Part shown: positions 1 to 64,000 of the stretch, piece by piece
Position numbering within the stretch: position 1 is the first letter of the stretch
Layout: every line of letters starts with the position of its first letter
From: Fervidobacterium sp.
Lineage (GTDB): Bacteria; Thermotogota; Thermotogae; Thermotogales; Fervidobacteriaceae
Length of the DNA: 64,000 nucleotides
Assembly: GCA_026419195.1 (NCBI GenBank)
Contig: JANZZV010000001.1
Span: 1 to 64,000, forward strand
Direction of reading: 5' to 3'
The notes under the pieces: model-generated
Seen by the model: the letters and a program-made list of their open reading frames with translations, nothing else
What the model was told of the DNA's origin: nothing
The model's database searches: none
Made by a program: the position numbers and the translations under genes

Positions 1-844
1 ATACAACGTTTGGTACATCTCCAACACATTCATAAAGCATTTGTGGTGAAAGCAAATACTTCTTAGAGCGCTTTATTACCTTCCAAGGCTTTTCTAAATC
101 CAACAGTGCTGCACCAAAACTATAAACATATCCGTTGCAAGAAAGTAATACTCCATGGTAAAATAACAACCAACCTTCATCTGTTTCTATTGGTACTGGT
201 CCAGCTCCTATTTTTAGAGATTGCCACGGACTATATCCCCTTCCCATGACAAATCTGTGTACTCCCCAATGAATCATGTCCGGGCTTTCGCTGTAAAAAA
301 TGTCCCCGAATGGTGTGTGACCATTGTCAGAAGGTCTACTTAACATTGCATATTTTCCGTTTATCTTTCTGGGAAACAAAACACCATTTCTATTAAATGG
401 TAGAAAAGCGTTCTCTATTTGGTAAAATGTTTCAAAATCGTAAGTGTAACCTATACCTATCGTTGGTCCGTGGTAACCATTACACCAAGTAATCCAATAT
501 CTATCCTCTATGAATACAACCCTAGGATCGTATTTGTATTCACTCTCAATCAGTTCAGATGATTGCTGGATAAACTTTATAGGTTCATCATCTATCACCC
601 AGTTGAATCCATCTTTACTAAACCCTTTTCTTATATTCATCTCGCGAGCAGTGTTATCTACTCTGAATACGCCAGCAAAATAGTCTTTAAATTTGACAAC
701 AGCACTGTTAAAGATGCTGTTAGAGTCTTTTGCTTGGTTCCTCTTTATTATAGGATTTTGAGAATATCTCCAAACGACTTCACTACTACCTTTTGGTCTA
801 TCTTCCCAAGGTATATTCGGTAAACTTTTTGCTAATATTTTCAA
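1..844 (-). CDS. GH130 beta-mannoside phosphorylase (C-terminal part beyond window)
   Basis: About 281 codons are visible; the gene runs off the left edge. It starts at a TTG (842-844) preceded by a GGGGGAG ribosome site. The translation shows GH130 hallmarks: an NPI segment near residue 30, the [13 protein letters not shown] and NGYHGPTIG strings, then [20 protein letters not shown] and GAGPVP. GH130 enzymes are cytoplasmic and split terminal beta-1,4-mannosides with phosphate, giving mannose 1-phosphate. Known members act on mannosyl-glucose, mannosyl-GlcNAc or mannooligosaccharides. The strings resemble the TM1225/mannosylglucose phosphorylase type, but the operon also encodes an endo-GlcNAcase, so Man-beta-1,4-GlcNAc is the substrate I infer. 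It is the last visible gene of a six-gene minus-strand operon, 14 bp after the regulator. Family is secure, substrate is not. Confidence 0.88.
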
Positions 845-858
845 TTTATCTCCCCCAT

Positions 859-1884
859 TTAATATTTATTCTTGCATCCACAAGAGTTTCTAATAACCAT
901 GTCTACTCCTATGATAACATTATCGTTAATCATTTCTCCTTTTAATTTGCTTACAATCAAAGAAGCTGCAGTTTCTCCGACTTTAGCTAAATCTTGTTTA
1001 ATAGTTGTTAGTTTCGGGTGAGTCATTTTAGCTACGAATTCATCATCGAATCCAACAACTTTTACTTCTTCAGGTATTTTAATACCATATTTCAAAATAT
1101 AGCATATACCCCTAACTGCCAACATATCATTGCAAAAAAATACACAGTCAATATTCTTATCCTTTATGATCTTTGGAAGAGTAGAGAAATCTCCCTCGAT
1201 ACTTTCAAACTTTATTATATCTGGTTTCTTTTTTAATCCTTTAGAAATACCATTATATCTTTCATAAACACTTGAAATAGTTAAATCCTCACTTGTAACA
1301 AATACAGCTTTGCTAATATTGTGTTCTTTTCTCATATGTTCTCCTAACAGTTTTCCGCCTTGAAAATTGTTAGTTAAAACTGTTGGAATTTTCATTGGTA
1401 TAGGAATATTTCTGTCTACAAATACTATAGGAAAGTTGTTCTGAGCTAATTCTCTCATGAATGAATTGATGACAGAATTTTGGGTTGGCTCAATTATTAA
1501 TCCGTCTATATTTTTTGAGACAAGTTCTTTCAACAAAGATTCCTCTTCATTCAATGTTTTTCCTTGCTCAAAAGCAAAGATTTTGATTCCAACCGAGGAA
1601 AGAAATTTTATAATACCATACATAATTTGCTTATTGCTAACTAAAAGTCCCACCCTTTTGTGTGAAATTACATTTGTTTCCGTTACAAACGTCCCAACAC
1701 CAGGGACTCTGGAAACTATACCAATTTTCTCAAGTTCATCAAGCGCCTTTCTTACTGTCATTCTTGTTGTGTTAAACATTTTTGCTAGTTCATTTTCTGA
1801 AGGTATCTTATCACCTGCGGCAAGTTTCCCGGTAATTATCAAGTCTTCTATATGCTTAAGTATTTTTCCATAGGTTGGTAACAT
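859..1884 (-). CDS. GntR-type HTH regulator with LacI-like sugar-sensing domain (AraR-like architecture)
   Basis: The 341-residue protein has an N-terminal GntR winged helix (residues about 3-70, with IPSENELAK and the [13 protein letters not shown] recognition region). A periplasmic-binding-protein-like effector domain follows (about 75-335), with [16 protein letters not shown], the [10 protein letters not shown]-like segment and VVGFDD. This GntR-plus-LacI-sensor build is that of AraR-type repressors that sense sugars. The ATG has an AAGGAGG site upstream. The gene lies inside the operon, 14 bp after the permease and 14 bp before the GH130 gene, so it is probably autoregulated. Its likely target is the tandem palindrome at 7741-7764. 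The C-terminal Cys-Gly-Cys is unusual but its role is unknown. The ligand is inferred to be an oligosaccharide from N-glycan breakdown. Confidence 0.88.
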
Positions 1885-1898
1885 ATAATTCCTCCTTT

Positions 1899-2735
1899 TT
1901 ACTCTTTTATTCCGGAAAGTTTAATACCTTCTATTAGATACTTTTGTGTAAAAAAGAAAAATATAAAAGTTGGTATGAAAGTTAATGTTGCTGCTGCCAT
2001 AGCTTGATTCCAGTACGTACCATATCTATTCATAAACATAGGCATTCCCAACGATAAGGGAAATTTTTCCTCACTTGTTATATAAATAAGAGGACCAGAA
2101 TAATTATTCCACGCCCCCATGAATGTAAACAATGAGACAAGTGCCAAAACGGGTTTGGATAGCGGTAACATTATTTTTCTATATATAACCCATTCGTTTG
2201 CTCCATCTATTTTAGCAGCTTCTAACATTTCATTTGGTATTGTAGAAAAAAATTGTTTAATTAAAAATACATTCATAGGTCCTCCACCAAGAAAGGCCGG
2301 AATAATAAGAGGAAGATAAGTATTGATCCATCCAAGTTTCTTAAATATTAGAAATGTAGGTATCATTGTTACAGCCCCTGGAATCATGGCAGTGCTCAAC
2401 ATAACGAAAAAGAGAATATTCCTACCTATCCACTTTAACTTTGAAAATCCGAAAGCTACCAGAGGTGCTGAAAATAAAACCCCAATAATGTTTCCAAGTG
2501 TGATGATGAACGAATTGGAAAAATATCTCCAAAATGGAAACCTATCAATTGCTTTTCCATAGTTATCAAATTTAGGCTTACTTGGAAATATCTTTGGTGG
2601 AAAGTCCAAAAGCTCTGTGTCGGCTTTAAGAGATGTTCCAATCATCCAAAAAAAAGGAAAAAGGTAAATAAAAGCTAACAAACTTAGTAAAATATAAGAT
2701 GTAATTTTCAAGCCTATTTTACTATTTTTATACAT
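1899..2735 (-). CDS. CUT1 sugar ABC transporter permease, MalG type
   Basis: I place the start at ATG 2735 because a TAGGAGG ribosome site sits 7 bases upstream; an in-frame ATG at 2762 lies before that site and lacks one. The protein (about 278 residues) has six predicted membrane helices and the cytoplasmic EAA loop, read as EAAKIDGANEWVIYRKIMLP, which docks the ATPase. MalG-type features are the early LFPFFWMIGTSLK segment and the C-terminal IEGIKLSGIKE end. It pairs with the MalF-type permease just upstream to form the channel for the solute-binding protein encoded at 6372-7637. No ATPase gene is present, so a shared MsmK/UgpC-type ATPase encoded elsewhere is inferred. Substrate is inferred from the neighbouring GH85 and GH130 genes. 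Confidence 0.93.
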   Translation of the reverse strand: MYKNSKIGLKITSYILLSLLAFIYLFPFFWMIGTSLKADTELLDFPPKIFPSKPKFDNYGKAIDRFPFWRYFSNSFIITLGNIIGVLFSAPLVAFGFSKLKWIGRNILFFVMLSTAMIPGAVTMIPTFLIFKKLGWINTYLPLIIPAFLGGGPMNVFLIKQFFSTIPNEMLEAAKIDGANEWVIYRKIMLPLSKPVLALVSLFTFMGAWNNYSGPLIYITSEEKFPLSLGMPMFMNRYGTYWNQAMAAATLTFIPTFIFFFFTQKYLIEGIKLSGIKE

Positions 2736-2758
2736 ATTCAAACCTCCTAAGATGAACC

Positions 2759-3637
2759 TCAATTACCAATGTAAAATACCCATTTATCCGAAAAGTAAAA
2801 ATATACAATTGTTATAATTAGTATGAGTACAAACATAAACCACGCAAGAGCAGAAGCATAACCCATGTTTGTATATGTAAATGCTTGTTTATATATATAC
2901 ATACCCAAAGTTAAACTTGCATTGGCTGGTCCACCTCCAGTCAATAACATTGGTAAATCGAATATTTGTATATTTCCTATTGTGGATGTAACCAAATAAT
3001 AGAATATTGTTGGAGTTATAAGCGGCAAAGTTATTTTTCTAAACATTGTTAGCTTACTTGCTCCATCTATTACAGCTGCTTCGTACAGTTCATAAGGTAT
3101 GTCTTTAAGTGCTGCGGAAAATACAAGCATTGCTCCGCCTACTCCCCATTGAGCTGCAATTATAATCGTTGGTTTGACCCATTTTTCACTGCTTAACCAA
3201 AGCGGTCCTTCTATACCTATCCACGATAAAACAGTGTTAATAAATCCCAAGTAAGGGTGAAAGAATAAAGTTACTACTGCTGAAAACGCAAAAGCCGGTA
3301 CTATTGACGGTAAATAAATTGCTGCTCTAAAAAAAGGAATTCCTCTCAATTTTTTCACATTTAATAATAATGCTGTTGTCAAAGCAATCAACAGACCTAA
3401 AGGTACTAAACCTAACACGAGAAAAGTCGTATTTTTTAGACTTTTCCAGAACAAACCGTCTTCGAACATTCTCATATAATTTCTAAAACCCACGAAGTTT
3501 GGATACGTTGTGATAGAAAAATCAGTAAGTGAATAGTACGCTGAAGCTATAATTGGATACATAGTGAATATAAAAAATCCTATTAACCACGGTGAAATGA
3601 ACAACAAACCTAAAATAAAATTTCTTGCATTTTTCAT
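2759..3637 (-). CDS. CUT1 sugar ABC transporter permease, MalF type
   Basis: This is a 292-residue inner-membrane permease with six predicted helices. It has the MalF-type opening (LLFISPWLIGFFIFTMYPI) and an EAA loop (YEAAVIDGASKLTMFRKITLP) about 80 residues from the C-terminus. The start ATG has a GAGGTG site 8 bases upstream. It ends 23 bp before the MalG-type partner, as expected for a heterodimeric channel. A short segment (LLTGGGPANAS) typical of this subfamily is present. It follows the secreted GH85 gene, so it probably imports the released glycan or its fragments. There is no sign of truncation. Confidence 0.93.
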   Translation of the reverse strand: MKNARNFILGLLFISPWLIGFFIFTMYPIIASAYYSLTDFSITTYPNFVGFRNYMRMFEDGLFWKSLKNTTFLVLGLVPLGLLIALTTALLLNVKKLRGIPFFRAAIYLPSIVPAFAFSAVVTLFFHPYLGFINTVLSWIGIEGPLWLSSEKWVKPTIIIAAQWGVGGAMLVFSAALKDIPYELYEAAVIDGASKLTMFRKITLPLITPTIFYYLVTSTIGNIQIFDLPMLLTGGGPANASLTLGMYIYKQAFTYTNMGYASALAWFMFVLILIITIVYFYFSDKWVFYIGN

Positions 3638-3700
3638 ATTTTTTGCACCTCAATATTTAAAATATAATACTTACAAAAGAAGGAAATTTTTTGAATATAT

Positions 3701-6352
3701 TTAAAAATCAGACAAACCAAATATTTCGAATTCATAAATTCTTGCAGCTTTATCACCTGTTTGAGTTGGAATTTCTATCAAGAGTCTTACATATCGTGTT
3801 TTCACAGGAGGAAAAGAATGTTCAGTTAATCCTTTTGAATTCGATTTCACCACGATAATATCATTCCAATTTTCACCATCGCTACTTATCTGAATTCTAT
3901 ATGCTTTAGTATTCCAATCCTCAGATTCTTTGCCTTCTTGAGCATGCCTTATAACAACCTTGTTTATAAGGCACTCTTTTTCTAAATCTACAACAAGCCA
4001 ATGAGGTAAATCACCAACTGCACACCATTTACTGTTACCTTCAACAGCACCATCCACAGCTAATGATGGCTTTTCATGAGGAACAAAGCTACTCGCGTAT
4101 GTCATTTTGCCCAATGCCAAGTTTTTTAAGTTTTTTGCGTTTTGTGTAACTGCTATCATGCTTTCGTAGTACCTGATGTCTTCACCAGAAGTATTCCTTG
4201 CAACCAATTTTACAGGATACAAACCTTCTTTTTCGTACTTAACTATAACCTTACCCAGATTACTATTTAATGGTTCTCCTCCAACAAACAACCATTCTAG
4301 CTCTTCAGTTGTTTCTGATGATAAAGACTCAAAAACAACGGATTCACCAGGGCTTATTATTGTGTTACTTACAGTAAACTCTGCTCTTGGCTTTGGATAA
4401 GGTGGCCAATAAATTTTTGTATATAATGGTTTACTTCTTGACATATCTTGAAAAATCGCAACTATTTTTAGTTTAGTATCCTTTTCTTTCCCTATCCTTT
4501 TCAATTTGCAAATATATGTATAATTATTAGTACTTGCCCAAACAAATTCTTCCAAGTTATTTGGTAAGATTCTATAGACCTCATAATGTTTTGCTCCCTC
4601 AACCCTATTCCAATGAATCTTAATTTGAGCAAAAATTCCTTCTTCAAATTTAATCTCGTCTACTACTATTTTCGATGTCTGCTGCTGGGTCTTGGAGGAA
4701 ATTTGATATATAGCTATCTTTCCTAAATTAAACGAAACATTTTGATTCAAATTACTTCTTAGAGTAATTCCAATATTTTTAATCTTGCGGCCAATGAAAC
4801 TTGTCAAGTAATATGAGTATTCTTTCCAGTCATTTAAAGACGAAAAAGGTAACTTTAAAATTTCACCATCGGAAAAATATAGGTTAATTGTTCCAAGAAC
4901 TTTTCCTTCATTATTTTTAGATGCAAATGAAAAGACAGTATTTGGTAAAATCTCTATGTCAGTTAAATAAAGAATATACTCTGAGAACTCTCCTTTTAAC
5001 ATACTTCCGCAAAACTTAAGAGAAGTTCCTCCGTAATATGCATTTTCATAATCGATTTCGACATCAAGCTTCTTTCCCTTCACAAGCCACCTGTAAGTTG
5101 GCAAAATATCTTGCAGGCTTCTGTTATACCACTCACTATTTCCAAGCTTTTTACCATTCACAAAAAAGTACTTTCCGTGTCCAACATTAAAGTGAGTAAC
5201 AAATGGTAAGCTTGTAATAGGTGATTTTTCAACAACAAACTGTGCAAAGCCTGGCCATCTTGATGCTTCGCTTTTATATTTGTAATCGAGCAGATCATGA
5301 TTTCCAACCCACAATATATCCTCTTTTTTCCAAAATTCGTCAATCTTCTTTGATGAATAATAACTCCAGCATGGACCAAACAACCCAAGTGATAATTTAA
5401 GAGTACCTTGCTGATCTTGGATTTTTGATAAATTAAAATATGGGGTGTTATACCCTTCACCTTGCAGCAATACCCCAGCAAACAAATCATATTGTGAAAT
5501 TTTATATTTTTGCGCATTTTTTAATGAATTTTCAACAGAATTTGGACGTTTTGAAGAGATCCACCGAAAATCTATAAACAAGTAATCTGAAAGTCTTCTT
5601 TGTTCTTCTAAATCCGTAAGAAAAACAACATTTGTTTCGTTCAATTCGCCTTGCCACATAATTTCGCCATAGTTATTCATGGCATCATACCAAAACAAAG
5701 TTAAATCAGGAGCTTTTGATTTAAAGTATCCTATAAATCTTGTTAATTGTTTTACATGTTCTTGGTCACAACCTTCTGTTTCTTGATTTATGAACCAACC
5801 ATCAAATCCATAATATCTTGCAACACTTATTAATTTATCGGCTATTGGAAATTGACCATTAGTTTCTTGAAGTAGTTGATCAACCCAATTTCTTCTACCT
5901 CCATATACATTTGGTGGGAAGAAAATTGTTCCTAAAACAGGAACCCCGTTTTTATGTGCAGCGTCTATCACGTCCGCGCTTGGAGGAACGATTATTCCTT
6001 CGCCAGCTGAACCTGCCCACGCAACTAAGAAGTCTATATATTGCCAGTAAGTAAAAGTGTAAATTCTCATCGAATCATTTCTTCCCTGTGATGGCATACC
6101 ACTTGTTGAGGGATTCATAACAGACAAAGCTACTATTTTTACTTTTTCTGAGGCATTTTTTGATATTTTGCCCCCTTTAATTCTATTATTTAATGGAATG
6201 GATGAAACATTATAGATGGCCTCAGGATCAGTTTCTGGACTCCATTCTAACAAATCATTTGGGTACCAGTAAGAACTCTCTGGTATTTTGAAGTTGTCTT
6301 GACTAAATGCAAGAATCGTAAATAAAATCATGAAAATAGAAAATTTTTTCAT
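3701..6352 (-). CDS. secreted GH85 endo-beta-N-acetylglucosaminidase with C-terminal discoidin domain
   Basis: The start is set at ATG 6352, 9 bases after a GGGGAG site; the ATG at 6361 abuts that site. The product (about 883 residues) begins with a signal peptide (residues 1-18). The GH85 barrel covers roughly 70-400 and carries the family's catalytic N-x-E triad element in WFINQET (Asn189, Glu191). GH85 enzymes cut the chitobiose core of N-glycans, releasing the glycan and leaving one GlcNAc on the protein, using the 2-acetamido group and this Asn/Glu pair. A beta-sandwich region (about 410-550), an Fn3-like region, a PKD-like domain (about 665-745) and an F5/8 type C (discoidin) domain (about 750-883) follow and probably bind sugar or cell surface. 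It sits between the sugar-binding protein and its permeases. Family call is firm; natural substrate is inferred. Confidence 0.9.
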   Translation of the reverse strand: MKKFSIFMILFTILAFSQDNFKIPESSYWYPNDLLEWSPETDPEAIYNVSSIPLNNRIKGGKISKNASEKVKIVALSVMNPSTSGMPSQGRNDSMRIYTFTYWQYIDFLVAWAGSAGEGIIVPPSADVIDAAHKNGVPVLGTIFFPPNVYGGRRNWVDQLLQETNGQFPIADKLISVARYYGFDGWFINQETEGCDQEHVKQLTRFIGYFKSKAPDLTLFWYDAMNNYGEIMWQGELNETNVVFLTDLEEQRRLSDYLFIDFRWISSKRPNSVENSLKNAQKYKISQYDLFAGVLLQGEGYNTPYFNLSKIQDQQGTLKLSLGLFGPCWSYYSSKKIDEFWKKEDILWVGNHDLLDYKYKSEASRWPGFAQFVVEKSPITSLPFVTHFNVGHGKYFFVNGKKLGNSEWYNRSLQDILPTYRWLVKGKKLDVEIDYENAYYGGTSLKFCGSMLKGEFSEYILYLTDIEILPNTVFSFASKNNEGKVLGTINLYFSDGEILKLPFSSLNDWKEYSYYLTSFIGRKIKNIGITLRSNLNQNVSFNLGKIAIYQISSKTQQQTSKIVVDEIKFEEGIFAQIKIHWNRVEGAKHYEVYRILPNNLEEFVWASTNNYTYICKLKRIGKEKDTKLKIVAIFQDMSRSKPLYTKIYWPPYPKPRAEFTVSNTIISPGESVVFESLSSETTEELEWLFVGGEPLNSNLGKVIVKYEKEGLYPVKLVARNTSGEDIRYYESMIAVTQNAKNLKNLALGKMTYASSFVPHEKPSLAVDGAVEGNSKWCAVGDLPHWLVVDLEKECLINKVVIRHAQEGKESEDWNTKAYRIQISSDGENWNDIIVVKSNSKGLTEHSFPPVKTRYVRLLIEIPTQTGDKAARIYEFEIFGLSDF

Positions 6353-6371
6353 TGATTTCATCTCCCCTAGA

Positions 6372-7637
6372 CTATTTTGTTGAAGACATTATCTTGTCGT
6401 ATTCTTTTTGCACTTCTTGTTGGACATCAAAAAGTGCCTTTTCCACAGTTTTTTTACCAGTAAGGATAAGATCTCTTGCTTCAACTAGCTTGTCCCATAG
6501 TAAAGCACCAACTGGTAATGGCGGTCTTGATTTCGCATTTTCTAATAATTCAACAAATGGTTTCTGAGATGGATCCTTTTTTAGTAATTCATCCACAGCT
6601 TTTTTATAAGTAGGCAAATGCAATGTATCAATTGCATATTGAATCTGCCCTTTTGTAGCAATATATAATGCTAGTTTTGCAGCTTCTAAAGGTCTTTTTG
6701 CACCTTTTGGAATAGCTAAACTCCAACCTCCGGCCCATGTTACAGACTTACCTGATTTTGTTGGAATACCAGTTATAGCGTATTTAAAATCTTTTGGCGC
6801 AAAAAGCTTTAAACCAGAAAGTGTCCAATTACCATCTACAATCATGGCTAATTTGCCTGCTGTAAATGGATTTAAATCGCCTATTTGCATGGATCCAAAC
6901 GCATTTAAAGCTTCGTAACCAAATCTATCAGCCCAGCTTTTCATCCATTTATAGGCTTCAATTACCCCGGGATCTGTAGCAAAAACGAATTTTCCTGTTT
7001 TTTCATCAAAAACATTCCCTTCAAAAGCAAAAATCCAGGTATAAGGCCAACCTTGAGCGTACCAAGGTATAAAGCCAACGATATCATATTTACCCTTCTT
7101 TCCCTCCTTTGTCAATTTTTCAGAAATTTTAATAAGTTCATAAATCGTTTTTGGAGGTTCTTTCAGCCCAATAGAATTTAAAAGAGAAATGTTATAGAAA
7201 AGGACTCTGACGTCTGTGTCAAAAGGAAGTGCGTAATATCTTCCTTTAAACAGGCATTCCTTAACCGCAAAATCAAAAAAATCGTTCATTAGGTTATCAA
7301 TATTAATACCTAACTTTTTTAGATACTCATCAATTGGTTCGAGAACGTTGTGTGCGGCTCTTTGAATGACAGTAAATCTGTCGATATACACTAGATCGGG
7401 TCCCGTGCCAGCCGAAACAGCTGTTAGGAGTTTTGTGGAGTCTGTTTCTGCTGCTGGTATTATTACTACTTTCACTTTAATATCTGGATTTTCCTTTTGA
7501 AAAGCTTCAACAATCTTTTCTATACTGCTTTTATCTGGATCTCTTGCAAGACCGTGCCAAAATGTTATTTCTACAGTTGCGAAAATACGTGTAAAGATAA
7601 CAAATACAAACAAAAAGAAGCCAACCTTTTTTTTCAT
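6372..7637 (-). CDS. extracellular sugar-binding protein of CUT1 ABC transporter
   Basis: The true start is ATG 7637 with a GGGAGGTGG site 4 bases upstream; an in-frame GTG at 7652 lies within that site. The protein (about 421 residues) has a signal peptide (MKKKVGFFLFVFVIF, cut near residue 20) and no lipobox. The mature part matches the family 1 solute-binding fold: ITFWHGLARDP at the N-terminus, GTGPDLVYIDR, YYALPFDTDVRVLFYN, and the WAGGWSLAIPKGAKRPLEA segment. It would bind an oligosaccharide outside the membrane and deliver it to the permeases at 1899-3637. It is the first gene of the operon, with a promoter and palindromic site in the 245 bp upstream. Confidence 0.93.
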   Translation of the reverse strand: MKKKVGFFLFVFVIFTRIFATVEITFWHGLARDPDKSSIEKIVEAFQKENPDIKVKVVIIPAAETDSTKLLTAVSAGTGPDLVYIDRFTVIQRAAHNVLEPIDEYLKKLGINIDNLMNDFFDFAVKECLFKGRYYALPFDTDVRVLFYNISLLNSIGLKEPPKTIYELIKISEKLTKEGKKGKYDIVGFIPWYAQGWPYTWIFAFEGNVFDEKTGKFVFATDPGVIEAYKWMKSWADRFGYEALNAFGSMQIGDLNPFTAGKLAMIVDGNWTLSGLKLFAPKDFKYAITGIPTKSGKSVTWAGGWSLAIPKGAKRPLEAAKLALYIATKGQIQYAIDTLHLPTYKKAVDELLKKDPSQKPFVELLENAKSRPPLPVGALLWDKLVEARDLILTGKKTVEKALFDVQQEVQKEYDKIMSSTK

Positions 7638-7687
7638 AAATCCACCTCCCACTTTTTGATGTCAGTTTATTGACAAAACCATGAGTA

Positions 7688-7715
7688 ATTTTATACTTAT
7701 TCTTTTTAGTATCAA
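7688..7715 (-). promoter_or_regulatory. candidate promoter of the GH85/GH130 operon
   Basis: On the minus strand TTGATA (7710-7715) and TAAAAT (7688-7693) are separated by 16 bases. They lie about 50-78 bp upstream of the start codon of the sugar-binding protein. This is a fair sigma-70-type match, not a proven promoter. Confidence 0.5.
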
Positions 7716-7740
7716 AGTTTAAAAATTGCTCGTATAAAGA

Positions 7741-7764
7741 ATATACATGTATATACAGGTATAT
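7741..7764. promoter_or_regulatory. tandem palindromic operator candidate for the GntR-type regulator
   Basis: Positions 7741-7754 form a perfect 14-bp palindrome (ATATACATGTATAT). The core TATACATGTA is followed at a 10-bp step by TATACAGGTA, so two near-identical half-turn units sit on the same helix face. It lies upstream of the operon promoter. Binding by the operon's own GntR/LacI-type regulator is inferred. Confidence 0.5.
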
Positions 7765-7836
7765 ATATTATTTTTTCTTTCTTTCCTGAATTTTTTCTAT
7801 AATATTCGTCAACCAATCAAGTCTGAAATATAGCAA

Positions 7837-7860
7837 AAAAGCCAGCGTATGCTGGCTTTT
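7837..7860. terminator. hairpin terminator after the OsmC gene
   Basis: AAAAGCCAGC and GCTGGCTTTT form a 10-bp stem around a GTAT loop, with A and T runs at either side. It lies 22 bp downstream of the stop of the OsmC gene on the minus strand. Confidence 0.8.
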
Positions 7861-7882
7861 TGTAAACTTTGAGGTTATCAAA

Positions 7883-8308
7883 TTATTCGTAAAATATCTC
7901 CCAAGTAAATTCTGGAACTGCTTTTTTCAGCATAGCAGAGACTCCACAATATTTATCTTGGGAAAGCCCAACTGCTTTTTCAACCTGCTCTTTTGGTGGT
8001 TCTCCTTTAAATTTGAATATGTATTTTAGATGGAGCTTTGTATAAACTTTCGGATGTTCTTGTGATTGTTCGTAATCAACCTCCATTCTAAAGCTTTCCA
8101 AGTTATCGATTACCTTCATTTTCTTTAGTAAAGAAACCACATCCATCCCAGTGCATCCCATAAGTGAATAAAGTAGTAACTCCTTTGGGCGTAATCCAGC
8201 ATCCTTTCCTCCAAACGATGGCTCGGCATCGATTATTAAGTCATGTCCAGAGAGTGTTTTACTGTAAAATAACATACCTGAATAATAATCCATGCGTGCT
8301 GTTGGCAT
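7883..8308 (-). CDS. OsmC/Ohr family peroxiredoxin-like protein
   Basis: This 141-residue protein matches the OsmC family in length and in its two conserved cysteines, in [15 protein letters not shown] (Cys about 52) and [10 protein letters not shown] (Cys about 121). Members reduce organic hydroperoxides with these cysteines. The ATG has a GGAGGTG site 7 bases upstream. It is the last gene of a run that includes CcdA and a secreted thioredoxin-like protein, and it is followed by a terminator. The context fits defence against peroxides in an anaerobe. The reductant is not shown by the sequence; the nearby glutaredoxin or thioredoxin reductase is a possibility. Confidence 0.88.
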
Positions 8309-8344
8309 ATCGTTGCACCTCCGAAAAAAGTTTTATTAAAATGT

Positions 8345-8992
8345 TTAAACTTTCATTTTTCCAAGAATCACAAGTATTCCCAAAAGTATTATAAATCCGC
8401 TACCAGCAATTTTCATCCATTTTTCCCAGCTTGGTCTGCCAAAACCTTTACTTAGTGTTTTTGAAACAATCGTACCGATTGTTAGAAGTGGTATTGATAT
8501 TCCTAAGGAGTATACAAATAAGAGAATCATTCCCTTGATCATATTTTTTTGTGCTGCTATAAGCAAAACCGATGCAAGTACAGGACTGCTACATGGTATC
8601 CAAACAAAGCCTATAGCTATTCCTAAGATTAATCCTCCAACAAAACCTGAACTTCTGAACTTCCATACGTTAATAGCCTTACCTTTGAATAATTGTATTT
8701 CCATTCCATAAAGAATTCCAAATACAATAATTGCAATTCCAATCATCTTTTCTATTATGCTACCAAATTTAGCCAGAAAACCACCAAGCAAACCAGAAAA
8801 AGCACCAAGTATTGTAAACATTACTGTGAAACCTGCGAAAAAACCAACGAGTTTTTGCAATTTTCTATTACCGCCAAGAATTATTCCAAGAAAACCTGGA
8901 ATCAAAGGCAAAACACAGGGACTGAAAAAGGAAAGGATTCCAGATGCCAGTGCAATCCAAATTGATACATCTGTTGGACCTAATGAAACCAT
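8345..8992 (-). CDS. ccdA: CcdA/DsbD-type transmembrane thiol transporter
   Basis: The 215-residue protein has six predicted membrane helices and the two intramembrane cysteines of the CcdA family, in LSFFSPCVLPLIPG (helix 1) and GFVWIPCSSPVLAS (helix 4). CcdA moves reducing equivalents from cytoplasmic thioredoxin across the membrane to extracytoplasmic thiol proteins. The likely partner is the secreted thioredoxin-like protein encoded 20 bp upstream (9013-9684). The donor would be the thioredoxin/glutaredoxin system encoded further upstream. The start ATG has a GGGGTG site. No cytochrome c maturation genes are visible nearby, so general thiol reduction outside the cell is more likely here than haem attachment. 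Confidence 0.9.
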   Translation of the reverse strand: MVSLGPTDVSIWIALASGILSFFSPCVLPLIPGFLGIILGGNRKLQKLVGFFAGFTVMFTILGAFSGLLGGFLAKFGSIIEKMIGIAIIVFGILYGMEIQLFKGKAINVWKFRSSGFVGGLILGIAIGFVWIPCSSPVLASVLLIAAQKNMIKGMILLFVYSLGISIPLLTIGTIVSKTLSKGFGRPSWEKWMKIAGSGFIILLGILVILGKMKV

Positions 8993-9012
8993 GGAATCAC
9001 CCCAGATTAGTT

Positions 9013-9684
9013 TTATTTAACCAACAAAGTACGTATCACTCCTGTTTGGTTAAGTGTTTGAGCAATTTCTAGGTTAAATGTAATGTATACTTTGTATATG
9101 TCGATAGTTTTTGGTAAAGAATCCACTTTTTCAGCGTTCTTGTCGTTTTTTAAAATATAGTTCGCATCCTCTTTTGTAACATTTACTATTTTCGGTTTAC
9201 CTTTTAAATCATCATTTTTCTTTGAATAGACTTCAAAAGATTCTTTATAATTATCTTCAGTAACTCTTATCAAATATTTTAATGCTTTCAGGAAATCCTC
9301 CGGAGGCATATACCCAGGCACTTGGGTCACTACTCCTGAACCTTTTAAAAAGACAAATGTTGGTGTTCCTCTTATTCCGAAAGCTCCAAATAGTTCGTTA
9401 TTTGTGTATGGTTTACCAAGAAACGTTGTTTTGTAATTCGATGGCTCGATTTTCACTATGACGTAGTTTCCTCTAAGGAATTCTTGTACCGATTTGTTTG
9501 TTAATACCTCTTTTTCAAAAAGCTTGCAGTAATAACAATTCGGAGAGGAGAATACAATTATTAATAGCTTGTCTTCTATTTTGGAAACGTTGTGAGCAGT
9601 TCCCAAGTCAGTGTACAAAAACTCGAAACCGAAGATAACATGCACAACCATGAATATAAAAACATAAATAAGTTTTTTAAACAT
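9013..9684 (-). CDS. secreted thioredoxin-fold protein, partner of CcdA
   Basis: The start is ATG 9684, 6 bases after GAGAGGTG; an in-frame GTG at 9693 falls inside that site. The 223-residue product has an N-terminal signal or anchor helix (residues about 5-20). A thioredoxin fold follows with active site NCYYCKLFEKEVL and the cis-proline region GIRGTPTFVF. The C-terminal 90 residues (from about 135) are a less typical extension ending in NQTGVIRTLLVK. The adjacency to ccdA suggests it receives electrons from CcdA and reduces extracytoplasmic disulfides, like SoxW or thioredoxin-like DsbD partners. The exact client is unknown. Confidence 0.82.
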   Translation of the reverse strand: MFKKLIYVFIFMVVHVIFGFEFLYTDLGTAHNVSKIEDKLLIIVFSSPNCYYCKLFEKEVLTNKSVQEFLRGNYVIVKIEPSNYKTTFLGKPYTNNELFGAFGIRGTPTFVFLKGSGVVTQVPGYMPPEDFLKALKYLIRVTEDNYKESFEVYSKKNDDLKGKPKIVNVTKEDANYILKNDKNAEKVDSLPKTIDIYKVYITFNLEIAQTLNQTGVIRTLLVK

Positions 9685-9805
9685 AGCATTCACCTCTCTT
9701 TATTTTTTATTTCTAATAGCTGATATCTTAAATTTTTTCATGAAAAGTTTTGAAAAGAATCTGAGTATCGGACAACTGAATCTGATATATATCCCTCCTT
9801 TATTT

Positions 9806-9856
9806 TGAAAAAAACAAGCGGTTAACGGTGTCGTCATTAATATAACCGTTAACCGC
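9806..9856. terminator. terminator of the trxB-glutaredoxin unit
   Basis: GCGGTTAACGGT (9818-9829) pairs with ACCGTTAACCGC (9845-9856), a 12-bp perfect stem. On the minus strand it is followed by a T-rich run (TTGTTTTTTTC). It lies 10 bp downstream of the glutaredoxin stop codon. Confidence 0.85.
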
Positions 9857-9866
9857 AATGATTGTT

Positions 9867-10109
9867 CTAGCTTAACCCAAGTATTCTATCGATTCTTGCT
9901 TTGTCAAATCCAACGATTATTTGATTCCCAATTTCTATAACAGGGACTCCCATTTGTCCAGACTTTCTAACCATTTCTTCCGCACCTTTTCTGTCTTTGG
10001 AAACGTCTACCTCGGTAAATGAAATGCCAAGTTGTTTGAAATATTCCTTAGCTCTTTTGCACCATGGACATGTTGGTGTTGTGTAAATTTTTACTTTGTA
10101 GTTTGACAT
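9867..10109 (-). CDS. glutaredoxin-like protein (NrdH/YruB type)
   Basis: The 80-residue protein starts at ATG 10109 after an AAAGGAGGG site; an in-frame GTG at 10127 is upstream of that site. It has the glutaredoxin fold with a CPWC active site (YTTPTCPWCKRAKEYF) and the cis-Pro segment GQMGVPVIEIG. Proteins of this length with CPWC are usually reduced by thioredoxin reductase rather than glutathione. The trxB gene lies 36 bp upstream in the same transcription unit, so TrxB to this protein is the likely electron path. Its final acceptor could be ribonucleotide reductase or other cytoplasmic disulfides. Confidence 0.9.
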   Translation of the reverse strand: MSNYKVKIYTTPTCPWCKRAKEYFKQLGISFTEVDVSKDRKGAEEMVRKSGQMGVPVIEIGNQIIVGFDKARIDRILGLS

Positions 10110-10145
10110 AATGAACCCTCCTTTCACGTTTAATAAGTTTATTCA

Positions 10146-11096
10146 TTAAAAATATTTCTTTGCAGCATGTTCAACAGCTATTGCACCATCAGCCGCAGCG
10201 GTTACGATCTGTCTAAGTCCCTTTATTCTTATATCCCCAACAGCGTAGATGCCAGGAACATTTGTCTCCATATTTTCGTCTGTAATTATGTAGCCATACT
10301 CATTCATTTCCAATAATCCTTTGAAAATTTCTGTTTTTGGTAGGAGTCCAACATATATGAATACACCATCCGCTTTGATAATTTTTTCTTCTTTTGTCTC
10401 ATTGCTTACGATGACTACTTCTTGTACTTTATTTGCGCCTCTTATTTCTTTCACCAAATGATTTGTGATAACTTTTATTTTTGGGTTGTTCAAAACTCTT
10501 TCCTGGAGCACCTTTGCAGCTGTTAAATATGGAAGATTTTGAACTATTGTTATGCTGTTAACAATCTTTGACAGAAAATGAGACTCATCACACGCACTAT
10601 CTCCTCCACCAACTACAACCACATCTTTGTCTTTGAACAAGTATCCATCACAAGCAGCGCAGTATGTAACACCTTTACCTCTAAACTCAGCTTCACCTGG
10701 TACTCCCAATTTCCTCGGTTCTGTTCCTGTTGCTATAATAAGAACTCTACTCTTTACTTTATTTCCATCATCGAGTTCTACTATTTTATAATCACCTTCC
10801 ACATAAACTTTTTGAGCGAAAGCATAATGTATTTGCGCACCAAAATGTTTTGCATGGTCTGCAAATTTTTGAGCTAATGCTTGTCCCTCAATACTAATTT
10901 CCCCTGGCCAATTTTCTACCACATGCGTCTGTGCAACAGCTCCACCTTCTATTGCTTTTTCAACTACTAAAGCTGTTAGTCCTGCCCTTCTTGCATAAAT
11001 AGCCGCCGTTAAACCTGCCGGTCCAGCACCAACAATAACTACATCATAATATTCTTTCAGTTCGCTACTTAATGAACCTATTTCAAACAACTCCAT
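10146..11096 (-). CDS. trxB: thioredoxin reductase
   Basis: I use ATG 11096, which has GGAGGTG upstream; the open frame extends to 11264 but that part crosses a terminator hairpin and is not coding. The 316-residue flavoprotein shows the N-terminal FAD motif GAGPAGLTAAIYARRAG, the redox-active CAAC in GVTYCAACDGYLFKD, the NAD(P)H-binding GGGDSACDE segment and the C-terminal FAD motif YAVGDIR. It transfers electrons from NAD(P)H to thioredoxin-like proteins in the cytoplasm. Its natural partners here are the glutaredoxin-like protein just downstream and the protein disulfide oxidoreductase encoded just upstream. Confidence 0.96.
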   Translation of the reverse strand: MELFEIGSLSSELKEYYDVVIVGAGPAGLTAAIYARRAGLTALVVEKAIEGGAVAQTHVVENWPGEISIEGQALAQKFADHAKHFGAQIHYAFAQKVYVEGDYKIVELDDGNKVKSRVLIIATGTEPRKLGVPGEAEFRGKGVTYCAACDGYLFKDKDVVVVGGGDSACDESHFLSKIVNSITIVQNLPYLTAAKVLQERVLNNPKIKVITNHLVKEIRGANKVQEVVIVSNETKEEKIIKADGVFIYVGLLPKTEIFKGLLEMNEYGYIITDENMETNVPGIYAVGDIRIKGLRQIVTAAADGAIAVEHAAKKYF

Positions 11097-11253
11097 TTTT
11101 TCACCTCCAAGATAAGTTATACTAAAGACCAATTTCCACCGGAGAAATCTTAGACTATTAGATAGAAAACTTTTAAAAAAGTGGGTCAACGTTTGATTGT
11201 AGTCAGTACTGCATTTCTCAACACAATTTTCGCGCGCTAAGCCTTCTAAAAAC

Positions 11254-11278
11254 TCAGGGCACAAAAGATGTGCCCTGA
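11254..11278. terminator. terminator of the protein disulfide oxidoreductase gene
   Basis: TCAGGGCAC and GTGCCCTGA form a 9-bp stem around a 7-base loop. On the minus strand it is followed by GTTTTTAG. It separates the PDO gene from trxB, so trxB probably has its own promoter between 11097 and 11253. Confidence 0.8.
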
Positions 11279-11341
11279 AGTATTTTGGGGTGGTTTGCCG
11301 ATCTTTTTCCGAAACTTTCTCAGTTTTTTGACGGGAATATA

Positions 11342-11992
11342 TTATTCTGCAAGTTCAAGCACTTGTTTCAAGAACTGTGGTTCTGGATAAGCCCCTATAA
11401 AAAATCTGTCTGGGTTTCTATTTATTGCAATGTGTGGTACCGAAGAAACTCCAAATTGTTCACTTAAGTCAAAGAATTCATTTGCTTCAACAACTTCGGC
11501 TGTAACCATATCACTTGCAAGTGCCATGTTGTGTGCCGTTAAAGCCGCTCTCGGACAGTATGGACAAGTTGGAGTTACAAAAACACTTATTTTGACGGGT
11601 TTATCGAGTTTCTTAAGTTGTTCGATTGTTTCCGGTGAAAGCTCAGGTTTTGCCCCTTTACCAAATGTTACTATGTCTTGAATAAGTGTTGTGAATTCAT
11701 GTCCTGAAGGTATGCCGTAAAATCTTACACCTCTATCCACTCCATCTTCGAGTGTGAGTATCAAGGCAGGCGTGTATTCAACTTTGTACTTCTCACCTTC
11801 TAAACTGTTTTTGTGATATTTTTCGACGATGATCTTGTTTGAGAGCTCTTTTAATTCATCGAGCAATTGACTCTCCAAATCACAATACTCACAATTTTCG
11901 CTGTGGAAAAATATAAGTTTTACGGTATTTTCAAGTTCCCTTTTGAACAAATCTGATAAGTAACTTTTATCCTTTTCTGACAATAATCCCAT
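11342..11992 (-). CDS. protein disulfide oxidoreductase with two thioredoxin folds (PDO)
   Basis: The start is ATG 11992, 6 bases after GGAGGTG. The 216-residue cytoplasmic protein contains two thioredoxin folds, each with a CxxC: C34-EY-C37 in the first and C143-PY-C146 in the second. Each is followed by a cis-Pro element (EYTPALILTL and VSSVPHIAIN). This double-fold PDO is typical of hyperthermophilic archaea and Thermotogales, where it makes, breaks and shuffles cytoplasmic disulfides and is reduced by a TrxB-like enzyme. The trxB gene lies next, beyond a terminator. The call is firm. Confidence 0.93.
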   Translation of the reverse strand: MGLLSEKDKSYLSDLFKRELENTVKLIFFHSENCEYCDLESQLLDELKELSNKIIVEKYHKNSLEGEKYKVEYTPALILTLEDGVDRGVRFYGIPSGHEFTTLIQDIVTFGKGAKPELSPETIEQLKKLDKPVKISVFVTPTCPYCPRAALTAHNMALASDMVTAEVVEANEFFDLSEQFGVSSVPHIAINRNPDRFFIGAYPEPQFLKQVLELAE

Positions 11993-12100
11993 ATAAGACA
12001 CCTCCAACTTTGTTTTCATTTTTATTATACCCTAAGTCCGAAGAATTAGGGTTACCTAAATGTTAAAATTAGACAAATTTTATCTACTTTTCTTCCTTGT

Positions 12101-12868
12101 TTAAATTTCTTGACCTAAGAACCATTTTTTAACAGCTTCTGTGACGGCTTCTTTTTCTATGTCGTTGCTTAGTACGTGTCCGGATCGTTCAAATATTAAC
12201 ATTTTTCTTTTTTCCGAGGCGATGTTGTGGTATATGAACTCAGCAGCTTTCAGCGGTACTGTGTTATCGTTTCTTGCAGCAATAATAAGTGTATCCGAGG
12301 TTATTTGAGATACAGTTTTTCGTGCAAGTTTCATAAGTTTATAAAGTTCAGCTGCTTGTTTTGGCCAATTATAGATCCAATACTCTTTCTTTAGATGTTC
12401 AAGTTCTGGATCATCGTATTTATCGTTGTTTTCTCTTGGTATCCTTCTTCTGAATAAGGCAAGTAAAGGAGTTAGTTTTATTCTATTGTCGTAAACATGC
12501 GTAGCGGCAGCAAGTGTGGCAAGCTTTTTTGGTTTTAATTGGGCAGCCATTACGAGTGCAATTATTCCTCCCATTGATAATCCACATATATAAACTTCTT
12601 TGCAAGTGCCATTTAAATCATAATAGGCATCATATGCCCTTCTTAACCAATCTTTTGCATTTGTTTTCAAAAAGTCTTCACCACACGTGCCGTGACCTGG
12701 AAGTCGGGGTACTGAGACAGTAAATCCTGCTTTATTAAGTTCGTTTGCCATGTAAGCAAAGTCGTGTGGTGAGCCTGTGTAACCATGGACAAGTAAAATT
12801 CCTATTTCTCCCCCTTTTAGAAATATAGGTTGAGATATTTTCATGGTTTTGTAATTACCAAAATCCAT
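12101..12868 (-). CDS. alpha/beta-hydrolase carboxylesterase (Est30-like)
   Basis: The start is ATG 12868 after a GGGGGTG site. The 255-residue protein has an alpha/beta-hydrolase core: the oxyanion HGYTGSPHDF segment, the nucleophile elbow GLSMGG (Ser about 91), an Asp in ARNDNTVP and a His in ERSGHVLSND. The layout and length match monomeric carboxylesterases of the Geobacillus Est30 type, which hydrolyse short-chain esters in the cytoplasm. There is no signal peptide. It stands alone between terminators, so its physiological substrate cannot be read from context. A monoglyceride lipase is a possible alternative. Confidence 0.85.
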   Translation of the reverse strand: MDFGNYKTMKISQPIFLKGGEIGILLVHGYTGSPHDFAYMANELNKAGFTVSVPRLPGHGTCGEDFLKTNAKDWLRRAYDAYYDLNGTCKEVYICGLSMGGIIALVMAAQLKPKKLATLAAATHVYDNRIKLTPLLALFRRRIPRENNDKYDDPELEHLKKEYWIYNWPKQAAELYKLMKLARKTVSQITSDTLIIAARNDNTVPLKAAEFIYHNIASEKRKMLIFERSGHVLSNDIEKEAVTEAVKKWFLGQEI

Positions 12869-12945
12869 ATAAACACCCCCGGCAAAATGTATCCTAAAAT
12901 CTAACATATTATATCACATTGTTGTAATATTCGTGTGGAAAGATA

Positions 12946-12966
12946 AAACCCCCATGACGGGGGTTT
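12946..12966. terminator. terminator after the lipoprotein gene
   Basis: AAACCCCC and GGGGGTTT pair around a 5-base loop, followed on the minus strand by TTTTATC. It lies 20 bp downstream of the lipoprotein stop codon. Confidence 0.8.
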
Positions 12967-12986
12967 GTTCAAATTTTTATTAGTCT

Positions 12987-13931
12987 TTAGTACTTTAAGT
13001 TCAATATTGTTGTAGCTGACGTTTTTCCATGATCAAAGGTTGTTTTTGTTGCTTCTGTGCCGGAGATTGAAATTTCAGTACCTTCATATGTGAATGTCAA
13101 GTTTTTCCACACCACAATTGTGTATTTTCCTGGTTTATATTTTCCAAGATAAAACTCTCCTGCTTTTTTCACTGGAAGGATTTTCAATGTCATTGGCGTC
13201 GATGAAGTGGTTTCACCTTCATAAAGCTCTATTAAGAGTGGTTCGTTAGGAGGAGTACCGTCTGACCTGCTGATTTTTCCTTGTATTGCCCATAAATTTT
13301 TTAATGAGCCTCTCCAGCGGTATGCAACACGTGGTACAAGCAAGTAATTTGTGCTCACCTTTATTATACTCTTTGACCAATCTATGCTTAGTATCACTTG
13401 TCCATCTTCATTTATTGACCAGTTCAGATTTTTAAATACAATTTTTGCGCTTGCTGATGGTATTGTTACGGGATAATTTGTTCCATTGATCGTGACCGTA
13501 GCCTGAGTAATTTCAAATGCAATGGCTAAAATCACCGCACCTTTTGGTATGTCGAATGTAAGCCAGCTTTCTTCTGAAGAACTTAACGCAAGTAAATCCA
13601 CTGTTTTATCAACGTTAGTGGGTGTTGCCCATTTTGTCTCATTTGGACCCGTTGAGTACCTGTATGAAAATTTTGTTATTTTTACCTCTAACTTCTCTAT
13701 GTTTTTGACCCAGGGAGCGTCGGATTTTTTTAACAAGTCAAAATCGATTCCAAAAAGGTCCACTGGTTGGTAAACAAAACTTGCAACACCCTTTTCTCCA
13801 TTTTCCTGACCAGATGAGAGTACAACTGAAACTTTTGGGTTTTTAGGTTCAAAAAGTTGTGTACAACTAAGTAATGCAATAACTACGAAGAGAGATACAA
13901 CCATCATGATAAGTTTTCTCACATGTTTCAT
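12987..13931 (-). CDS. lipoprotein with DUF4382-like beta domain
   Basis: The start is ATG 13931 after GGAGGTG. The 314-residue protein has a lipoprotein signal (VVIALLSC, Cys about 23), so it should be anchored outside the membrane. Residues about 35-210 resemble the DUF4382 pattern: a beta-strand start (KVSVVLSSG), a VDLLAL segment, an IPKGAVILAIAFEI segment, and a paired 'fkNLNWsINEDGQVILSIDW' stretch. The C-terminal 90 residues read like a carboxypeptidase-regulatory-type beta-sandwich (GEFYLGKYKPGKYTIVVW). No function is known to me. It is monocistronic, with its own terminator and a TATAAT-like box at 13987-13992 on the minus strand. Confidence 0.6.
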   Translation of the reverse strand: MKHVRKLIMMVVSLFVVIALLSCTQLFEPKNPKVSVVLSSGQENGEKGVASFVYQPVDLFGIDFDLLKKSDAPWVKNIEKLEVKITKFSYRYSTGPNETKWATPTNVDKTVDLLALSSSEESWLTFDIPKGAVILAIAFEITQATVTINGTNYPVTIPSASAKIVFKNLNWSINEDGQVILSIDWSKSIIKVSTNYLLVPRVAYRWRGSLKNLWAIQGKISRSDGTPPNEPLLIELYEGETTSSTPMTLKILPVKKAGEFYLGKYKPGKYTIVVWKNLTFTYEGTEISISGTEATKTTFDHGKTSATTILNLKY

Positions 13932-14453
13932 AATAAACACCTCCTATATGCTTTGCGTTCCAGTTATTTTAAATATTCCACAAGTTATTATACAACAAAA
14001 TTATTACTCCTGTACCTTTATTTATTAAGATTTTTCAGAAAACCCAAAGTAAATTCTAAGGATTTGTTAAGGTTGGAAGAGTAAAATTTTTTTCGAAAGA
14101 GGAAAATTTGAAGATGTTCATAACCACCAGTACCCCCATCCTCCCCTCCCACTGTTAAAGAATCCCCCAAATAGGGGGATTTTTATTACTAATAATTCCT
14201 CTCAAATTTGGTGTGTAAATCGGTAGCAAATGTGAAGTGTAACCGAAAATTCTTTATTAAAACAGCACATTTTGATCGATGTTTATCAATGCTTACGTTT
14301 ATCTTCGCACTTTCGAGTGTGAGAGTAAATGTGGAAGTGAACGCGAAAATGTTCTAAACTTTCGCATAGCACATAACTTAAGAAAGACTTGGTGAGGTTT
14401 TACCTCCTTTAGGAACGAAGGTAAGCAGATTATTTTATTACGGTATAATACGA
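13932..14453. other. gene-poor stretch with a plus-strand terminator
   Basis: No convincing gene lies here. The left end holds the minus-strand promoter region of the lipoprotein gene. A clean hairpin (AATCCCCC/GGGGGATT, 14161-14181, followed by TTTTATT on the plus strand) has no annotated plus-strand gene in front of it. A small hairpin with a TTCG loop (CACTTTCGAGTG) lies near 14311. The rest is AT-rich with stops in all frames, and is probably decayed sequence adjoining the pseudogene. Confidence 0.5.
14161..14186 (+). terminator. orphan rho-independent terminator
   Basis: An 8-bp stem (AATCCCCC with GGGGGATT) around AAATA is followed by a T-rich tail on the plus strand. No plus-strand gene precedes it within the 230 bp back to the divergent lipoprotein start, so it may end a small RNA or be a relic. 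Confidence 0.55.
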
Positions 14454-15213
14454 TTGAAAAGATGCAAAAGAGAGGAAAGGACGAAATATTTACCAATAGG
14501 GATAAGTGATTTTAAAAGGTTAATAAAAGGCGAGTTTGTATATGTAGATAAGACAAGATATGTTATGAAATAATAAAGAAGGAGAGTTGATAGATGAGTA
14601 CGAAAAGCCGATACTTGATCAAATATCAGATAAACAAACAGCGCAGCAAATGCGGGATGTTCTGAGGCAAGTGTACACAAAAATAAAAAGTCTTGACAAA
14701 TATCTTCGTTTTGTTTTTTGAAAGGTATAACCAAATACACAAAAGCAGGTGTCTTTTCTGTTTTGAACGATCTGTTGACTTTTTCTTCACGAAGACCTCA
14801 GTGAGATGTTTGGATACACGAAACAAGAAATTGAACGTCATTTTGTTGAATATATTGATATGGCATGTCAAAAACTTGAAATGAACAAAGAATATCTTCT
14901 TGAACAACTCGAAAAATATTATGGTGGTTTTTCTTTTGATGGAAAACATTTTGTATTTAATCCATTTGCTACATTATTGTTTTTCTACAACAGAAAATTT
15001 CTTGCGTATTGGCATGATACTGCACAACCGAAGTTTTTGTACGACTATTTGCTCAACAGCAAGGTTAATCTTGAAGACATACTCAAAAAAGATCTGCTTA
15101 TTTCATACAATGAATTGACAAGCAAAGAGATAGAAGAAAGTGTGACGAAGTGTTTCCTTGTCCAAGCGGGATATTTGACGTTTGCAAAGATGGAAAGTGT
15201 GATAAGTAAGTAA
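14454..15213 (+). pseudogene. broken AAA-ATPase-like / PD-(D/E)XK (DUF1703 family) gene
   Basis: Pieces of one family appear in order but in alternating frames. First is KYLPIGISDFKRLIKGEF-VYVDKT (14484-14571), the family N-terminus, ending in a stop. Then comes LIDEYEKPILDQ (from 14587), the Walker B region; the P-loop part between them is missing. Next is GITKYTKAGVFSVLNDL (from 14724) after a one-base frameshift. Last is EDLSEMFGYTKQEIE onward (14791-15213), including the YYGGFSFDG and FNPFATLLFF motifs. The C-terminal nuclease domain is absent; weak remnants may continue to about 15315. These genes are widespread and often decayed in Thermotogae, Clostridia and Bacteroidetes. The 135-residue open frame at 14806 is not an intact gene. 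Confidence 0.8.
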
Positions 15214-15322
15214 AATTATTGGTACGCGAATATAGAAAGGCGACAATTGATCATCCATTGTGACAGATGAAAGGTACCGTTGAACAAGTCTATACGTCGA
15301 AAAAATTTAAAAAAATGTTCTC

Positions 15323-16525
15323 TTATTCTTTTTCTTTGAATCCCAGAGCTTGAAGTGCTCTTTTCATATATTTGTTTTTCATGACAATGTCCCAGATCAA
15401 ACCTGTTTTGTAATTTTCTATCATAAGTAATGTTATGCCTTTATCTATTCCAATATATATCTCAGAAAACCAATTTTTGTCTAAGTTATATGCATCTTTA
15501 AATCCATACTTACCCCAAAGTTCTGGTACTTTCTCGTAGTAGTATTTTACAGTTTCTTCAACGACTTCAGGTACAAATACGATAGAACCAATCGCACCAC
15601 AAGGTGGTATAGTTCCATCAACATAATGCTGTGTGTTGTTGTTCCAAGACGGTGGTGCACCAAAGTCACCCCTGTAACCATCCGGAGAATCGCATGCTGT
15701 AAGGCCCCAAGAACATTCATGGAGAGTTTCAAATTGGCTGTGCATATCTTTGCAATACTCCCAGTTTGAAAGCGAAGCCTTAGTTGAGTTTTCGAACCAA
15801 TTTATATTGTTTTTGTCTACAATGTTTCTGAAATCTATCCATGCATGTGAAAACTGGTAAGTAAAAAGTGAGCCAGTGTAAGTATAGATAAGTTCGTAAT
15901 CTTTGTATCTTCCTACGTCACGTTGAAAGGAATCATAGACCGATGGATTCACAGGGTACGTTGGAGAAGCAACTGAGAGAAAATACATAATCAATTGTTC
16001 TGCATATCTGTCCCAGTTGCCCCAAAACCCTCTTTCGTAATCATAGCCCATGTAAAATTGGTTTTTAGAATTGTCAAGGTACCATTGAAAATTGACTTTT
16101 GAATATATTTCTTCAAAGAGTTGATACACTTCTCCACCAAAGTACTCGCCAACTGTTAGGGCGCCCATCAGGAAAAGTGCTGTATCTATGACCGATATTT
16201 CAGAGTGCCAAGCACGTTTTCCGTTACCCATATATACAAAATGTACAAAAAAACCTTCCTTTTGCTCAACATTATTGAGAAATGTCTCAAGAGTTTTCAG
16301 CGCTCGTTCTCTTCCTTCATTTTTGGTTATCCATCCGTTTTCAATTCCAACGGGTATACTACTTAAACCAAAACCTACAGATGCTATACTTGCTATATCT
16401 TTGTGTTTTGTGTTATCTATTATTAATCCATAGCCCTTTTCTGTTTGAGAAGTTTCGTTCCAGAAGAATTCAAATGATAACTTTTCTTCCAACTCTATTA
16501 TCTCCGAGGCTTTCAATTTAATCAT
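15323..16525 (-). CDS. cytoplasmic PF10091 glycoside hydrolase (GH144-like, putative beta-1,2-glucanase)
   Basis: This 400-residue protein has no signal peptide. It matches the 'glycoamylase-like' PF10091 fold throughout: KGYGLIIDN, ASVGFGLSSIPVGIENGWIT, the SEISVIDTALFLMGAL segment, FTYQFSHAWIDFRN, SWGLTACDSPDGYRG and GTIPPCGAIGSIVF. PF10091 includes the endo-beta-1,2-glucanases of GH144 and the transglycosylation domain of cyclic beta-1,2-glucan synthase (GH189); an alpha/alpha barrel is expected. It is the last gene of the 12-gene operon, 9 bp after its secreted paralogue. A cytoplasmic copy would shorten imported oligosaccharides. The start is uncertain: ATG 16525 directly abuts AAAGG and a TTG 9 bases later is possible. 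Substrate is inferred. Confidence 0.8.
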   Translation of the reverse strand: MIKLKASEIIELEEKLSFEFFWNETSQTEKGYGLIIDNTKHKDIASIASVGFGLSSIPVGIENGWITKNEGRERALKTLETFLNNVEQKEGFFVHFVYMGNGKRAWHSEISVIDTALFLMGALTVGEYFGGEVYQLFEEIYSKVNFQWYLDNSKNQFYMGYDYERGFWGNWDRYAEQLIMYFLSVASPTYPVNPSVYDSFQRDVGRYKDYELIYTYTGSLFTYQFSHAWIDFRNIVDKNNINWFENSTKASLSNWEYCKDMHSQFETLHECSWGLTACDSPDGYRGDFGAPPSWNNNTQHYVDGTIPPCGAIGSIVFVPEVVEETVKYYYEKVPELWGKYGFKDAYNLDKNWFSEIYIGIDKGITLLMIENYKTGLIWDIVMKNKYMKRALQALGFKEKE

Positions 16526-16534
16526 CCTTTCATA

Positions 16535-17791
16535 CTATTTTTTATATACGAATCCCAAATGCTTCAAACCATTCTGTATGTAATCAATACTCATGAATAT
16601 TCTCCATACTATTTCGTTTTTGTAATTCGCTAACATCAGCAGACTTATACCTTTGTCTATTCCTATGTAGTCACTTGCAAACCAACTTATGTCAAGATTA
16701 AATGAGTCCTTTAATCCGTACTTATCAACTAACGCAGGCAACTTGTAGTAGTTCTCAATAGCCCATGTTGATTCTTTGGGGGTAAACACGATGGAACCTA
16801 TGGCACCTGATGGCGCAAGTGTACCGTCTATTTGGTGAGCGGAATTGTTGTTTCCAGATGGAGGTGTACCAAGTAGCCCATTGTAGCCTTTTGGTGTGTC
16901 ACAAGCTGTAACTCCCCAGCCAATTGTAAAACTTTTATATTTTCCCTTATTATCTTGACAATAATAGTAATTTGCTAAACTTGCAAGTACAGAGTTTTGA
17001 TACCAGTTTGTTCCAAGTTTATCGTACCAATGCCTGAAATCTATCCAGGCGTGAGAATATTGGTAAGTAAAAAGGGAACCAAACCAGGAGTGTATGAACT
17101 TTTCGGTTTTATAGCTTCCATAGTTTCTTGTGAAAGAGTAATACACTGTCGAGTCAATTCTGTATTTTTTGTTTGGTGTACCAGCTGCTAGAATATACAA
17201 CATAAGTTGTTCGGCATAAAAATCCCAGTATCCTTGGAAGCCCTTTTCAGGATAGTAAGCCATGTAAAATTGGTTCCTTGCTTGGTTGATCATTTTGTTC
17301 CAATCTACTCGTTCATACAGTTTTTTCGCCAATTCCCAGGCTTGTCCTCCGAAGTATTTTCCGGCGGTGAGTACACCACACATGAGGATTGTTGTATCTA
17401 TTGTTGATACTTCACTATTCCATATTCTCTTGCCGGTGTTTATATCCAAAAAATGGTAGAAAAAACCATGGAAATGATCAATATTCAACAATGTTTTTAG
17501 TGTGTTTATCACTCGTTTCTCACCTTGCTCTTTCGTGATCCATCCTTCCTCTACTCCGATTACGATAGCAGTCAATCCAAAACCTGTTGCCGCTATACTT
17601 GCAATTGTGGGATTCCCAGGGTACCTATCTCTCACTAACCCGTAACCAGGGCTTTTTTCGTCAGTGTTGGTTTGATCCCAAAAGTACATGAATGATCTTG
17701 TGTATTCTTTTTGAAGGACTTCGTTAAGTTTGTTGATGCCAAACGAGAGTATTACAATAACTAACATTAATAAGCTTAGCGTCCTTTTCAT
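16535..17791 (-). CDS. secreted PF10091 glycoside hydrolase (GH144-like, putative endo-beta-1,2-glucanase)
   Basis: The 418-residue product starts at ATG 17791 after AAAGGAG and has a signal peptide (MKRTLSLLMLVIVILSFG). The rest is a PF10091 domain: YGLVRDRYPGNP, AATGFGLTAIVIGVEEGWIT, NSEVSTIDTTILMCGVLTAG, FTYQYSHAWIDFRHWYD, GWGVTACDTPKGYNG and GTLAPSGAIGSIVFTP. It is a paralogue of the next gene. Outside the cell it would cut a polymer into pieces for the two binding proteins encoded upstream in the operon. GH144 founders act on beta-1,2-glucan, which is why I infer that substrate. GH189-like activity or another beta-glucan cannot be excluded. Confidence 0.82.
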   Translation of the reverse strand: MKRTLSLLMLVIVILSFGINKLNEVLQKEYTRSFMYFWDQTNTDEKSPGYGLVRDRYPGNPTIASIAATGFGLTAIVIGVEEGWITKEQGEKRVINTLKTLLNIDHFHGFFYHFLDINTGKRIWNSEVSTIDTTILMCGVLTAGKYFGGQAWELAKKLYERVDWNKMINQARNQFYMAYYPEKGFQGYWDFYAEQLMLYILAAGTPNKKYRIDSTVYYSFTRNYGSYKTEKFIHSWFGSLFTYQYSHAWIDFRHWYDKLGTNWYQNSVLASLANYYYCQDNKGKYKSFTIGWGVTACDTPKGYNGLLGTPPSGNNNSAHQIDGTLAPSGAIGSIVFTPKESTWAIENYYKLPALVDKYGLKDSFNLDISWFASDYIGIDKGISLLMLANYKNEIVWRIFMSIDYIQNGLKHLGFVYKK

Positions 17792-17805
17792 GATTTTTCT
17801 CCTTT

Positions 17806-18723
17806 CTATTCTCCAGTTATTCCTGTTCTGTCTATACTTTCAATAAACCAGTCTTGAGCAAAGAAATATATTATTAGCAAAGGAAGTATCGACAGCAAAG
17901 TACCTGCCATTACAATAGCTTCGTTGAGACTTCTACCTGATTGCATTCCAGGCAACGATTGATAGATCCTTTGGAATGTATCTTCAAAACGTTGCAGTTG
18001 TAGTGGGAGAGTAGTCCATTTTTCACCAAGATAAAGCGCTGTAATAACTGTGTCATTCCAGTACCATACGAGTGAAAATAAGAAAGATATTAAGTAAGCA
18101 GGTCCAGCTGAAGGAGCAGCGATTTTGTAAAATACTTTAAACGTTGATGCACCGTCTATTTTTGCAGCTTCTTCAAGAGACTTTGGAAACATGTTGAAAA
18201 ATTGATAAAATATTATGATAAAGATAGCACTTCTAATTCCCTGTACGAAAGTTGCTGGTAATACAAGCGACCACAAACTCCCGAGTAATCCCATATCTTT
18301 AAATGTTAAAAATTGAGGAATCATGGTCACTTGCGATGGTATTATGAACGTTGCTATTGCAATGGAAAATAGAAATTTCTTCCCTGGAAACCTAAATCTT
18401 GAAAACCCATAACCTACTACGGAAGCTGACAAAGTTTGGAACAGTGCAGGAATAGTTGTAATAACAATTGTTTGAGTTAATGTCTTTGCATAATCTAAAA
18501 CTTTAACAGCATCTTTATAGTTTCCCGCGTACAATTTCGTTGGAACCCATTTTACAAGTGGGTTCACAAGATCAGAAGTGTCCATAAAGCTGTATGAAAT
18601 CATGAAGATTATCGGATAAATGAATACAAATCCTACAAGCAAAAGTAAAAAATATACACTGGCTACTTCAATTGAATCTTTGGTTTTCTTACGGATTTTA
18701 TAAATGTCAAACTTTTTAAACAT
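17806..18723 (-). CDS. CUT1 sugar ABC permease, MalG type (pair B)
   Basis: This is a 305-residue membrane protein with six helices and the EAA loop LEEAAKIDGASTFKVFYKIAAP. MalG-type signs are YPIIFMISYSFMDTSD near the N-terminus and the terminal WFIESIDRTGITGE. It has an extended N-terminal cytoplasmic segment (residues 1-20) rich in Lys. It follows its MalF-type partner by 15 bp. In this operon it forms the second of two permease pairs, separated from the first by the NHL-YIP1 and DUF5696 genes. The substrate is presumably a beta-glucan oligosaccharide. Confidence 0.9.
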   Translation of the reverse strand: MFKKFDIYKIRKKTKDSIEVASVYFLLLLVGFVFIYPIIFMISYSFMDTSDLVNPLVKWVPTKLYAGNYKDAVKVLDYAKTLTQTIVITTIPALFQTLSASVVGYGFSRFRFPGKKFLFSIAIATFIIPSQVTMIPQFLTFKDMGLLGSLWSLVLPATFVQGIRSAIFIIIFYQFFNMFPKSLEEAAKIDGASTFKVFYKIAAPSAGPAYLISFLFSLVWYWNDTVITALYLGEKWTTLPLQLQRFEDTFQRIYQSLPGMQSGRSLNEAIVMAGTLLSILPLLIIYFFAQDWFIESIDRTGITGE

Positions 18724-18738
18724 GGCATAGTCACCTAC

Positions 18739-19605
18739 CTACTTTTTAATCACTCTCTTTCCGTAAATAACGCCTATAATCGCAAATACACCTATTACAA
18801 GTAACATAGCCAAGAAATATATCCAAGATAGAGCAGAAGCATATCCAAGGCCTCTTTCTGGTCTGTACATGTCTACAAGTATCTTTTGGATAATCGGATT
18901 GGTTGCAAAGGTAGACACAGTAACGATTGTGTACACAACGTTTACAAATGTGAGTGGTGTTAGTACAGGTAAAGTTATTTTCCATAATATCTGCCATTTT
19001 GAAGCTCCATCTATTTTTGCTGCTTCATACATGCTTTTGTCAATTTTCTGCAAACCTGCAAGGTAAATAAGGATTTGCACACCAGAGAACCAAAGTATCA
19101 TTATGAAACCGGATACAAACATATCGATTGCTTTCGAAAGTAATGCGGGTAGATTTGCTTGGATGTCTTTTATTAGTTGAAAATTGTAAAGTCCTTCAAA
19201 TGTCATTGCACCTTTGCTTAGCAACTTGTTGAAAACAGGTCCACTTGCAATCACAACTGGAAGAAAGTAAATTGTTCTAAACAATGCTCTACCTTTGATG
19301 TTTATATTCAACAGCAAAGCCATTATCATCGAAAATGAAATTATTATAGGAACATAAACTATTATTTGGATGAAGTAATCAACCAAGAGCTGTGGATACG
19401 TAACATCTGTCAAAAAGGCATCTTTATAGTTTTTCGTACCTACGAAAAACATTCTAACTCCTTCTGCTGTAACCTTTACTTCGTTTAGACTAAAAGTGAA
19501 AGTTTTAATTAACGGTATGAGTGTAAAAAGAAGAAATCCAATAATCCATGGTGAAATAAAAATAAGGCCATTTATAGCTTCTCTCGTACGAAGTTTTATT
19601 TTCAT
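18739..19605 (-). CDS. CUT1 sugar ABC permease, MalF type (pair B)
   Basis: The 288-residue permease has six predicted helices, the MalF-type opening NGLIFISPWIIGFLLFTLIPL and the EAA loop YEAAKIDGASKWQILWKITLP. Its ATG overlaps the stop of the DUF5696 gene (TAATG), which points to translational coupling. The segment around residues 125-160 (KLLSKGAMTFEGLYNF) is longer than in many MalF proteins of this size. It pairs with the MalG-type permease just downstream. Together they would serve one of the operon's two solute-binding proteins; which one is not clear. Confidence 0.9.
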   Translation of the reverse strand: MKIKLRTREAINGLIFISPWIIGFLLFTLIPLIKTFTFSLNEVKVTAEGVRMFFVGTKNYKDAFLTDVTYPQLLVDYFIQIIVYVPIIISFSMIMALLLNINIKGRALFRTIYFLPVVIASGPVFNKLLSKGAMTFEGLYNFQLIKDIQANLPALLSKAIDMFVSGFIMILWFSGVQILIYLAGLQKIDKSMYEAAKIDGASKWQILWKITLPVLTPLTFVNVVYTIVTVSTFATNPIIQKILVDMYRPERGLGYASALSWIYFLAMLLVIGVFAIIGVIYGKRVIKK

Positions 19606-21734
19606 TACTGCTCACCTCTGATGATTTTCCAAGAGACACCAGAAATTTCATGATTCTTATACGTTATTGTAGACGAATTATAGTTAAATATAATTGATAC
19701 ATTGTTTTCGTAGTCCACAATGTAAACATTTTCGTATAATTTAGTGCGCTTTATTGGTCTATTTTTTCCCAAGATATTTTTAATGTTTTTATACTCAAGG
19801 TAGGACTTTTTGATTTCTTCTCGCCAGTCGTTGAATTTAGTTGATATAAGATGTTGAGAGTTTGTGTCGACAAGTTCTTTGGAACTTTCCCATGTTAAGT
19901 AGAAACTTGGCATAACACCGTATTCTATGCACTTCAGTAGTTGCAATCGATAATCAGCAGAAAGATTTATAGGCTTTGAAAACACAGTTCGAAAGTTGCT
20001 TAACACAAAAGGTACTATGGGAAAAACATCGTTTTCTATTTCATAACCTGAATTTTCAAGTGTCAGGTCTGCTATCATGTATGAATTCTTTAAGAGATAC
20101 CAATTCGAACCGTAAATAATTGGTTTTTCAAACAGACCGATAAGCTTTTCAAATAGATTTTTGGTCTTGGACCTTTCCAGGTTCTTTGTTGAGTAGAGCA
20201 TTTCTCCAATTGTTCCCAATGCAAGATTACTGATACCAAATCTTTTGAATTTTTGTTTTTCCTCTGTAGCTATCTTACTTACCAAGATAGGGTCAGTTAA
20301 GAAATTTTCTTCTCTTTCGATAAGCTGCTCGAGTTTGTTTTGTGCTACTATTAGTCTCCTTGCAAATTTTGAGATTTTTGGGAATTTTACGTAATCAACA
20401 TATATATAGTCATCTGCAATTTTCTCAAGACTGTTTATTATTTTTTGTTCAAATGGTAAATGGTATGGTGAATTTCTCGAATATCCATCTTTGCTGTAAC
20501 CTCTGAGTACATAAACAACATTGTCCAATGTGTGTGAGAGTTCGTTTTTTATTTTCTCAAGTTGTTCTTGTGTGGTCATCTTAACCAGAGTATAACCAAA
20601 CGCTGTCTTTTTTGCTTCTGACATGAGGACGTCAATTTTAAATATCGGTTCGGTAGAATTTTTGCTCGATATTTGCTCAGCGTACTCAGAAATAAATTTG
20701 TTTGCCAATGTATATTCATTTGAATCAGATAAGAAGTAATATCTGATGTGTGGTTTGACTGGATTCATATTCTCTTGTGGTATGGTTATTCCTTGTCCCT
20801 GCTTGTTTAATAGCTTTTTATGTATATCTCGAAATACAAACCGCCCCGATAGCCAGTTATAAGGCGTTATTATACCACTTTTGTATGCATTTATCTCTAC
20901 GTATTCCTCAGAGTTCTTGAATATAGCTAAAAGACCATTTTGATTATATAAAATTCCATACATCGGTAAGACATAGGATGAAGGTTCTTTGATATTTCTA
21001 AAATATGTTTGGGGTATAACTTCTCTAAACCCAATGTCTTCACCATAGATCCTCATTTTGAATGGTGCAGTTGCCGTGCTTACCTTTGAGAGTTCGACAA
21101 TTGCACCTACTCCGTCTGCAAGTATAAAACGCCCATCTGCCAAACCTTTTGAACCACCTAAGTATGGATATATGAATAATCCCATAACTTTGTATGTACT
21201 TTCTTTTATATCTTTTACCACCACATCAGCTGAATCATTATTAAAAGACAAAATAAGTCTAAGAAAGATGTCCACGTTTCTAAACTTAACAGCAAATGTG
21301 AGAGAATTTTTCTCTTCTTTTTCCAATTTGATATCCGCATCTTTTGATGAATAAAGACGTTTAACGCCGCCGACTTCGTCGTAAAATTCAACAACTAAAG
21401 CGGAGTTAAAAAACATTCTCCACGTAGTGTTTATTTCACTGTCTTCATTTTCTAACGCTGATTTCCATACGAATCCACTCTTCTTATCTTCAACTGTGAA
21501 ATTCATCGTCTTGGTGTCAACATTTGTTCTTATTGCTTGGGTTTCAAATGTTTTACCGTACTTAGGAGTTACAAACTGATATGGTGAGTCGTCAAGTTTC
21601 TTATAAACCATTGATGTGCTCTGTTCTGGTACATTTTTTATCCAGATAGTGAATGTAATTATTATGGAAAGGATAAATAGGAACTTTATTATTAAAAAAT
21701 ACAGTCTTGTCAAATATCTATTTTGTCCTTGCAC
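19605..21734 (-). CDS. membrane-anchored DUF5696-type protein
   Basis: The 709-residue protein starts at a GTG with GAGGAG 10 bases upstream and overlaps the end of the NHL-YIP1 gene by 17 bp. One hydrophobic helix (residues about 11-28) should anchor it, leaving a large domain outside. The N-terminal half (about 45-330) looks like a beta-rich domain (FTVEDKKSGFVWKSA, WRMFFNSALVVEFYD, PYLGGSKGLADGRFIL). The C-terminal half (about 345-690) alternates helices and strands as in a glycosidase-like barrel but I see no sure catalytic motif. Its family (DUF5696, recalled) occurs with YIP1 proteins, large binding proteins and permeases in Clostridia and Bacilli. A sugar-processing or substrate-handing role is inference only. 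Confidence 0.65.
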   Translation of the reverse strand: MQGQNRYLTRLYFLIIKFLFILSIIITFTIWIKNVPEQSTSMVYKKLDDSPYQFVTPKYGKTFETQAIRTNVDTKTMNFTVEDKKSGFVWKSALENEDSEINTTWRMFFNSALVVEFYDEVGGVKRLYSSKDADIKLEKEEKNSLTFAVKFRNVDIFLRLILSFNNDSADVVVKDIKESTYKVMGLFIYPYLGGSKGLADGRFILADGVGAIVELSKVSTATAPFKMRIYGEDIGFREVIPQTYFRNIKEPSSYVLPMYGILYNQNGLLAIFKNSEEYVEINAYKSGIITPYNWLSGRFVFRDIHKKLLNKQGQGITIPQENMNPVKPHIRYYFLSDSNEYTLANKFISEYAEQISSKNSTEPIFKIDVLMSEAKKTAFGYTLVKMTTQEQLEKIKNELSHTLDNVVYVLRGYSKDGYSRNSPYHLPFEQKIINSLEKIADDYIYVDYVKFPKISKFARRLIVAQNKLEQLIEREENFLTDPILVSKIATEEKQKFKRFGISNLALGTIGEMLYSTKNLERSKTKNLFEKLIGLFEKPIIYGSNWYLLKNSYMIADLTLENSGYEIENDVFPIVPFVLSNFRTVFSKPINLSADYRLQLLKCIEYGVMPSFYLTWESSKELVDTNSQHLISTKFNDWREEIKKSYLEYKNIKNILGKNRPIKRTKLYENVYIVDYENNVSIIFNYNSSTITYKNHEISGVSWKIIRGEQ

Positions 21735-23730
21735 GGAATATCAACTCCTCAAACAAAGAGGTGAGAAATGAAACTTCTTCTCTAACAAGGATGAAGATTA
21801 TAACTATAAGTATAGAAATAAGTATCATCGTAAAGAACGTTAAGATGAGGTTTTTAACAGTTTCAGAAAACGAGAAATTATGTATTTGGGCAATTATAAT
21901 GACAAGCCAGATTATTGACCAAGCCCATATAATCTGCATTCCAAAATTATATATGAACGACTCATTCAATGTTAGAAAATTTGTTATTAGCGCAAGTGGT
22001 ACAGAAAACAATATATATGGCAAAAAAGCCTCTATTGTCCCAATAAATATATCCTTGAATCGTCCTTCTCCTTCAGAAATTTCACTGACAAGATAATTGG
22101 ACAAAACGAACAAGAAAAGAAATTTGTACGTGTCAAAAAATAAGCTAATGAAATTTATTTTCCTTGCTTCGAAACCAACAAATAAAGGAGAACCAACAAG
22201 TTTAATGATTATATTTTCGATGTAAAGTAAAGCATAAAATATCATTGCCGTTAATGGAGAGATCCTATTTTTTCTTTTCATCTCGTAGACTGCATCAAAT
22301 GGGTTTTTTAAAAATAAAAGTGAATATTTTATCTGTAGTTGCCATTCATGTTGCTTCTTCTTTTTTGCACTTGGTTTATTCAAAATAATTCCTTGGCGCT
22401 TAAGCAATGTTCTTACTATATCAAATATTGCTAAAAGTACTACAATAAGAAAAATAAGTCCGACAAATTTTTGCAACCACACGTTTCTGAGGTACCAGAA
22501 AGCTTCTGAGTAACCCTTTTCATCCTGTGCAATTTTGAAATAATTAAAGGCTTTTGCGTAATTTCCTTTCTTAAATTCTATGTTACCAAGCACTTTATAT
22601 GTTAAAATAAAAGCGGAATTAAACTTGAGTATCTCATTCCATACATTTTCTCCTTCAAGGTAGAGTCCCTGATTGTAAAACTGTACACCTTTTAGAACAA
22701 GCTTGCCAAAATTTGTTTTTCTTAGTACGGTTATTGAAGAATCTTCTTTGTCGAGTATAAATATCTCACCTTCGTCGGAGACAGAGATTGCAACCGGGGT
22801 TCTGAACAGACCAAGTCTATTTTCGTAAAAACTTTGCCCGCCAAAAATGAAGATAAGATTTCCAAGGTTATCGTAAATGTATATCAATCCATTAGATGTT
22901 AATGCATAAACGTTGCCATATTTATCAACATCCAGATCTACAAAATTGTCAGAAGAAAAATCAAGTGTTGGGTATATGTTTACTCCAGCAACATTGAATC
23001 TTTTTATAGCGTCTTCTTTGAGTCCTTGAGTTACAGTCCAGACTGAACCAAAATCATCTATTGCCAAACTTGTTGGAGATGGTGGACGTATCTTAAGTAA
23101 TTGCGCTTTTTGACTTTCTGTGAATAAAATTCTTTGTAAAATCATTCGAAACGTAACTTTTGGCTCGTTTGCTCCGTAGAAGCTTAGGAATTGACCGTAT
23201 CTATTAAATACTGCAAGTCCGTTGGTGACTCCTTGGCATACAACGTATACGTTTCCTCTTCTATCCGCTGCTAATTTAAGTGGTACAAAGTCATTTGTTT
23301 GACCATAAATGGGCGAAGTCGGTTTTGAAATGCTCAGCAGCAATTTTCCATCATTTGAGAACTTCAAAACCTGTTGAGACCACGAGTCGGCTACATACAC
23401 ATTCTCCTCGGAATCGACAAATATTCCTGATATGCCGATCAGCTGCCCTTCGCCAATTTTGTTAGTGATTTGATATTCCATTGTTGAAATATTTTCTTGA
23501 GTAACATAAACAATTGCATTATCTCCATCAGCGAGATAGAGTTTTCCATTTTTCCAGAATAAGTCAGCTAATGTTCCTACATTGAAATGGAGTTTCTTAA
23601 CAGGTTCATATGCGTCTTGTATTCTTACAAGTTGTTTTCCAACACCTACTGTGTAAGTGTAATAAGGCGAATATGATATTGATAAGGTTGATAAGAAAAT
23701 CAGAAATAAGAAAATCCACACCTTGTTCAT
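21718..23730 (-). CDS. NHL-propeller / TPR / YIP1 membrane protein
   Basis: The start is ATG 23730, 7 bases after AAGGAG. The 670-residue protein begins with a signal or anchor (residues about 2-20). Residues about 50-345 carry repeated NHL-type strands (GIFVDSEENVYVADSW, LAADRRGNVYVV, LAIDDFGSVWTV, LDVDKYGNVYAL, ISVSDEGEIFILD), a beta-propeller outside the cell. A TPR-like unit (NIEFKKGNYAKAFNYFKIA) follows, then a helix near 410-430, a basic cytoplasmic linker (KPSAKKKKQHEW) and a YIP1-like region with four or five helices to the end. It lies between the two permease pairs. A sensor, scaffold or transporter accessory are all possible; none is established. Confidence 0.72.
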   Translation of the reverse strand: MNKVWIFLFLIFLSTLSISYSPYYTYTVGVGKQLVRIQDAYEPVKKLHFNVGTLADLFWKNGKLYLADGDNAIVYVTQENISTMEYQITNKIGEGQLIGISGIFVDSEENVYVADSWSQQVLKFSNDGKLLLSISKPTSPIYGQTNDFVPLKLAADRRGNVYVVCQGVTNGLAVFNRYGQFLSFYGANEPKVTFRMILQRILFTESQKAQLLKIRPPSPTSLAIDDFGSVWTVTQGLKEDAIKRFNVAGVNIYPTLDFSSDNFVDLDVDKYGNVYALTSNGLIYIYDNLGNLIFIFGGQSFYENRLGLFRTPVAISVSDEGEIFILDKEDSSITVLRKTNFGKLVLKGVQFYNQGLYLEGENVWNEILKFNSAFILTYKVLGNIEFKKGNYAKAFNYFKIAQDEKGYSEAFWYLRNVWLQKFVGLIFLIVVLLAIFDIVRTLLKRQGIILNKPSAKKKKQHEWQLQIKYSLLFLKNPFDAVYEMKRKNRISPLTAMIFYALLYIENIIIKLVGSPLFVGFEARKINFISLFFDTYKFLFLFVLSNYLVSEISEGEGRFKDIFIGTIEAFLPYILFSVPLALITNFLTLNESFIYNFGMQIIWAWSIIWLVIIIAQIHNFSFSETVKNLILTFFTMILISILIVIIFILVREEVSFLTSLFEELIFRARTK

Positions 23731-23758
23731 AAAAGCACTCCTTGACAAATTAAGACTA

Positions 23759-24628
23759 TTACTTTATCCCAGAATGTGCCATCGTGTTCATTACCTTGCT
23801 TTGTGTGAATATGAATATGACTAAATTAGGTAAAAACATAATAGAAGCAGCAGCTGCTGCAATGCCTACACCAGCTATTGTTCCGGATGCCCCACTAAGT
23901 GTTGACATATAATAAGCAAAGTTTTTCAAACTTTCTTCGTTCATATATATCATTGATGATTCTGTACTGTTCCAAGCTGTCTGAAATGCAAGAATCGCCA
24001 CTGTTGCTACGGCTGGTCTTGTAAGAGGTAATATAATCTTCCAGTATATGAACCAGTCACTCGCACCATCTATTTTAGCTGCTTCAATTAATGAATCTGG
24101 AATTTGATCGATGAATTGCTTCACCAGAAATAATCCAACAGGCATTGCAAGTGTTGGAAGAATGTGAGCGAGAAAATTGTCAATGAATCCAAGTTTGGCA
24201 ATTATTATATACCTCGGTATAGTAACCGACACCGGTACAAACATCAACGCAAGAGTGTTTATTTCAAATATAACTTTCTTCAGTTTAAAATTCTTTTTTG
24301 AAAGTACGTAACCAGCAGCTGTGCTTATGAATATAGACAATAAAACTACGGCCAAGGATATTAGAAAACTGTTAAATAAGTACCTACTGACTGGTATTCC
24401 AGAGAGTGTCATAGCGTTGAAGAGCATTTTGAAGTTTTGAAGTGTCGGACTTCTGACAAATATTCTCGGTGGAAATGCAAAAAGTTCATTATATGGTTTA
24501 AAAGCATTTGAAAAGATAAATACTAATGGCAATGCCATAAAAAGAGCCAGTGGAACAAGGAAAAAGTAAAATTTTAACTGGCTTTTATGAAAACGTTGAG
24601 GATTTATCTTTGTACCTTGGAATGCCAT
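23759..24628 (-). CDS. CUT1 sugar ABC permease, MalG type (pair A)
   Basis: This 289-residue membrane protein shows six helices and the EAA loop IEAAKIDGASDWFIYWKIILP. The N-terminal PLVFIFSNAFKPYNELFAFPP segment and the terminal NTMAHSGIK mark it as MalG-type. A CGAGGTG site precedes the ATG. It is 28 bp downstream of its MalF-type partner and 28 bp upstream of the NHL-YIP1 gene. With the 939-residue binding protein encoded just before the pair, it probably forms one complete import channel, apart from the missing ATPase. Confidence 0.9.
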   Translation of the reverse strand: MAFQGTKINPQRFHKSQLKFYFFLVPLALFMALPLVFIFSNAFKPYNELFAFPPRIFVRSPTLQNFKMLFNAMTLSGIPVSRYLFNSFLISLAVVLLSIFISTAAGYVLSKKNFKLKKVIFEINTLALMFVPVSVTIPRYIIIAKLGFIDNFLAHILPTLAMPVGLFLVKQFIDQIPDSLIEAAKIDGASDWFIYWKIILPLTRPAVATVAILAFQTAWNSTESSMIYMNEESLKNFAYYMSTLSGASGTIAGVGIAAAAASIMFLPNLVIFIFTQSKVMNTMAHSGIK

Positions 24629-24656
24629 ACTATAACACCTCGCAACTATTTTTTCA

Positions 24657-25544
24657 TCAATCGCGTTCTAAGAAAAGTGCCCAAACGAACTTGGAAGAAA
24701 TCCAGATCATAACTAACAAAACAACTGAGATCGCGGCTGCATAGCCCATTTCGTACCTCATGAATCCAAAATCTTCAATGTGGTTTACTATCAGTTGTCC
24801 AGCATACTGTGGAGTTGGATTTGAACCAGAAAGCATAACACCTATGTAACCAGCTTGGAATGTTGAAACTACAGACATAACAGCTCCGAATAGCATTTGT
24901 GGTTTCATCAAAGGAATCGTAATATAGAATATTTCTTGCCACCTCTTCGAAATCCCGTCTATGTAGCCAGCCTCATAGATCTCTGGATCAGTGTTCAACA
25001 CCCCCGCAAGCATTGCAAGAAATCCAACTCCCATGCTGCTCCATATTGTGACTATAACCATCGTTGGAAAGAGAAATTTTGGAGATTGCAACCATTGAAT
25101 TGGTTGATCTATGATTCCCAAATTCAGGAGTAAACTGTTTAAATATCCAGACTTGTCGCCACTAAAAATTGTGAGCCATATAACTTGCATAGCGACACCT
25201 ACGGTCATAGACGGTGAATAGATTATAAGGGCTAAAATGGTTCTTGGAATTCTCGGAATTTGCGCAAGCATCCAGGCAAGTATAAATGCTAAAAAATAAC
25301 CGATGGGTCCAACTATGATTGCAAACTTTATTGTGTTTGGTAACACATGCTGCATGAATACGTTATCGGTTGTGAATAGTGTTATATAATTTTTCAAACC
25401 TATGAATTTTGGAAATTGGATAGTGTTAAAATTAGTGAATGACAAGAGTATTGCTAACACAATTGGAACTACTATGAATGTAGAAAACAAAACAACGTAA
25501 GGTGAAAGAAATGTTATTATCCATTTTCTGTCATATTTTTTCAC
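24657..25544 (-). CDS. CUT1 sugar ABC permease, MalF type (pair A)
   Basis: The 295-residue permease starts at a GTG with GGAAGGTG upstream. It has six helices, the opening [20 protein letters not shown] and a divergent EAA loop ([22 protein letters not shown]), where Ala-Ala is Ala-Gly. It is 17 bp downstream of the 939-residue binding protein gene. The close link suggests that protein as its donor. The EAA variation may reflect a special ATPase contact, though such changes occur in the family. Confidence 0.9.
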
Positions 25545-25561
25545 ATGTAAACACCTTCCGC

Positions 25562-28381
25562 TTATTTCTTTTTGTAAAATTCTAAAATGTCGTCAACAGT
25601 GTATATTTTAAACGGCTTGAATGGCTTACCATCTTTGTAATATCCAAACTCTTCCAATTTTCGTGCAAATTCTTTGTTCACTATATTAACAGCGTCATCG
25701 ACAGCGACTCTTAACACTTTACCTTCAAGAACAACCTTGTTCCATACGTTGCTAATTTCTCTCTCAAGAACATAGCTTGCGGGCATTTTTGGTATTTCTT
25801 GAAGCCATTGAAACTGTTCTTTCAGTATTAGAAGATCCTCACGTTTGAGAGGAACATTATCTATAGCATAACGATTTGATGGTAGAAAAAGATACTCTAT
25901 ACCATATGTACTAACTACTTGATTTACAAAATTTTCTTGTGTTTCTTTTGAGAGCCACCACTTAACAAATTCCCAAGCTTCAACTGGATACTTTGTGTCA
26001 TTGAAAATAACAACAGCCTGTGCAGAACCTGTCTGCCATCTTTCGATGACATTTCCATACTTTACACCGGGGGATGGTCTAATACCCCATCTGCCTGAAA
26101 GTTCGGGAGCCGCAATTACCAGCTGAATATAGTTTGTCAAATTTCCAATACCAATAGGAATTTCGCCTTTTCTGAAGCTTTCGAAGAAATTTGCTACTTG
26201 TACAGGCATTCCATACATAGTAAAGAGTTCTGTCATTTCCTTCAAAGCTTTCAATGTTTCAGGAGAATCAATTGCGGTTTTGAGTCCATCTTTTGTAAAT
26301 AGTTTACCATGGTATTGCATGATAAATGGTGCAGTTGTCATCCAGGCTTTGAAAGAAGTAGAACCACCAAGTGGTATGTAAAAATTCATACCGTTTCTTT
26401 GAAGTTCTGGAAGAATTAATTTAACATCTTCCCAGGTTTTTGGAATTGGTATATTAAGATATTGCATTATATCTTTCCTGTAGAAAAGTACATAAAAGTC
26501 CAGTGTTTCAGGTAAACCATAACAGTGTTCTTCGTAAAAATATGGTATCAATGAGCCAGGATAGAAATTGTTTATAAATTTCCCAAAATCTGGGAAGCGC
26601 GTTAAATCAAGAGCTGCACCACGAATTCCCATTTCGAATGGTATCCAATTACTTATACCAAGTGCAATGTCAGGTGATTTTTTAGCCGCGTTTGCGAGTA
26701 TTAGCTTTTGTTCATCACGCATTATCGATAGTTTTACGTAAATTTTCGTTCTTGGAGTAAAGTCTTTGTCTATCAATTGCTGGAGTATATCCACATATGG
26801 TCTTGGCCTGTTTACCCAGATATTCAGTAGTCGCAAATTTGATTCATTTTTCATTTTATTTTGCAAATCCATTGCTCTGAATGAGTTGAAAAATCGCTTT
26901 GTCCCCTCTATGAACGTGCTAACAAAAGAAGGTCTAACGATCTTTTCCAAACTTTTTCCTTGGTAAATGTATATTTCGTCTAATATTAGTGGCATCTGTC
27001 TTAGACTGTTGTAAACGTTACTTATCTCAGAAATAACAGAACCTGTGCTTCCTATAAGTGTATCGAGCTTGTTTGGTATAAGATTTGGATTCTTTGCCAA
27101 ACGTTCAAGTATAATCTGAGCAACTTGGAGAGACGTATAATCCGATGTAATAACACCATTTACGGCTTTGATAAATTTCTTGTAGTTTTTTATTTTATTT
27201 ATGAGCTTTTGCAATTCTTTGTCTATATCTGTAAAGTAATCTCGTATTTCCCACTCGACAATCTTGTTAGCCTTACCTGCTGTTATGTATTTTATCTTTA
27301 ACGCTATTTCATTTATGTAATCAATTATTTCTTTCAAACCAACTAAGAGATCTTGATAAATCGATGTATTTACTTCTATTTCTATGTAATGCTCTCCTTT
27401 GGAAAAATAGAAATTCATATCAGATTTGTCCTTAACAGATTTTAAGTTCTGTATTTTCCAATACGGTGTATACTCAAATCTAACGTTATTTAAATCTTCA
27501 AATGGTACAACGCCATCGAGCTTAATTTTCCTGAATACAACAACATATGGCTTGAAGTCTTGTTTATATTTGAATGCGATTTTATAAAATCCATCTTTTT
27601 CTATTTTAAATTTATACACAACACTTTGTCCTGGATAAGCCCAGTTGCTTCCTCCAAAGCAATTTAACAACAACTTATAGGTATCGTAAGGTTTAACAGA
27701 AATGTCTCTTACACTTGCAGCATTTACTGATGTGTCACTTTTTGCATAAGGTTTTTCTGCGTTTACGACAATAAACGCTTCGTTAACTTGTGTATTAGTG
27801 GATTTTAAATAGGTTGTTGCTCTTTTAGGTCTAGTAAATGATATACGTACCAGTTTTATTCTTCCAGATTTCAAAGTTATTTTTACATTGTTTAATCCTT
27901 TGGACAACTTGAACCACAGTGGGTATTTGTATATTTTCGTAGAGTCTTCAAGTGTGTATGATATGACATTTCTCAGAACATTTTGACTTGGTACAACTTC
28001 GTCACCGTATCTGTTTTTGGGATATTCAAAAGTATCATACTGCCAGTACTGAATTAGCGGTATGGACTCAGCTTCTAAGAATGGAAGTTTGTTGTTTATT
28101 TCAACAGAAACTTCTGGAGGGAACACTTCACTTGACAAAACAATGTATTGAAGATTCAAGTTCCAGTATCCATTTTTTGGTGAAAAAACAGAAAATTCTA
28201 AAGAACTTCCAGGAATAAGTTCAACAGAATACTGGGGAGAGGTCCAAAGAGTCTCCCCAGTTAACGGAAGAGGTTGGATGTGTTTCAAATACGTTGAATA
28301 CTCATAAGGTTGTGTGGCATACAAATATGCAAAAAATTTAATAATGAAAAAGGTAAACAATAATAGTATCTTTCTTGGCAA
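25562..28381 (-). CDS. very large solute-binding protein with N-terminal beta-sandwich domains
   Basis: The start is TTG 28381 with GGGAGG 7 bases upstream. At 939 residues it is about twice a normal sugar-binding protein. After a signal peptide (1-22) two beta-rich, CBM-like regions occur (about 45-185 and 205-355; e.g. [19 protein letters not shown]). A helical segment follows (about 360-500). The family 1 binding-protein domain is at about 530-910, with [33 protein letters not shown] and [14 protein letters not shown]. No lipobox is seen. Similar large forms occur beside YIP1 and DUF5696 genes in Clostridia (recalled). The extra domains may hold polymer or dock with the NHL protein; this is inference. 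Confidence 0.78.
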
Positions 28382-28414
28382 AACATATCCTCCCTAAATA
28401 AATGGGTAAATAAT

Positions 28415-29719
28415 TCATTTTGTCATTATAGAGATTTTCTTTATGGCGTTTTGATATTGATCATTTGCTATTTTGTTGAGTTGCTTGACATAGTCTGCAA
28501 TATTTACTGGTCCTCTCATGGCATTCCAAATGACATCTCCAATATTAGCATTTGGATTATCCCCAACTTTTATACCAGTAGGAGCTGTCCACCTTGATTG
28601 AATATAACCTGGCACGATCTTTACTCCTTCAATGATACCGGAACTAATTTTCGCGTATGCTTCATCAATACCTGGATATAGTCTTTTAACGGCAAAATAC
28701 CTATCGAGAACAGCCTTTTCTGTTGTTAATGGCATAGACGACCATTGATTTTTCTTATCGAGTTCCAATCTTTTCAGTATGCCATCCTTTCCGAATGTTA
28801 CAAATTTTGCGAATGTAAATGCTTCCTTTGGATATTTTGTAGTCTTTGCAATAATGAAAAAGTCACCTACAACAGGTGTTCTACCACCTGGTACTCCAAT
28901 GAATCTACTCTTGAATGGGAGCGTTGAAAAGAAAGGTGTATCCCATGTACCAGACCACCTTATTGCTATTTTTCCCTGATTCCAAACATCTCCGTACCAT
29001 CCAGCATTGTATTGTTTTTTCTGTTCTTCTGGCAAGGCATCGTAAACGTATTTACCCTGCCAAAGCTGTTTGGCTATATTCACAGCTTCTGTAAACGATG
29101 GATCATCAAGGTTATATTGCTTACCATCCCATGTATACCACCCAAGTCTAAGATTTTTCATTGCCGGGTACCATTCTGGGATTTGTACTTCTTCTGCAAG
29201 TCCGATTATTCCATCTTTAGGTATTGTAAGCTTTTTAACCGCAGAAAGAAATTCAGGCCAGGAAGGTGCAAATTTGAGAGGTTTAACGTTGTATTTTTCG
29301 AATAGATCGTCGTTTACAAAGTATCCCATGAAATACAATCCAGCGGGGATTGCATAAATTTTGTTATTGTAAACCGTTGCGTTTCTTATAGGAGCGGGGA
29401 TATTTTTCCATTCGGGATCTGCCATTGCCATCCTTGTAAGATCAAGAGCCCAGTCGTTTGTTAATGCCATTGGAATGTTAGGAATCATAATAACATCCGG
29501 CAACTTTCCAGCAGCTGCTTGAGCAATTAACCAATCTTCATAGTTACCTTCGGCTGTGATGATCTTAACTTCAATATCTGGATAAAGCTTCATGAATTCC
29601 TCCACCATAGCTTTTTCGATATCTAACCCAAGGTTCCAGTTAACATATGTTATGGTAACCTTTGCAAGACCAAAAATACTGAAGACCACTAACAAAACTA
29701 ACAAAAATAACCTTTTCAT
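28415..29719 (-). CDS. extracellular sugar-binding protein of conventional size
   Basis: The 434-residue protein starts at ATG 29719 after GGGAGGG and has a signal peptide (MKRLFLLVLLVVFSIFG) without a clear lipobox. The mature protein fits the family 1 binding fold: ITYVNWNLG, GKLPDVIMIPNIP, IYAIPAGLYFMGYFVNDD, KIAIRWSGTWD and TKYPKEAFTFAKFVTFG. It lies directly before the 939-residue binding protein gene, so the operon codes for two. It may deliver a different chain length, or serve permease pair B further downstream. The ligand is inferred from the GH94, GH35 and PF10091 neighbours. Confidence 0.88.
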   Translation of the reverse strand: MKRLFLLVLLVVFSIFGLAKVTITYVNWNLGLDIEKAMVEEFMKLYPDIEVKIITAEGNYEDWLIAQAAAGKLPDVIMIPNIPMALTNDWALDLTRMAMADPEWKNIPAPIRNATVYNNKIYAIPAGLYFMGYFVNDDLFEKYNVKPLKFAPSWPEFLSAVKKLTIPKDGIIGLAEEVQIPEWYPAMKNLRLGWYTWDGKQYNLDDPSFTEAVNIAKQLWQGKYVYDALPEEQKKQYNAGWYGDVWNQGKIAIRWSGTWDTPFFSTLPFKSRFIGVPGGRTPVVGDFFIIAKTTKYPKEAFTFAKFVTFGKDGILKRLELDKKNQWSSMPLTTEKAVLDRYFAVKRLYPGIDEAYAKISSGIIEGVKIVPGYIQSRWTAPTGIKVGDNPNANIGDVIWNAMRGPVNIADYVKQLNKIANDQYQNAIKKISIMTK

Positions 29720-29797
29720 ACCTTTTCCCTCCCTTTGTAATAGTGTGGGTGATTTTTTGGCAAACGAAAAAAGATTGACCTAAACTGTAATTAAGTT

Positions 29798-32179
29798 CTA
29801 CTTATTTGTACGACCGAGTATAACTTCAACTTTGTGTGTATTACCATCTTTCAAAATAGGTATCCTATCAACTTCCTTTCCATCAAATATAAGCGCTTTC
29901 ACACCATAACTTACATTTTCAGGATTTTTCACTTCAAATAAATATGTTGTGTTATCAAATACTCTTTTGTACTTAAAACCATTCCAATGAGCTGGAATTA
30001 CGGGATCAATATCTATGTATCCGTAGTTTGGTCTTATCCCAAGTATCCAGTGTGTTGCAATTCTCTGAAGCCACTGCGCGGAGCCTGTGTACCAGGTCCA
30101 ACCACCACGACCGTAATGTGGTGAAGTTGGACCGTCGGAGTTGCCGCATGTTACATAAGGCTCTGCCCAATATTTGTCAATGTCGTAGCTTCTATAAGGT
30201 GGACATATACCTTTATAGGCTTTATACATTGCGTCAACATCCTTCATTAAAGCAAATGCCCAAACAGCCCACGTTGCTGCATGAGTGTAAACACCTCCGT
30301 TTTCTCTTAAACCAGGAGCGTAACGAGTTATGTAACCTATGTCCTTTTGTGGTTTAGTGTAAGCTGGATACAGTAACAAAGCACCATAATCTTTAAGTAA
30401 ATATTTCTTGACTGATTCCATTGCTTTATGTTTTCTTTGTTCATCTGTAATGTTACTTATAACAGCCCAAACCTGAGCATTTAAGAATATTTGCCCTTCT
30501 TCATTCTTCTTTGAACCAAGTTCTTCTCCGTTGTCTTTCGTAGCTCTTATAAACCAATCTCCATCCCATGCGTATTTGTTAACAGATTCTTTCAAGGTTT
30601 CTATTACATCTTTGCATTTCTTTGCGAATCTAAGATCACCTTTTTGTTCGATTATTGGGATGAAATCGTTAAGCAATTTGTATATAAAGTGAGCAAGCCA
30701 TATGCTTTCACCTTTCCAATCCGTACCAACAGCATTTAGACCATCATTCCAATCATGTTCACCTATCAATGGTAAACCTCTTGGCGAAAACCTCTTGAAT
30801 GACTTCTCGATTGCACGTTTACAATGCTCATACAAAGTTGCCTCTGTACCATCTAAGAATGGTACAACTTCATCAAGAATTGAATAGTCCAAAGTTTCTT
30901 TGATGTACTCTTGCGTTATAAAGGGTAACCACAACAAATCATCTGAACAATGAGTCCTTGGACCACCACCGCGAATGGTAAACCACCAATGTAACACATC
31001 ACCTTCTTGAAATTGATGTGCAGCATGCAAAAGTATTTGTTTTTTCGCGAGCTCAGGTTTAAGTGCAAAAAAAATCTGGGCATCTTGGAGTTGATCTCTG
31101 AATCCATAACCAGCTGAGACTTGGTAGTAGCCTGATTTTGCCCATATTCTTCCTGATATTGCTTGATACTTCAACCAATAGTTCGTCATGATGTTCAAGC
31201 CTTCGTCTGGTGTTTCAACTAATTCTTTTTCAAGCATATCCATCCAAAATACTTTGACATTTTCCAATTCGTCCCTTGCAGTGTTGACATCTGTATATTT
31301 TTTAGAAAGCTCAAACGGATCTTCTTCACCTATCTTTGCAGCTCCTATTGTAAAAACAATATCTTTGCTTTCACCAGGTGCGAGTTCAATTTCAACTTGC
31401 AAAGAGGCACAAGCATCACCGAATCTATCACATTTTGTTTCCAATATCTTACTTTTCATCGCTCTTGGGCGTTCCTCACTGCCATACATCCCAATGAAAC
31501 TCTCCTTATCACATGTATAGGATTTTACTGGAACATTAACACTGTGAAAAGCTACGTGATCCCAATCTGTATTATTCCACCTTCCCTTTTCATCAGGAAA
31601 CTGACCAAGATATTTTCTCACGAATATCGTATTATTTTCGAAGGAAGGAACTATAAACAGTTTATGAAATTCTCTGTGTTCGTCTGGAAAATTTCCAAGT
31701 ACCCATTCAAAATAAGACGTGACATCAAGTTTTCTTACCTTATTATCCTCGTTCCTCAATGTCAACCAGGCAAATTCTACTGGCGCATTTATGGACACAA
31801 ACACCTTTAGCTCGGAGTATACATCATGTACTTTGTGCTTATATATGGTGTAACCTATACCATGTACAACTTCATAAAGTTGGTAATCTGCTTTAACTGG
31901 TTTCCATGAAGCTGACCAAAATTTACCACTTTCAATATCTCTGATATAGTAATACTTTCCCCAATTATCTTTGATTAGATCTTGATACAATCTGGTAATC
32001 CTGTTTTGGCCCGCGTTGCCACGCCATGAATAACCGCTTCCTGTGTGTGATGCTATTATTGAATAGTCACCATTACTGATCACATTAACCCATGGACGAG
32101 GTGTGTATGGATTGGTTATCACATACTCTTTTCCGTCTTTAGTAAAATAGCCATACTTGCTTTCGAATAACTTATCCAT
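29798..32179 (-). CDS. GH94 beta-glucan oligosaccharide phosphorylase
   Basis: This 793-residue cytoplasmic enzyme matches GH94 end to end. It has the N-terminal beta-sandwich (RPWVNVISNGDYSII, GSGYSWRGNAGQNRIT). The alpha/alpha barrel has GYGFRDQLQD (about 357-366), HWWF...GGGPRTHCSDDLLWLP (about 397-419) and EHDWNDGLN (475-482), whose Asp pair includes the expected general acid. GH94 enzymes split beta-glucosides with phosphate, giving glucose 1-phosphate; they act on cellobiose, cellodextrin, laminaribiose, chitobiose, sophorose or beta-1,2-oligoglucans. The length fits the cellobiose-phosphorylase size class, and the GLPLIG..DWNDG..GES pattern is shared with cyclic beta-1,2-glucan synthase domains. 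Its start overlaps the GH35 stop by 8 bp. A beta-1,2 substrate is inferred from the PF10091 genes. Confidence 0.88.
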   Translation of the reverse strand: MDKLFESKYGYFTKDGKEYVITNPYTPRPWVNVISNGDYSIIASHTGSGYSWRGNAGQNRITRLYQDLIKDNWGKYYYIRDIESGKFWSASWKPVKADYQLYEVVHGIGYTIYKHKVHDVYSELKVFVSINAPVEFAWLTLRNEDNKVRKLDVTSYFEWVLGNFPDEHREFHKLFIVPSFENNTIFVRKYLGQFPDEKGRWNNTDWDHVAFHSVNVPVKSYTCDKESFIGMYGSEERPRAMKSKILETKCDRFGDACASLQVEIELAPGESKDIVFTIGAAKIGEEDPFELSKKYTDVNTARDELENVKVFWMDMLEKELVETPDEGLNIMTNYWLKYQAISGRIWAKSGYYQVSAGYGFRDQLQDAQIFFALKPELAKKQILLHAAHQFQEGDVLHWWFTIRGGGPRTHCSDDLLWLPFITQEYIKETLDYSILDEVVPFLDGTEATLYEHCKRAIEKSFKRFSPRGLPLIGEHDWNDGLNAVGTDWKGESIWLAHFIYKLLNDFIPIIEQKGDLRFAKKCKDVIETLKESVNKYAWDGDWFIRATKDNGEELGSKKNEEGQIFLNAQVWAVISNITDEQRKHKAMESVKKYLLKDYGALLLYPAYTKPQKDIGYITRYAPGLRENGGVYTHAATWAVWAFALMKDVDAMYKAYKGICPPYRSYDIDKYWAEPYVTCGNSDGPTSPHYGRGGWTWYTGSAQWLQRIATHWILGIRPNYGYIDIDPVIPAHWNGFKYKRVFDNTTYLFEVKNPENVSYGVKALIFDGKEVDRIPILKDGNTHKVEVILGRTNK

Positions 32180-34274
32180 GATGTATAGTCACTCCCCTTT
32201 TCTCAATTTTGCTTCGTTCAAATACAAAAATTTTACCACTTCTTGAGTGAATAACAGCTGTTGTAATATAAGAACCACCAATAATAATCTTAGCCTTTTT
32301 GTCGTAATCATCGTAATTGTTAACAAAAAAAATATCTTCCATATCCGATCTTCTCATATATCCGTCCAAAAATCCGTCTTCGGAGACTAATTCAAAAGAT
32401 CTCTGTATGTTCATGATATTGCATATACTCTCTATAACCCTCAGTTTGTATTCTCTTTCGAGTTCTATACCACAGCCGAGCACTAATACAGCCCCATTTC
32501 TATAATCTTTTTTGAAAGCACATACATCTCCTTCTCTGCTGATGCCATACACCTTACATTCATTGTCTAATTTGTAAGTTTCTAAATTATACGCATTTAC
32601 TTCTGTATCAAATATCTTTGCAAAGCCACCACCCTGGCTATTTACATTCGATATCCCGAGCATTTTAAGGATATTTGTACATTCATTACCAAATTCGTCA
32701 AAGAACGGAACCTCAGGGAAAAGAATCAATTTTCCACCACTTTCAACATATCTTACCAGTTTTTGCTGCACGACTCTTGGCATAAACTTCAATGAAAAAA
32801 CCCACAGTGAATTGTACTTACATGGATCGATATTTTCACCGTTTTCAAGATCAATAAACTTGAAGTTGTAGTTTAGCAATTTAAGGCCACGAAGAATTCC
32901 ATCAAAAACTGATATGTCTCTTTTGAAAGAAATTTCCGAAATGTTCATACCATGTTCCAAAAAATGCTCTGTTGAGTAATACGACGGTATAAAACCAAAA
33001 AAAGTGTCGAACACAGGTTTTGAGCGTAAAAGTTTTTCCTCAATATCCCTTATCTCAGCAATGAATTCCTTCAAAACAAAGTAACTCCTTCTCAGTTCTC
33101 CGTTTGATCCAATCGGTGCTTGCCAATCGTGGTAACTTCCCATCAAACCATAGTCGTCTGGATTGACACCACCAGCGAACATGTAGTAATTTATTCCGTT
33201 CATGCCTTGTCCAATACACAATCTCGATGTAAGTTCCAGTGTTGATGGTAAAAGTTTTGGTCGGTCGGTTTGAAACCCGCTTTGGAACTCAGCTGAAAAA
33301 AGTGGTTGATCAACATTCTGAATGGCATACATCAATGAATTAGCAATTGTGAGGTCAGAAAAATTTTCATGGACTATATTTCCTATGTAGTAATCACCAG
33401 AAAGGATAGAATTTTCTATATTTTTTGCTTTCATAAGTTGTGAAACACCTACTACATAGTTCTTACCCCTTTTTGCATACTCTACCGTGTCAAAACCATG
33501 GATATTGACTATTACTGGAACATCTATTCCAAACTTACGTATGTAACTTGAAAGTGTGTCTAAATATTTAGCATAGTAAAGTCTCAAGAATTTATGATAC
33601 ATAATTGTCATTCTCTGCGAAAATTTTTTTCCATAGGTCCAAGTTTTTAACTCCTCACACAGTTCTTTATCGTTATCTTTCAAAAATTCACTGAATCGAT
33701 TTAACGTATCTTCGTTATAATCACCATGTCCAGTTATCCATTGCAACATTCCTACTTCATTATCTATCTGAATCAGAACAACGTTAAACTCCTTAGCTAT
33801 ACTAAAAACGTTGTCGTACCATCTTTCAACATACCTAAGAAAATCTGGGTGTAGATAAGAAAAAACTCTTGTTGGGTGTAATTTGCCATCCAAAGTTTTT
33901 GCAATGGCATGTGGAATCTTTTCGTAAATCCACGCTGGCAAACCCTCGTTTTTGAGCTCAGACATAATATACGGACCTGGTTTAAATATGATATTAAACC
34001 CTAACAATTCAGCGATTTTCATAAAACCTAATAAATTTCTTCTTTCATCAGTTTTACCATGAAAATCGAAAGTTCCATCTTCTATTTCATGCCAGAACCA
34101 GGGAACATAAAAACTAATTGTATCAATCCCTGCATTTTTAATTTTTTCTAGCCTATCTTCCCAGTCTTTTTGTGGTAATCTGAAATAATGTATCTCAGCA
34201 GAAAATATAAATTCTTTCTTTCCATCGATAATGAATACGCCATTGTTAAAAGTCACCTTTTTCAATTTCTTCAC
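32172..34274 (-). CDS. GH35 family glycosidase (first gene of the large operon)
   Basis: The 700-residue cytoplasmic protein opens with the GH35 barrel: FSAEIHYFRLPQKDWEDRL, SFYVPWFWHE, FKPGPYIMSELKNEGLPAW. The acid/base Glu173 lies in LIQIDNEVG and the likely nucleophile Glu329 in FSAEFQSGF. A GH42-like middle domain and a small beta domain complete it. Textbook GH35 enzymes are beta-galactosidases, with archaeal exo-glucosaminidases related; a GH35 beta-1,2-glucosyltransferase from Ignavibacterium has also been reported (recalled). The last fits the operon best. It leads the 12-gene operon behind a LacI operator. A paralogue lies at 35629-37740. Specificity is open. Confidence 0.82.
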   Translation of the reverse strand: MKKLKKVTFNNGVFIIDGKKEFIFSAEIHYFRLPQKDWEDRLEKIKNAGIDTISFYVPWFWHEIEDGTFDFHGKTDERRNLLGFMKIAELLGFNIIFKPGPYIMSELKNEGLPAWIYEKIPHAIAKTLDGKLHPTRVFSYLHPDFLRYVERWYDNVFSIAKEFNVVLIQIDNEVGMLQWITGHGDYNEDTLNRFSEFLKDNDKELCEELKTWTYGKKFSQRMTIMYHKFLRLYYAKYLDTLSSYIRKFGIDVPVIVNIHGFDTVEYAKRGKNYVVGVSQLMKAKNIENSILSGDYYIGNIVHENFSDLTIANSLMYAIQNVDQPLFSAEFQSGFQTDRPKLLPSTLELTSRLCIGQGMNGINYYMFAGGVNPDDYGLMGSYHDWQAPIGSNGELRRSYFVLKEFIAEIRDIEEKLLRSKPVFDTFFGFIPSYYSTEHFLEHGMNISEISFKRDISVFDGILRGLKLLNYNFKFIDLENGENIDPCKYNSLWVFSLKFMPRVVQQKLVRYVESGGKLILFPEVPFFDEFGNECTNILKMLGISNVNSQGGGFAKIFDTEVNAYNLETYKLDNECKVYGISREGDVCAFKKDYRNGAVLVLGCGIELEREYKLRVIESICNIMNIQRSFELVSEDGFLDGYMRRSDMEDIFFVNNYDDYDKKAKIIIGGSYITTAVIHSRSGKIFVFERSKIEKRGVTIHHG

Positions 34275-34477
34275 CTTCTTAAAATTCTTTCAGATGTAAC
34301 AGTTAGGGTTTATTGAAATTTTCGGTGAAACGTTTCAATTCATTTCAGTATATTTCTCATAATATCACACGGCTTTACAAAAAACGAAATAGCAATTCTT
34401 TCTATTTTTGTCAATGCAAACCATTCTTTGTTCACAATTTCAATCTTTCTCATCTAATTAACCAATTTTTTGTTTTT
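34275..34477 (-). promoter_or_regulatory. control region of the 12-gene operon
   Basis: This 203-bp gap separates the lacI stop from the GH35 start. It holds a perfect LacI palindrome (see next entry) and a TATACT box (minus strand, 34347-34352) ten bases upstream of it. I found no good -35 at the usual spacing; the nearest TTGTAA is 22 bases away. The layout suits repression by blocking early transcription. Confidence 0.5.
34326..34337. promoter_or_regulatory. LacI-family operator (perfect palindrome)
   Basis: TGAAACGTTTCA is a perfect 12-bp palindrome with the central CG typical of LacI-family operators. It lies 52 bp upstream of the first GH35 start codon. The lacI gene directly upstream is the obvious source of its repressor. 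Confidence 0.75.
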
Positions 34478-35479
34478 TTATATTAACTTCTTTGCTGATT
34501 CCCTTATTACAAGTTCTACGTCAAGCACAACGTTAGATAGTCCTTCGTTCTTATCTGTAAGTAAGCTTAGAAGTATATGTGCAGCTATCGAGCCAAGTTG
34601 GTACATTGGTCTGCGTACAGTTGTTAAGGTAGGATGAACGTAGGAAGCTAATTCGATATCATCGAAACCAACAATTGATATATCATCAGGCACAGAGATG
34701 TTAAATTCTTTAAAAGCCTTGAGAGCACCAATTGCCATCTCGTCGTTAGAACAAAACAGAGCGGTTGGAAGTTTCCTTTTCTTGTTTCTTTTAAGATAAC
34801 TTCTGATAATTTCATATCCGGATTCTTCAGTAAAATTTCCCTCGAATATCCAATTATCATTTACTTCAAGTTTGAGTTCACCCATAGCACGTGTAAATCC
34901 TCTGAACCTTTCACGGGCATCGAGAGAATCTTTTGAACCTTTCATAAATCCAATCTTTGAATGACCAAGTTCGTGTAGGTATTTGACTACTTCGTATGCA
35001 CCTTTTTCGTTGTTAACCCTTACACTTTTTACTCTTTGATCTTTTAAAGCTCTATCGAGTGTTACTATCTTGAATTGGTTTGCCCATTTGAGTATATTTT
35101 CATTCTTTACTGCTGGTGTCATGATGATAAGCCCACCAACTATGTCGGTTCTTAGAAATTTATCTACATCTTCTTTTCTATTTTCAAGGGTACAATATAT
35201 TAGTAAGTTGTATCCAAAAGAATGCAACACATCTTGAATCCCCCTGACAAGTGCGTCATAAAATGGTCCTTTTATTTCATGGACGACAAGTGCAACAAGA
35301 TCGTATTGTTGTCTTTTCAATCTCTTGGCAAAATTATTCGGTATGTAATTAAGCTCCTGAGCAGCTTTAAGCACCTTTTCCTTTGTTTCCTCACTTATCT
35401 TGCCTGTGTTGTTTAGTACATACGAAACCGTTGAGATTGAAACACCAGCACGCTTTGCCACATCTTTTATTGTTGCCAT
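34478..35479 (-). CDS. LacI-family transcriptional repressor
   Basis: The start is ATG 35479, 5 bases after GGGAGGAG; the open frame runs upstream but lacks a site. The 333-residue protein has the LacI HTH and hinge at residues 1-60 (ATIKDVAKRAGVSISTVSYVLNNTG, PNNFAKRLKR). The sensor domain follows, with RVNNEKGAYEVVKYLHELGH, FCSNDEMAIGALKAF and VGFDDIELASYVHPTLTTVRRP. It sits between the 12-gene operon and the divergent second GH35 gene. Matching palindromes in both flanking control regions suggest it represses the operon, itself and perhaps the second GH35 gene. The inducer is inferred to be an oligosaccharide of the imported glucan. Confidence 0.93.
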   Translation of the reverse strand: MATIKDVAKRAGVSISTVSYVLNNTGKISEETKEKVLKAAQELNYIPNNFAKRLKRQQYDLVALVVHEIKGPFYDALVRGIQDVLHSFGYNLLIYCTLENRKEDVDKFLRTDIVGGLIIMTPAVKNENILKWANQFKIVTLDRALKDQRVKSVRVNNEKGAYEVVKYLHELGHSKIGFMKGSKDSLDARERFRGFTRAMGELKLEVNDNWIFEGNFTEESGYEIIRSYLKRNKKRKLPTALFCSNDEMAIGALKAFKEFNISVPDDISIVGFDDIELASYVHPTLTTVRRPMYQLGSIAAHILLSLLTDKNEGLSNVVLDVELVIRESAKKLI

Positions 35480-35510
35480 TTTTACTCCTCCCCAAATCAT
35501 ATTCTTTAAC

Positions 35511-35522
35511 TTAAACGTTTCA
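35511..35522. promoter_or_regulatory. second LacI operator, one mismatch
   Basis: TTAAACGTTTCA differs by one base from the perfect palindrome at 34326-34337. It lies just downstream of the lacI -10 box, where bound repressor would block lacI transcription, and 107 bp before the divergent GH35 start. Confidence 0.68.
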
Positions 35523-35526
35523 TTAA

Positions 35527-35556
35527 ATTGTACCACAAAAATTTCAAAAATTTCAA
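35527..35556 (-). promoter_or_regulatory. lacI promoter
   Basis: On the minus strand TTGAAA (35551-35556) and TACAAT (35527-35532) are 18 bases apart, with the operator immediately after. A TATAAT box on the plus strand at 35579-35584 is the likely -10 of the divergent GH35 gene, though its -35 is weak. Confidence 0.6.
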
Positions 35557-35628
35557 TCAGATCGTGCCCAACAAGTTGTATAATATCTTGAGCGTCGGTG
35601 AATATATTTTTCGAAAGGAGGAATATTC

Positions 35629-37740
35629 ATGTTTGCGTGTAATTTCACAAAAGACCTTCTGATTTCGGCAGAAATTCATTATTTCAGATTATCTCCTGAA
35701 TGCTGGGAAGATAGAATAATGAAAGCAAAAGAAGCTGGTTGTAGTGTAATTTCTTCGTATATTCCATGGATTGTCCACGAGGAAATTGAAAAAGAATATT
35801 GTTTTGATGGATGGTATGATTTGAGGAAATTCTTAGAGTTGGTTGAAAGAAATGGCATGCAATTCATAGCTCGACCTGGACCTTTTGTGATGGCAGAGTT
35901 GAAAAATGAGGGAATACCTTTCTGGGTATATGAAAAATATCCACATCTTGTACCATTAACATGGGATGGAAAGAAAGTTGAAAATTCAACAATTGTGTAC
36001 AATCATCCAGATTTCTTGAAGGAAGTTAAACTCTGGTATCTTAAAGTAGCAAGCATTTTGAAACCTTTTGTTGATAATGGAGTTGTATGTGGGATTCAAA
36101 TTGACAATGAGATAGGAATGTTGCAGTGGATTAATAATACACCAGATCTCTCAGATTTTACACTTTCGAGATTTGTGGAATGGCTTGTTAAGAATTATGG
36201 AGAAGATCGATATGGTTTTCCTTTAGATTTTTCATCCACAACTTTCATGCGTTTGAGAAGTCCAGAAGAATATTTTCGTGATTTATTTATAAGCGATTAT
36301 TCGAAATTTATAAGAAAGGAATTTTCACTTTATGTCTCAAATTTGCTTGGATTTTTTCACGAATTTGGCATTGACACAAATTTTTTGCTAAATGTTCATG
36401 GAACAGCGGGTGGAAAGGCCCACACATTTCCCATAGGTATTTCGCAACTTGAGATTGCTTACAAAGAAAATGACGTAATTCCTACTACAGATGTTTATCT
36501 TGGTACGTTTTCTGTGAAGAATTTTCATGATTTGTGGAATATCAACGAAATAGTAAAGAGTACAAACAAAAAGACGTTGTACGGTTGTATGGAATTTGAA
36601 TGTGGAGATGGGAATTATGGAAACGATTATGGAGAAAGAATATTACCAGAAAGTATATTACATAAATTATTGTTATCAGCAATTCAAGGTAACAAGTTAA
36701 TTAATTACTACCTTTTTGCTGGAGGGATTAATTCGAAACTTAGAAGTAATGTCAAAGATGGAAACGGAAGAATAGGTTTTACAGGAGAACTTCATGGATT
36801 TGCAGCACCAGTGAAACCAGATGGGAAAACAAATTATTCGTTTGATTATCTCAAAAAGGGTAACGCGATACTTCGTGAATTTGAAATCTTGGGTTTGGAC
36901 TTCGTAAAATCATTTTTGGAGTATGATGATATCTATGTTGCCTATTTTACAGAATACTATGAGACAGAGTATTATTATAAAGATACTGCCAAAAAGGAAA
37001 ATATAGAATTCCATCGTGGGTATAATTTTTGGGATAGTTTCCTAAAAGGCTTACTTATGGCTGGTTTTAGGTATCGATTTTTAGACATGAAATACGAGTT
37101 ACCAGAGATAAATAAACTGCTGATTGTTCCGACTACAAAATACTTACCAAAGCATGGGCAAGAAAAGATCCTTGAATTCATTGACAATGGCGGAAAGGTG
37201 ATTTTGTATGGTGACCTGCCTGTTTACGATGAGTATGGTAGTAATTGTACTATACTAATAGATTACTTAAAAGTGAAACCAGGTAAGGAATACTTTTCCT
37301 CACATAAGTTTTTTCTTTCAATTTCACCGAGTTATGCATTTCCTTTTGCTGAGTTTCGTACAGACTGGGCAAGACAAATTATCCAAGATGAGGGTAATGC
37401 TTTACCGTTGGCCTTTGTTACCCAAAGTGATAGTACCTGTGGCTTGTATCTAAGGGATAGAAATACATTGTTACTAACAACCCACTTTAATTGCAACCCA
37501 GTGTTCTTCAAAATCCTGTTATCACTCATGGGTGTAGAACCTAAATGCGAAGTTATTGGGGAATATAAAGATGCGGAAACGGTTGTAGGTGTCTATCCAT
37601 TTCTTTTGTCAAATGACAGCCAATATCTGCTTATAATGAACATAGAACCAATAGATAAAACAGTAACTGTGAAGCTACCTAATGTTGTTATTAACAATTT
37701 AGAAATACCTAAAAATGGGGTAAAGTTGATCAAATTGTGA
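35629..37740 (+). CDS. second GH35 family glycosidase, divergent from lacI
   Basis: The 703-residue protein starts at ATG 35629 after AAAGGAGGAA. It is a paralogue of the operon's GH35 enzyme: ISAEIHYFRLSPECWEDRI, SSYIPWIVHE, ARPGPFVMAELKNEG, acid/base Glu161 in IQIDNEIG and likely nucleophile Glu322 in CMEFECG. There is no signal peptide. It lacks the first 15 residues of its paralogue and differs around the nucleophile, so its substrate may differ. It is monocistronic and lies divergently from lacI with an operator between them. A beta-galactosidase or beta-glucoside-acting function are both open. Confidence 0.82.
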   Translation: MFACNFTKDLLISAEIHYFRLSPECWEDRIMKAKEAGCSVISSYIPWIVHEEIEKEYCFDGWYDLRKFLELVERNGMQFIARPGPFVMAELKNEGIPFWVYEKYPHLVPLTWDGKKVENSTIVYNHPDFLKEVKLWYLKVASILKPFVDNGVVCGIQIDNEIGMLQWINNTPDLSDFTLSRFVEWLVKNYGEDRYGFPLDFSSTTFMRLRSPEEYFRDLFISDYSKFIRKEFSLYVSNLLGFFHEFGIDTNFLLNVHGTAGGKAHTFPIGISQLEIAYKENDVIPTTDVYLGTFSVKNFHDLWNINEIVKSTNKKTLYGCMEFECGDGNYGNDYGERILPESILHKLLLSAIQGNKLINYYLFAGGINSKLRSNVKDGNGRIGFTGELHGFAAPVKPDGKTNYSFDYLKKGNAILREFEILGLDFVKSFLEYDDIYVAYFTEYYETEYYYKDTAKKENIEFHRGYNFWDSFLKGLLMAGFRYRFLDMKYELPEINKLLIVPTTKYLPKHGQEKILEFIDNGGKVILYGDLPVYDEYGSNCTILIDYLKVKPGKEYFSSHKFFLSISPSYAFPFAEFRTDWARQIIQDEGNALPLAFVTQSDSTCGLYLRDRNTLLLTTHFNCNPVFFKILLSLMGVEPKCEVIGEYKDAETVVGVYPFLLSNDSQYLLIMNIEPIDKTVTVKLPNVVINNLEIPKNGVKLIKL

Positions 37741-37763
37741 TGTTTGAAAAGACTTTTAGTTCA

Positions 37764-38561
37764 TCACTCGATTCCTACTATGTTTGCAAAACGTTTCTTC
37801 GTTCTTTCTTTGCGATACGAATAAAACAGCTCTGTGCATTTGTATGTATCAATCATAGAAAACTCCATGTGCTTTACTCCAATGGATTTAAGGGTAATCT
37901 CTACTGCTTTCCATAAGTTAACATAGATCTTATCGCGGTGTTCGCTGATTACTTGTTGCCCGAATTTCAAGAAAAACTCAGTTGCAATTTCTTTACCTAC
38001 TTCAAAACTCTCAGGTCCTATCGAAGGTCCAACGGTAACAAGTATTTCTTCCGGATGTGAACCAAACTCTGTATTCATTTTCAGTATTAATTCTTTCGCA
38101 ATTTCCATTAAGGTACCACGCCATCCTGAATGAGCGACACCAATGACTATGTTAACTGGGTCATAAGCTAAAATGGGCATGCAGTCAGCATATGTAGTGA
38201 CTAAGAATAGACCTTTTTCGTTGGTTATCAATCCGTCTACATCTTTAAGCTTTCTGTTCCAGTACGGTTGTCCTATGTCTTCTGATGTCACAACTTTTAT
38301 GTTTTTACCATGTACTTGATGTGAAAATACACATTTGTTTGGGTCTATTCCCGATACCTTTGAAAAAAGTTCAAAATTCTTTGGAAAGTTTTCATCACTC
38401 ACGGCCATGTTCAGTTCGGAAAGGCATGATCGAATTTCTTGAGATGTTATTTTTCTTGTTGTAAAGTAATGCTTTATGTTTGTAAAGTTGAGGAATAGTT
38501 TTGATTGAGCGACTACAACGCCTCCTAAATCTTTTATGACGTAATTCCCATAATGTGGCAT
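37764..38561 (-). CDS. pgeF: PgeF/YfiH multicopper-oxidase-like (LACC1 family) protein
   Basis: The 265-residue protein has the family's zinc/copper ligand set: FSHQVHGK (His about 84), TTYADCMPIL (Cys) and GVAHSGWRGT (His). It ends with the YSYRKERTKKRFANIVGIE segment. Family members act as purine nucleoside phosphorylase/adenosine deaminase-like enzymes, and in E. coli the protein removes mis-incorporated residues from peptidoglycan precursors. The start ATG follows GGGGG. It is convergent with the GH35 gene and stands alone, so context adds nothing on function. Confidence 0.9.
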   Translation of the reverse strand: MPHYGNYVIKDLGGVVVAQSKLFLNFTNIKHYFTTRKITSQEIRSCLSELNMAVSDENFPKNFELFSKVSGIDPNKCVFSHQVHGKNIKVVTSEDIGQPYWNRKLKDVDGLITNEKGLFLVTTYADCMPILAYDPVNIVIGVAHSGWRGTLMEIAKELILKMNTEFGSHPEEILVTVGPSIGPESFEVGKEIATEFFLKFGQQVISEHRDKIYVNLWKAVEITLKSIGVKHMEFSMIDTYKCTELFYSYRKERTKKRFANIVGIE

Positions 38562-38922
38562 ATTATTACCCCCGATAGGTTATGCTCTTTATGAAAATTA
38601 TACCATGAAACTCTTCTTGGTTTAAGATGATATGATGTCGTTTCATATATGTTTGGAAAACTTGTAAGACTTAAAGCATAGCTTAGCATATTAAGCAACC
38701 ACATATTTCACAATAATCCACTGAATTTCTTTCAGCTTTCTCATGATCTATTCGTAGATAATTTATTATCAATGATTTTGATTAACAATTATCAAGGTTT
38801 GGGAACGTTTAGCAGATTGGCAAAAGCAAGTAACAAAATAGCTTGCGGTTGAAATTTACATTTTCACTTGTTATTAAACAGGCAAAAGAAACTTCAAAAA
38901 AGTGAATTAGGAGACGAAAAGA

Positions 38923-38951
38923 TTGACATTCTTAGAAACTCTAAGGATAAT
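38923..38951 (+). promoter_or_regulatory. strong sigma-70-like promoter
   Basis: TTGACA (38923-38928) is followed after 17 bases by GATAAT (38946-38951). It lies about 100 bp upstream of the acetyltransferase start and could drive the ten-gene operon. Confidence 0.65.
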
Positions 38952-39018
38952 GTAAAAAGTAGTATGATTTGTTGCATTAGTAAGATACAGATTTTCTTAT
39001 CGTGTTTTTGGAATTTCT

Positions 39019-39028
39019 ATGTTATAAT
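39019..39028 (+). promoter_or_regulatory. extended -10 promoter element
   Basis: TGTTATAAT ends at 39028, 21 bp before the acetyltransferase ATG. It has the TGN extension and no clear -35. It may be a second start for the same operon. Confidence 0.5.
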
Positions 39029-39049
39029 TAAATTGGGGTGTGAAAAATT

Positions 39050-39646
39050 ATGGAGTCGATTAGAAAAGCGCAGTTATCAGATGCAGACGTGATAGCAAGC
39101 TTGATTCTTGAAACCGGTTTAAGATTCTTACCCTTGGTCTTCGGTCCTCATGTGAAGCTGATACTTGGGAGGCTTGTGAAAACTCCCGGTACTGTTTTTT
39201 ACTTAGACAATATACATGTTTTGGAAATCGAAGAGGGGAAGGTTGTGGGTGTGCTTGTAGCATTCCCTGGAAATGTTATTAGAAAGCGTGCTCTGAAAAC
39301 GGCAGTTGTTCTTTATCAAATAATGGGATTTGAACTTATAAAAAGACTTGGAATATTCAGACTCGTTTGGATGAGAAACAAGATTAGAAACGATGAATTT
39401 TATATTTCTAATATTGCCATAGACAGAAAGTATCGTGGAATGGGATATGGAAGTAAATTGATGAATTACGCCGAAAAGTTAGCACGCGAGCATAATTTAC
39501 GTAAGATTTCACTTGACGTGGAGAATACAAATACTTTAGCCATAGAACTATACAGAAAACTTGGCTACACGGGAAAAAAGGTTAAGAGGGTGTATATAAA
39601 AGGCACAAAGTTTGTGTTTGTAAGAATGGTTAAAGAGTTAAATTGA
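39050..39646 (+). CDS. GNAT family N-acetyltransferase
   Basis: This is a 198-residue protein with the GNAT acetyl-CoA site: ISNIAIDRKYRGMGYGSKLMNYAEKLAREH (residues about 115-145) and the following SLDVENTNTLAIELYRKLGY strand-helix unit. It resembles RimI-like acetyltransferases. The first 50 residues (SLILETGLRFLPLVFGPHVKLILGRL) are more hydrophobic than usual. A GGGGTG site precedes the ATG. It is the first gene of an operon with yqeH, pduL, dnaN and others. Its acceptor is unknown. Confidence 0.85.
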   Translation: MESIRKAQLSDADVIASLILETGLRFLPLVFGPHVKLILGRLVKTPGTVFYLDNIHVLEIEEGKVVGVLVAFPGNVIRKRALKTAVVLYQIMGFELIKRLGIFRLVWMRNKIRNDEFYISNIAIDRKYRGMGYGSKLMNYAEKLAREHNLRKISLDVENTNTLAIELYRKLGYTGKKVKRVYIKGTKFVFVRMVKELN

Positions 39647-39664
39647 TATTTCATTAGGGGTGAA

Positions 39665-40786
39665 ATGGTGAAAAATTTTGAAAAATGCCCTGGTTGTGGT
39701 AGTGAAATTCAATTTGTTAGACCTGGAAAGCCAGGATTCATACCATTGGATGTCTATGAGAAGCGTTTGAAAGAAGGTAAAGAGATATTGTGTCAAAGAT
39801 GTTTTAAACTGAAACATTATGGTATGCTCACTGGCGAAATAGATGAAGAAGAGATATCTAAGTTTCTCAAAAATTTTATCGATAGGTTTGATAATATCCT
39901 ATATGTTATAGATATACTTGATTTTGAAGGCACTTATAGGGCAGAGATTGATGAAATTATTGGAAGAAAGAATGTTATATACGTTATAAACAAATTTGAT
40001 ATCTTACCAAGAAGCATTAGCGGAGTCCAATTGAAGAAATGGCTTCTAGAAAGAATTCCAAACGCGACTAAAGAGAATGTATTCATGACCAGTACGAAAA
40101 ATGGTTTTGGAATAAGCAAACTCCAAGAATATCTCACCAAATTAAAAGGTGATATGCTTGTAATAGGTGTTACAAATGTTGGTAAATCGTCGCTTTTAAG
40201 GATGATTACAAATTCAAAAGCAATCGTTTCTCCCTATCCTGGAACTACTATTGGTGTGATAAGACATAGGTTGGGGAACTTAAGAATTTACGACACGCCG
40301 GGAATTATGGTCAATGACAGAGTAATTGATCTGTTCGATCCAAAATGCCAAGCTACTGTGCTTTCAAAAGGAGAGATTTCTCGCAAAACATTTAAACCAT
40401 ATCCAAATGAAGTTATATTTATAAGTGGATTATGTAAACTGCGAGCAGAATTAAAAGGTGATCATAATCTAAGACCGATATTCCAAATATATGCTCCGGA
40501 GAAAGTTACTTTCCATAAAACTAAGAGTACAGAATTTATTACAAATTTTTCAAAGTATTTTGGTAAAGAACTTTACCCGCCTTGTGGAAAATTTGATGTG
40601 AGCAAGTTATCGTTTAAAATAGTTGATTTTGAGATAGATGAAGAACATGAACTTTCCATACCTGGTTTGTGTTGGATCAACGTAAAAAGAGGACCCGTTA
40701 AGTTTAAAATTGAAATTCCCCAAAATGTTACCGTGCAATCACGTCCTTCGTTAATTAAACCGAAAAGGAAAGTTAAAAAACATTAA
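39665..40786 (+). CDS. yqeH: YqeH-type circularly permuted GTPase (ribosome biogenesis)
   Basis: The 373-residue protein has a treble-clef zinc motif (CPGCGS near residue 8 and CQRC near 40). The GTPase motifs are in permuted order: G4 NKFD (about 114) comes before G1 GVTNVGKSSL (about 165) and G3 DTPG. That order and the zinc motif define YqeH, which acts in assembly of the 30S subunit. The C-terminal part holds the YqeH-specific RNA-binding region. ATG 39665 or GTG 39668 are both possible starts after AGGGGTG. It lies 18 bp after the acetyltransferase gene. Confidence 0.93.
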   Translation: MVKNFEKCPGCGSEIQFVRPGKPGFIPLDVYEKRLKEGKEILCQRCFKLKHYGMLTGEIDEEEISKFLKNFIDRFDNILYVIDILDFEGTYRAEIDEIIGRKNVIYVINKFDILPRSISGVQLKKWLLERIPNATKENVFMTSTKNGFGISKLQEYLTKLKGDMLVIGVTNVGKSSLLRMITNSKAIVSPYPGTTIGVIRHRLGNLRIYDTPGIMVNDRVIDLFDPKCQATVLSKGEISRKTFKPYPNEVIFISGLCKLRAELKGDHNLRPIFQIYAPEKVTFHKTKSTEFITNFSKYFGKELYPPCGKFDVSKLSFKIVDFEIDEEHELSIPGLCWINVKRGPVKFKIEIPQNVTVQSRPSLIKPKRKVKKH

Positions 40787-40828
40787 TATGAATTACCTAT
40801 CAGATTTCAGAGAGGAGGAGTATTATAT

Positions 40829-41419
40829 ATGAAGAAGAAGGAGTATCCTATTGTTACAGGAGTGAGTAACAGGCACGTTCATCTTTCGAGGGAAGACGTA
40901 GAAATACTTTTTGGAAAGGATTACCAACTTACACCTATAAAAGATTTAGGTCAACCTGGTCAATTTGCTTGCAAAGAAACGGTTATAATAGTTGGTCCGA
41001 AAGGGGCAATTGAAGGTGTAAGAGTTCTCGGACCAGAAAGAAAAGAAACACAAGTGGAGATATCGTTGACAGACGCTTTCAAGCTTGGAGTAATGCCTCC
41101 TGTGAGGGATAGTGGAGATATAGAAAATACACCTGGTATTACAATAGTTGGTCCAAAAGGAAGTGTTGTTAAGTCTAAGGGTGTGATTCTTGCCAAAAGA
41201 CATATACATATGCATACGAATGATGCAGAAAAATTTGGTCTAAAAGACAAAGATATCGTAAAAGTTGTTGTTGAAAAAGAAGGCCGAAGACTTATATTTG
41301 ACGATGTACTTATAAGAGTAAGTGAAAAATTTGCTCTTGAATTTCACGTGGATACTGATGAAGCAAATGCTGCAATGCTTAAGACAGGAGATTATGTCTA
41401 TATTGTTGAAGAACTATAA
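40829..41419 (+). CDS. pduL: PduL-type phosphotransacylase
   Basis: The 196-residue enzyme shows the PduL signature: GVSNRHVHLSREDVE with zinc-binding His at the N-terminus, the DLGQPGQFAC segment, VRVLGPERKETQVE, and the second metal site AKRHIHMHTNDA near residue 128. PduL swaps phosphate and CoA on short acyl groups. No microcompartment shell genes are near, so it most likely interconverts acetyl-CoA and acetyl phosphate for ATP synthesis by acetate kinase. A GAGGAGG site precedes the ATG. It lies in the yqeH-dnaN operon. Confidence 0.92.
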   Translation: MKKKEYPIVTGVSNRHVHLSREDVEILFGKDYQLTPIKDLGQPGQFACKETVIIVGPKGAIEGVRVLGPERKETQVEISLTDAFKLGVMPPVRDSGDIENTPGITIVGPKGSVVKSKGVILAKRHIHMHTNDAEKFGLKDKDIVKVVVEKEGRRLIFDDVLIRVSEKFALEFHVDTDEANAAMLKTGDYVYIVEEL

Positions 41420-41472
41420 AGGTAATTTATCGGTCGAGTACTTTAGTTCTATGTTACAAGGGGTGTCTTATT

Positions 41473-41661
41473 TTGAAGGTAGAGTATGAATTTAAAATCT
41501 ATGAATTTAATGAATCTTTGAAAGGATATGAGTTGATGAAAAGATTGAATTTGAATCCTGAAGAACATTTGATTATTGTTGATGGTGAACTATATACAGA
41601 AGATAGAATTATTAAAAAGGACCAGAATGTCAAAATTGTTAAAGTTACAAGTAGTGGTTGA
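41473..41661 (+). CDS. ThiS/MoaD-like small beta-grasp protein
   Basis: This 62-residue protein starts at TTG 41473 after AGGGGTG. Its pattern, strand-strand-LKGYELMKRLNLNPEEHLIIVDGELYTED-IIKKDQNVKIVKV, fits the ubiquitin-like sulfur carriers ThiS and MoaD. Those end in Gly-Gly, the attachment point of sulfur, whereas this one ends in Ser-Ser-Gly. It is followed by the HD-GYP gene and preceded by pduL; no thiamine or molybdopterin genes are near. A sulfur-carrier role is therefore doubtful and a structural or adaptor role possible. Confidence 0.7.
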   Translation: MKVEYEFKIYEFNESLKGYELMKRLNLNPEEHLIIVDGELYTEDRIIKKDQNVKIVKVTSSG

Positions 41662-41720
41662 AATTGAAATGGAATTTTCTCATTATTCCAAAAAAAGTAC
41701 GCTCATTAGGAGGTTTCAAG

Positions 41721-42884
41721 GTGAACGTTACTGTATTTGTTATACTCTTAGTCATCTCAGTTTTGCTCAATTTCTTTCTAATATATAGAAATTACAAGAA
41801 GAAGACAAAAATAAACTATTTGTCAAAACAGGTGCAAAAACTCAGAGACTTGTCAACCAGATTCAGAGATATAGTTGTTCAAAGGGAAGAACTCTTTTAC
41901 AAAAACATGCATGAAGTTTCCCTTAGTTTTTTTGAAGGAGTGAAAAGTAGTTACTTGATAACGTTTGATGGTGAATTTGGAAAAGTTGTTTCACACACAG
42001 GGGTTGATCATAAGTCTTCAGCGATTGAACTCAAAAATATTAAAAAGACAGACTTACCTTACTTTGCTGAAAGGGTTTACGTTGTAGAAAAAGAAAAAAT
42101 TGGTTGGCTGCTCGATCCATCCTTGAATATTTCAACAAAAGATTCAAAATTTCTTGTTTCTGACATACACATAGGTGGTGAACTGAAGGCTAAGCTTATA
42201 ATCGAACGTGATTCACCATTTGTTTCGGAAGAGATAGAGACATTAAAGAGTTTAAGTGGATTTTTTACATCGTTCATAGCCACACACAACTATCTGTCCA
42301 ATCAGGGCAAATTTCAAAAAGATATGATATTAACTATCATTCGCATCCTTGAATATCATGATCCATACACTAAGGGACATTCGAAAAACGTTGCTAATTT
42401 AGCTTCTTTACTTGCTGAAAAGCTTGGGTTAAATGACGAAATGATAAAGAAGACTTATTGGGCTGCACTAGTGCACGACATCGGAAAAATTGTTGTACCA
42501 TCGGCTATACTTAATAAAGAGGGTAAACTTACTATACAGGAGTATGAGATTATCAAAAAGCACGCCATTTACGGACATGACTTTCTTTCAACTTCAAGTG
42601 AACTGAGAGAATTGGCAAAGTATGTCCTTCATCATCATGAGCGTTGGGATGGAAAAGGATATCCATCCGGTTTGCAAGGGGACGATATCCCAATTATTTC
42701 CCGTATAATAGCAGTTGTGGACGCGTGGGATGCAATGATAAGTGACAGACCTTACAGAAAAGGATTAACAGTTGAGGAGGCAAAGAAAGAATTAATCGAA
42801 CACTCTGGGATGCAATTTGATCCAAATATAGTGAAAGGATTCATTGAAATAGTAGACAAAGAATTCTTGAGAACAAAGCTGTAA
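41721..42884 (+). CDS. membrane HD-GYP phosphodiesterase
   Basis: I place the start at GTG 41721, 7 bases after AGGAGG; the frame is open from TTG 41658 but lacks a site there. The 387-residue protein has one membrane helix (residues about 3-20), a short coiled coil, and a degenerate GAF-like domain (about 60-190). The HD-GYP domain (about 195-375) has LVHDIGKIVVPSAIL and HHHERWDGKGYPSGL, the full catalytic signature. Such proteins usually degrade cyclic-di-GMP or related dinucleotides. The GAF-like part may sense a signal. It directly precedes dnaN. Confidence 0.9.
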   Translation: MNVTVFVILLVISVLLNFFLIYRNYKKKTKINYLSKQVQKLRDLSTRFRDIVVQREELFYKNMHEVSLSFFEGVKSSYLITFDGEFGKVVSHTGVDHKSSAIELKNIKKTDLPYFAERVYVVEKEKIGWLLDPSLNISTKDSKFLVSDIHIGGELKAKLIIERDSPFVSEEIETLKSLSGFFTSFIATHNYLSNQGKFQKDMILTIIRILEYHDPYTKGHSKNVANLASLLAEKLGLNDEMIKKTYWAALVHDIGKIVVPSAILNKEGKLTIQEYEIIKKHAIYGHDFLSTSSELRELAKYVLHHHERWDGKGYPSGLQGDDIPIISRIIAVVDAWDAMISDRPYRKGLTVEEAKKELIEHSGMQFDPNIVKGFIEIVDKEFLRTKL

Positions 42885-42900
42885 AGGAGGGAGTAAGTGA

Positions 42901-44004
42901 ATGTTAAGATTTACAGTGAATAAATCAGAGATCGAGAAAAAAATTTCAATTGCATCTTCTGCAATAGGTTCAAGAACTGTAGATCCTATTTTACAGTGTT
43001 TGTTATTTAAACCTGTTAACGGTCATTTGAGAATACACGCAACTGATTTACAAACGTCGGTTATTTCTGATGTGCGGGTTGGAGAATACGAAGGAAATGA
43101 ACCATTTGCGGTTGATGCAGAGTTGATAGATGATATTGTCAAAAATCTGCCCGAAGACGAAGTAACATTTGAATATTCAAAAGGTAAACTTATTATTAGG
43201 AGTGGAAAAGCCAAATACAGTATCGCAACAGTTACTGATACAGAAAGGTTTCCTATCGTACAAGCAGATGAGAGTGGCGTGAATTTTAGTATAGACACAT
43301 CAATATTAGAAGAAATGATTGATAAAGTAAGCTTTTGTGCCTCGACTGAAACTGCTATGCGAGCGTTGAACGGTGTTTACTGGGAGATTCACGGCGGTTT
43401 CTTAAGGTTAGTTGCAAGTGATGGTTATAGGCTTTCATTAGCTGAGCAAAAACTTAATATAGAGAGCGAATTTGATTTTATAGTTGCACTGAAAAGTGTA
43501 AAAGAACTTGAGAAGTTGTTATCGACGACAACAGAACCGATTATAAATATCACTTATGATCACTCGCTTGTTTCATTTAGCGCTGGAGATGTAACAACGA
43601 TTGTGAGAACCGTTGAAGAAAATTTCCCCGATTACAAACGGGTACTCCCCAAAGTTTTTAAGACGAGAGTAGTTTTAAACCTTGACGATTTTTCGGAAGC
43701 GTTAAAGCGTGTTATGATAATAGCAAAAAGAGGAAATGAAAAGGTACAGTTAAAGATCACGGATGATGTTATGGAACTCGCAAGCCAAAGTTCTGACTTC
43801 GGAGAAGTTGTTGAGAGTATACCTGTAACAAAAGATGGAGAAGATCTTATAGTTAATTTTAATCCTAAGTTTCTTAACGAAGCTGTACGTCATATCGATG
43901 AGAAAGAGATAGAATTCAATTTTGTAGATAGTCTTAGTCCGTTGCAAATTAATCCAAGGAACGTGGGTGGTTATATGTACATAGTCTTGCCAGTGAGAGC
44001 ATAA
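42901..44004 (+). CDS. dnaN: DNA polymerase III beta subunit (sliding clamp)
   Basis: The 367-residue protein has the three-fold clamp architecture and family strings: AVDAELIDDIVKNLPEDEV, FCASTETAMRALNGVYWEI, LVASDGYRLSLAEQ and the C-terminal INPRNVGGYMYIVLPVR, which forms part of the partner-binding pocket. It is the processivity clamp of the replicative polymerase. A GGAGGG site precedes the ATG. It is not beside dnaA; instead it lies in a mixed operon between an HD-GYP gene and a pilin-like gene. Confidence 0.96.
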   Translation: MLRFTVNKSEIEKKISIASSAIGSRTVDPILQCLLFKPVNGHLRIHATDLQTSVISDVRVGEYEGNEPFAVDAELIDDIVKNLPEDEVTFEYSKGKLIIRSGKAKYSIATVTDTERFPIVQADESGVNFSIDTSILEEMIDKVSFCASTETAMRALNGVYWEIHGGFLRLVASDGYRLSLAEQKLNIESEFDFIVALKSVKELEKLLSTTTEPIINITYDHSLVSFSAGDVTTIVRTVEENFPDYKRVLPKVFKTRVVLNLDDFSEALKRVMIIAKRGNEKVQLKITDDVMELASQSSDFGEVVESIPVTKDGEDLIVNFNPKFLNEAVRHIDEKEIEFNFVDSLSPLQINPRNVGGYMYIVLPVRA

Positions 44005-44037
44005 TTTCATAATATAACCCAAAAGAAGGTGCAAAGT

Positions 44038-44433
44038 TTGAGAAGAGGATTTACTCTGATTGAATTACTTATTGTGATGTCGATAATAGCTGCATTAATG
44101 TCTGTTGCAACGCCAGTTGGTATAAACGCACTCCAGCAAGCTAAGGCTACCAATGTTGCTTCGAACTTTAGAGTTCTTAATCAGGCATTAATTCAGATGC
44201 TAACCTTGGAACAAAATCCACCAACAAGTGGGGATATAATTGGTTATCTTGTGACTAATAATTATTTATCAACACACCCTCAAGGATTTCAAATTATCTA
44301 TAACCAAACGGAGAAGGCATATGTGATTACTTACTTAAACTCAGATATTGATCCTTTAAAAGTGAGAGCATTGAACCAATCAGTTGAGTTGGATAGTAAT
44401 AATAAACTGATCCTTAAAGTTCCTAGGATGTGA
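44038..44433 (+). CDS. type IV pilin-like / pseudopilin protein
   Basis: I use TTG 44038, 7 bases after AAGAAGGTG, giving LRRGFTLIELLIVMSIIAALM: a short basic leader, Gly-Phe cleavage site, Glu5 and the hydrophobic helix of class III signal peptides. The 131-residue protein then has a helix (INALQQAKATNVASNFRVLNQALIQML) and a small globular part without cysteines. A prepilin peptidase would cleave after the Gly. No other pilus genes are near, so it may be a minor pilin or part of a DNA-uptake or secretion filament. Confidence 0.85.
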   Translation: MRRGFTLIELLIVMSIIAALMSVATPVGINALQQAKATNVASNFRVLNQALIQMLTLEQNPPTSGDIIGYLVTNNYLSTHPQGFQIIYNQTEKAYVITYLNSDIDPLKVRALNQSVELDSNNKLILKVPRM

Positions 44434-44459
44434 AATTTTCAATTTTGAGGAGTTTTAAT

Positions 44460-45281
44460 ATGTTAAAAGTTAAAGACGTTGAAAAAAAATTTAAGAACAA
44501 TAAAAAAATTCTAGAAGGTATATCTGCGGAATTTTTTCCAGGGCAAGTGGCTGCAATAATAGGCGAAAATGGAAGCGGTAAGAGTACGCTTTTGAATATT
44601 GTTGCAACTTTTCTTCGTCCAACCAAAGGGATGATTCATTTTAATGAAAAAGACGTTTTTAAAAATATTCGCGAATATAGACAGATTGTGTCATACATCT
44701 CGGAAAAGGTTGCACTTATACCAGAGCTTAGCGTTGAGGATAATTTAAGATATTTCCATAAAATATTTAAATCATCGGCTATCATAAGTGAAATCTCATC
44801 GAGGGTTGGCATTCAAGATTTTATAAAACTAAAACCATCACATCTTTCAAAAGGGCAGAAGCAAAGAGTTTCGATCGCTGTAAGTCTTTTGAAAGATCCT
44901 CAGATAGTGCTTTTAGACGAGCCAGCGGAAGGGCTTGATGTGGAGACTAAGCAAGTGGTTAAGAATTTGGTTAAACAGTACAGAAATGCCGGAAAGATTG
45001 TCTTATATGTTACACACGATGAAGATGAAATTGAGGAAGTTTGCGATAAGATTTTGGTGTTAAAGTTTGGAAAAATTGCTTTTTTTGGCACTGTTGAAGA
45101 ATTTTGGGAAAGGTACGAGAAATTTTACACAGTAACGTACAAAGTAAACACGGAGAAGAAAATGAAGATCATGAGCTTGGACGAGCTGAACGAAAATAAA
45201 AATCAACTTGAAATTGTTCATCTTAGAAATCTCGGGTTAAGAGAAATAATAAACATTGTTGAGAACTATGAGAGGAGATGA
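44460..45281 (+). CDS. ABC transporter ATP-binding protein (NatA/ABC-2 type)
   Basis: The start is ATG 44460, 7 bases after TGAGGAG. The 273-residue ATPase has Walker A GENGSGKST (about 37-45), signature LSKGQKQRVSIA, Walker B VLLDEPAEG and the switch His in YVTHDEDE. The C-terminal 60 residues (EKFYTVTYKVN onward) resemble drug or sodium ABC-2 exporters. No permease gene is adjacent, so its partner is encoded elsewhere or it works as a soluble ATPase. It is not one of the MsmK-type sugar ATPases, which are longer and have a regulatory C-terminal domain. Confidence 0.88.
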   Translation: MLKVKDVEKKFKNNKKILEGISAEFFPGQVAAIIGENGSGKSTLLNIVATFLRPTKGMIHFNEKDVFKNIREYRQIVSYISEKVALIPELSVEDNLRYFHKIFKSSAIISEISSRVGIQDFIKLKPSHLSKGQKQRVSIAVSLLKDPQIVLLDEPAEGLDVETKQVVKNLVKQYRNAGKIVLYVTHDEDEIEEVCDKILVLKFGKIAFFGTVEEFWERYEKFYTVTYKVNTEKKMKIMSLDELNENKNQLEIVHLRNLGLREIINIVENYERR

Positions 45282-45286
45282 TCGCA

Positions 45287-45823
45287 TTGATAATGAAAGG
45301 TGATATGGTTAAGCTGAGGCCGTTGGAGATTTCAGATTCAAAAGCTCTTGTTGATTATTTAAACAATGAGGAAATAAAAGAATTCGTAAGTTTATTCTTT
45401 CCCGTAAACAATTTTCTTGAGGAAGAATGGATAAAACGAAATGCAATATCTCACAACAATTTAACCTTGGGTATAGAAGTTGATGGTAAACTTGTAGGCA
45501 CAGCTGGGTTTAAGAACATAGATTGGATAACAAGGAGTACCGAATACGGGATAGCTATATATGATCATACGTATTGGAACAAAGGTATAGGTACTGAAAC
45601 TACAAAATTAATGCTCAGATATGGATTTGAATATCTGAATTTGAATCGTATATGGCTAAAGGTATTTGAAAATAATCCCCGTGCTATAAGGGTCTATGAA
45701 AAATGTGGTTTCATACAGGAAGGAAGAGAAAGACAAGGTAGATACTACAAAGGACATTATTGGGATGTGATTCATATGAGTATACTTGCCGAAGAATATT
45801 GGAGGTTGAAAACAGAATTATAA
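45287..45823 (+). CDS. RimJ/RimL-type GNAT acetyltransferase
   Basis: About 178 residues. The start is uncertain: TTG 45287 lies 9 bases after GAGGAG, while ATG 45278 abuts that site and ATG 45293 is 15 bases away. The protein matches the RimJ/RimL subgroup: MVKLRPLEISDSKALVDYLNN, YGIAIYDHTYWNKGIGTETTKLML (acetyl-CoA site) and VFENNPRAIRVYEKCGFIQEGRERQGRYYKG. It may acetylate a protein N-terminus or a small amine. The gene overlaps or abuts the end of the ABC gene. Confidence 0.86.
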   Translation: MIMKGDMVKLRPLEISDSKALVDYLNNEEIKEFVSLFFPVNNFLEEEWIKRNAISHNNLTLGIEVDGKLVGTAGFKNIDWITRSTEYGIAIYDHTYWNKGIGTETTKLMLRYGFEYLNLNRIWLKVFENNPRAIRVYEKCGFIQEGRERQGRYYKGHYWDVIHMSILAEEYWRLKTEL

Positions 45824-45850
45824 AGTTCAGAGAGTTGAGGAGGTGGAAAC

Positions 45851-46531
45851 ATGCTTTTTTACGATCCAACCTTTATTATCTTGATTCCAGCATTACTCTT
45901 GGCGTTGTGGGCACAGCTCATGGTGCAGTCTAATTTCTCAAGATATTCTCAAGCTAAATCTCGTATTGGTATGACGGGAGCAGAACTTGCAAGATTCATT
46001 CTTGATTCGGCAGGACTCTACCATGTAAGAGTCGAGGCTATACCTGGTTCTTTGACTGATCATTACGATCCAAGAGAAAAGGTGGTAAGATTATCACAGG
46101 CTACGTATGGAAGTGATTCTATAGCTGCTCTTGGTGTCGTAGCCCATGAAATCGGTCATGCTATCCAACATGCGAGTAATTACGTTCCTATAGTTATAAG
46201 AAACGCCATAGCACCTGTTGCAAGCTTTTCGTCAAACTTAGCCTGGATATTCTTCATAATTGGTCTGGTAACTGGTGCAATCGGACTTGCACGATTTGGA
46301 ATACTACTCTTCTTGGCTGTTGTCTTATTCTCGGTAATAACACTTCCCGTTGAGTTTGATGCAAGTAGACGTGCTATGAAGATTCTTGAGAGAAATCTAA
46401 TGATGCCAAAAGATGAATTAAAAGGTGTAAGAGCTGTGCTCTCGTCGGCTGCTATGACTTATGTTGCTGCCACACTTATGGCAATTTTGCAACTTCTCAG
46501 GATGATTTTAATAACACGAAGTAGAGATTAA
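45851..46531 (+). CDS. YugP-type membrane zinc metallopeptidase
   Basis: The 226-residue protein belongs to the YugP-like neutral zinc peptidase family. It has an N-terminal helix (IILIPALLLALWAQLMV), the zinc site VVAHEIGHAIQHA (HExxH, about 94-102), two further membrane helices and the LPVEFDASRRAMKIL segment with the third zinc ligand candidate. It probably cleaves membrane-associated substrates in the cytoplasmic membrane. A GAGGAGGTG site precedes the ATG. It is the last gene of the operon and is followed by a strong terminator. Confidence 0.92.
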   Translation: MLFYDPTFIILIPALLLALWAQLMVQSNFSRYSQAKSRIGMTGAELARFILDSAGLYHVRVEAIPGSLTDHYDPREKVVRLSQATYGSDSIAALGVVAHEIGHAIQHASNYVPIVIRNAIAPVASFSSNLAWIFFIIGLVTGAIGLARFGILLFLAVVLFSVITLPVEFDASRRAMKILERNLMMPKDELKGVRAVLSSAAMTYVAATLMAILQLLRMILITRSRD

Positions 46532-46548
46532 AAGTGATAATTAATAAA

Positions 46549-46585
46549 AAGTAAGGTTACCTTAAATGGTAACCTTACTTTTTTA
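46549..46585. terminator. bidirectional terminator
   Basis: AAGTAAGGTTAC and GTAACCTTACTT form a 12-bp stem around CTTAAATG, with T5 following on the plus strand and A-runs on the other side. It lies between two convergent genes, the zinc peptidase and the chemoreceptor. Confidence 0.9.
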
Positions 46586-46633
46586 GTTTATTTTCCTAAA
46601 GATCCAGAGTTACGTAATTCTTGATTTTTTAAA

Positions 46634-48649
46634 CTACAGAAATTTTTGAATTTCTTCCACCTTAGTACTTATGACATACATAGACTCGAATGTCTTTTTT
46701 TGAGCATCTAACATAAGTTTGAAAGATCTTTCAAGCTCTTCAACTATGTTGGTTATATTCTTTATATTTTCCTTAACCCTGTTTATGTCCTCTTTTTGCT
46801 TTTCATATGTTATAACCATGTTTTCAAAATTATTTGTCATAAAATCAACGTTTACGATAAATTTGTCGAGAGACTTGGAAAATTTTCTATTTCTTTCAAT
46901 AATGATTCCCAAATTTTCTATCAAGCTCAAAAGCTCTTTGCTAAAGCTTTGAAATTGAACAAGTATATTTCCTGTGTTTTCTTCTATGTTTTGAGCGAAT
47001 TTCGCCGTCTCGATTGACAACTGTCTTATTTCACCTGCTACTACTGAAAAACTTTTTCCAGCTTCCCCTGCCCTCGCCGCTTCTATAGAAGCGTTCAAAG
47101 AAAGTAAATTTGTTTGAACGGCGATGTCCTTTATCATTTTTGTGACATCTTTTATCTTTTCAAAATCGTTACTCAATCTTATAAAACTTTCTCTTAAGAA
47201 CTGACTTTTAGTTTCAAATTCTATAAGTAATTTCTCAGTTTCGCTGTTTTCAGTTTTGCTTGAATTTGAAAGTTCAAGAATCTCTTTATTTAAAGACTCG
47301 GAAGTGTTTATTATCTTTTCAAATCTTGCACTGGTTTCGAACAAATTGTCAAGAAATCCGATGAAATTTTCCACACTTTCCATCAAATTTGTCAGGCTGT
47401 TTCGTGATATCTTGAATGTTTCTTTGATATCTGACTCCAAATTGCCGAAGACCTCTAATTCTTTAACAGTTGCTTCTGATAGTTCGTTTATCTTGTTTTT
47501 GGAATCAACCAATTTGTGTATAACTCTGGTCTGTTCTTCCATTAAGTTAGTTATTGCTTCGTTCATTCGTTTAGTTTCGTTGAAAGAGTCTATAGCTTTC
47601 GACGTTATATAAATAGCCACAGTTATACCAAATGCCAATTGACCAATGTTGAAAAACATAAAGTCAAGAGTGATAACTTTAACGACGGCTAAAATGGACA
47701 ATATTGTAGCACCAAGTACAGCGGCAAATCCCATAGTAACTAATCTTTCATTCAGTTTTTTTGGTTCAACAATCGACAAGTAAGAAAGATACAATATTAG
47801 TATAAGAGAAAAGAGGTAAAAATTTGAATAGTTGGCTCTTAATGATGCCAAACTTGGTGAAAATAAAACTGGAAGGAACAATATCCAATAGACAAAAAGA
47901 TAAACCTTTTCATATAATTTAATTTTTGATTTAAAAATCTCTTTAACGAACAAAAAGGCCATGAACATAGCAGCTGCAGCACCGACAATAGCTATTTTTT
48001 TCCAAAGAAGAACAGGGATCAAAAACAAATTCATTTCATCGATAGCTGTTAAAACGGGGAACGTAATAGCCAAACTACCAAATAAGAACGCTTTTTCTTT
48101 TAGACCGTAGAATAAGAGCACACCAACCACAAAAAACGCCAACATGAATCCTGTACCAAGGTAGAACATACTCGATTCAATAAGATTCGCGCGTTCTATA
48201 AACCTCATAATTTCTTTGTTTTCGCCTATGAAAAATTTTTTCTCTATACCACCGTTACTGACAAAGCATAACTCTATTCTAATCTTTCCTTCAAGCAATA
48301 TAGGTATGTATCGATGCCAACTATTTAAATTACCATTTATATCAGAAAGTTCAAAAATCAACTCATTGTTTTTAAAAATCTTAATGTACCTGTTGGCCGT
48401 GAATGCTGCAGCGAGTGTTTTCCCTTCATATTTTTCTCCATCTATCTCCATGGTAATTTTGTGTTCCTCATTGTCCTTAAATATCAGAAACGCAGGGAAA
48501 CTTGAATCTTTGCCATCAACTGAAAGCTTTACATCCTTGAACTCCGTCACATCAAAAGAAGATCTATAAACAGACATCAAAAGTATAATAATAACGATTA
48601 AAAATATTCCAGCAATCCAAAAAAGAAAGTTTTTTAAGATGTTTCCCAT
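46634..48649 (-). CDS. chemoreceptor-like protein with 7TM sensor module
   Basis: The start is ATG 48649, 6 bases after GGAGGAGGGGG. The 671-residue protein has an N-terminal helix (8-27) and an extracytoplasmic beta-rich domain (about 28-155). Seven membrane helices follow (about 160-385), then a cytoplasmic coiled coil with the MCP signalling hairpin (IAVQTNLLSLNASIEAARAGEAGKSF near residue 545). The front half looks like a 7TMR-DISM sensor rather than the usual Cache or four-helix type; there is no HAMP domain. It would signal through CheA/CheW. It is monocistronic. The ligand is unknown. Confidence 0.85.
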   Translation of the reverse strand: MGNILKNFLFWIAGIFLIVIIILLMSVYRSSFDVTEFKDVKLSVDGKDSSFPAFLIFKDNEEHKITMEIDGEKYEGKTLAAAFTANRYIKIFKNNELIFELSDINGNLNSWHRYIPILLEGKIRIELCFVSNGGIEKKFFIGENKEIMRFIERANLIESSMFYLGTGFMLAFFVVGVLLFYGLKEKAFLFGSLAITFPVLTAIDEMNLFLIPVLLWKKIAIVGAAAAMFMAFLFVKEIFKSKIKLYEKVYLFVYWILFLPVLFSPSLASLRANYSNFYLFSLILILYLSYLSIVEPKKLNERLVTMGFAAVLGATILSILAVVKVITLDFMFFNIGQLAFGITVAIYITSKAIDSFNETKRMNEAITNLMEEQTRVIHKLVDSKNKINELSEATVKELEVFGNLESDIKETFKISRNSLTNLMESVENFIGFLDNLFETSARFEKIINTSESLNKEILELSNSSKTENSETEKLLIEFETKSQFLRESFIRLSNDFEKIKDVTKMIKDIAVQTNLLSLNASIEAARAGEAGKSFSVVAGEIRQLSIETAKFAQNIEENTGNILVQFQSFSKELLSLIENLGIIIERNRKFSKSLDKFIVNVDFMTNNFENMVITYEKQKEDINRVKENIKNITNIVEELERSFKLMLDAQKKTFESMYVISTKVEEIQKFL

Positions 48650-48750
48650 CAATAACCCCCCTCCTCCATAGTAATATTTTTGTTTAGGTATGCTTATTAT
48701 ATCATAAAGTACAGAGAATAATAAGCATTTGACATTTCCAATAAAACAAA

Positions 48751-48781
48751 AACTGGACACCCTACTAAGCGGTGTCCAGTT
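48751..48781. terminator. dnaK terminator
   Basis: AACTGGACACC and GGTGTCCAGTT make an 11-bp stem around a 9-base loop, followed on the minus strand by TTTGTTTT. It is about 40 bp downstream of the dnaK stop. Confidence 0.85.
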
Positions 48782-48822
48782 TACAATCAATTTATATCAG
48801 GTTTGAAGATTGACTCTTGCAA

Positions 48823-50628
48823 CTAACTTTCATAGCTACCGGTTGAGGCAGAACCAGTACCTCCTTGTGCCTGTTGTTTGTAAATATACTCGCCAATCTT
48901 TATACTTTCTCTTTGCAAGTCATCGTAAAGCATCTTGACTTTAGCGATATCGTCTTTGTTGATAGCATCTCTAAGATCTTTTATTATCTCTTCGAGTCTA
49001 TTTTTCGTTTCAACAGGTACCTTACCTTCGTTTTCTTTTAGGATCTTTTCGATATGATAAGCCATATCGTCTGCTTTGTTTTTAAGTTCAACTTCCTCAC
49101 GTTTTCTTTTGTCTTGCTCTTCATACATTTGGGCTTCTTTAATCATTCTTTCTATATCGTCACTGCTCAATTGGTGTCTTCCTGTTACAACCATTGATTG
49201 TTCTTTACCAGTTCCAAGATCCTTAGCAGATACATGCACTATACCATCGCTGTCTATGTCGAAAGTAACTTCAATTTGTGGTACACCTCTTGGGGCAGGT
49301 GGAATTCCAACAAGTTGGAAGCTACCAAGGAATATGTTGTCCCTTGCCATTGCACGTTCACCTTGATACACCCTAACTTCAACACTTGTCTGGCCATCTT
49401 CAGCAGTTGTAAAGACTTTACTTTTCTTAATTGGTATCGTCGTATTCCTTGGGATGATTGGTTCAAGCAATCCTCCTTTAACTTCCACACCAAGTGTCAA
49501 AGGTGTTACATCTACAAGTACAACATCTTTATCCTTTGCACCTTCTGTACCAGCGAGTATAGCTGCTTGAATAGCTGCACCTATAGCAACTGCCTCATCA
49601 GGATTAACACTTTTGTTTGGCTCTTTACCAAATATATCCTTTATGAACTTTTGAACCATAGGTACTCGTGTCATACCGCCAACGAGTATTATTTCATTTA
49701 TATCTCTTGGCGAAAGTTTTGCATCACTTAAAGCCCTCTCGACAGGTTCTCTTGTCTTTTCAACAAGATCTCTTGTAAGTGATTCAAACATTGCCCTTGT
49801 CAATTTCATCTCTAAGTGCAGTGGACCCTCAGCCGTTGCCGTAATGTAAGGTAAGCTGATGTCTGTTTCAAGCTTTGATGAAAGTTCAATCTTTGCCTTC
49901 TCGGCTGCATCTCTTAATCTCTGAAGTGCTTGCTTATCACTCCTCAAATCAACACCGTATTGTTTTTTAAACTCGTCTGCAAGATAATCAATAATCCTTT
50001 GGTCAAAATCATCTCCTCCAAGATGATTATTTCCACTTGTGGCAATCACCTGAATAACTCCGCCACCTATTTCGAGAATAGATACATCGAAAGTACCACC
50101 ACCAAGATCGTATACAAGGACCTTTCTTTCACCTTCCATTTTATCAAGACCGTAAGCGAGAGCAGCGGCGGTTGGTTCGTTGATTATTCTAAGCACCTCA
50201 AGACCAGCTATGATACCAGCTTCTTTTGTAGCTTGTCGTTGTGCGTCGTTGAAGTAAGCTGGACAAGTAATAACTGCCTTTTTAATTTCACCACCAAGAT
50301 ACTCTTCTGCGTCTTTCTTAAGTTTTTTGAGTACGTATGCACTGATTTCTTGTGGGGTATATTCTTTGTCATCGATCCTCACCCTGTAATCTGAACCCAT
50401 TTTTCTTTTTATAGATTTTATGGTTCTATCTGAGTTCAGTATAAGTTGCCTTTTAGCAGGTTCACCAACAAGTATCTCTCCAGATTTTGTGAATGAAACT
50501 ATAGATGGTGTGGTTCTGTTACCTTCGGCGTTAGGAATAACTTCTATGGAACCATCTGGTTTCATCCACGCAATCACAGAGTTCGTTGTTCCAAGGTCGA
50601 TACCTACAACATACTCCTTTTTTGCCAT
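48823..50628 (-). CDS. dnaK: chaperone DnaK (Hsp70)
   Basis: The start is ATG 50628 after GGAGGTGGAG. The 601-residue protein has the Hsp70 ATPase: [38 protein letters not shown] and [11 protein letters not shown] substrate-binding domain follows ([38 protein letters not shown]-like region), then a helical lid. The C-terminus ends in [12 protein letters not shown] rather than the EEVD of eukaryotes. Neither dnaJ nor grpE is adjacent. A CIRCE element just upstream indicates HrcA control of the heat response. Confidence 0.97.
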
Positions 50629-50682
50629 ATATCTCCACCTCCAAAATATTTTTCTCGCAATCATCAATTATATTTTACATTG

Positions 50683-50709
50683 TTAGCACTCATTTGTCAA
50701 GAGTGATAA
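50683..50709. promoter_or_regulatory. CIRCE element (HrcA operator) of dnaK
   Basis: TTAGCACTC (50683-50691) and GAGTGATAA (50701-50709) are separated by 9 bases. This equals the CIRCE consensus except for one base (GAGTGCTAA expected in the right arm). It lies 54 bp upstream of the dnaK start codon. Confidence 0.93.
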
Positions 50710-50774
50710 TAAAAAATATTTGAGGTTTTAAAGCAATAACCTTTTAGGTTTGAATTGATAACAAACCAAAATGA

Positions 50775-50870
50775 TTATGGGGAAAGATAAATGAGGTTGA
50801 AACATACGGAGCGCTCAATGTTTTGCTTGACTTGAAACCTGTTAAGTTAGCTGTTTCACCAATAAATTAG
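50775..50870 (+). pseudogene. possible remnant of a short coding segment
   Basis: One plus-strand frame reads 31 codons from just after a stop to TAG 50868-50870, with protein-like composition (VETYGALNVLLDLKPVKLAV). It has no start with a ribosome site. A terminator with a plus-strand T-run follows 10 bp later. I do not recognise the family; it may be the tail of a deleted gene or chance. Confidence 0.3.
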
Positions 50871-50880
50871 CATTATTAGT

Positions 50881-50910
50881 AAAGAAGGCATGGAAAACCA
50901 TGCCTTCTTT
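50881..50910. terminator. strong hairpin terminator after galM
   Basis: AAAGAAGGCATGG and CCATGCCTTCTTT form a 13-bp perfect stem around AAAA. A T-run of eight continues on the plus strand. It lies 3 bp downstream of the galM stop and would work in both directions. Confidence 0.88.
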
Positions 50911-50913
50911 TTT

Positions 50914-51957
50914 TTATTCTGTGATTGTGAATTTGAAAGTTGTGTTATGTTTGTAAACTTCACCTGGTCTTAGTACGGTGTTTGGAAAATTCTTATGATT
51001 TGGAGAGTCAGGAAAATATTGCGTCTCAAGGCAAAAACCAGTATGCTGATCGTATATTTGACCATATTTGCCTTTTAATCCAGCCAAATAATTCCCCGTA
51101 TAAAATTGCAGTCCGGGCTTTGTTGTATAAACCTCCATTCTTATCCCTGTTACAGGCTCTTGCACTATTGCTGCTAAGTTACCGTTCAGTACAAAGTTAA
51201 AGTCAAAGCCTCTTGCTGGTGAGTCCATTAACTTTTGTATAGCTTGACCAACTTTTGTGAGTTTTCTTAAATCAAAAGGTGTATTTTCAACTTGGGCTAT
51301 TTCACCGGTAGGTATGAGGTACTCATTTACCGGTGTATATTTATCTGCATTTATCATTACGTAATGATCATAAATCTTTCCACCACCAGCAAGATTAAAA
51401 TAGCTGTGTTGAGTCAAATTAACTATTGTAGGTTTGTCCGTTGTGGCGAAATATTCAATCTTCAGTTCGTTATCATTAGTAAGTGTATAGATGACTGTTA
51501 CATCGAGGTTACCCGGATATCCTTCATCTCCGTCGTGACTAAGGTATCTTAATGTAAGCTTTACACCTTCTGGTGTTACACTTGAAGATGCTTTCCAAAC
51601 CTTCGTATGGAAACCTTTGTATCCACCATGTAACGAATTTGGTCTACCTCTATCATTTAAGGCCAGTTGATAACTTACACCATCGATTTCAAATTTTCCA
51701 TAAGCTATTCGGTTGGCAAATCTTCCCACGATCGTACCAAGGAAACCAGGATTTTTCTCGTATTCTTCAAGTGTATCGTATCCAAGTACAACATCGATAA
51801 ATTTCCCTTGTTTCGATGGTACCCAAAGCTCTCTAATAATACCACCGTAGGTGAGTATTTTAGCAGTCGTTCTTTTTTCGTTAATTAAGGTATATTCATC
51901 TACAGCTATCCCTTCCTTAGTGTTACCAAAATATCTACTTTTGCATTCTGATTTCAT
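50914..51957 (-). CDS. galM: aldose 1-epimerase (mutarotase)
   Basis: The 347-residue protein carries the GalM motifs: GGIIRELWVPS, GRFANRIAYGKF, LNDRGRPNSLHGG, NLTQHSYFNLAG (catalytic His region) and FCLETQYFPDSPN (catalytic Glu). It interconverts alpha and beta anomers of aldoses such as glucose and galactose in the cytoplasm. Its start lies inside the end of pepF (23-bp overlap), with GGGGG as the ribosome site. This points to translational coupling, although the two functions are unrelated. Confidence 0.95.
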   Translation of the reverse strand: MKSECKSRYFGNTKEGIAVDEYTLINEKRTTAKILTYGGIIRELWVPSKQGKFIDVVLGYDTLEEYEKNPGFLGTIVGRFANRIAYGKFEIDGVSYQLALNDRGRPNSLHGGYKGFHTKVWKASSSVTPEGVKLTLRYLSHDGDEGYPGNLDVTVIYTLTNDNELKIEYFATTDKPTIVNLTQHSYFNLAGGGKIYDHYVMINADKYTPVNEYLIPTGEIAQVENTPFDLRKLTKVGQAIQKLMDSPARGFDFNFVLNGNLAAIVQEPVTGIRMEVYTTKPGLQFYTGNYLAGLKGKYGQIYDQHTGFCLETQYFPDSPNHKNFPNTVLRPGEVYKHNTTFKFTITE

Positions 51958-53734
51958 GTCTCTCTGCCCCCTGTATTTTCAGAAATTCTTCGACTGCACT
52001 CTCTAAAATGTTCAGCGAAGCCTTCCAGAAGTCTTTCTTAGTTATATCTATTCCTACACTTTTTGCAACTTCTTCGGCTGTGCCTTTGCCAGTTGATGAC
52101 AAAAGCTTTTTGTATTTTTCAAAAAATCCGTCTTCGTTTTTCATTGAATACACGCCAAGTCCAAACAACATTCCAAATGTGTACGGGAAGTTATAAAAGT
52201 GAAATGTTGGCGAATAATAGTGTGGTTTCACAATCCACATGTATGGATGCAAAAAGTTATGGTCCAATCCATCGGCATAAGCTTGTTTTTGGGCATCCAA
52301 CATTAACTGTTTAAATTCGTTAACACTTAATGGACCATTCTTTCTTTTTTCAAAAACTGCACTTTCGAATAAGAACCTGCTGTAGATATCAATAATTATC
52401 TGCACGGCATCCGAAAGTTCTTTATCGAGTAATGCCAATTTCTCCTCGTCGGTTTTTACTTCTTGTTTGATTGTACTGAGCAAAAGAGTCTCGTTAAATA
52501 TTGAAGCTGTTTCTGCAAGTGTCGCAGGAGTTGTACTGTTCAAAGGTGTTTCATCTTTGAGACAATAGTTATGAAATGCATGTCCCAATTCGTGTGCGAG
52601 CGTCAGAACATTGTCAAGTGTACCATCGAAACTCATAAGTATTCTGGACTCTTTTAAGGCTTTAACAGACGAGCAAAAAGCACCTCCACGTTTTCCTGGA
52701 CGTGTTTCGGCATCTATCCATCTTTTCTCAAAGGCTTGATCTATAAAGGCACCAAGCTCTTCAGAGAATGTGGAAAGTTTTTCTACAATAAATTTTCTTG
52801 CTTCGTCAAATGTCCATTTCTTATCGTATCCACCGATTGGGGCAAACAGATTGTACCATGGAAGTCCATTCTCATAACCTAATAACTGTGCTTTCTTTAT
52901 TAAATACTTTCTTAACGTGGGCATTGATTCTTTAACAGCTTCCATCATCGCATTAAACGTTTCTTCTGTTATTCTATTTTCAAAAAGCATAGGTTCAAGT
53001 GGGGAAGTGTAGCCTCTCAATTTGACTTCTGTGATAAATTCCCCTTTTATGTTGTTTAAACATTGTGCGATCACGTCAGAAACTTTTTCACAAGCTTTTA
53101 ATTCTGATTCATATGCCTTTTTTCTCAATTCTTCTGAGCGTTCATAAGCCATGTTTCTTACTTTCATTAATGGAAGCTTTTTAACTTCACCGTTAATCTC
53201 CAACTCACACATTAAATTTGACGTTGTCTTTTCATAAAGATTATTCCAGGCGTTGCCACCTGTTAATCTCATAAGACTTATAATCTTTTCTTCGTTTTCC
53301 GAGAGCATATATTTTGATAGTAACTTTTGTTCTTTTAGAACATATGAATGGGACTGTAATGTAGGTGAATTCAATTTTTCAAAATCTATCTCAGACTCTT
53401 TCAAAAATTTTCTTAACTTTGTTCGAATCATCGATAGATCAACAAGCTTGCTTCTGATAATATCAAGGTATTTTGATGCAGTTTCATTGTTCGAATCAGC
53501 ACTTAATGTTAGACTTGCAAAATTGTACAATTTACTTGCTTTTAACGAAAGATCGTTGAACTTGTTTATCACATACTCGAGTTTATCTTCTACTTGATGC
53601 TTGTTCTGGTTCACTTGTAGATTTTCATTGCACCACAATGTAAATTCTTTTAGATCGTTTTCTAGATTTTTCAGATCTGAGAGAAATTCTTCCGAGTCAA
53701 ATGAACTGTAAATGTTTGTTAAGTCCCATCTCAT
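51935..53734 (-). CDS. pepF: oligoendopeptidase F (M3 metallopeptidase)
   Basis: The start is ATG 53734, 6 bases after GGAGGTG. The 599-residue cytoplasmic enzyme has the M3 zinc motif in LAHELGHAFHNYCL (HExxH, about residue 383), the downstream Glu in LAETASIFNETLLL, and the substrate-site HPYMWIVKPHYYSPTFHFYNFPYTFG. Length and motifs fit the M3B PepF subfamily, which degrades oligopeptides of roughly 7-17 residues. It is cotranscribed with galM. The promoter lies in the short region shared with divergent panB. Confidence 0.95.
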   Translation of the reverse strand: MRWDLTNIYSSFDSEEFLSDLKNLENDLKEFTLWCNENLQVNQNKHQVEDKLEYVINKFNDLSLKASKLYNFASLTLSADSNNETASKYLDIIRSKLVDLSMIRTKLRKFLKESEIDFEKLNSPTLQSHSYVLKEQKLLSKYMLSENEEKIISLMRLTGGNAWNNLYEKTTSNLMCELEINGEVKKLPLMKVRNMAYERSEELRKKAYESELKACEKVSDVIAQCLNNIKGEFITEVKLRGYTSPLEPMLFENRITEETFNAMMEAVKESMPTLRKYLIKKAQLLGYENGLPWYNLFAPIGGYDKKWTFDEARKFIVEKLSTFSEELGAFIDQAFEKRWIDAETRPGKRGGAFCSSVKALKESRILMSFDGTLDNVLTLAHELGHAFHNYCLKDETPLNSTTPATLAETASIFNETLLLSTIKQEVKTDEEKLALLDKELSDAVQIIIDIYSRFLFESAVFEKRKNGPLSVNEFKQLMLDAQKQAYADGLDHNFLHPYMWIVKPHYYSPTFHFYNFPYTFGMLFGLGVYSMKNEDGFFEKYKKLLSSTGKGTAEEVAKSVGIDITKKDFWKASLNILESAVEEFLKIQGAERHEIRMQK

Positions 53735-53780
53735 AGCTGACACCTCCAATAAAAGATTCAAATATTAGTTCGCATACAAA

Positions 53781-53803
53781 ATTATATCACAAAGTGTTAT
53801 AAT
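53781..53803. promoter_or_regulatory. divergent promoters of pepF and panB
   Basis: A TGTTATAAT extended -10 on the plus strand (TATAAT at 53798-53803) lies 41 bp before panB. A TATAAT on the minus strand (53781-53786) lies 46 bp before pepF. Neither has a good -35. The whole gap is only 110 bp. Confidence 0.5.
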
Positions 53804-53844
53804 TTAATTGAGCTATTTGGAATTTCAAATAGGAGGTATTCAGC

Positions 53845-54630
53845 ATGATAACGACAAAAAAAATAATAGATATGAAGGGAAAAGAACCTATAACTATGAT
53901 TACAGCATACGACTATCCTACAGCTAAGATAGCATACGAAGCCGGTATAGAATTACTACTTGTTGGAGACTCCTTGGGAAACGTGTTACTCGGATACGAC
54001 AGTACCATTCCAGTTACTATGGAAGATATGTTGATTCATATAAAGGCTGTTAGAAGAGCAGTTCCAGATGCTTTCATAATAGGTGACATGCCGTTTTTGT
54101 CTTACGAAGTAAGTGTTGAGAAGGCTGTAGAAAATGCGGGCTTAATGATGAAAGCGGGGGCAAACGCAATAAAATTAGAAGGTGGCGAGGAACACGCAGA
54201 AGCAATTCAAAGAATAATAGCCGCAGGTATTCCTGTGATGGGACATCTTGGTTTCACTCCTCAATCAGTGAATTTGCTCGGAGGTCATCGCGTGCAGGGT
54301 AAAACACCTGAAAGTAGAGCAAAAATTCTCAAAGATTCAAAAATACTTGAAGAGCTTGGATGTTTTGCCATTGTGTTAGAACTTGTGGTTGAAGGTGTTG
54401 CAAAAGAGGTAACAGAGAGCTTAAAAATACCTACCATTGGAATAGGTGCCGGTAGGTATTGTGATGGACAAGTGTTAGTTTTTCATGATGTCGTAGGATT
54501 GACTAATTTAAACTTGAAATTTGTTAAAAGATACGCTGATGCGTACAATGTAATGCTAAACGCAGTGAAAGAGTACAAAAATGAAGTAAAAAATAGAACG
54601 TTCCCATCTCATGAACACGTTTTTGAATAA
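53845..54630 (+). CDS. panB: 3-methyl-2-oxobutanoate hydroxymethyltransferase
   Basis: The 261-residue enzyme shows PanB motifs: ITAYDYPTAKIAYEAGIELLLVGDSLGNV (metal and substrate site), DMPFLSYEVS, AIKLEGGEEHAE, GHLGFTPQSVNLLGGHRVQG and GIGAGRYCDGQVLVFHDVVG. It adds a hydroxymethyl group from methylene-tetrahydrofolate to 2-oxoisovalerate, the first step to pantoate. AGGAGG lies 8 bases before the ATG. The other pantothenate genes are not adjacent. Confidence 0.96.
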   Translation: MITTKKIIDMKGKEPITMITAYDYPTAKIAYEAGIELLLVGDSLGNVLLGYDSTIPVTMEDMLIHIKAVRRAVPDAFIIGDMPFLSYEVSVEKAVENAGLMMKAGANAIKLEGGEEHAEAIQRIIAAGIPVMGHLGFTPQSVNLLGGHRVQGKTPESRAKILKDSKILEELGCFAIVLELVVEGVAKEVTESLKIPTIGIGAGRYCDGQVLVFHDVVGLTNLNLKFVKRYADAYNVMLNAVKEYKNEVKNRTFPSHEHVFE

Positions 54631-54634
54631 AATT

Positions 54635-55648
54635 TCACATCTCTTTGTCAAGTTCACTTTTGATAAACTCGTTCCATAGTGTTACAAAAAATATTGCTAC
54701 CGGTACTGCAAAAAATGTTCCAACAAGTCCGTAGAACAAGCCTATGAGGAATATAAATATAAGCATGAGCACAGGGTTGATGTCAGCCCTTTTTTTCATT
54801 ATAAAAATAAAGAATAAGAATGCCCCCAGGTGAATTAACATGACGATGGTGTTGACTATTATAAAGTTTTTCAACCCCAAACCAAGACTTACTATAAGGA
54901 TCGGTATCCATTCTATCACAACACCGACGATCGGGATGAAATTGGTGACAAATCCCCAGAAAGACAACAAGACTTTGTATTCTGGTAAGTAGAAACTGAA
55001 CAGCACATAAAAAGATATAGCCACCACGAAAGCCCCAAGAAGCATAACGTCAACATAGCTGGAAAGTGCTATACCAAGTTTTTTCAAAAAATCTTCTATC
55101 AGTGGTCTAACTTTCTTAGGAAACAGTCCAGGTAAAGCTTTTGTTGTCCAGCTTGTATAAATGGTTATGTAAACGGTAAACAATATACTATAAAACATTA
55201 CAGTAAGAGTATTAGGAACGCTTTTTGCCATTGTTATTGCCAAAGTACTGAATAATTCACTTATCTTTGGACTTGCCCAAGCAACGATATTACCAATTGT
55301 TTCGGAAAGGTCAGGATTATCTACCAAATAATTTTCCCAATATTTCGAATCAAGTATTTTTTTCATAAAATCGTAAAAAGATGACACCTGCTTGAAAACG
55401 GGGGGAATTATGTTTATGAAGGCGTAGATTAACACGAAAAAGTAAAATAATAACGATATCGTCACAGCGAGTGGATACGGAATTTTCAAGCGCAGTAGAT
55501 TTTTCAATATAAAGTTGACTATAAGAATAGAGACTAAGGAAAATACAAAAACATAAAGAAGTGTTTTGAATAGAGCAAATGCTATAAGCATTAAAGCGGC
55601 GTATGATAAGACTACCAACAAAGCCTGTTGCCTAACGCTCAATTTCAT
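54635..55648 (-). CDS. AI-2E family (PerM-type) permease
   Basis: The 337-residue membrane protein has about eight helices and the family layout: paired N-terminal helices, a central soluble part (VSSFYDFMKKILDSKYWENYL), the LPEYKVLLSFWGFVTNFIPIVGVVIEWIPI segment and a C-terminal GLFYGLVGTFFAVPVAIFFVTLWNEF. Members have been linked to AI-2 or ion export, but the substrate here is unknown. It overlaps the asparaginase gene by 17 bp and ends 4 bp from panB, convergently, with no terminator between. Confidence 0.88.
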   Translation of the reverse strand: MKLSVRQQALLVVLSYAALMLIAFALFKTLLYVFVFSLVSILIVNFILKNLLRLKIPYPLAVTISLLFYFFVLIYAFINIIPPVFKQVSSFYDFMKKILDSKYWENYLVDNPDLSETIGNIVAWASPKISELFSTLAITMAKSVPNTLTVMFYSILFTVYITIYTSWTTKALPGLFPKKVRPLIEDFLKKLGIALSSYVDVMLLGAFVVAISFYVLFSFYLPEYKVLLSFWGFVTNFIPIVGVVIEWIPILIVSLGLGLKNFIIVNTIVMLIHLGAFLFFIFIMKKRADINPVLMLIFIFLIGLFYGLVGTFFAVPVAIFFVTLWNEFIKSELDKEM

Positions 55649-56636
55649 TTATCGCTCCTCCTATATGTCTTTCAAAATATTCTCTTATCTCTTCAATGTT
55701 GTTTGTTTTTCCAAGCACTATCATTAACTTTACCCGTGCCTTTTGGGCTAATGGATGTTCACTTAATATTGCTCCTCTTCTTCGCAAGTCCGCTCCACCA
55801 CCGTTGTATCCATAGATAGGGAAAACTCTACCTTTAAAGCATCTTGAAGTTATTACAACAGGTATACCATTTTTGATTACCTCTTCCACAACAATGGAAA
55901 GCTGGGGCGGAACATTCCCTCTACCAAAACCTTCGAGTACGATCCCTTTGTAACCAAGTTGATACACCGCTTTGAGAATTGAACCATCATCACCTGTGAA
56001 TGTTTTAACGATGGCTACTTTTTCTTCTATTTTATCTGTATATATCTTCTCTCTTGTTAGCGATTTTCTGAAATAAATAACGTTGTTCTCATCCACAACA
56101 CCAAGTGGACCGTAACCTGGTGAATCGAAGGTCGCAACGTTACTCGTATACGTCTTTGTAACTTCCCTTGCAGCATGTATTTCATCGTTTAGACATACAA
56201 CTACTCCCATACCGTATGATTCATCACATGTAGCTACCATAACTGATGATAGTACGTTTCTTGGTCCGTCTGTACTCAGTTCGCTAATATTTCTCATGGA
56301 TGCAGTTAAGACAACAGGTTTTTCTGTCTTCAGAACAAGATCAAGAAAATATGCAGTTTCTTCCAATGTATCTGTACCGTGTGTTACAACAACACCATCG
56401 TAATTTTTTTCCTCGAGTAATTCATCTATAGTTTTAGCAAGATTCCACATACTTGAAGGTGTCATATAAGGACTTGGTACGTTGGAAAATTCGTATAACT
56501 CAACATCAGCTATATCGTAAAGTTCTGGAATATCCGTAACAAGCGCGTTACCTTTATCAAAAGGTACAACCGTTCTGCCCTTTTTTACCATCGCTATAGT
56601 ACCGCCAGTACTAACGATTACTATCTTTTTCCCCAT
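55632..56636 (-). CDS. ansA: L-asparaginase, type I-like
   Basis: The 334-residue protein has both threonine active-site motifs: VSTGGTIAM at residues 8-16 and VVTHGTDTLEETAYF near 86. Substrate residues are in DGPRNVLSS. There is no signal peptide, so it is a cytoplasmic enzyme of the AnsA type that turns asparagine into aspartate and ammonia. GGAG lies upstream of the ATG. A tRNA-Gln amidotransferase GatD subunit is related but carries an extra N-terminal domain, which is absent here. Confidence 0.92.
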   Translation of the reverse strand: MGKKIVIVSTGGTIAMVKKGRTVVPFDKGNALVTDIPELYDIADVELYEFSNVPSPYMTPSSMWNLAKTIDELLEEKNYDGVVVTHGTDTLEETAYFLDLVLKTEKPVVLTASMRNISELSTDGPRNVLSSVMVATCDESYGMGVVVCLNDEIHAAREVTKTYTSNVATFDSPGYGPLGVVDENNVIYFRKSLTREKIYTDKIEEKVAIVKTFTGDDGSILKAVYQLGYKGIVLEGFGRGNVPPQLSIVVEEVIKNGIPVVITSRCFKGRVFPIYGYNGGGADLRRRGAILSEHPLAQKARVKLMIVLGKTNNIEEIREYFERHIGGAINEIER

Positions 56637-56671
56637 TTTCTCCGACTCCTTTCAAATCGATAATACAAGTA

Positions 56672-57331
56672 TCAGTACCAATATCTTTTCTTTCTTACTC
56701 TCATACCTACGAGTACACCGTATATGAAACCGCCAGCATGTGCCCAGTAGGCTACTCCTGTACCGGTGATGTCAGCAAGTAGACCGTTAGCAACTTGAAT
56801 TATAAACCAATATGGAAGGTATATGAAAGCGGGAATTTCAACGATAAACGGTAGTATAAGAAAAACAAGCGAAACTATACGAGAATAATAAAATAATACA
56901 AAGTAAGCGCCCATCACAGCCGAAATAGCACCTGAAGCCCCAACAAGAGGGTACGGAGAAAATGGGTTGAATATAATATGAAAAAAGAGAGCAAATATTC
57001 CGCCAGTTACGTAAAATAATAAGTATTTGAAATGACCAAAAGCGTCTTCTACGTTATCACCAAATATCTTCAGAAACCACATGTTACCTATTATATGTGA
57101 CCATCCTCCATGGACGAACATGTGAGTAAAAAGTGCCACAAAAGGAAAGACATAATACATCTGCTCCGGAACGAAACCATATGTATAGAAAAATTCCTCA
57201 AGTGCGGTACCTGAGAAGTCCATTCCAGAAATGATTATTTCGTAGATAAAAACTAAGATGTTGGCAGTTATTATCGCTACGTTAACAAAAGGTCTTTTTA
57301 AACTTGGGATTGTATCATATAAAGGAAACAT
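56672..57331 (-). CDS. rhomboid intramembrane serine protease
   Basis: The 219-residue protein has six predicted helices. It has the rhomboid features: HMFVHGGWSHIIGNMWFLKIFG (His and Asn of the oxyanion site), the nucleophile motif GASGAISAVMGAYF (Ser about 133) and the catalytic His in YWAHAGGFIYGVLVG. It cleaves membrane proteins within the bilayer. AGGAGGGGG lies before the ATG. The context (fliJ, DUF218, asparaginase) does not point to a substrate. Confidence 0.94.
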   Translation of the reverse strand: MFPLYDTIPSLKRPFVNVAIITANILVFIYEIIISGMDFSGTALEEFFYTYGFVPEQMYYVFPFVALFTHMFVHGGWSHIIGNMWFLKIFGDNVEDAFGHFKYLLFYVTGGIFALFFHIIFNPFSPYPLVGASGAISAVMGAYFVLFYYSRIVSLVFLILPFIVEIPAFIYLPYWFIIQVANGLLADITGTGVAYWAHAGGFIYGVLVGMRVRKKRYWY

Positions 57332-57357
57332 TTATGCCCCCTCCTGAACAAAAAATG

Positions 57358-58110
57358 TCAACCACCATAGACTAACCAATACTGTAAAATTCCAATAACC
57401 TCGCGAAAAAAATAGCAAGTAGTGGAGAACGCTTCAAACGATGGCAAGTAATCGAGGTAGGAATTTCTAAAATCTATTGGCACATCAGCACTTGAATAAT
57501 AGATTTTACTAAAGAATTTTTTAAACACCCACAAACTTCTTTTCATGTGTAAAGAACTTGTAACAAGTGTGATGGCCGTATCGCCTATCAACTCGCGAGT
57601 GTATTTGCCATTTTCAAACGTGTTTCTTGCTTTATTTTCAATTATTACATCCTCCTCAGGAATACCAAAGTTGATAAGCACCTTTTTCATAAACAAAGCC
57701 TCTGGTAAACCTTTATCTACAACTCCACCAGTGACGATTATCTTTCTTGGGTTTTTCTTATACAATTCCAAAGCTTTGTACAATCTTCTTAGAGTATGTT
57801 TACCTATTTCATACCTTTGATCAAACTTATCAACGCCACCACCAAGTACAACGATATATTTTCCATTGTCTTCTGTGTCAACTAGAACTAAGGATTTTGA
57901 GATAAGATATGTAAACCAACTTGAGGAGATAAGATACATTATTATCGCAAACACTAAAAACAAGTATCTATCTTTTCTAATATTTTTCTGCATTGTATAC
58001 CTGACACTTTTATCGGTTTTTGAATAAAAAATAAAGATGATGGAAAAAGCGGTTACAAAAATGCCTGGAATAGTTATAAACGCACTTACTATTTTGAATA
58101 GATGCAGCAT
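57358..58110 (-). CDS. YdcF/ElyC-like DUF218 membrane protein
   Basis: The start is ATG 58110, 6 bases after GGAGGTG. The 250-residue protein has two membrane helices (about 10-28 and 45-65) and a DUF218 domain (about 80-245): YIVVLGGGVDKFDQRYEIG, RKIIVTGGVVDKG, EEDVIIENKARNTFENGKYT and LVTSSLHMKRSLWVFKKF. ElyC/SanA/YdcF proteins are tied to cell-envelope integrity, but their reaction is unclear. The start lies 1 bp after the fliJ stop. Confidence 0.88.
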   Translation of the reverse strand: MLHLFKIVSAFITIPGIFVTAFSIIFIFYSKTDKSVRYTMQKNIRKDRYLFLVFAIIMYLISSSWFTYLISKSLVLVDTEDNGKYIVVLGGGVDKFDQRYEIGKHTLRRLYKALELYKKNPRKIIVTGGVVDKGLPEALFMKKVLINFGIPEEDVIIENKARNTFENGKYTRELIGDTAITLVTSSLHMKRSLWVFKKFFSKIYYSSADVPIDFRNSYLDYLPSFEAFSTTCYFFREVIGILQYWLVYGG

Positions 58111-58111
58111 A

Positions 58112-58540
58112 TTATTCACCTCCGGTGTTTCGAAAATATTTTTGCAACGCTACCTCATCGATTATTAACCTTTCCTTTCTATCCAACTGTAATTTTTCAT
58201 GTTCCAAATAACGCTCTTTGAGTTTCTCAAAACTTCTTTTTTCTGTTCTTTTTTCAAGAAAGTTTCTCAGGATAGTTTCTTCTTCTGATCTTAGATTAGA
58301 CAACCTGTCGCTTAATAACTTGATGTAATCATTGTACATTCTCAAAAGGTACAATAAAAAACTAACCTGCGCACCACTTTGTGAAGTGCGCAGTTGATCT
58401 TCTACTTCTTTTCTTGTCATTTGTGTTTTCTCAATTTCTTCTTCTATTTGTCTGATTCTAAGACGTACTTTGTTTAGTTGATCTTTTAAAATTTCCTCTT
58501 CCCTTTTTCTAAGAGACAAGATTTTCTCTAATCTGAACAC
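58112..58540 (-). CDS. fliJ: flagellar export protein FliJ
   Basis: I use GTG 58540, which gives the classic FliJ beginning VFRLEKILSLRKREEE and follows an AGAGGT site; an upstream in-frame TTG at 58558 precedes that site. The 142-residue protein is almost entirely coiled coil, as in FliJ, which regulates the flagellar export ATPase FliI. No other flagellar genes are visible in the window. A generic coiled-coil protein is possible but the N-terminus and length fit FliJ well. Confidence 0.82.
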   Translation of the reverse strand: MFRLEKILSLRKREEEILKDQLNKVRLRIRQIEEEIEKTQMTRKEVEDQLRTSQSGAQVSFLLYLLRMYNDYIKLLSDRLSNLRSEEETILRNFLEKRTEKRSFEKLKERYLEHEKLQLDRKERLIIDEVALQKYFRNTGGE

Positions 58541-58560
58541 GTCAGACCTCTTTCTCAAAT

Positions 58561-59787
58561 TTAAGAGTATTTACTTTTAAGAAATACAGAGAGCATGTCA
58601 ACTAAGATCTGAAGTATCTTCTTACTCGCTTCTGAAAAGCTTTTGGCTTCAAAGTTGTCAAGTGAAATTATCACAAGTCTTTTTTCACCTATCTTCACAC
58701 TTCCAACCAACGGTACGAAATTCGGGTCTGTGACACCAGCTTTTTCCCACAATTCTTTTTGTGGGCTTTTTAAGTTAATTTTATATGCTTCTTTTAGTTC
58801 CATAACTCTATTTTCGCCAATTAAAGGACCGTAATTATCCTCAGAAGACTTAATTGTTGTATTTTTAACCTCCTCACTATAGTTATGAACAGCCACACAT
58901 TTGTAAATATCTCCATCAAGTAACCAAATGGATGCTTTTTGGGCTTCGGGTACCAATTTCACAAGTTCACTTAGCATTGTTTGTAAAAAACTCTCCAGGG
59001 TTACATTTTGCTCCCATAAACCTATCAGTTTTATGAGACTCTCGAAACTGTTAAACATGTCTTTATAAATCTTCTGAGCCTGTAAAAATCTAACGGAGGC
59101 TAATACATGTGAACTTAAAAAAGTCGATAGAGCTTTTGCTATACTTGTGTACTGTTCAGGAATGTGTACTATGAATTTATAATTTTCAACTGGTATAACT
59201 TGATATGTCCTCTTTTCCAATGTGAACATTTTAATTTCATTTATAGATTTGGCTTTTTCAATGATCTTTGGATTATCGTTGCCTATGATGTATTGATCAT
59301 CTTTTAACAACACGACAGCTATGTCTGGATACTCCGCATGGAATTTTTTTGAAAGCTCGATTACGAATTTTGTAACATCACCTTCGGAGGCACTGAAAGA
59401 CTCGATTATTATCTGTTCAACAAAAGATTGGAGTTTATAGAGTGTTTGTTCAAGTATTTTTTCGGTTATATCAAACATTATACCCGCAACTCCATACGAG
59501 CCCGTGCCGAGTCTTATAGGCATTCTTTGGACACTGAAGTGTCTTCCGTTTATAACTTTCTCATGTGTGAGATTTCTTCTTGTTTTCATAACTTTTTTAT
59601 CAATTTCATCGATCTGTTCGTCTCTAAGTATTTCCGATTCGAATTTTCCAACAAGTTTTTCTTCAGTCAACTGGAGTAGATTTTCCAATTCTTTGTTTAC
59701 CCATATGTACCTGCCTTTGTTATCCTTTATGAAAGCCGGTGCCGGAAGTCTTTCAAAAAATTGTTGTAAGAAGTATAAATATCTCAT
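58561..59787 (-). CDS. PAS-GAF sensor protein without output domain
   Basis: The 408-residue protein starts at ATG 59787 after AGGAGGT and overlaps the smc stop by 4 bp. Residues about 8-115 form a PAS domain (LPAPAFIKDNKGRYIWVNKELENLL; SYGVAGIMFDITE). A middle region (about 120-250) is unassigned. A GAF-like domain lies at about 265-405 (ASIWLLDGDIYKCVAVHNYSEE; FVPLVGSVKIGEKRLVIISLDN). No kinase, GGDEF or HD output domain follows. It may be a ligand sensor that binds a partner protein. It is soluble. Confidence 0.8.
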   Translation of the reverse strand: MRYLYFLQQFFERLPAPAFIKDNKGRYIWVNKELENLLQLTEEKLVGKFESEILRDEQIDEIDKKVMKTRRNLTHEKVINGRHFSVQRMPIRLGTGSYGVAGIMFDITEKILEQTLYKLQSFVEQIIIESFSASEGDVTKFVIELSKKFHAEYPDIAVVLLKDDQYIIGNDNPKIIEKAKSINEIKMFTLEKRTYQVIPVENYKFIVHIPEQYTSIAKALSTFLSSHVLASVRFLQAQKIYKDMFNSFESLIKLIGLWEQNVTLESFLQTMLSELVKLVPEAQKASIWLLDGDIYKCVAVHNYSEEVKNTTIKSSEDNYGPLIGENRVMELKEAYKINLKSPQKELWEKAGVTDPNFVPLVGSVKIGEKRLVIISLDNFEAKSFSEASKKILQILVDMLSVFLKSKYS

Positions 59788-62700
59788 GCTGTTACCTCCT
59801 CCATTTTAACTTCCAATACTTTTGATATACCATCAACCATTGTTACACCGTGAACTATATCTCCTGCCTCCATGATAAGTTTGTTGTGTGTTATAACAAC
59901 AAATTGTGATTGTTCATTCTCAAGCAGTCTTCTGAATTTCTCAGAGTTGTAATCATCAAGTGGCGCGTCAACTTCATCAAGAACGTAAAATACACCTTTG
60001 TTTGCCTCCAGCATCGCCATTATCAATGCGATACCAACAAGTGCTTTTTCTCCACCAGATAATAACTGGAGTTTTTGCACTCTTTTCCCTGCCTTTGAAA
60101 TACTTATTTCTATTCCTGATTCGAGTATATCACCATCATCTAAGATCCTCATTCCACCAGTTCCGCCGTAAAAGAGTGTTTCTATGTAAGATTTAAATGC
60201 ACCATTTATTAAATTGAACGTTCTCAAAAATTGTTCGCGTGCCTGAGCATCGGTTTGCTCAATTAACTGTTCCAACTTCCTTTTTGCTTCTTCAAGATCG
60301 AGTTTTTGTTTCATCAACTCGTTGTATTCTGCCTCGACATTTTTGTATTCTTCTATCGCTGTTGTGTCAACTGTTCCAAGCATTTTTATTTTGTTTTCTA
60401 TATCTTTAATCTCATTTCCAAGCTCGTCGAGTTTTTCCGGTTCTATTTCAATAGACTCACGATATTCTTCCGGAATATTTGAGATTCTAAACGATATTTC
60501 CTGCAATCTCATTTCTGTTTCGTGAATTCGTTCTTTTATTGCTTCAATTTGTGTTTTTACCTCTCGTATTTCTTGTTCGAGTGATTGTAGTTGTTGTAAC
60601 TTTTCTTCTTTTCCTGTTTTCTTCTCCCTAATGTCGGCAAATATATCTTGTGCGGTATTTTTCAACGTTTCAAGTTCTCTATCATTTTCTATTAAGAATT
60701 TCTTTGTTTCGTCTATTTGTTCTTCCAGTTTGGAGATAGTTGATTTTAAGTCAGTGAGTTCAAATTTTATTTCTTGTATTCTTGCTTTTATTCTATCACT
60801 TTCTGCATCATACTGAATCTTTCTTTCAAGTAGATTTTTGACTTCTGCCCTGTACGTTGCAATGGATTCGTTAAGTTGCTCAAGTTTTTTCCTATGTTCG
60901 TCAAGTTCCTTTGAAAATGTATTCACACTGTCTTGAAGTATTTTCTTTTTTGCTTCGAGCTCCTTAAGCTGACTCTCAAGATTTTCAATTCTTGCCACAT
61001 TTCCTTCGTATTTTGCATTGTACTCAGCCTCAAGTTTTACAAGATCAGACAATTCATTCCTGACTTCTTTAAGTGCCTTTTGTAGCTCTTCGAGTACTCT
61101 TTTCGAGGAAATTGTTCTACTTGAAATTGTGGCAAGCTCTTCTCTAAGGATGTTCACACTGTCTTGCAACTGTCTTAATTCTTGAGTTATCAATGCTATT
61201 TCATCTTCTATTAATTGTCTTTCGTTATCAATGGTTTTGATTTCTTCTTCAAGGGTTTTCAATCTAACTCTTCGTGCAACTATAGAGTTCGAGTAATCCT
61301 CCTTCGAGCGTCCACCTGTCATTGCACCTTTACCTGAGATTAGTTCACCATCGAGTGTAACAATTCTCGAACGAAGGTTGTACCTTCGTTTCAGATATAT
61401 GGCTGAATCTATGTCTTTGACTATGATGTCATTTCCAAAAAGGTAATACGATAAAGCCTCATACTCTTTAGGAACTCTTAAAAGTTTTGCAGCGTATCCT
61501 ACAAAACCATCTTCTTTTTCTAAACTATCTATTGGTGAAAATGAAGAGTCTATGAGATCGAGAGGAATAAATGTAGCCCTACCATATTCGCCAACTTTCA
61601 AAAATTCTATGATTTGCTTTCCATCTTCAGCTGTTTTAACAACAACATGTTGGGCTGCTCCACCGAGAAGTGTTTCGTAGGCTGTGGAAAGTGATTTATC
61701 AAAGTCAATTAAATTTATTACAACATCTATCAATCCGTTGAATATATCTTTATTTTCAAAGATCTTTCTAATTGCGTGACCAAATCCTTGGTATTCGCTG
61801 ATTTGTCTTTTTATCACCTCTATCTCTGCTTTTAATTCTCTATATTTCCTAACGATGTTCTCAAGTTCTGAGGTTTTTTGTTCTCTTATTTTGTTGTATT
61901 CATCAATCGAACTTCTAATGGTTTCCAACTCTTTTACCAATTCATTTTCTTTCTCGACAATCTCAAGAAGATGTTTTTCAAGATCATTAATTTCCTCTTC
62001 TAGCTCTGTTTTTCGTGTTTCTTTACTGAGCCTTTGGTTGTGAATCATTTCTAATCTGTGTTTTATGTCTTGATTATTCTCGTTTAAACGTACAATTTCG
62101 TTGTGAATTTTCGACAAACCTCGCTCTAATTCTTCGTACTCTTGCTTTTTTTTCAATATTTCTTTCTCTTGTTCCGTGTACTGAGCATAGATCTTGTTTT
62201 TCTCTTGTTCAAGGTTTGAAAGTATACCCTGTTTTTCGGAAAGTTCTTCCGATATTTTGGACACAATGAGTTTTATCTCTTCATCTCTATTTCTTAAAGA
62301 ATTTATCTCTTCGTTGAGCATGTCAGTACGTGTGGTGAGTTCTATGTATTTACTCTCCAATTCGCTCAGCTTTTTACTAAATTTTTCCTTTATCTCAAGT
62401 AATTGATTTTCACGGATCTTAAATTCTTCGAGTGTCTTTGTGTAACTTTCCATTTCTATGTCTATTTGATTGAATTCATCTCTCAAAGTTGACCAATTAA
62501 TCTCAAGCTGAGCTAAGTGTTTAAGCTTATCTTTCAAAATGCTATTTAGTTCTTTATGGTAACTTTCCATGTCTGCTAATCTTTGTTTCTCAAGATTATA
62601 TACTCCACCATAGTAAGTTTTTTTAAGGCTATCAAGTTGCTGAGAGTATTCTACGTATCTTTCTGCTCGTTTTGCTTTTAAGTAAAGTGATTTTCTATTC

Positions 62701-63281
62701 TTATCAACTTCAAATAATACGTCGTTGATTCTGTTGAGATTTATCTGAGTTGAATCGAGCTTAGAAATAGCTTCTTTTTTCTTTTCTCTGTATATACCAA
62801 CACCTGCAATTTCTTCTATCATTACCCTTAAGGATTCTGGTGTTGCAGAAACGATTTTATCTATCTGACCTTGCCCTATTATTGAATATGGGTTCTTGCC
62901 ATAACCATGCTGCATAAGAAAATCTCTTATGTCCTTCAATCTAACAACATCTCCGTTTAGCAAATACTTGCTTGTTCCATCTCTTGAGAGCTCACGAGAC
63001 ACGGTAATTTTTTCATTTCCATCTTCAAAGACAAGCTCAACATAAGCACTTTGGGATGGAGGTCTTTTTTCATTCCCCCAAAAAACAACATCCTCCCGTT
63101 CTTGCGCTCTTATTTCTTTCATCGACTGTTCGCCAAGTACCCATCTTATAGCATCAACCACGTTGGATTTGCCTGAACCATTTGGTCCAACGATGACGGT
63201 TACTCTGTTGGATATCTCAAGTCGTACTGGATCTGCAAATGACTTGAACCCTTTTATGAAAATTTCTCTTAAAACCACCAC
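59784..63281 (-). CDS. smc: chromosome segregation ATPase SMC
   Basis: The 1165-residue protein has Walker A GPNGSGKSNVVDAIRW (residues about 32-47) and a long coiled coil (about 165-500). The hinge is near 510-660 (LIDVVINLIDFDKSLSTAYETLLGG; GGRSKEDYSN). A second coiled coil follows (to about 1000), then the C-terminal signature LLSGGEKALVGIALIMAML and Walker B FYVLDEVDAPLDDYN. It dimerises and, with ScpA/ScpB, organises and helps segregate the chromosome. The start is GTG 63281 or 63278 after GGGAGGG. murC lies 27 bp upstream. Confidence 0.97.
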   Translation of the reverse strand: MVVLREIFIKGFKSFADPVRLEISNRVTVIVGPNGSGKSNVVDAIRWVLGEQSMKEIRAQEREDVVFWGNEKRPPSQSAYVELVFEDGNEKITVSRELSRDGTSKYLLNGDVVRLKDIRDFLMQHGYGKNPYSIIGQGQIDKIVSATPESLRVMIEEIAGVGIYREKKKEAISKLDSTQINLNRINDVLFEVDKNRKSLYLKAKRAERYVEYSQQLDSLKKTYYGGVYNLEKQRLADMESYHKELNSILKDKLKHLAQLEINWSTLRDEFNQIDIEMESYTKTLEEFKIRENQLLEIKEKFSKKLSELESKYIELTTRTDMLNEEINSLRNRDEEIKLIVSKISEELSEKQGILSNLEQEKNKIYAQYTEQEKEILKKKQEYEELERGLSKIHNEIVRLNENNQDIKHRLEMIHNQRLSKETRKTELEEEINDLEKHLLEIVEKENELVKELETIRSSIDEYNKIREQKTSELENIVRKYRELKAEIEVIKRQISEYQGFGHAIRKIFENKDIFNGLIDVVINLIDFDKSLSTAYETLLGGAAQHVVVKTAEDGKQIIEFLKVGEYGRATFIPLDLIDSSFSPIDSLEKEDGFVGYAAKLLRVPKEYEALSYYLFGNDIIVKDIDSAIYLKRRYNLRSRIVTLDGELISGKGAMTGGRSKEDYSNSIVARRVRLKTLEEEIKTIDNERQLIEDEIALITQELRQLQDSVNILREELATISSRTISSKRVLEELQKALKEVRNELSDLVKLEAEYNAKYEGNVARIENLESQLKELEAKKKILQDSVNTFSKELDEHRKKLEQLNESIATYRAEVKNLLERKIQYDAESDRIKARIQEIKFELTDLKSTISKLEEQIDETKKFLIENDRELETLKNTAQDIFADIREKKTGKEEKLQQLQSLEQEIREVKTQIEAIKERIHETEMRLQEISFRISNIPEEYRESIEIEPEKLDELGNEIKDIENKIKMLGTVDTTAIEEYKNVEAEYNELMKQKLDLEEAKRKLEQLIEQTDAQAREQFLRTFNLINGAFKSYIETLFYGGTGGMRILDDGDILESGIEISISKAGKRVQKLQLLSGGEKALVGIALIMAMLEANKGVFYVLDEVDAPLDDYNSEKFRRLLENEQSQFVVITHNKLIMEAGDIVHGVTMVDGISKVLEVKMEEVTA

Positions 63282-63308
63282 TTACCCTCCCAGTTAAGAT
63301 CGCGTTCC

Positions 63309-64000
63309 TTATTGCAAAGAGAGTTCTCTGACTATGCTTTGCGAGATGTTGTAGATATCCCCTGCTCCTACAAATATATAAACGCTGTTGTTATCGTAAC
63401 TAAGTTCTCTTAGATCTTCAAGTTTTTCGACAAAATTTGCTTTTGAGATTTGCTGAATTATTTTCTTTGCACTAACACCATTCTTTGTTTCAAATGCTCC
63501 ATAGACTTCTGTTATATAAATCTCATCGGCTCTTTCCAAAATAGATTTAAACTTCTCGGCTTCTCTTTTAAACCGTGTATATCTGTGAGGTTGGAATATA
63601 AGTACTATTTTCCTATCTGGATAAACTTCTCTTGCTGTTTTCAAAAGTACATCGATTTCGTCAGCTGTGTGAGCATAATCATCAACTATTGTAAGTTTTT
63701 TGACAGGATCGTCATAACTGACGTTAAACCTTCTACCAGGCAGTTGGAAATCTTCAAAAGAATCAAGAACAGCTTGTAAGTCGTACCCTATGCTCGAAAG
63801 TAAAGATATAACAGCCAAAGCGTTTAGTGCGTTGTGGTAGCCAGGAACAGGTAAGAAAAATTTCTTTTCTCCCCATGGTGTTAAAATAGTAACGGTTTGG
63901 TAGAATCCTTCTTGTTTTCTTTCTACAAGTTTAAAATCTCCTGAATAAACACCAAATGTGGTATGTCCATGGAATTTTTTCTCATCAGCGAACGTAACAA
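63309..64000 (-). CDS. murC: UDP-N-acetylmuramate-L-alanine ligase (N-terminal part beyond window)
   Basis: About 230 codons of the C-terminal half are visible; the gene continues past the right edge. The central-domain signature PVPGYHNALNALAVISLL (around 63800-63850) and the Mur ligase C-terminal domain (VDDYAHTADEIDVLLKTARE, IFQPHRYTRFKREAEKF, ITEVYGAFE, FVGAGDIYNISQSI) identify MurC. It adds L-alanine to UDP-MurNAc with ATP in peptidoglycan synthesis. The internal ATG at 63818 is not the start. Confidence 0.94.
   Translation of the reverse strand, partial: VTFADEKKFHGHTTFGVYSGDFKLVERKQEGFYQTVTILTPWGEKKFFLPVPGYHNALNALAVISLLSSIGYDLQAVLDSFEDFQLPGRRFNVSYDDPVKKLTIVDDYAHTADEIDVLLKTAREVYPDRKIVLIFQPHRYTRFKREAEKFKSILERADEIYITEVYGAFETKNGVSAKKIIQQISKANFVEKLEDLRELSYDNNSVYIFVGAGDIYNISQSIVRELSLQ

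What the first reader, a model, noticed from the sequence alone, without database searches (positions are those of the whole stretch)
15323..37740. Twelve-gene operon plus LacI and second GH35: candidate beta-1,2-glucan import system with undescribed parts
Twelve minus-strand genes are joined by gaps of under 80 bp or overlaps: GH35, GH94, two binding proteins, permease pair A, NHL-YIP1, DUF5696, permease pair B, two PF10091 hydrolases. Seen in sequence: order, spacing and motifs. Known: PF10091 includes GH144 endo-beta-1,2-glucanases, GH94 includes sophorose and beta-1,2-oligoglucan phosphorylases, and a GH35 beta-1,2-glucosyltransferase has been reported. Inference: polymer cut outside, oligomers imported by two transporters, then phosphorolysis. 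The NHL-YIP1 and DUF5696 members have no established role.
Basis: partly seen in the sequence, partly recalled or inferred. Interest (0 to 1): 0.86.

Follow-up and report, generated by a model that had tools for sequence, protein, structure and literature searches.

The report
Swappable glucan-import cassette with unknown parts
A Thermotogota bacterium carries a twelve-gene operon that very likely takes in and breaks down a rare sugar polymer, beta-1,2-glucan, and eight of its genes are a transport kit, with parts of unknown role, that recurs in distant bacteria beside enzymes for other polysaccharides.

Summary
The operon is real: twelve minus-strand genes (15323-34274), gaps of 78 bp or less, then LacI and a divergent GH35. 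The beta-1,2-glucan reading holds. Both PF10091 proteins are closest to GH144 beta-1,2-glucanases and keep the three clan residues; both GH35s are closest to the beta-1,2-glucosyltransferase IaSGT and keep its seven subsite -1/catalytic residues; [quoted passage not shown]

The larger finding: the middle eight genes (SBP, giant SBP, permease pair A, NHL-YIP1, DUF5696, permease pair B) are a conserved cassette, not a beta-1,2-glucan speciality. The order is intact in 65 of 80 loci from four phyla; 12 others run off contigs. In one Paenibacillus genome all 14 DUF5696 genes sit in it. Neighbouring enzymes swap: GH144/GH94, GH16/GH161, GH30, GH66 and others. DUF5696 has a GH129-like fold; no barrel acid is strictly conserved over 98 sequences. 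One PF10091 enzyme has a leader, one has none, suggesting import of long chains. No paper on the cassette was found in the listings seen. Nothing is shown experimentally.

The parts
15323..16525 (-). PF10091 / GH144 beta-1,2-glucanase homologue 'SGLa', no leader (predicted cytosolic)
   Evidence: Pfam 261 bits; best PDB match 8xul XcSGL 206 bits; Glu, Phe and Tyr of the SGL clan conserved; N-terminus reads straight into the catalytic domain
16535..17791 (-). PF10091 / GH144 beta-1,2-glucanase homologue 'SGLb', with hydrophobic leader (predicted outside the cytoplasm)
   Evidence: Pfam 193 bits; 8xul 214 bits; leader seen in the translation
17806..18723 (-). ABC permease B1
   Evidence: PF00528; cassette position
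18739..19605 (-). ABC permease B2
   Evidence: PF00528; cassette position
19605..21734 (-). DUF5696: N-terminal membrane helix plus GH129-like domain; catalysis uncertain
   Evidence: Pfam 308 bits; model pLDDT 86.5, pTM 0.83; GH129 Z 27.1, 564 aligned; conservation over 98 sequences
21718..23748 (-). NHL beta-propeller, TPR-like linker and YIP1-type membrane domain
   Evidence: Pfam NHL; Yip1 in 16 of 16 and TPR_2 in 11 of 16 alignment members; model and fold search
23759..24628 (-). ABC permease A2
   Evidence: PF00528; cassette position
24657..25544 (-). ABC permease A1 (best conserved cassette member)
   Evidence: PF00528; 67% identical to the second cassette of the same genome
25562..28381 (-). 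Giant solute-binding protein: about 540 N-terminal residues with no clear family, then SBP_bac_1
   Evidence: Pfam; query of the collection scan
28415..29719 (-). Small solute-binding protein; the cassette member that follows the linkage type most
   Evidence: PDB 22hh 254 bits, next 5f7v (Lmo0181) 53 bits; linkage comparison
29798..32179 (-). [quoted passage not shown]
   Evidence: Pfam; 8rf9 541 bits, cellobiose phosphorylase 480, 5h3z 29
32172..34274 (-). GH35 of the IaSGT (beta-1,2-glucosyltransferase) group, no leader
   Evidence: 7vkw 319 bits; all seven subsite -1/catalytic residues kept (read against the list in PMC8861115)
34326..34337 (.). Candidate LacI operator, perfect palindrome upstream of the operon (inference)
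   Evidence: One of two exact copies in the 2.06 Mb genome; exact copies upstream of GH35 in L064 and L065; against: sites with up to one mismatch are not enriched in the genome (13 against 24 for the reversed pattern)
34478..35536 (-). LacI-family regulator
   Evidence: Pfam
35511..35522 (.). Second candidate operator, one mismatch, at the start of lacI and facing the second GH35 (inference)
35629..37740 (+). Second, divergent GH35 of the IaSGT group
   Evidence: 7vkx 170 bits, next family 101; the same seven residues kept by the printed alignment

Best explanation
This is a beta-1,2-glucan utilisation operon built on a general eight-gene glycan-import cassette. Proposed steps: (1) the secreted GH144 cuts linear or cyclic beta-1,2-glucan outside the cytoplasm; (2) the small SBP binds the beta-1,2-linked pieces and sets the linkage specificity; (3) the giant SBP, permease pairs A and B and a shared MalK-type ATPase encoded elsewhere import them, with the NHL-YIP1 and GH129-like DUF5696 proteins as membrane-anchored accessory parts (hub, chain holder or partner of the channels); (4) inside, the cytosolic GH144 shortens long chains, GH94 phosphorolyses them to glucose 1-phosphate, and the GH35 enzymes move or remove terminal beta-1,2-glucose; (5) LacI represses the set, perhaps through a TGAAACGTTTCA operator. 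Shown by sequence or model: gene content, order, nearest enzyme subgroups, conserved residues, presence or absence of leaders, the recurring cassette, the DUF5696 fold. Inferred: substrate, imported chain length, the roles of NHL-YIP1 and DUF5696, the operator.
For: Enzyme subgroups and residues. A precedent: Ignavibacterium album carries two GH144, a GH94, the GH35 IaSGT and an SBP in one cluster (PMC8861115, passages). In L068 the gene after permease B1 is a SOGP by Pfam, in L072 its homologue; L192 has the cassette with two SGL, GH35 and SOGP homologues. The window's small SBP scores 331 bits on average against nine Bacillota beta-1,2 loci, 372 against Thermoanaerobacter L122 and 239 against 13 Chloroflexota loci, but 119 against the GH16 cassette of its own genome. 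One GH144 with and one without a leader. One MalK-type ATPase match in the genome, outside the operon. Operator pairs in L064 and L065.
Against: No biochemical or expression data. A GH144 homologue also sits beside a beta-1,2-galactosidase GH35 (PMC11739564, passages), so the GH144 genes alone do not exclude beta-1,2-galactan. GH94 also scores 480 bits against cellobiose phosphorylase. The operon GH35 has Gln for IaSGT's Arg349; the IaSGT paper says Arg349 is not conserved in many homologues. None of the 12 PDB matches of the small SBP is named as a beta-1,2-glucan binder. Long-chain import is not general: in L042, L044 and L045 both GH16 proteins have leaders. DUF5696 does not follow the linkage type (201-233 bits against every group outside the genus). 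Operator-like sites are not enriched in window or genome.
Confidence: 0.74

Rival explanations
1. Two ordinary, separate CUT1 importers lie in one operon, one for long and one for short pieces. NHL-YIP1 and DUF5696 are only co-inherited surface proteins (sensor, adhesin or assembly factor) and not part of transport.
For: Each permease and each SBP domain alone looks like an ordinary CUT1 part. DUF5696 evolves fast and shows no linkage signal. In L034 NHL (truncated), DUF5696 and pair B stand without the SBPs and pair A.
Against: The two unknown genes lie between the permease pairs in the same order in 65 of 80 loci from four phyla and beside them in all 14 copies of one genome. An unneeded insert would be expected to be lost sometimes.
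Confidence: 0.35
2. DUF5696 is an active membrane-anchored glycosidase that trims chains at the cell surface.
For: Whole-length GH129-like fold (Z 27.1 over 564 residues) and a weak sequence match of its profile to ZgGH129 (E 2.4e-4). Within Thermotogota Glu567 is kept in 27 of 29 sequences, and it is nearly invariant in the 16-row alignment.
Against: Over 98 sequences no acidic residue in the barrel (359-655) is identical in 85% or more: Glu567 is Glu in 44 of 98, and positions 373 and 604 are nearly always acidic but divided between Glu and Asp (50/47 and 56/40). The family sits beside enzymes for alpha- and beta-linked glycans alike.
Confidence: 0.22
3. The operon is for another beta-glycan, such as beta-1,2-galactan, cellobiose-type glucan or a beta-1,2-glucosylated natural product, and the enzymes have shifted specificity.
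For: A GH35 beta-1,2-galactosidase stands beside a GH144 homologue in Bacteroides (PMC11739564, passages). IaSGT homologues vary at the +1 subsite (PMC8861115, passages). The GH94 is not SOGP.
Against: GH144, GH35 and GH94 each point to beta-1,2-glucose on their own, and the GH35s keep IaSGT's glucose-type subsite -1 (Asn175, Glu102).
Confidence: 0.12

Closest known systems
Ignavibacterium album beta-1,2-glucan cluster (IALB_1185, IaSGT)
   Same: Two GH144, GH94, GH35 of the same subgroup and an SBP in one cluster (PMC8861115, passages)
   Different: Its GH94 is a SOGP homologue and a GH3 is present; the passages seen mention a TonB-dependent route and no NHL-YIP1, DUF5696 or doubled permease pair
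Listeria innocua SOGP operon
   Same: GH94 phosphorylase with an ABC transporter whose binding protein takes beta-1,2-glucooligosaccharides (passage in PMC8861115); a shared ATPase has been hypothesised for such loci (passage in PMC6484121, cut off)
   Different: The SOGP-type GH94 is remote here (5h3z, 29 bits); no protein named as its binding protein appears among the matches of the small SBP; no cassette of eight genes in the passages seen
GH161 beta-1,3-glucan loci in Acholeplasma and Paenibacillus (PMC6484121)
   Same: Permeases mostly without ATPase beside GH161, GH16, GH3; perhaps halves of the same cassette (section 7 and passages)
   Different: The paper reports a permease pair without SBP next to a second transporter and names neither NHL-YIP1 nor DUF5696 in the text read; I did not look up those named genes
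Cyclic isomaltooligosaccharide uptake, TdCIBP (PMC13084667)
   Same: Extracellular processing, import of large or cyclic glucan by a CUT1-type SBP, cytosolic endo-enzyme (abstract, introduction, part 1 of the discussion)
   Different: Alpha-1,6 linkage; no NHL, YIP1 or DUF in the main text (0 occurrences)
GH129 (ZgGH129, NagBb)
   Same: Whole-length fold of DUF5696
   Different: DUF5696 is membrane-anchored, 10-16% identical over the aligned part, and shows no strictly conserved acidic residue in the barrel over 98 sequences

Membership tests
GH144 (SGL clan) | PF10091 domain and GH144 rather than another clan family as nearest relative | tested here: met
   XcSGL 206/214 bits, CpSGL 147/138; PgSGL3 (GH193) 33/36; TiCGSTg (GH189) 20 for SGLb only; the GH192 entry 8XUJ is in neither list, and the GH194 enzyme has only a predicted structure in the paper
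GH144 (SGL clan) | Clan residues Glu211, Phe268, Tyr330 of CpSGL (Glu239, Phe286, Tyr367 in XcSGL) | tested here: met
   SGLa by the CpSGL alignment; SGLb by the 4gl3 and XcSGL alignments; residues named in PMC12102758. In the XcSGL alignment the Tyr column is ambiguous because of an insertion
GH144 (SGL clan) | Endo-hydrolysis of beta-1,2-glucan | not testable with these tools
   needs purified enzyme
GH35 beta-1,2-glucosyltransferase group (IaSGT) | Nearest relative IaSGT rather than GlmA or beta-galactosidase | tested here: met
   319 against 208-222 and 113 or less; second GH35 170 against 101
GH35 beta-1,2-glucosyltransferase group (IaSGT) | Tyr52, Glu102, Asn175, Glu176, Asn275, Glu343, Tyr378 | tested here: met
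   all seven kept in both GH35s by the printed alignments; list from PMC8861115
GH35 beta-1,2-glucosyltransferase group (IaSGT) | Transfer without hydrolysis | not testable with these tools
   Arg349, which binds the +1 glucose in IaSGT, is Gln in the operon GH35
GH94 | Supersandwich and catalytic domains | tested here: met
   PF06165 279 bits, PF17167 405 bits
[quoted passage not shown]
   neither domain found; 5h3z 29 bits. L068 shows what a positive looks like
CUT1-type ABC importer | BPD_transp_1 permeases and SBP_bac_1 binding protein | tested here: met
CUT1-type ABC importer | MalK-type ATPase available | tested here: met
   none in the operon; one PF17912 match in the genome (97.66% complete), C1:106496-106660; that it serves this transporter is inference
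GH129 (for DUF5696) | Whole-length fold | tested here: met
   Foldseek E 4.2e-29; VIA Z 27.1, 3.8 A, 564 residues
GH129 (for DUF5696) | Catalytic carboxylates | tested here: inconclusive
   no strictly conserved acidic residue in the barrel over 98 sequences, but Glu567 is kept in 27 of 29 Thermotogota sequences and the GH129 residues were not mapped one by one

The most novel reading that the evidence does not exclude
The eight genes encode one machine: a double-channel ABC importer for whole or long glycan chains, in which an NHL-YIP1 hub and a membrane-anchored pseudo-glycosidase (GH129-like DUF5696) hold and feed the chain to two permease pairs served by two binding proteins. It would be a route of polysaccharide uptake distinct from the Sus system and from single-channel oligosaccharide importers, re-tooled for different linkages by swapping the small SBP and the enzymes.
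Probability: 0.3. Interest if true: 0.88.

Novelty: new variant of a known kind. Interest (0 to 1): 0.72.

Why it matters
If confirmed, the cassette would mark unknown polysaccharide-utilisation loci in genomes, give DUF5696 a fold and a context, and make it testable how bacteria without the Sus system import long or cyclic glucans.

Tried and rejected
Considered and dropped: 'the NHL-YIP1 and DUF5696 genes are special to beta-1,2-glucan' - rejected, because the same genome has a second cassette with GH16 and GH3 (L033) and the family recurs beside GH30, GH66, GH38, GH29, GH26 and others. 'The unknown 1041-1074 aa protein of the GH16 loci is a new family' - rejected: it is GH161-type (9qqk, 880 bits; no Pfam family). 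'DUF5696 is the linkage-specific receptor' - not supported. '22hh, the nearest solved relative of the small SBP, is TdCIBP' - wrong: that paper's entries are 9XF5 and 9XFU; the source of 22hh was not found (0 papers).

Led nowhere or weak: the NHL family search of the own genome found 0 matches although the window protein has NHL repeats by hmmscan, so that short profile is too insensitive there. Pfam gave no family for the N-terminal part of the giant SBP beyond Golvesin_C in 7 of 17 members at best E 9e-4. Promoter-like sites were at chance level (64 found, 73.2 expected) and terminator-like sites only slightly above it (14, 9.9, sd 2.8). The other exact operator copy (C1:293944) lies among genes that look like housekeeping genes by eye; up to one mismatch, the pattern has 13 places in the genome and its reversed control 24. 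The B. weihaiensis and Paenibacillus JDR-2 papers do not name the cassette in the passages seen. The first cassette tree (FastTree) put most beta-1,2 cassettes together, but the IQ-TREE tree of 56 chosen rows (long-branch rows such as L102, L124, L127, L128 and L133 left out) does not make them one clade (5 changes), and the link of the window's group to the Chloroflexota has support of 84 only. Enzyme labels come from similarity within the fetched stretch on either strand; L136 was labelled beta-1,2 by a weak GH94 match and is more likely beta-1,3. Leaders were judged with my own hydropathy rule or by eye, not SignalP; SGLa of L059 and L063 could not be judged. Not read in the DUF5696 survey: L020 and the matches G067:C23 and G074:C63; L062 was fetched needlessly and left out.
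Full report
OBSERVATION. One search confirms twelve minus-strand genes at 15323-34274 with spacings of 9-78 bp or overlaps of 1-17 bp, the LacI gene 203 bp upstream and a divergent GH35. Pfam gives the names in the finding. The window belongs to a 2.06 Mb assembly of 118 contigs. Its phylum has 103 genomes held. No call named the genus.

SUBSTRATE. Both PF10091 proteins match GH144 XcSGL best (206 and 214 bits); CpSGL has 147 and 138. [quoted passage not shown] The clan residues Glu, Phe and Tyr are kept. The operon GH35 is nearest IaSGT (319 bits; GlmA-type chains 208-222) and keeps all seven subsite -1 and catalytic residues listed in PMC8861115 (passages), with Asn at the position that is Asp in the glucosaminidases; Arg349 is Gln. 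The second GH35 keeps the seven too. [quoted passage not shown] it lacks SOGP domains. The Ignavibacterium cluster with two GH144, GH94, GH35 and SBP is a close precedent. Against certainty: a GH144 homologue also stands beside a beta-1,2-galactosidase in Bacteroides (PMC11739564, passages).

THE CASSETTE. Two routes were used. First, DUF5696 (PF18952) in 103 Thermotogota genomes: 33 have a match over the cut-off, but only 25 have a strong one (146 bits or more; the rest are partial matches of about 25-35 bits to other proteins). Thirty loci round the strong matches were read. With profile searches of all frames, the order SBP - giant SBP - A1 - A2 - NHL - DUF5696 - B2 - B1 among cassette genes on one strand (other genes may lie between) is intact in 23 of 30 and 65 of 80 loci. 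Of the 80, 12 run off a contig end and 3 have split or fused reading frames (L128, L133, L137). Of the 30, 6 run off a contig end and one (L034) is a half cassette. Some loci are the same contig in both sets (L060/L065, L037/L088, L042/L105, L044/L131, L061/L121). The hosts are Bacillota, Chloroflexota, Mycoplasmatota and Thermotogota, plus one record labelled Acidobacteriota that is nearly identical to a Thermotogota locus. In 18 genomes reached through these loci DUF5696 has 1 to 14 matches, fragments included. In the genome with 14 (P. thermotolerans), all 14 lie beside NHL, permease pair B and the giant SBP; permease A2 was not recognised in 2, NHL is split in two frames in 5, and the small SBP was recognised on the same strand in 11, behind permease B1 in three of these and only as a fragment in one. 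Six further copies from three other genomes show the same apart from the small SBP.

SWAPPED ENZYMES. Of the 80 loci, 40 have SGL and/or GH94/SOGP, 18 GH16, 9 GH30, 6 GH161, 3 GH66, and 17 none of these (classes overlap; truncated loci included). Of the 30 Thermotogota loci: 11 SGL, 15 GH16 (8 of them with GH161), 2 GH30, 2 none. Copies in two Paenibacillus genomes add GH38, GH29, GH26, GH2, a GH30_2-type and an arabinofuranosidase-type enzyme. The logic repeats: beta-1,2 flavour = GH144 + GH94 or SOGP; beta-1,3 flavour = GH16 + GH161, the latter shown by 880 bits to 9qqk for one member (L046) and by similarity for the rest. The 2019 GH161 paper saw permeases mostly without ATPase, and a permease pair without SBP, in such loci; the cassette may explain this, though the named Acholeplasma genes were not looked up.

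SPECIALISATION. The window's small SBP scores 119 bits against its counterpart in the GH16 cassette of its own genome (and 119 on average against 12 Thermotogota GH16 cassettes), but 239 on average against 13 Chloroflexota, 331 against nine Bacillota and 372 against the Thermoanaerobacter beta-1,2 cassette. Permeases B follow the trend weakly and not in every comparison (B1: 269 own genome, 260 Thermoanaerobacter). DUF5696 does not (201-233). In a tree of giant-SBP domain plus NHL, enzyme labels need 15 changes against a shuffled mean of 42.7 (0 of 200 as low; 96 rows) and 9 against 22.9 (0 of 200; 56 rows). In the 56-row tree the window lies in a beta-1,2 group (support 84) apart from the clade (support 100) that holds the GH16 cassette of its own genome; with unlabelled rows left out, labels need 4 changes and phyla 7. 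Beta-1,2 cassettes are not one clade there, near-copies cluster by themselves, and the labels have different numbers of states, so this is a trend, not proof.

ACCESSORY PARTS. DUF5696: model with pLDDT 86.5 and pTM 0.83; one membrane helix, then a GH129-like whole-length fold (Foldseek E 4.2e-29; VIA Z 27.1, rmsd 3.8, 564 aligned, the next group at about 17). Over 98 sequences no acidic residue in the barrel reaches 85% identity; positions 373 and 604 are Glu or Asp in 97 and 96 of 98, divided 50/47 and 56/40. Against a pseudo-enzyme: Glu567 is Glu in 27 of 29 Thermotogota sequences, though in only 44 of 98 overall. I take it as a probable glycan-holding pseudo-enzyme, with activity not excluded. 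NHL-YIP1: model pTM 0.63, NHL propeller by fold, TPR-like linker and Yip1 membrane domain; strongly conserved residues lie in both halves. The cassette has no ATPase; the genome has one match to the MalK OB domain.

LONG CHAINS. SGLb has a leader, SGLa has none. The same holds in the 7 of 9 Thermotogota loci with both genes that could be judged (partly by eye). In 6 Bacillota loci (L066, L067, L069, L070, L112, L140) the only SGL in the stretch has no leader (the rest of those genomes was not examined). Six Mycoplasmatota or Bacilli loci pair a GH16 with a leader and one without (L129, L134, L136, L139, L141, L142). Against this, both GH16 of L042, L044 and L045 (and of L105 and L131, the same contigs as the first two) have leaders. 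A cytosolic endo-enzyme suggests that chains longer than the exo-enzymes need are imported, as proposed for cyclic isomaltooligosaccharides (PMC13084667).

REGULATION. TGAAACGTTTCA lies upstream of the operon (34326) and, with one mismatch, at the start of lacI (35511). With up to two mismatches the window is not enriched (8 against 6.3 expected), and with up to one the genome is not either (13 places against 24 for the reversed control). In favour: exact copies number two in the genome, and the two related loci that include this region, L064 and L065, carry the site at both places (exact twice in L064; exact and one mismatch in L065; the 13 other loci scanned had none or a single stray match). 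This is inference.

NOVELTY. DUF5696 is in no paper of the library. Combined searches for YIP1, NHL, permease and Paenibacillus terms gave no description of the set in the listings seen (8 of 8 papers, 12 of 33, 12 of 230); one listed Erwinia paper holds 'YIP1 family protein' and was not opened. Most subscription papers and all preprints are outside the library. I file it as a new variant of a known kind: enzymes and transporters of known families in an apparently undescribed, widespread eight-gene arrangement with two proteins of unknown role.

Noticed in passing
window 859-7652: Separate locus: GntR-type regulator with a sugar-binding domain, permease pair, GH85 endo-beta-N-acetylglucosaminidase and SBP, perhaps an N-glycan type uptake system.
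   Followed up: no
window 8345-12019: DsbD-like membrane protein, thioredoxin-like proteins and a pyridine nucleotide-disulphide reductase in a row.
   Followed up: no
L050:10970-12340: An RRXRR-HNH protein (IscB-like by recall) lies between DUF5696 and permease B2 of an otherwise intact cassette.
   Followed up: no
L034: Half cassette: SBPs and permease pair A are missing and NHL is truncated, with an intact cassette (L035) elsewhere in the same genome.
   Followed up: no
L064: Record labelled Acidobacteriota carries a cassette almost identical to a Thermotogota genome (L058); probably a mislabelled or mis-binned contig.
   Followed up: partly
G000:C4:199098-199427: A second protein (514 aa frame) matches the barrel part of the DUF5696 profile weakly; similar weak matches occur in many Thermotogota and in T. 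maritima, perhaps GH36-like enzymes.
   Followed up: no
L126 and L130: Cassette beside a DUF4434 protein, a beta-helix protein and a CBM35 protein in L126, with homologues in L130; substrate unknown.
   Followed up: no
L038: A cassette of the window's genus with only one SGL groups with Thermoanaerobacter (L122), which suggests horizontal transfer; L043 has the same gene content but was not in the trees.
   Followed up: partly

What the first reader, a model, noticed from the sequence alone, without database searches (positions are those of the whole stretch)
19605..23730. NHL-propeller/YIP1 and DUF5696 proteins encoded between two permease pairs
The two genes overlap by 17 bp, and the second overlaps the next permease, so they are translated together with the transporter. 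One has an external beta-propeller, a TPR-like unit and a YIP1 membrane region; the other is a large externally exposed anchored protein. YIP1 domains are otherwise known from membrane trafficking proteins. A role as transporter scaffold, polymer dock or sensor is inferred.
Basis: partly seen in the sequence, partly recalled or inferred. Interest (0 to 1): 0.76.

Follow-up and report, generated by a model that had tools for sequence, protein, structure and literature searches.

The report
Fixed accessory pair of glycan importers
Two odd membrane proteins, one a propeller fused to a Yip1 membrane domain and one shaped like a sugar-cutting enzyme that has lost its cutting residues, always sit together between two pairs of sugar-importer channels in many bacteria, which points to an undescribed multi-part machine for taking up long sugar chains.

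Summary
Gene Y (21718-23730) and gene D (19605-21734) overlap by 17 bp, and D overlaps the next permease by 1 bp. Y is a six-bladed NHL propeller, then TPR-like helices, a TM helix and a Yip1 domain. D is DUF5696; its model matches glycoside hydrolase family 129 over its whole length (Z 27.6), but both catalytic carboxylates are missing in this copy, and 128 of 137 cassette copies lack at least one.

Y and D are not local oddities. They form the centre of an invariant seven-gene cassette: big binding protein, permeases A1 and B1, Y, D, permeases A2 and B2. It recurs in Thermotogota, Bacillota and Chloroflexota beside different polysaccharide enzymes. In genome samples Y and D are 1:1 apart from contig ends. 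The four permeases form four separate clades, so the pairs are not a recent duplication. Here the neighbours point to beta-1,2-glucan.

Best reading: dedicated extracytoplasmic subunits of a CUT1 importer for long glycans, with D a non-catalytic glycan-holding part and Y its membrane scaffold. Precedent: the Yip1 protein YknW modulates assembly of an ABC exporter. The association is very strong; the mechanism is inferred. No held paper mentions DUF5696.

The parts
21718..23730 (-). Y: signal peptide, NHL beta-propeller (residues about 25-338), TPR-like helices (340-401), TM helix (404-445), Yip1 membrane domain (about 460-669)
19605..21734 (-). D: DUF5696; N-terminal membrane anchor (5-33), supersandwich, TIM barrel (about 365-655), C-terminal beta domain; GH129 fold, catalytic Asp and Glu positions are G507 and G542
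23759..24628 (-). permease B1 (MalG type) of pair 1
24657..25544 (-). permease A1 (MalF type) of pair 1
18739..19605 (-). permease A2 (MalF type) of pair 2
17806..18723 (-). permease B2 (MalG type) of pair 2
25562..28381 (-). BS: large solute-binding protein (939 aa); binding domain at 510-820, nearest solved relative Lin1841 (beta-1,2-oligoglucan binder); about 500 extra N-terminal residues
28415..29719 (-). S: ordinary-sized solute-binding protein; best PDB match 22hh_A
29798..32179 (-). GH94 phosphorylase-like; best PDB matches are the GH94 domains of cyclic beta-1,2-glucan synthases
16535..17791 (-). GH144-like protein (Pfam Glycoamylase), signal-peptide-like N-terminus
15323..16525 (-). 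second GH144-like protein without a signal-like start
32172..34274 (-). GH35-like protein
34478..35536 (-). LacI-type regulator
   Evidence: sequence

Best explanation
Y and D are dedicated extracytoplasmic and membrane subunits of a CUT1-type ABC importer that has two MalF/MalG-type permease pairs and one or two binding proteins, and takes up long oligosaccharides or polysaccharide stretches (here probably beta-1,2-glucan). D is a membrane-anchored GH129-fold protein that no longer cleaves and is used to hold the glycan near the permeases (inferred). Y is the scaffold: its Yip1 domain packs in the membrane with the permeases, and its propeller and TPR face outward and hold D and the big binding protein (inferred, by analogy with YknW). 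An ATPase encoded elsewhere drives the permeases (inferred; one MalK-type gene found). Shown: gene order, co-inheritance, fold of D, loss of catalytic residues. Not shown: physical complex, glycan binding, transport.
For: Fixed order BS-A1-B1-Y-D-A2-B2: 111 of 143 loci with D are complete as called, and most others are cut by contig ends, missed ORF calls or are solo relatives; same order in Thermotogota, Bacillota and Chloroflexota. Y and D are 1:1 in 11 genomes, 51 of 51 each way; 71 of 73 Y have D just downstream in 245 Clostridia genomes, both exceptions at contig ends; Thermotogota likewise. Each of the four permeases forms its own clade, other CUT1 permeases of the same genome lie outside, so the set is ancient. 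EAA motifs were recognised in 26, 27, 20 and 27 of 27 for A1, B1, A2, B2. D fold: GH129 Z 27.6 over 564 residues against 18.6 or less for other families; profile match to GH129 sequences E 4e-6; full-length profile alignment E 7.5e-38. Catalytic Asp column: Asp in 37 of 137, Gly in the window; acid/base column: window Gly; both kept in only 9 of 137. Neighbour enzymes act on polysaccharides: GH3, GH144-type, GH94/SOGP, GH30, GH16, GH43, GH31. Y is split in many loci into propeller-TPR and Yip1 genes kept side by side, as expected of parts that work together. Yip1 protein YknW modulates assembly of an ABC exporter (PMC4887032), and the only non-cassette Yip1 hit in G103 sits beside an HlyD-like gene and an ABC ATPase.
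Against: No interface was modelled. Two permease pairs and two binding proteins could simply be two independent transporters. About a quarter of cassette D proteins keep the catalytic Asp and 9 of 137 keep both carboxylates, so some may be enzymes. The Yip1 part of Y did not match YknW directly in a profile comparison; the link runs only through Pfam Yip1. Catalytic columns rest on profile alignment, not on a residue-level structural superposition.
Confidence: 0.6

Rival explanations
1. Two ordinary importers side by side: BS with A1/B1 for long chains and S with A2/B2 for short ones. Y and D only serve one of them, or act in wall or membrane homeostasis during sugar growth.
For: S moves next to B2 in Lachnospiraceae and Amphibacillus, so each binding protein can neighbour its own pair. 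EAA motifs are present in both pairs.
Against: Neither half was seen to occur with Y and D but without the other half, except the IS-truncated L031 and contig ends. The order with Y-D in the middle never changes across three phyla.
Confidence: 0.25
2. D is an active surface glycosidase or transglycosidase using other residues, trimming side groups from the glycan before uptake.
For: GH129 fold; D207 is conserved in 131 of 137 and ZgGH129 also uses Asp202 (PMC5698469); 9 of 137 keep both aligned carboxylates.
Against: Nucleophile column is Ala, Ser, Arg, Gly or Lys in many copies and the acid/base column has no conserved Glu; soluble solo relatives of 561-571 aa keep Asp in a YxDV-type motif and Glu in an (S/A)SE(G/S) motif. 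GH129 enzymes known act on alpha linkages, whereas the neighbours here are beta-glucan enzymes.
Confidence: 0.17
3. Y and D are a sensor pair: the propeller reads bound glycan and the Yip1 domain passes the signal inside to adjust transport or expression.
For: NHL propellers serve as extracellular sensors, for example PknD, among the fold matches.
Against: Y has no cytoplasmic signalling domain, and a separate LacI regulator is in the window operon.
Confidence: 0.1

Closest known systems
GH129 glycosidases (NagBb alpha-N-acetylgalactosaminidase; ZgGH129/DagB 3,6-anhydro-D-galactosidase)
   Same: Whole-chain fold of D: beta supersandwich, TIM barrel, C-terminal beta domain; detectable sequence profile similarity.
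   Different: D is membrane-anchored, tied to an ABC importer, and lacks the catalytic Asp and the acid/base Glu in the window copy and most relatives.
YknWXYZ, four-component ABC exporter with Yip1 protein YknW
   Same: A Yip1-family protein accompanies an ABC transporter and modulates its assembly (PMC4887032).
   Different: YknW is a bare Yip1 protein of an exporter; Y carries a propeller and TPR, serves an import locus, and shows no direct profile match to YknW.
CUT1 ABC importers (maltose, alginate type) and Listeria Lin1841 beta-1,2-oligoglucan system
   Same: MalF/MalG-type permeases with EAA motif, binding proteins, ATPase gene elsewhere; the binding domain of BS is nearest to Lin1841.
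   Different: Two permease pairs, a binding protein of about 950-1000 aa, and the fixed Y and D subunits.
beta-1,2-glucan utilisation cluster of Ignavibacterium album
   Same: Two GH144, GH94 like the C-terminal domain of cyclic glucan synthase, GH35, Lin1841-like binding protein (PMC8861115).
   Different: Not reported there with Y and D; presence of Y and D in that genome was not tested here.

Membership tests
GH129 glycosidase | GH129 overall fold | tested here: met
   Z 27.6, 564 residues, rmsd 3.9 to 5opq; next families 18.6 or less
GH129 glycosidase | catalytic Asp (NagBb D435, ZgGH129 D486) | tested here: not met
   window G507; Asp in 37 of 137 cassette D, by profile alignment
GH129 glycosidase | acid/base Glu in the following strand | tested here: not met
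   window G542; Asp plus Glu in 9 of 137
GH129 glycosidase | match to Pfam Glyco_hydro_129 (PF11308) | tested here: not met
   not among hits up to E 1
DUF5696 (PF18952) | score over curated cut-off | tested here: met
   308 bits against 25.6
Yip1 (PF04893) | score over curated cut-off | tested here: inconclusive
   window copy 18.9 against 28.6; homologues 55.2 and 34.7-70.5
Yip1 (PF04893) | multi-span membrane domain | tested here: met
   membrane helices 492-669 in the model
NHL propeller | NHL repeats and propeller fold | tested here: met
   37.5 bits against 20; Z 28.8 to Thin NHL
CUT1 ABC importer | MalF and MalG type permeases with EAA motif plus binding protein | tested here: met
CUT1 ABC importer | MalK-type ATPase | tested here: inconclusive
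   none in the cassette; one OB_MalK gene in the genome at C1:106496; link not tested
beta-1,2-glucan utilisation locus | GH144-type, GH94 and beta-1,2-glucan type binding protein together | tested here: met
   similarity only
beta-1,2-glucan utilisation locus | growth on or enzyme activity with beta-1,2-glucan | not testable with these tools
   needs bench work

The most novel reading that the evidence does not exclude
The seven proteins form one obligate complex, a Sus-like uptake machine of Thermotogota, Bacillota and Chloroflexota, in which two permease pairs are joined by a Yip1/propeller scaffold and a dead GH129-fold protein feeds long or cyclic glycan chains into the membrane.
Probability: 0.3. 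Interest if true: 0.85.

Novelty: new variant of a known kind. Interest (0 to 1): 0.66.

Why it matters
ABC sugar importers are taught as two permeases, two ATPases and a binding protein. An ancient cassette with four permeases, a giant binding protein and two fixed accessory proteins, present in up to about a dozen copies per genome, suggests that a whole class of glycan importers has unrecognised subunits. It gives a testable role to DUF5696 and to one large group of bacterial Yip1 proteins, and would change how gut and soil Firmicutes are thought to handle polysaccharides.

Tried and rejected
Two genes as a local curiosity: rejected, the cassette is in three phyla. Permease pairs as a recent tandem duplication: rejected by the tree. 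Weak DUF5696 hits in many Thermotogota as D relatives without a cassette: those examined are alpha-amylase-like TIM barrels. Solo DUF5696 proteins as counter-examples: they are shorter, have no neighbouring cassette and keep the catalytic carboxylates, so they look like separate enzymes. Direct Yip1-YknW profile match: not found. Literature searches for DUF5696 gave nothing, and searches for Yip1 with NHL or sugar importers gave no description of the cassette; only open-licence papers are held. The Yip1 domain alone was not folded; Foldseek rows for Y cover only the propeller.

Full report
Observation. Y runs from ATG 23730 (after AAGGAG) to 21718, D from GTG 21734 to 19605; they overlap by 17 bp, and D overlaps the next permease by 1 bp. 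Two permease genes lie on either side. The operon-like run on the minus strand also holds two binding proteins, a GH94, a GH35-like gene, two GH144-like genes and a LacI regulator.

Domains. Y has strong NHL repeats; in this copy Yip1 and TPR are below the curated cut-offs, but a homologue exceeds both (L032), and all 15 Yip1 hits in four other genomes, 14 of them cassette Y proteins, exceed the Yip1 cut-off. The AlphaFold model (pLDDT 87.7) gives propeller, TPR-like helices, a TM helix and a multi-helix membrane domain; the propeller matches NHL structures at Z 28.8. D is DUF5696. Its model (pLDDT 87.8) matches GH129 enzymes along the whole chain at Z 27.6, clearly above GH13 and GH36 at 18.6 or less; sequence profiles agree (E 4e-6; E 7.5e-38 over 532 columns).

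Is D an enzyme? In ZgGH129 the residues Asp202, Asp486 and Glu517 are needed, and Asp486 equals Asp435 of NagBb (PMC5698469). In 137 cassette D proteins the column of that Asp holds Asp in 37 and Ala, Ser, Arg, Gly, Lys or others in the rest; the window has Gly507. At the aligned acid/base column the window has Gly542; only 9 of 137 keep both Asp and Glu, eight of them close relatives in Bacillaceae, and 95 have neither. Four solo DUF5696 proteins of 561-571 aa without a cassette carry the expected Asp and Glu motifs, as do four GH129 proteins. So D of the cassette is most likely a pseudo-glycosidase. All 16 D N-termini examined have one hydrophobic stretch, so D is outside the membrane, anchored or exported.

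Co-occurrence. A scan of genome contigs returned 80 loci, and nearly all with enough flanking DNA show the order big binding protein, A1, B1, Y, D, A2, B2. Divergent copies from Paenibacillus and Clostridia keep it, and so do Chloroflexota. Over all 143 loci with D, 111 are complete as my ORF caller read them; this is a lower bound, since some genes were lost to overlapping ORF calls. In 11 genomes there are 51 Y and 51 full-length D, always paired; these genomes were chosen because they hold D. In 245 Clostridia genomes drawn evenly, 71 of 73 Y have D just downstream, and the two exceptions are at contig ends; unpaired D are contig ends or the solo type. In 103 Thermotogota genomes Y and D agree in the same way. 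Y-D overlap was called in 106 of 136 pairs and D-A2 overlap in 98 of 134 (longest-ORF starts, so somewhat inflated). Y is split in many loci into a propeller-TPR gene and a Yip1 gene that stay adjacent.

Permeases. In a tree of 124 permeases, A1, A2, B1 and B2 each form one group, and other CUT1 permeases of the window's own genome fall between them. The pairs are therefore old and distinct. EAA motifs, which contact the ATPase, were recognised in 26, 27, 20 and 27 of 27 copies of A1, B1, A2 and B2. No cassette contains an obvious ATPase; the genome has one MalK-type gene elsewhere on the same contig.

Substrate. In the window, the GH94 is nearest to the GH94 domains of cyclic beta-1,2-glucan synthases, the GH144-like proteins match XCC2207 and endo-beta-1,2-glucanase, and the binding domain of the big protein is nearest to Lin1841, known to bind beta-1,2-glucooligosaccharides (PMC12369401). 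The set resembles the Ignavibacterium cluster (PMC8861115). Other cassettes carry GH3, GH30, GH16, GH43, arabinofuranosidase or GH31 genes, so the cassette is not tied to one sugar; the common theme is polysaccharides.

Mechanism. The pairing of S with A2/B2 in Lachnospiraceae and of BS with A1/B1 throughout suggests two binding protein and permease units, with Y and D between. Yip1 proteins have a bacterial precedent as transporter assembly factors: YknW modulates assembly of YknXYZ (PMC4887032), and Yip1 genes accompany ABC genes in bacteriocin clusters (PMC10707071). I therefore propose Y as membrane scaffold and D as non-catalytic glycan holder. These roles are inferred. The two main alternatives are two independent importers and an active D.

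Novelty. No held paper mentions DUF5696, and the searches for Yip1 with NHL or sugar importers found no description of this cassette. The library lacks most subscription papers, so an earlier description cannot be excluded.

Noticed in passing
L181-L184 (Clostridia); further solo hits: Solo DUF5696 relatives of 561-571 aa with intact GH129-type Asp and Glu motifs and no cassette: probably uncharacterised active glycosidases lumped with pseudoenzymes in Pfam PF18952.
   Followed up: partly
L031:5319-8545: An IS110-type transposase gene sits where the front half of a cassette and the start of Y should be: a decaying copy in a genome that has a second complete cassette (L035).
   Followed up: partly
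L170: D is broken into 150 and 727 aa pieces by two genes on the other strand, apparently an insertion.
   Followed up: no
G000:C6:116200-136100 (L037): The window's genome has a second full cassette next to a LacI gene and other unlabelled genes, with a more typical D (about 765 aa).
   Followed up: partly
G000:C1:106496-106660: Only one MalK-type OB domain gene was found in a genome with many CUT1 permeases, which suggests one ATPase shared by all.
   Followed up: no
window 32172-34274 and 35629-37740: Two GH35-like genes on opposite strands flank the LacI regulator; one or both may be beta-1,2-glucan enzymes like IALB_1185.
   Followed up: no
window 14806-15213: A 135 aa plus-strand ORF looks like a fragment of an AAA-ATPase-like/nuclease mobile gene.
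   Followed up: no
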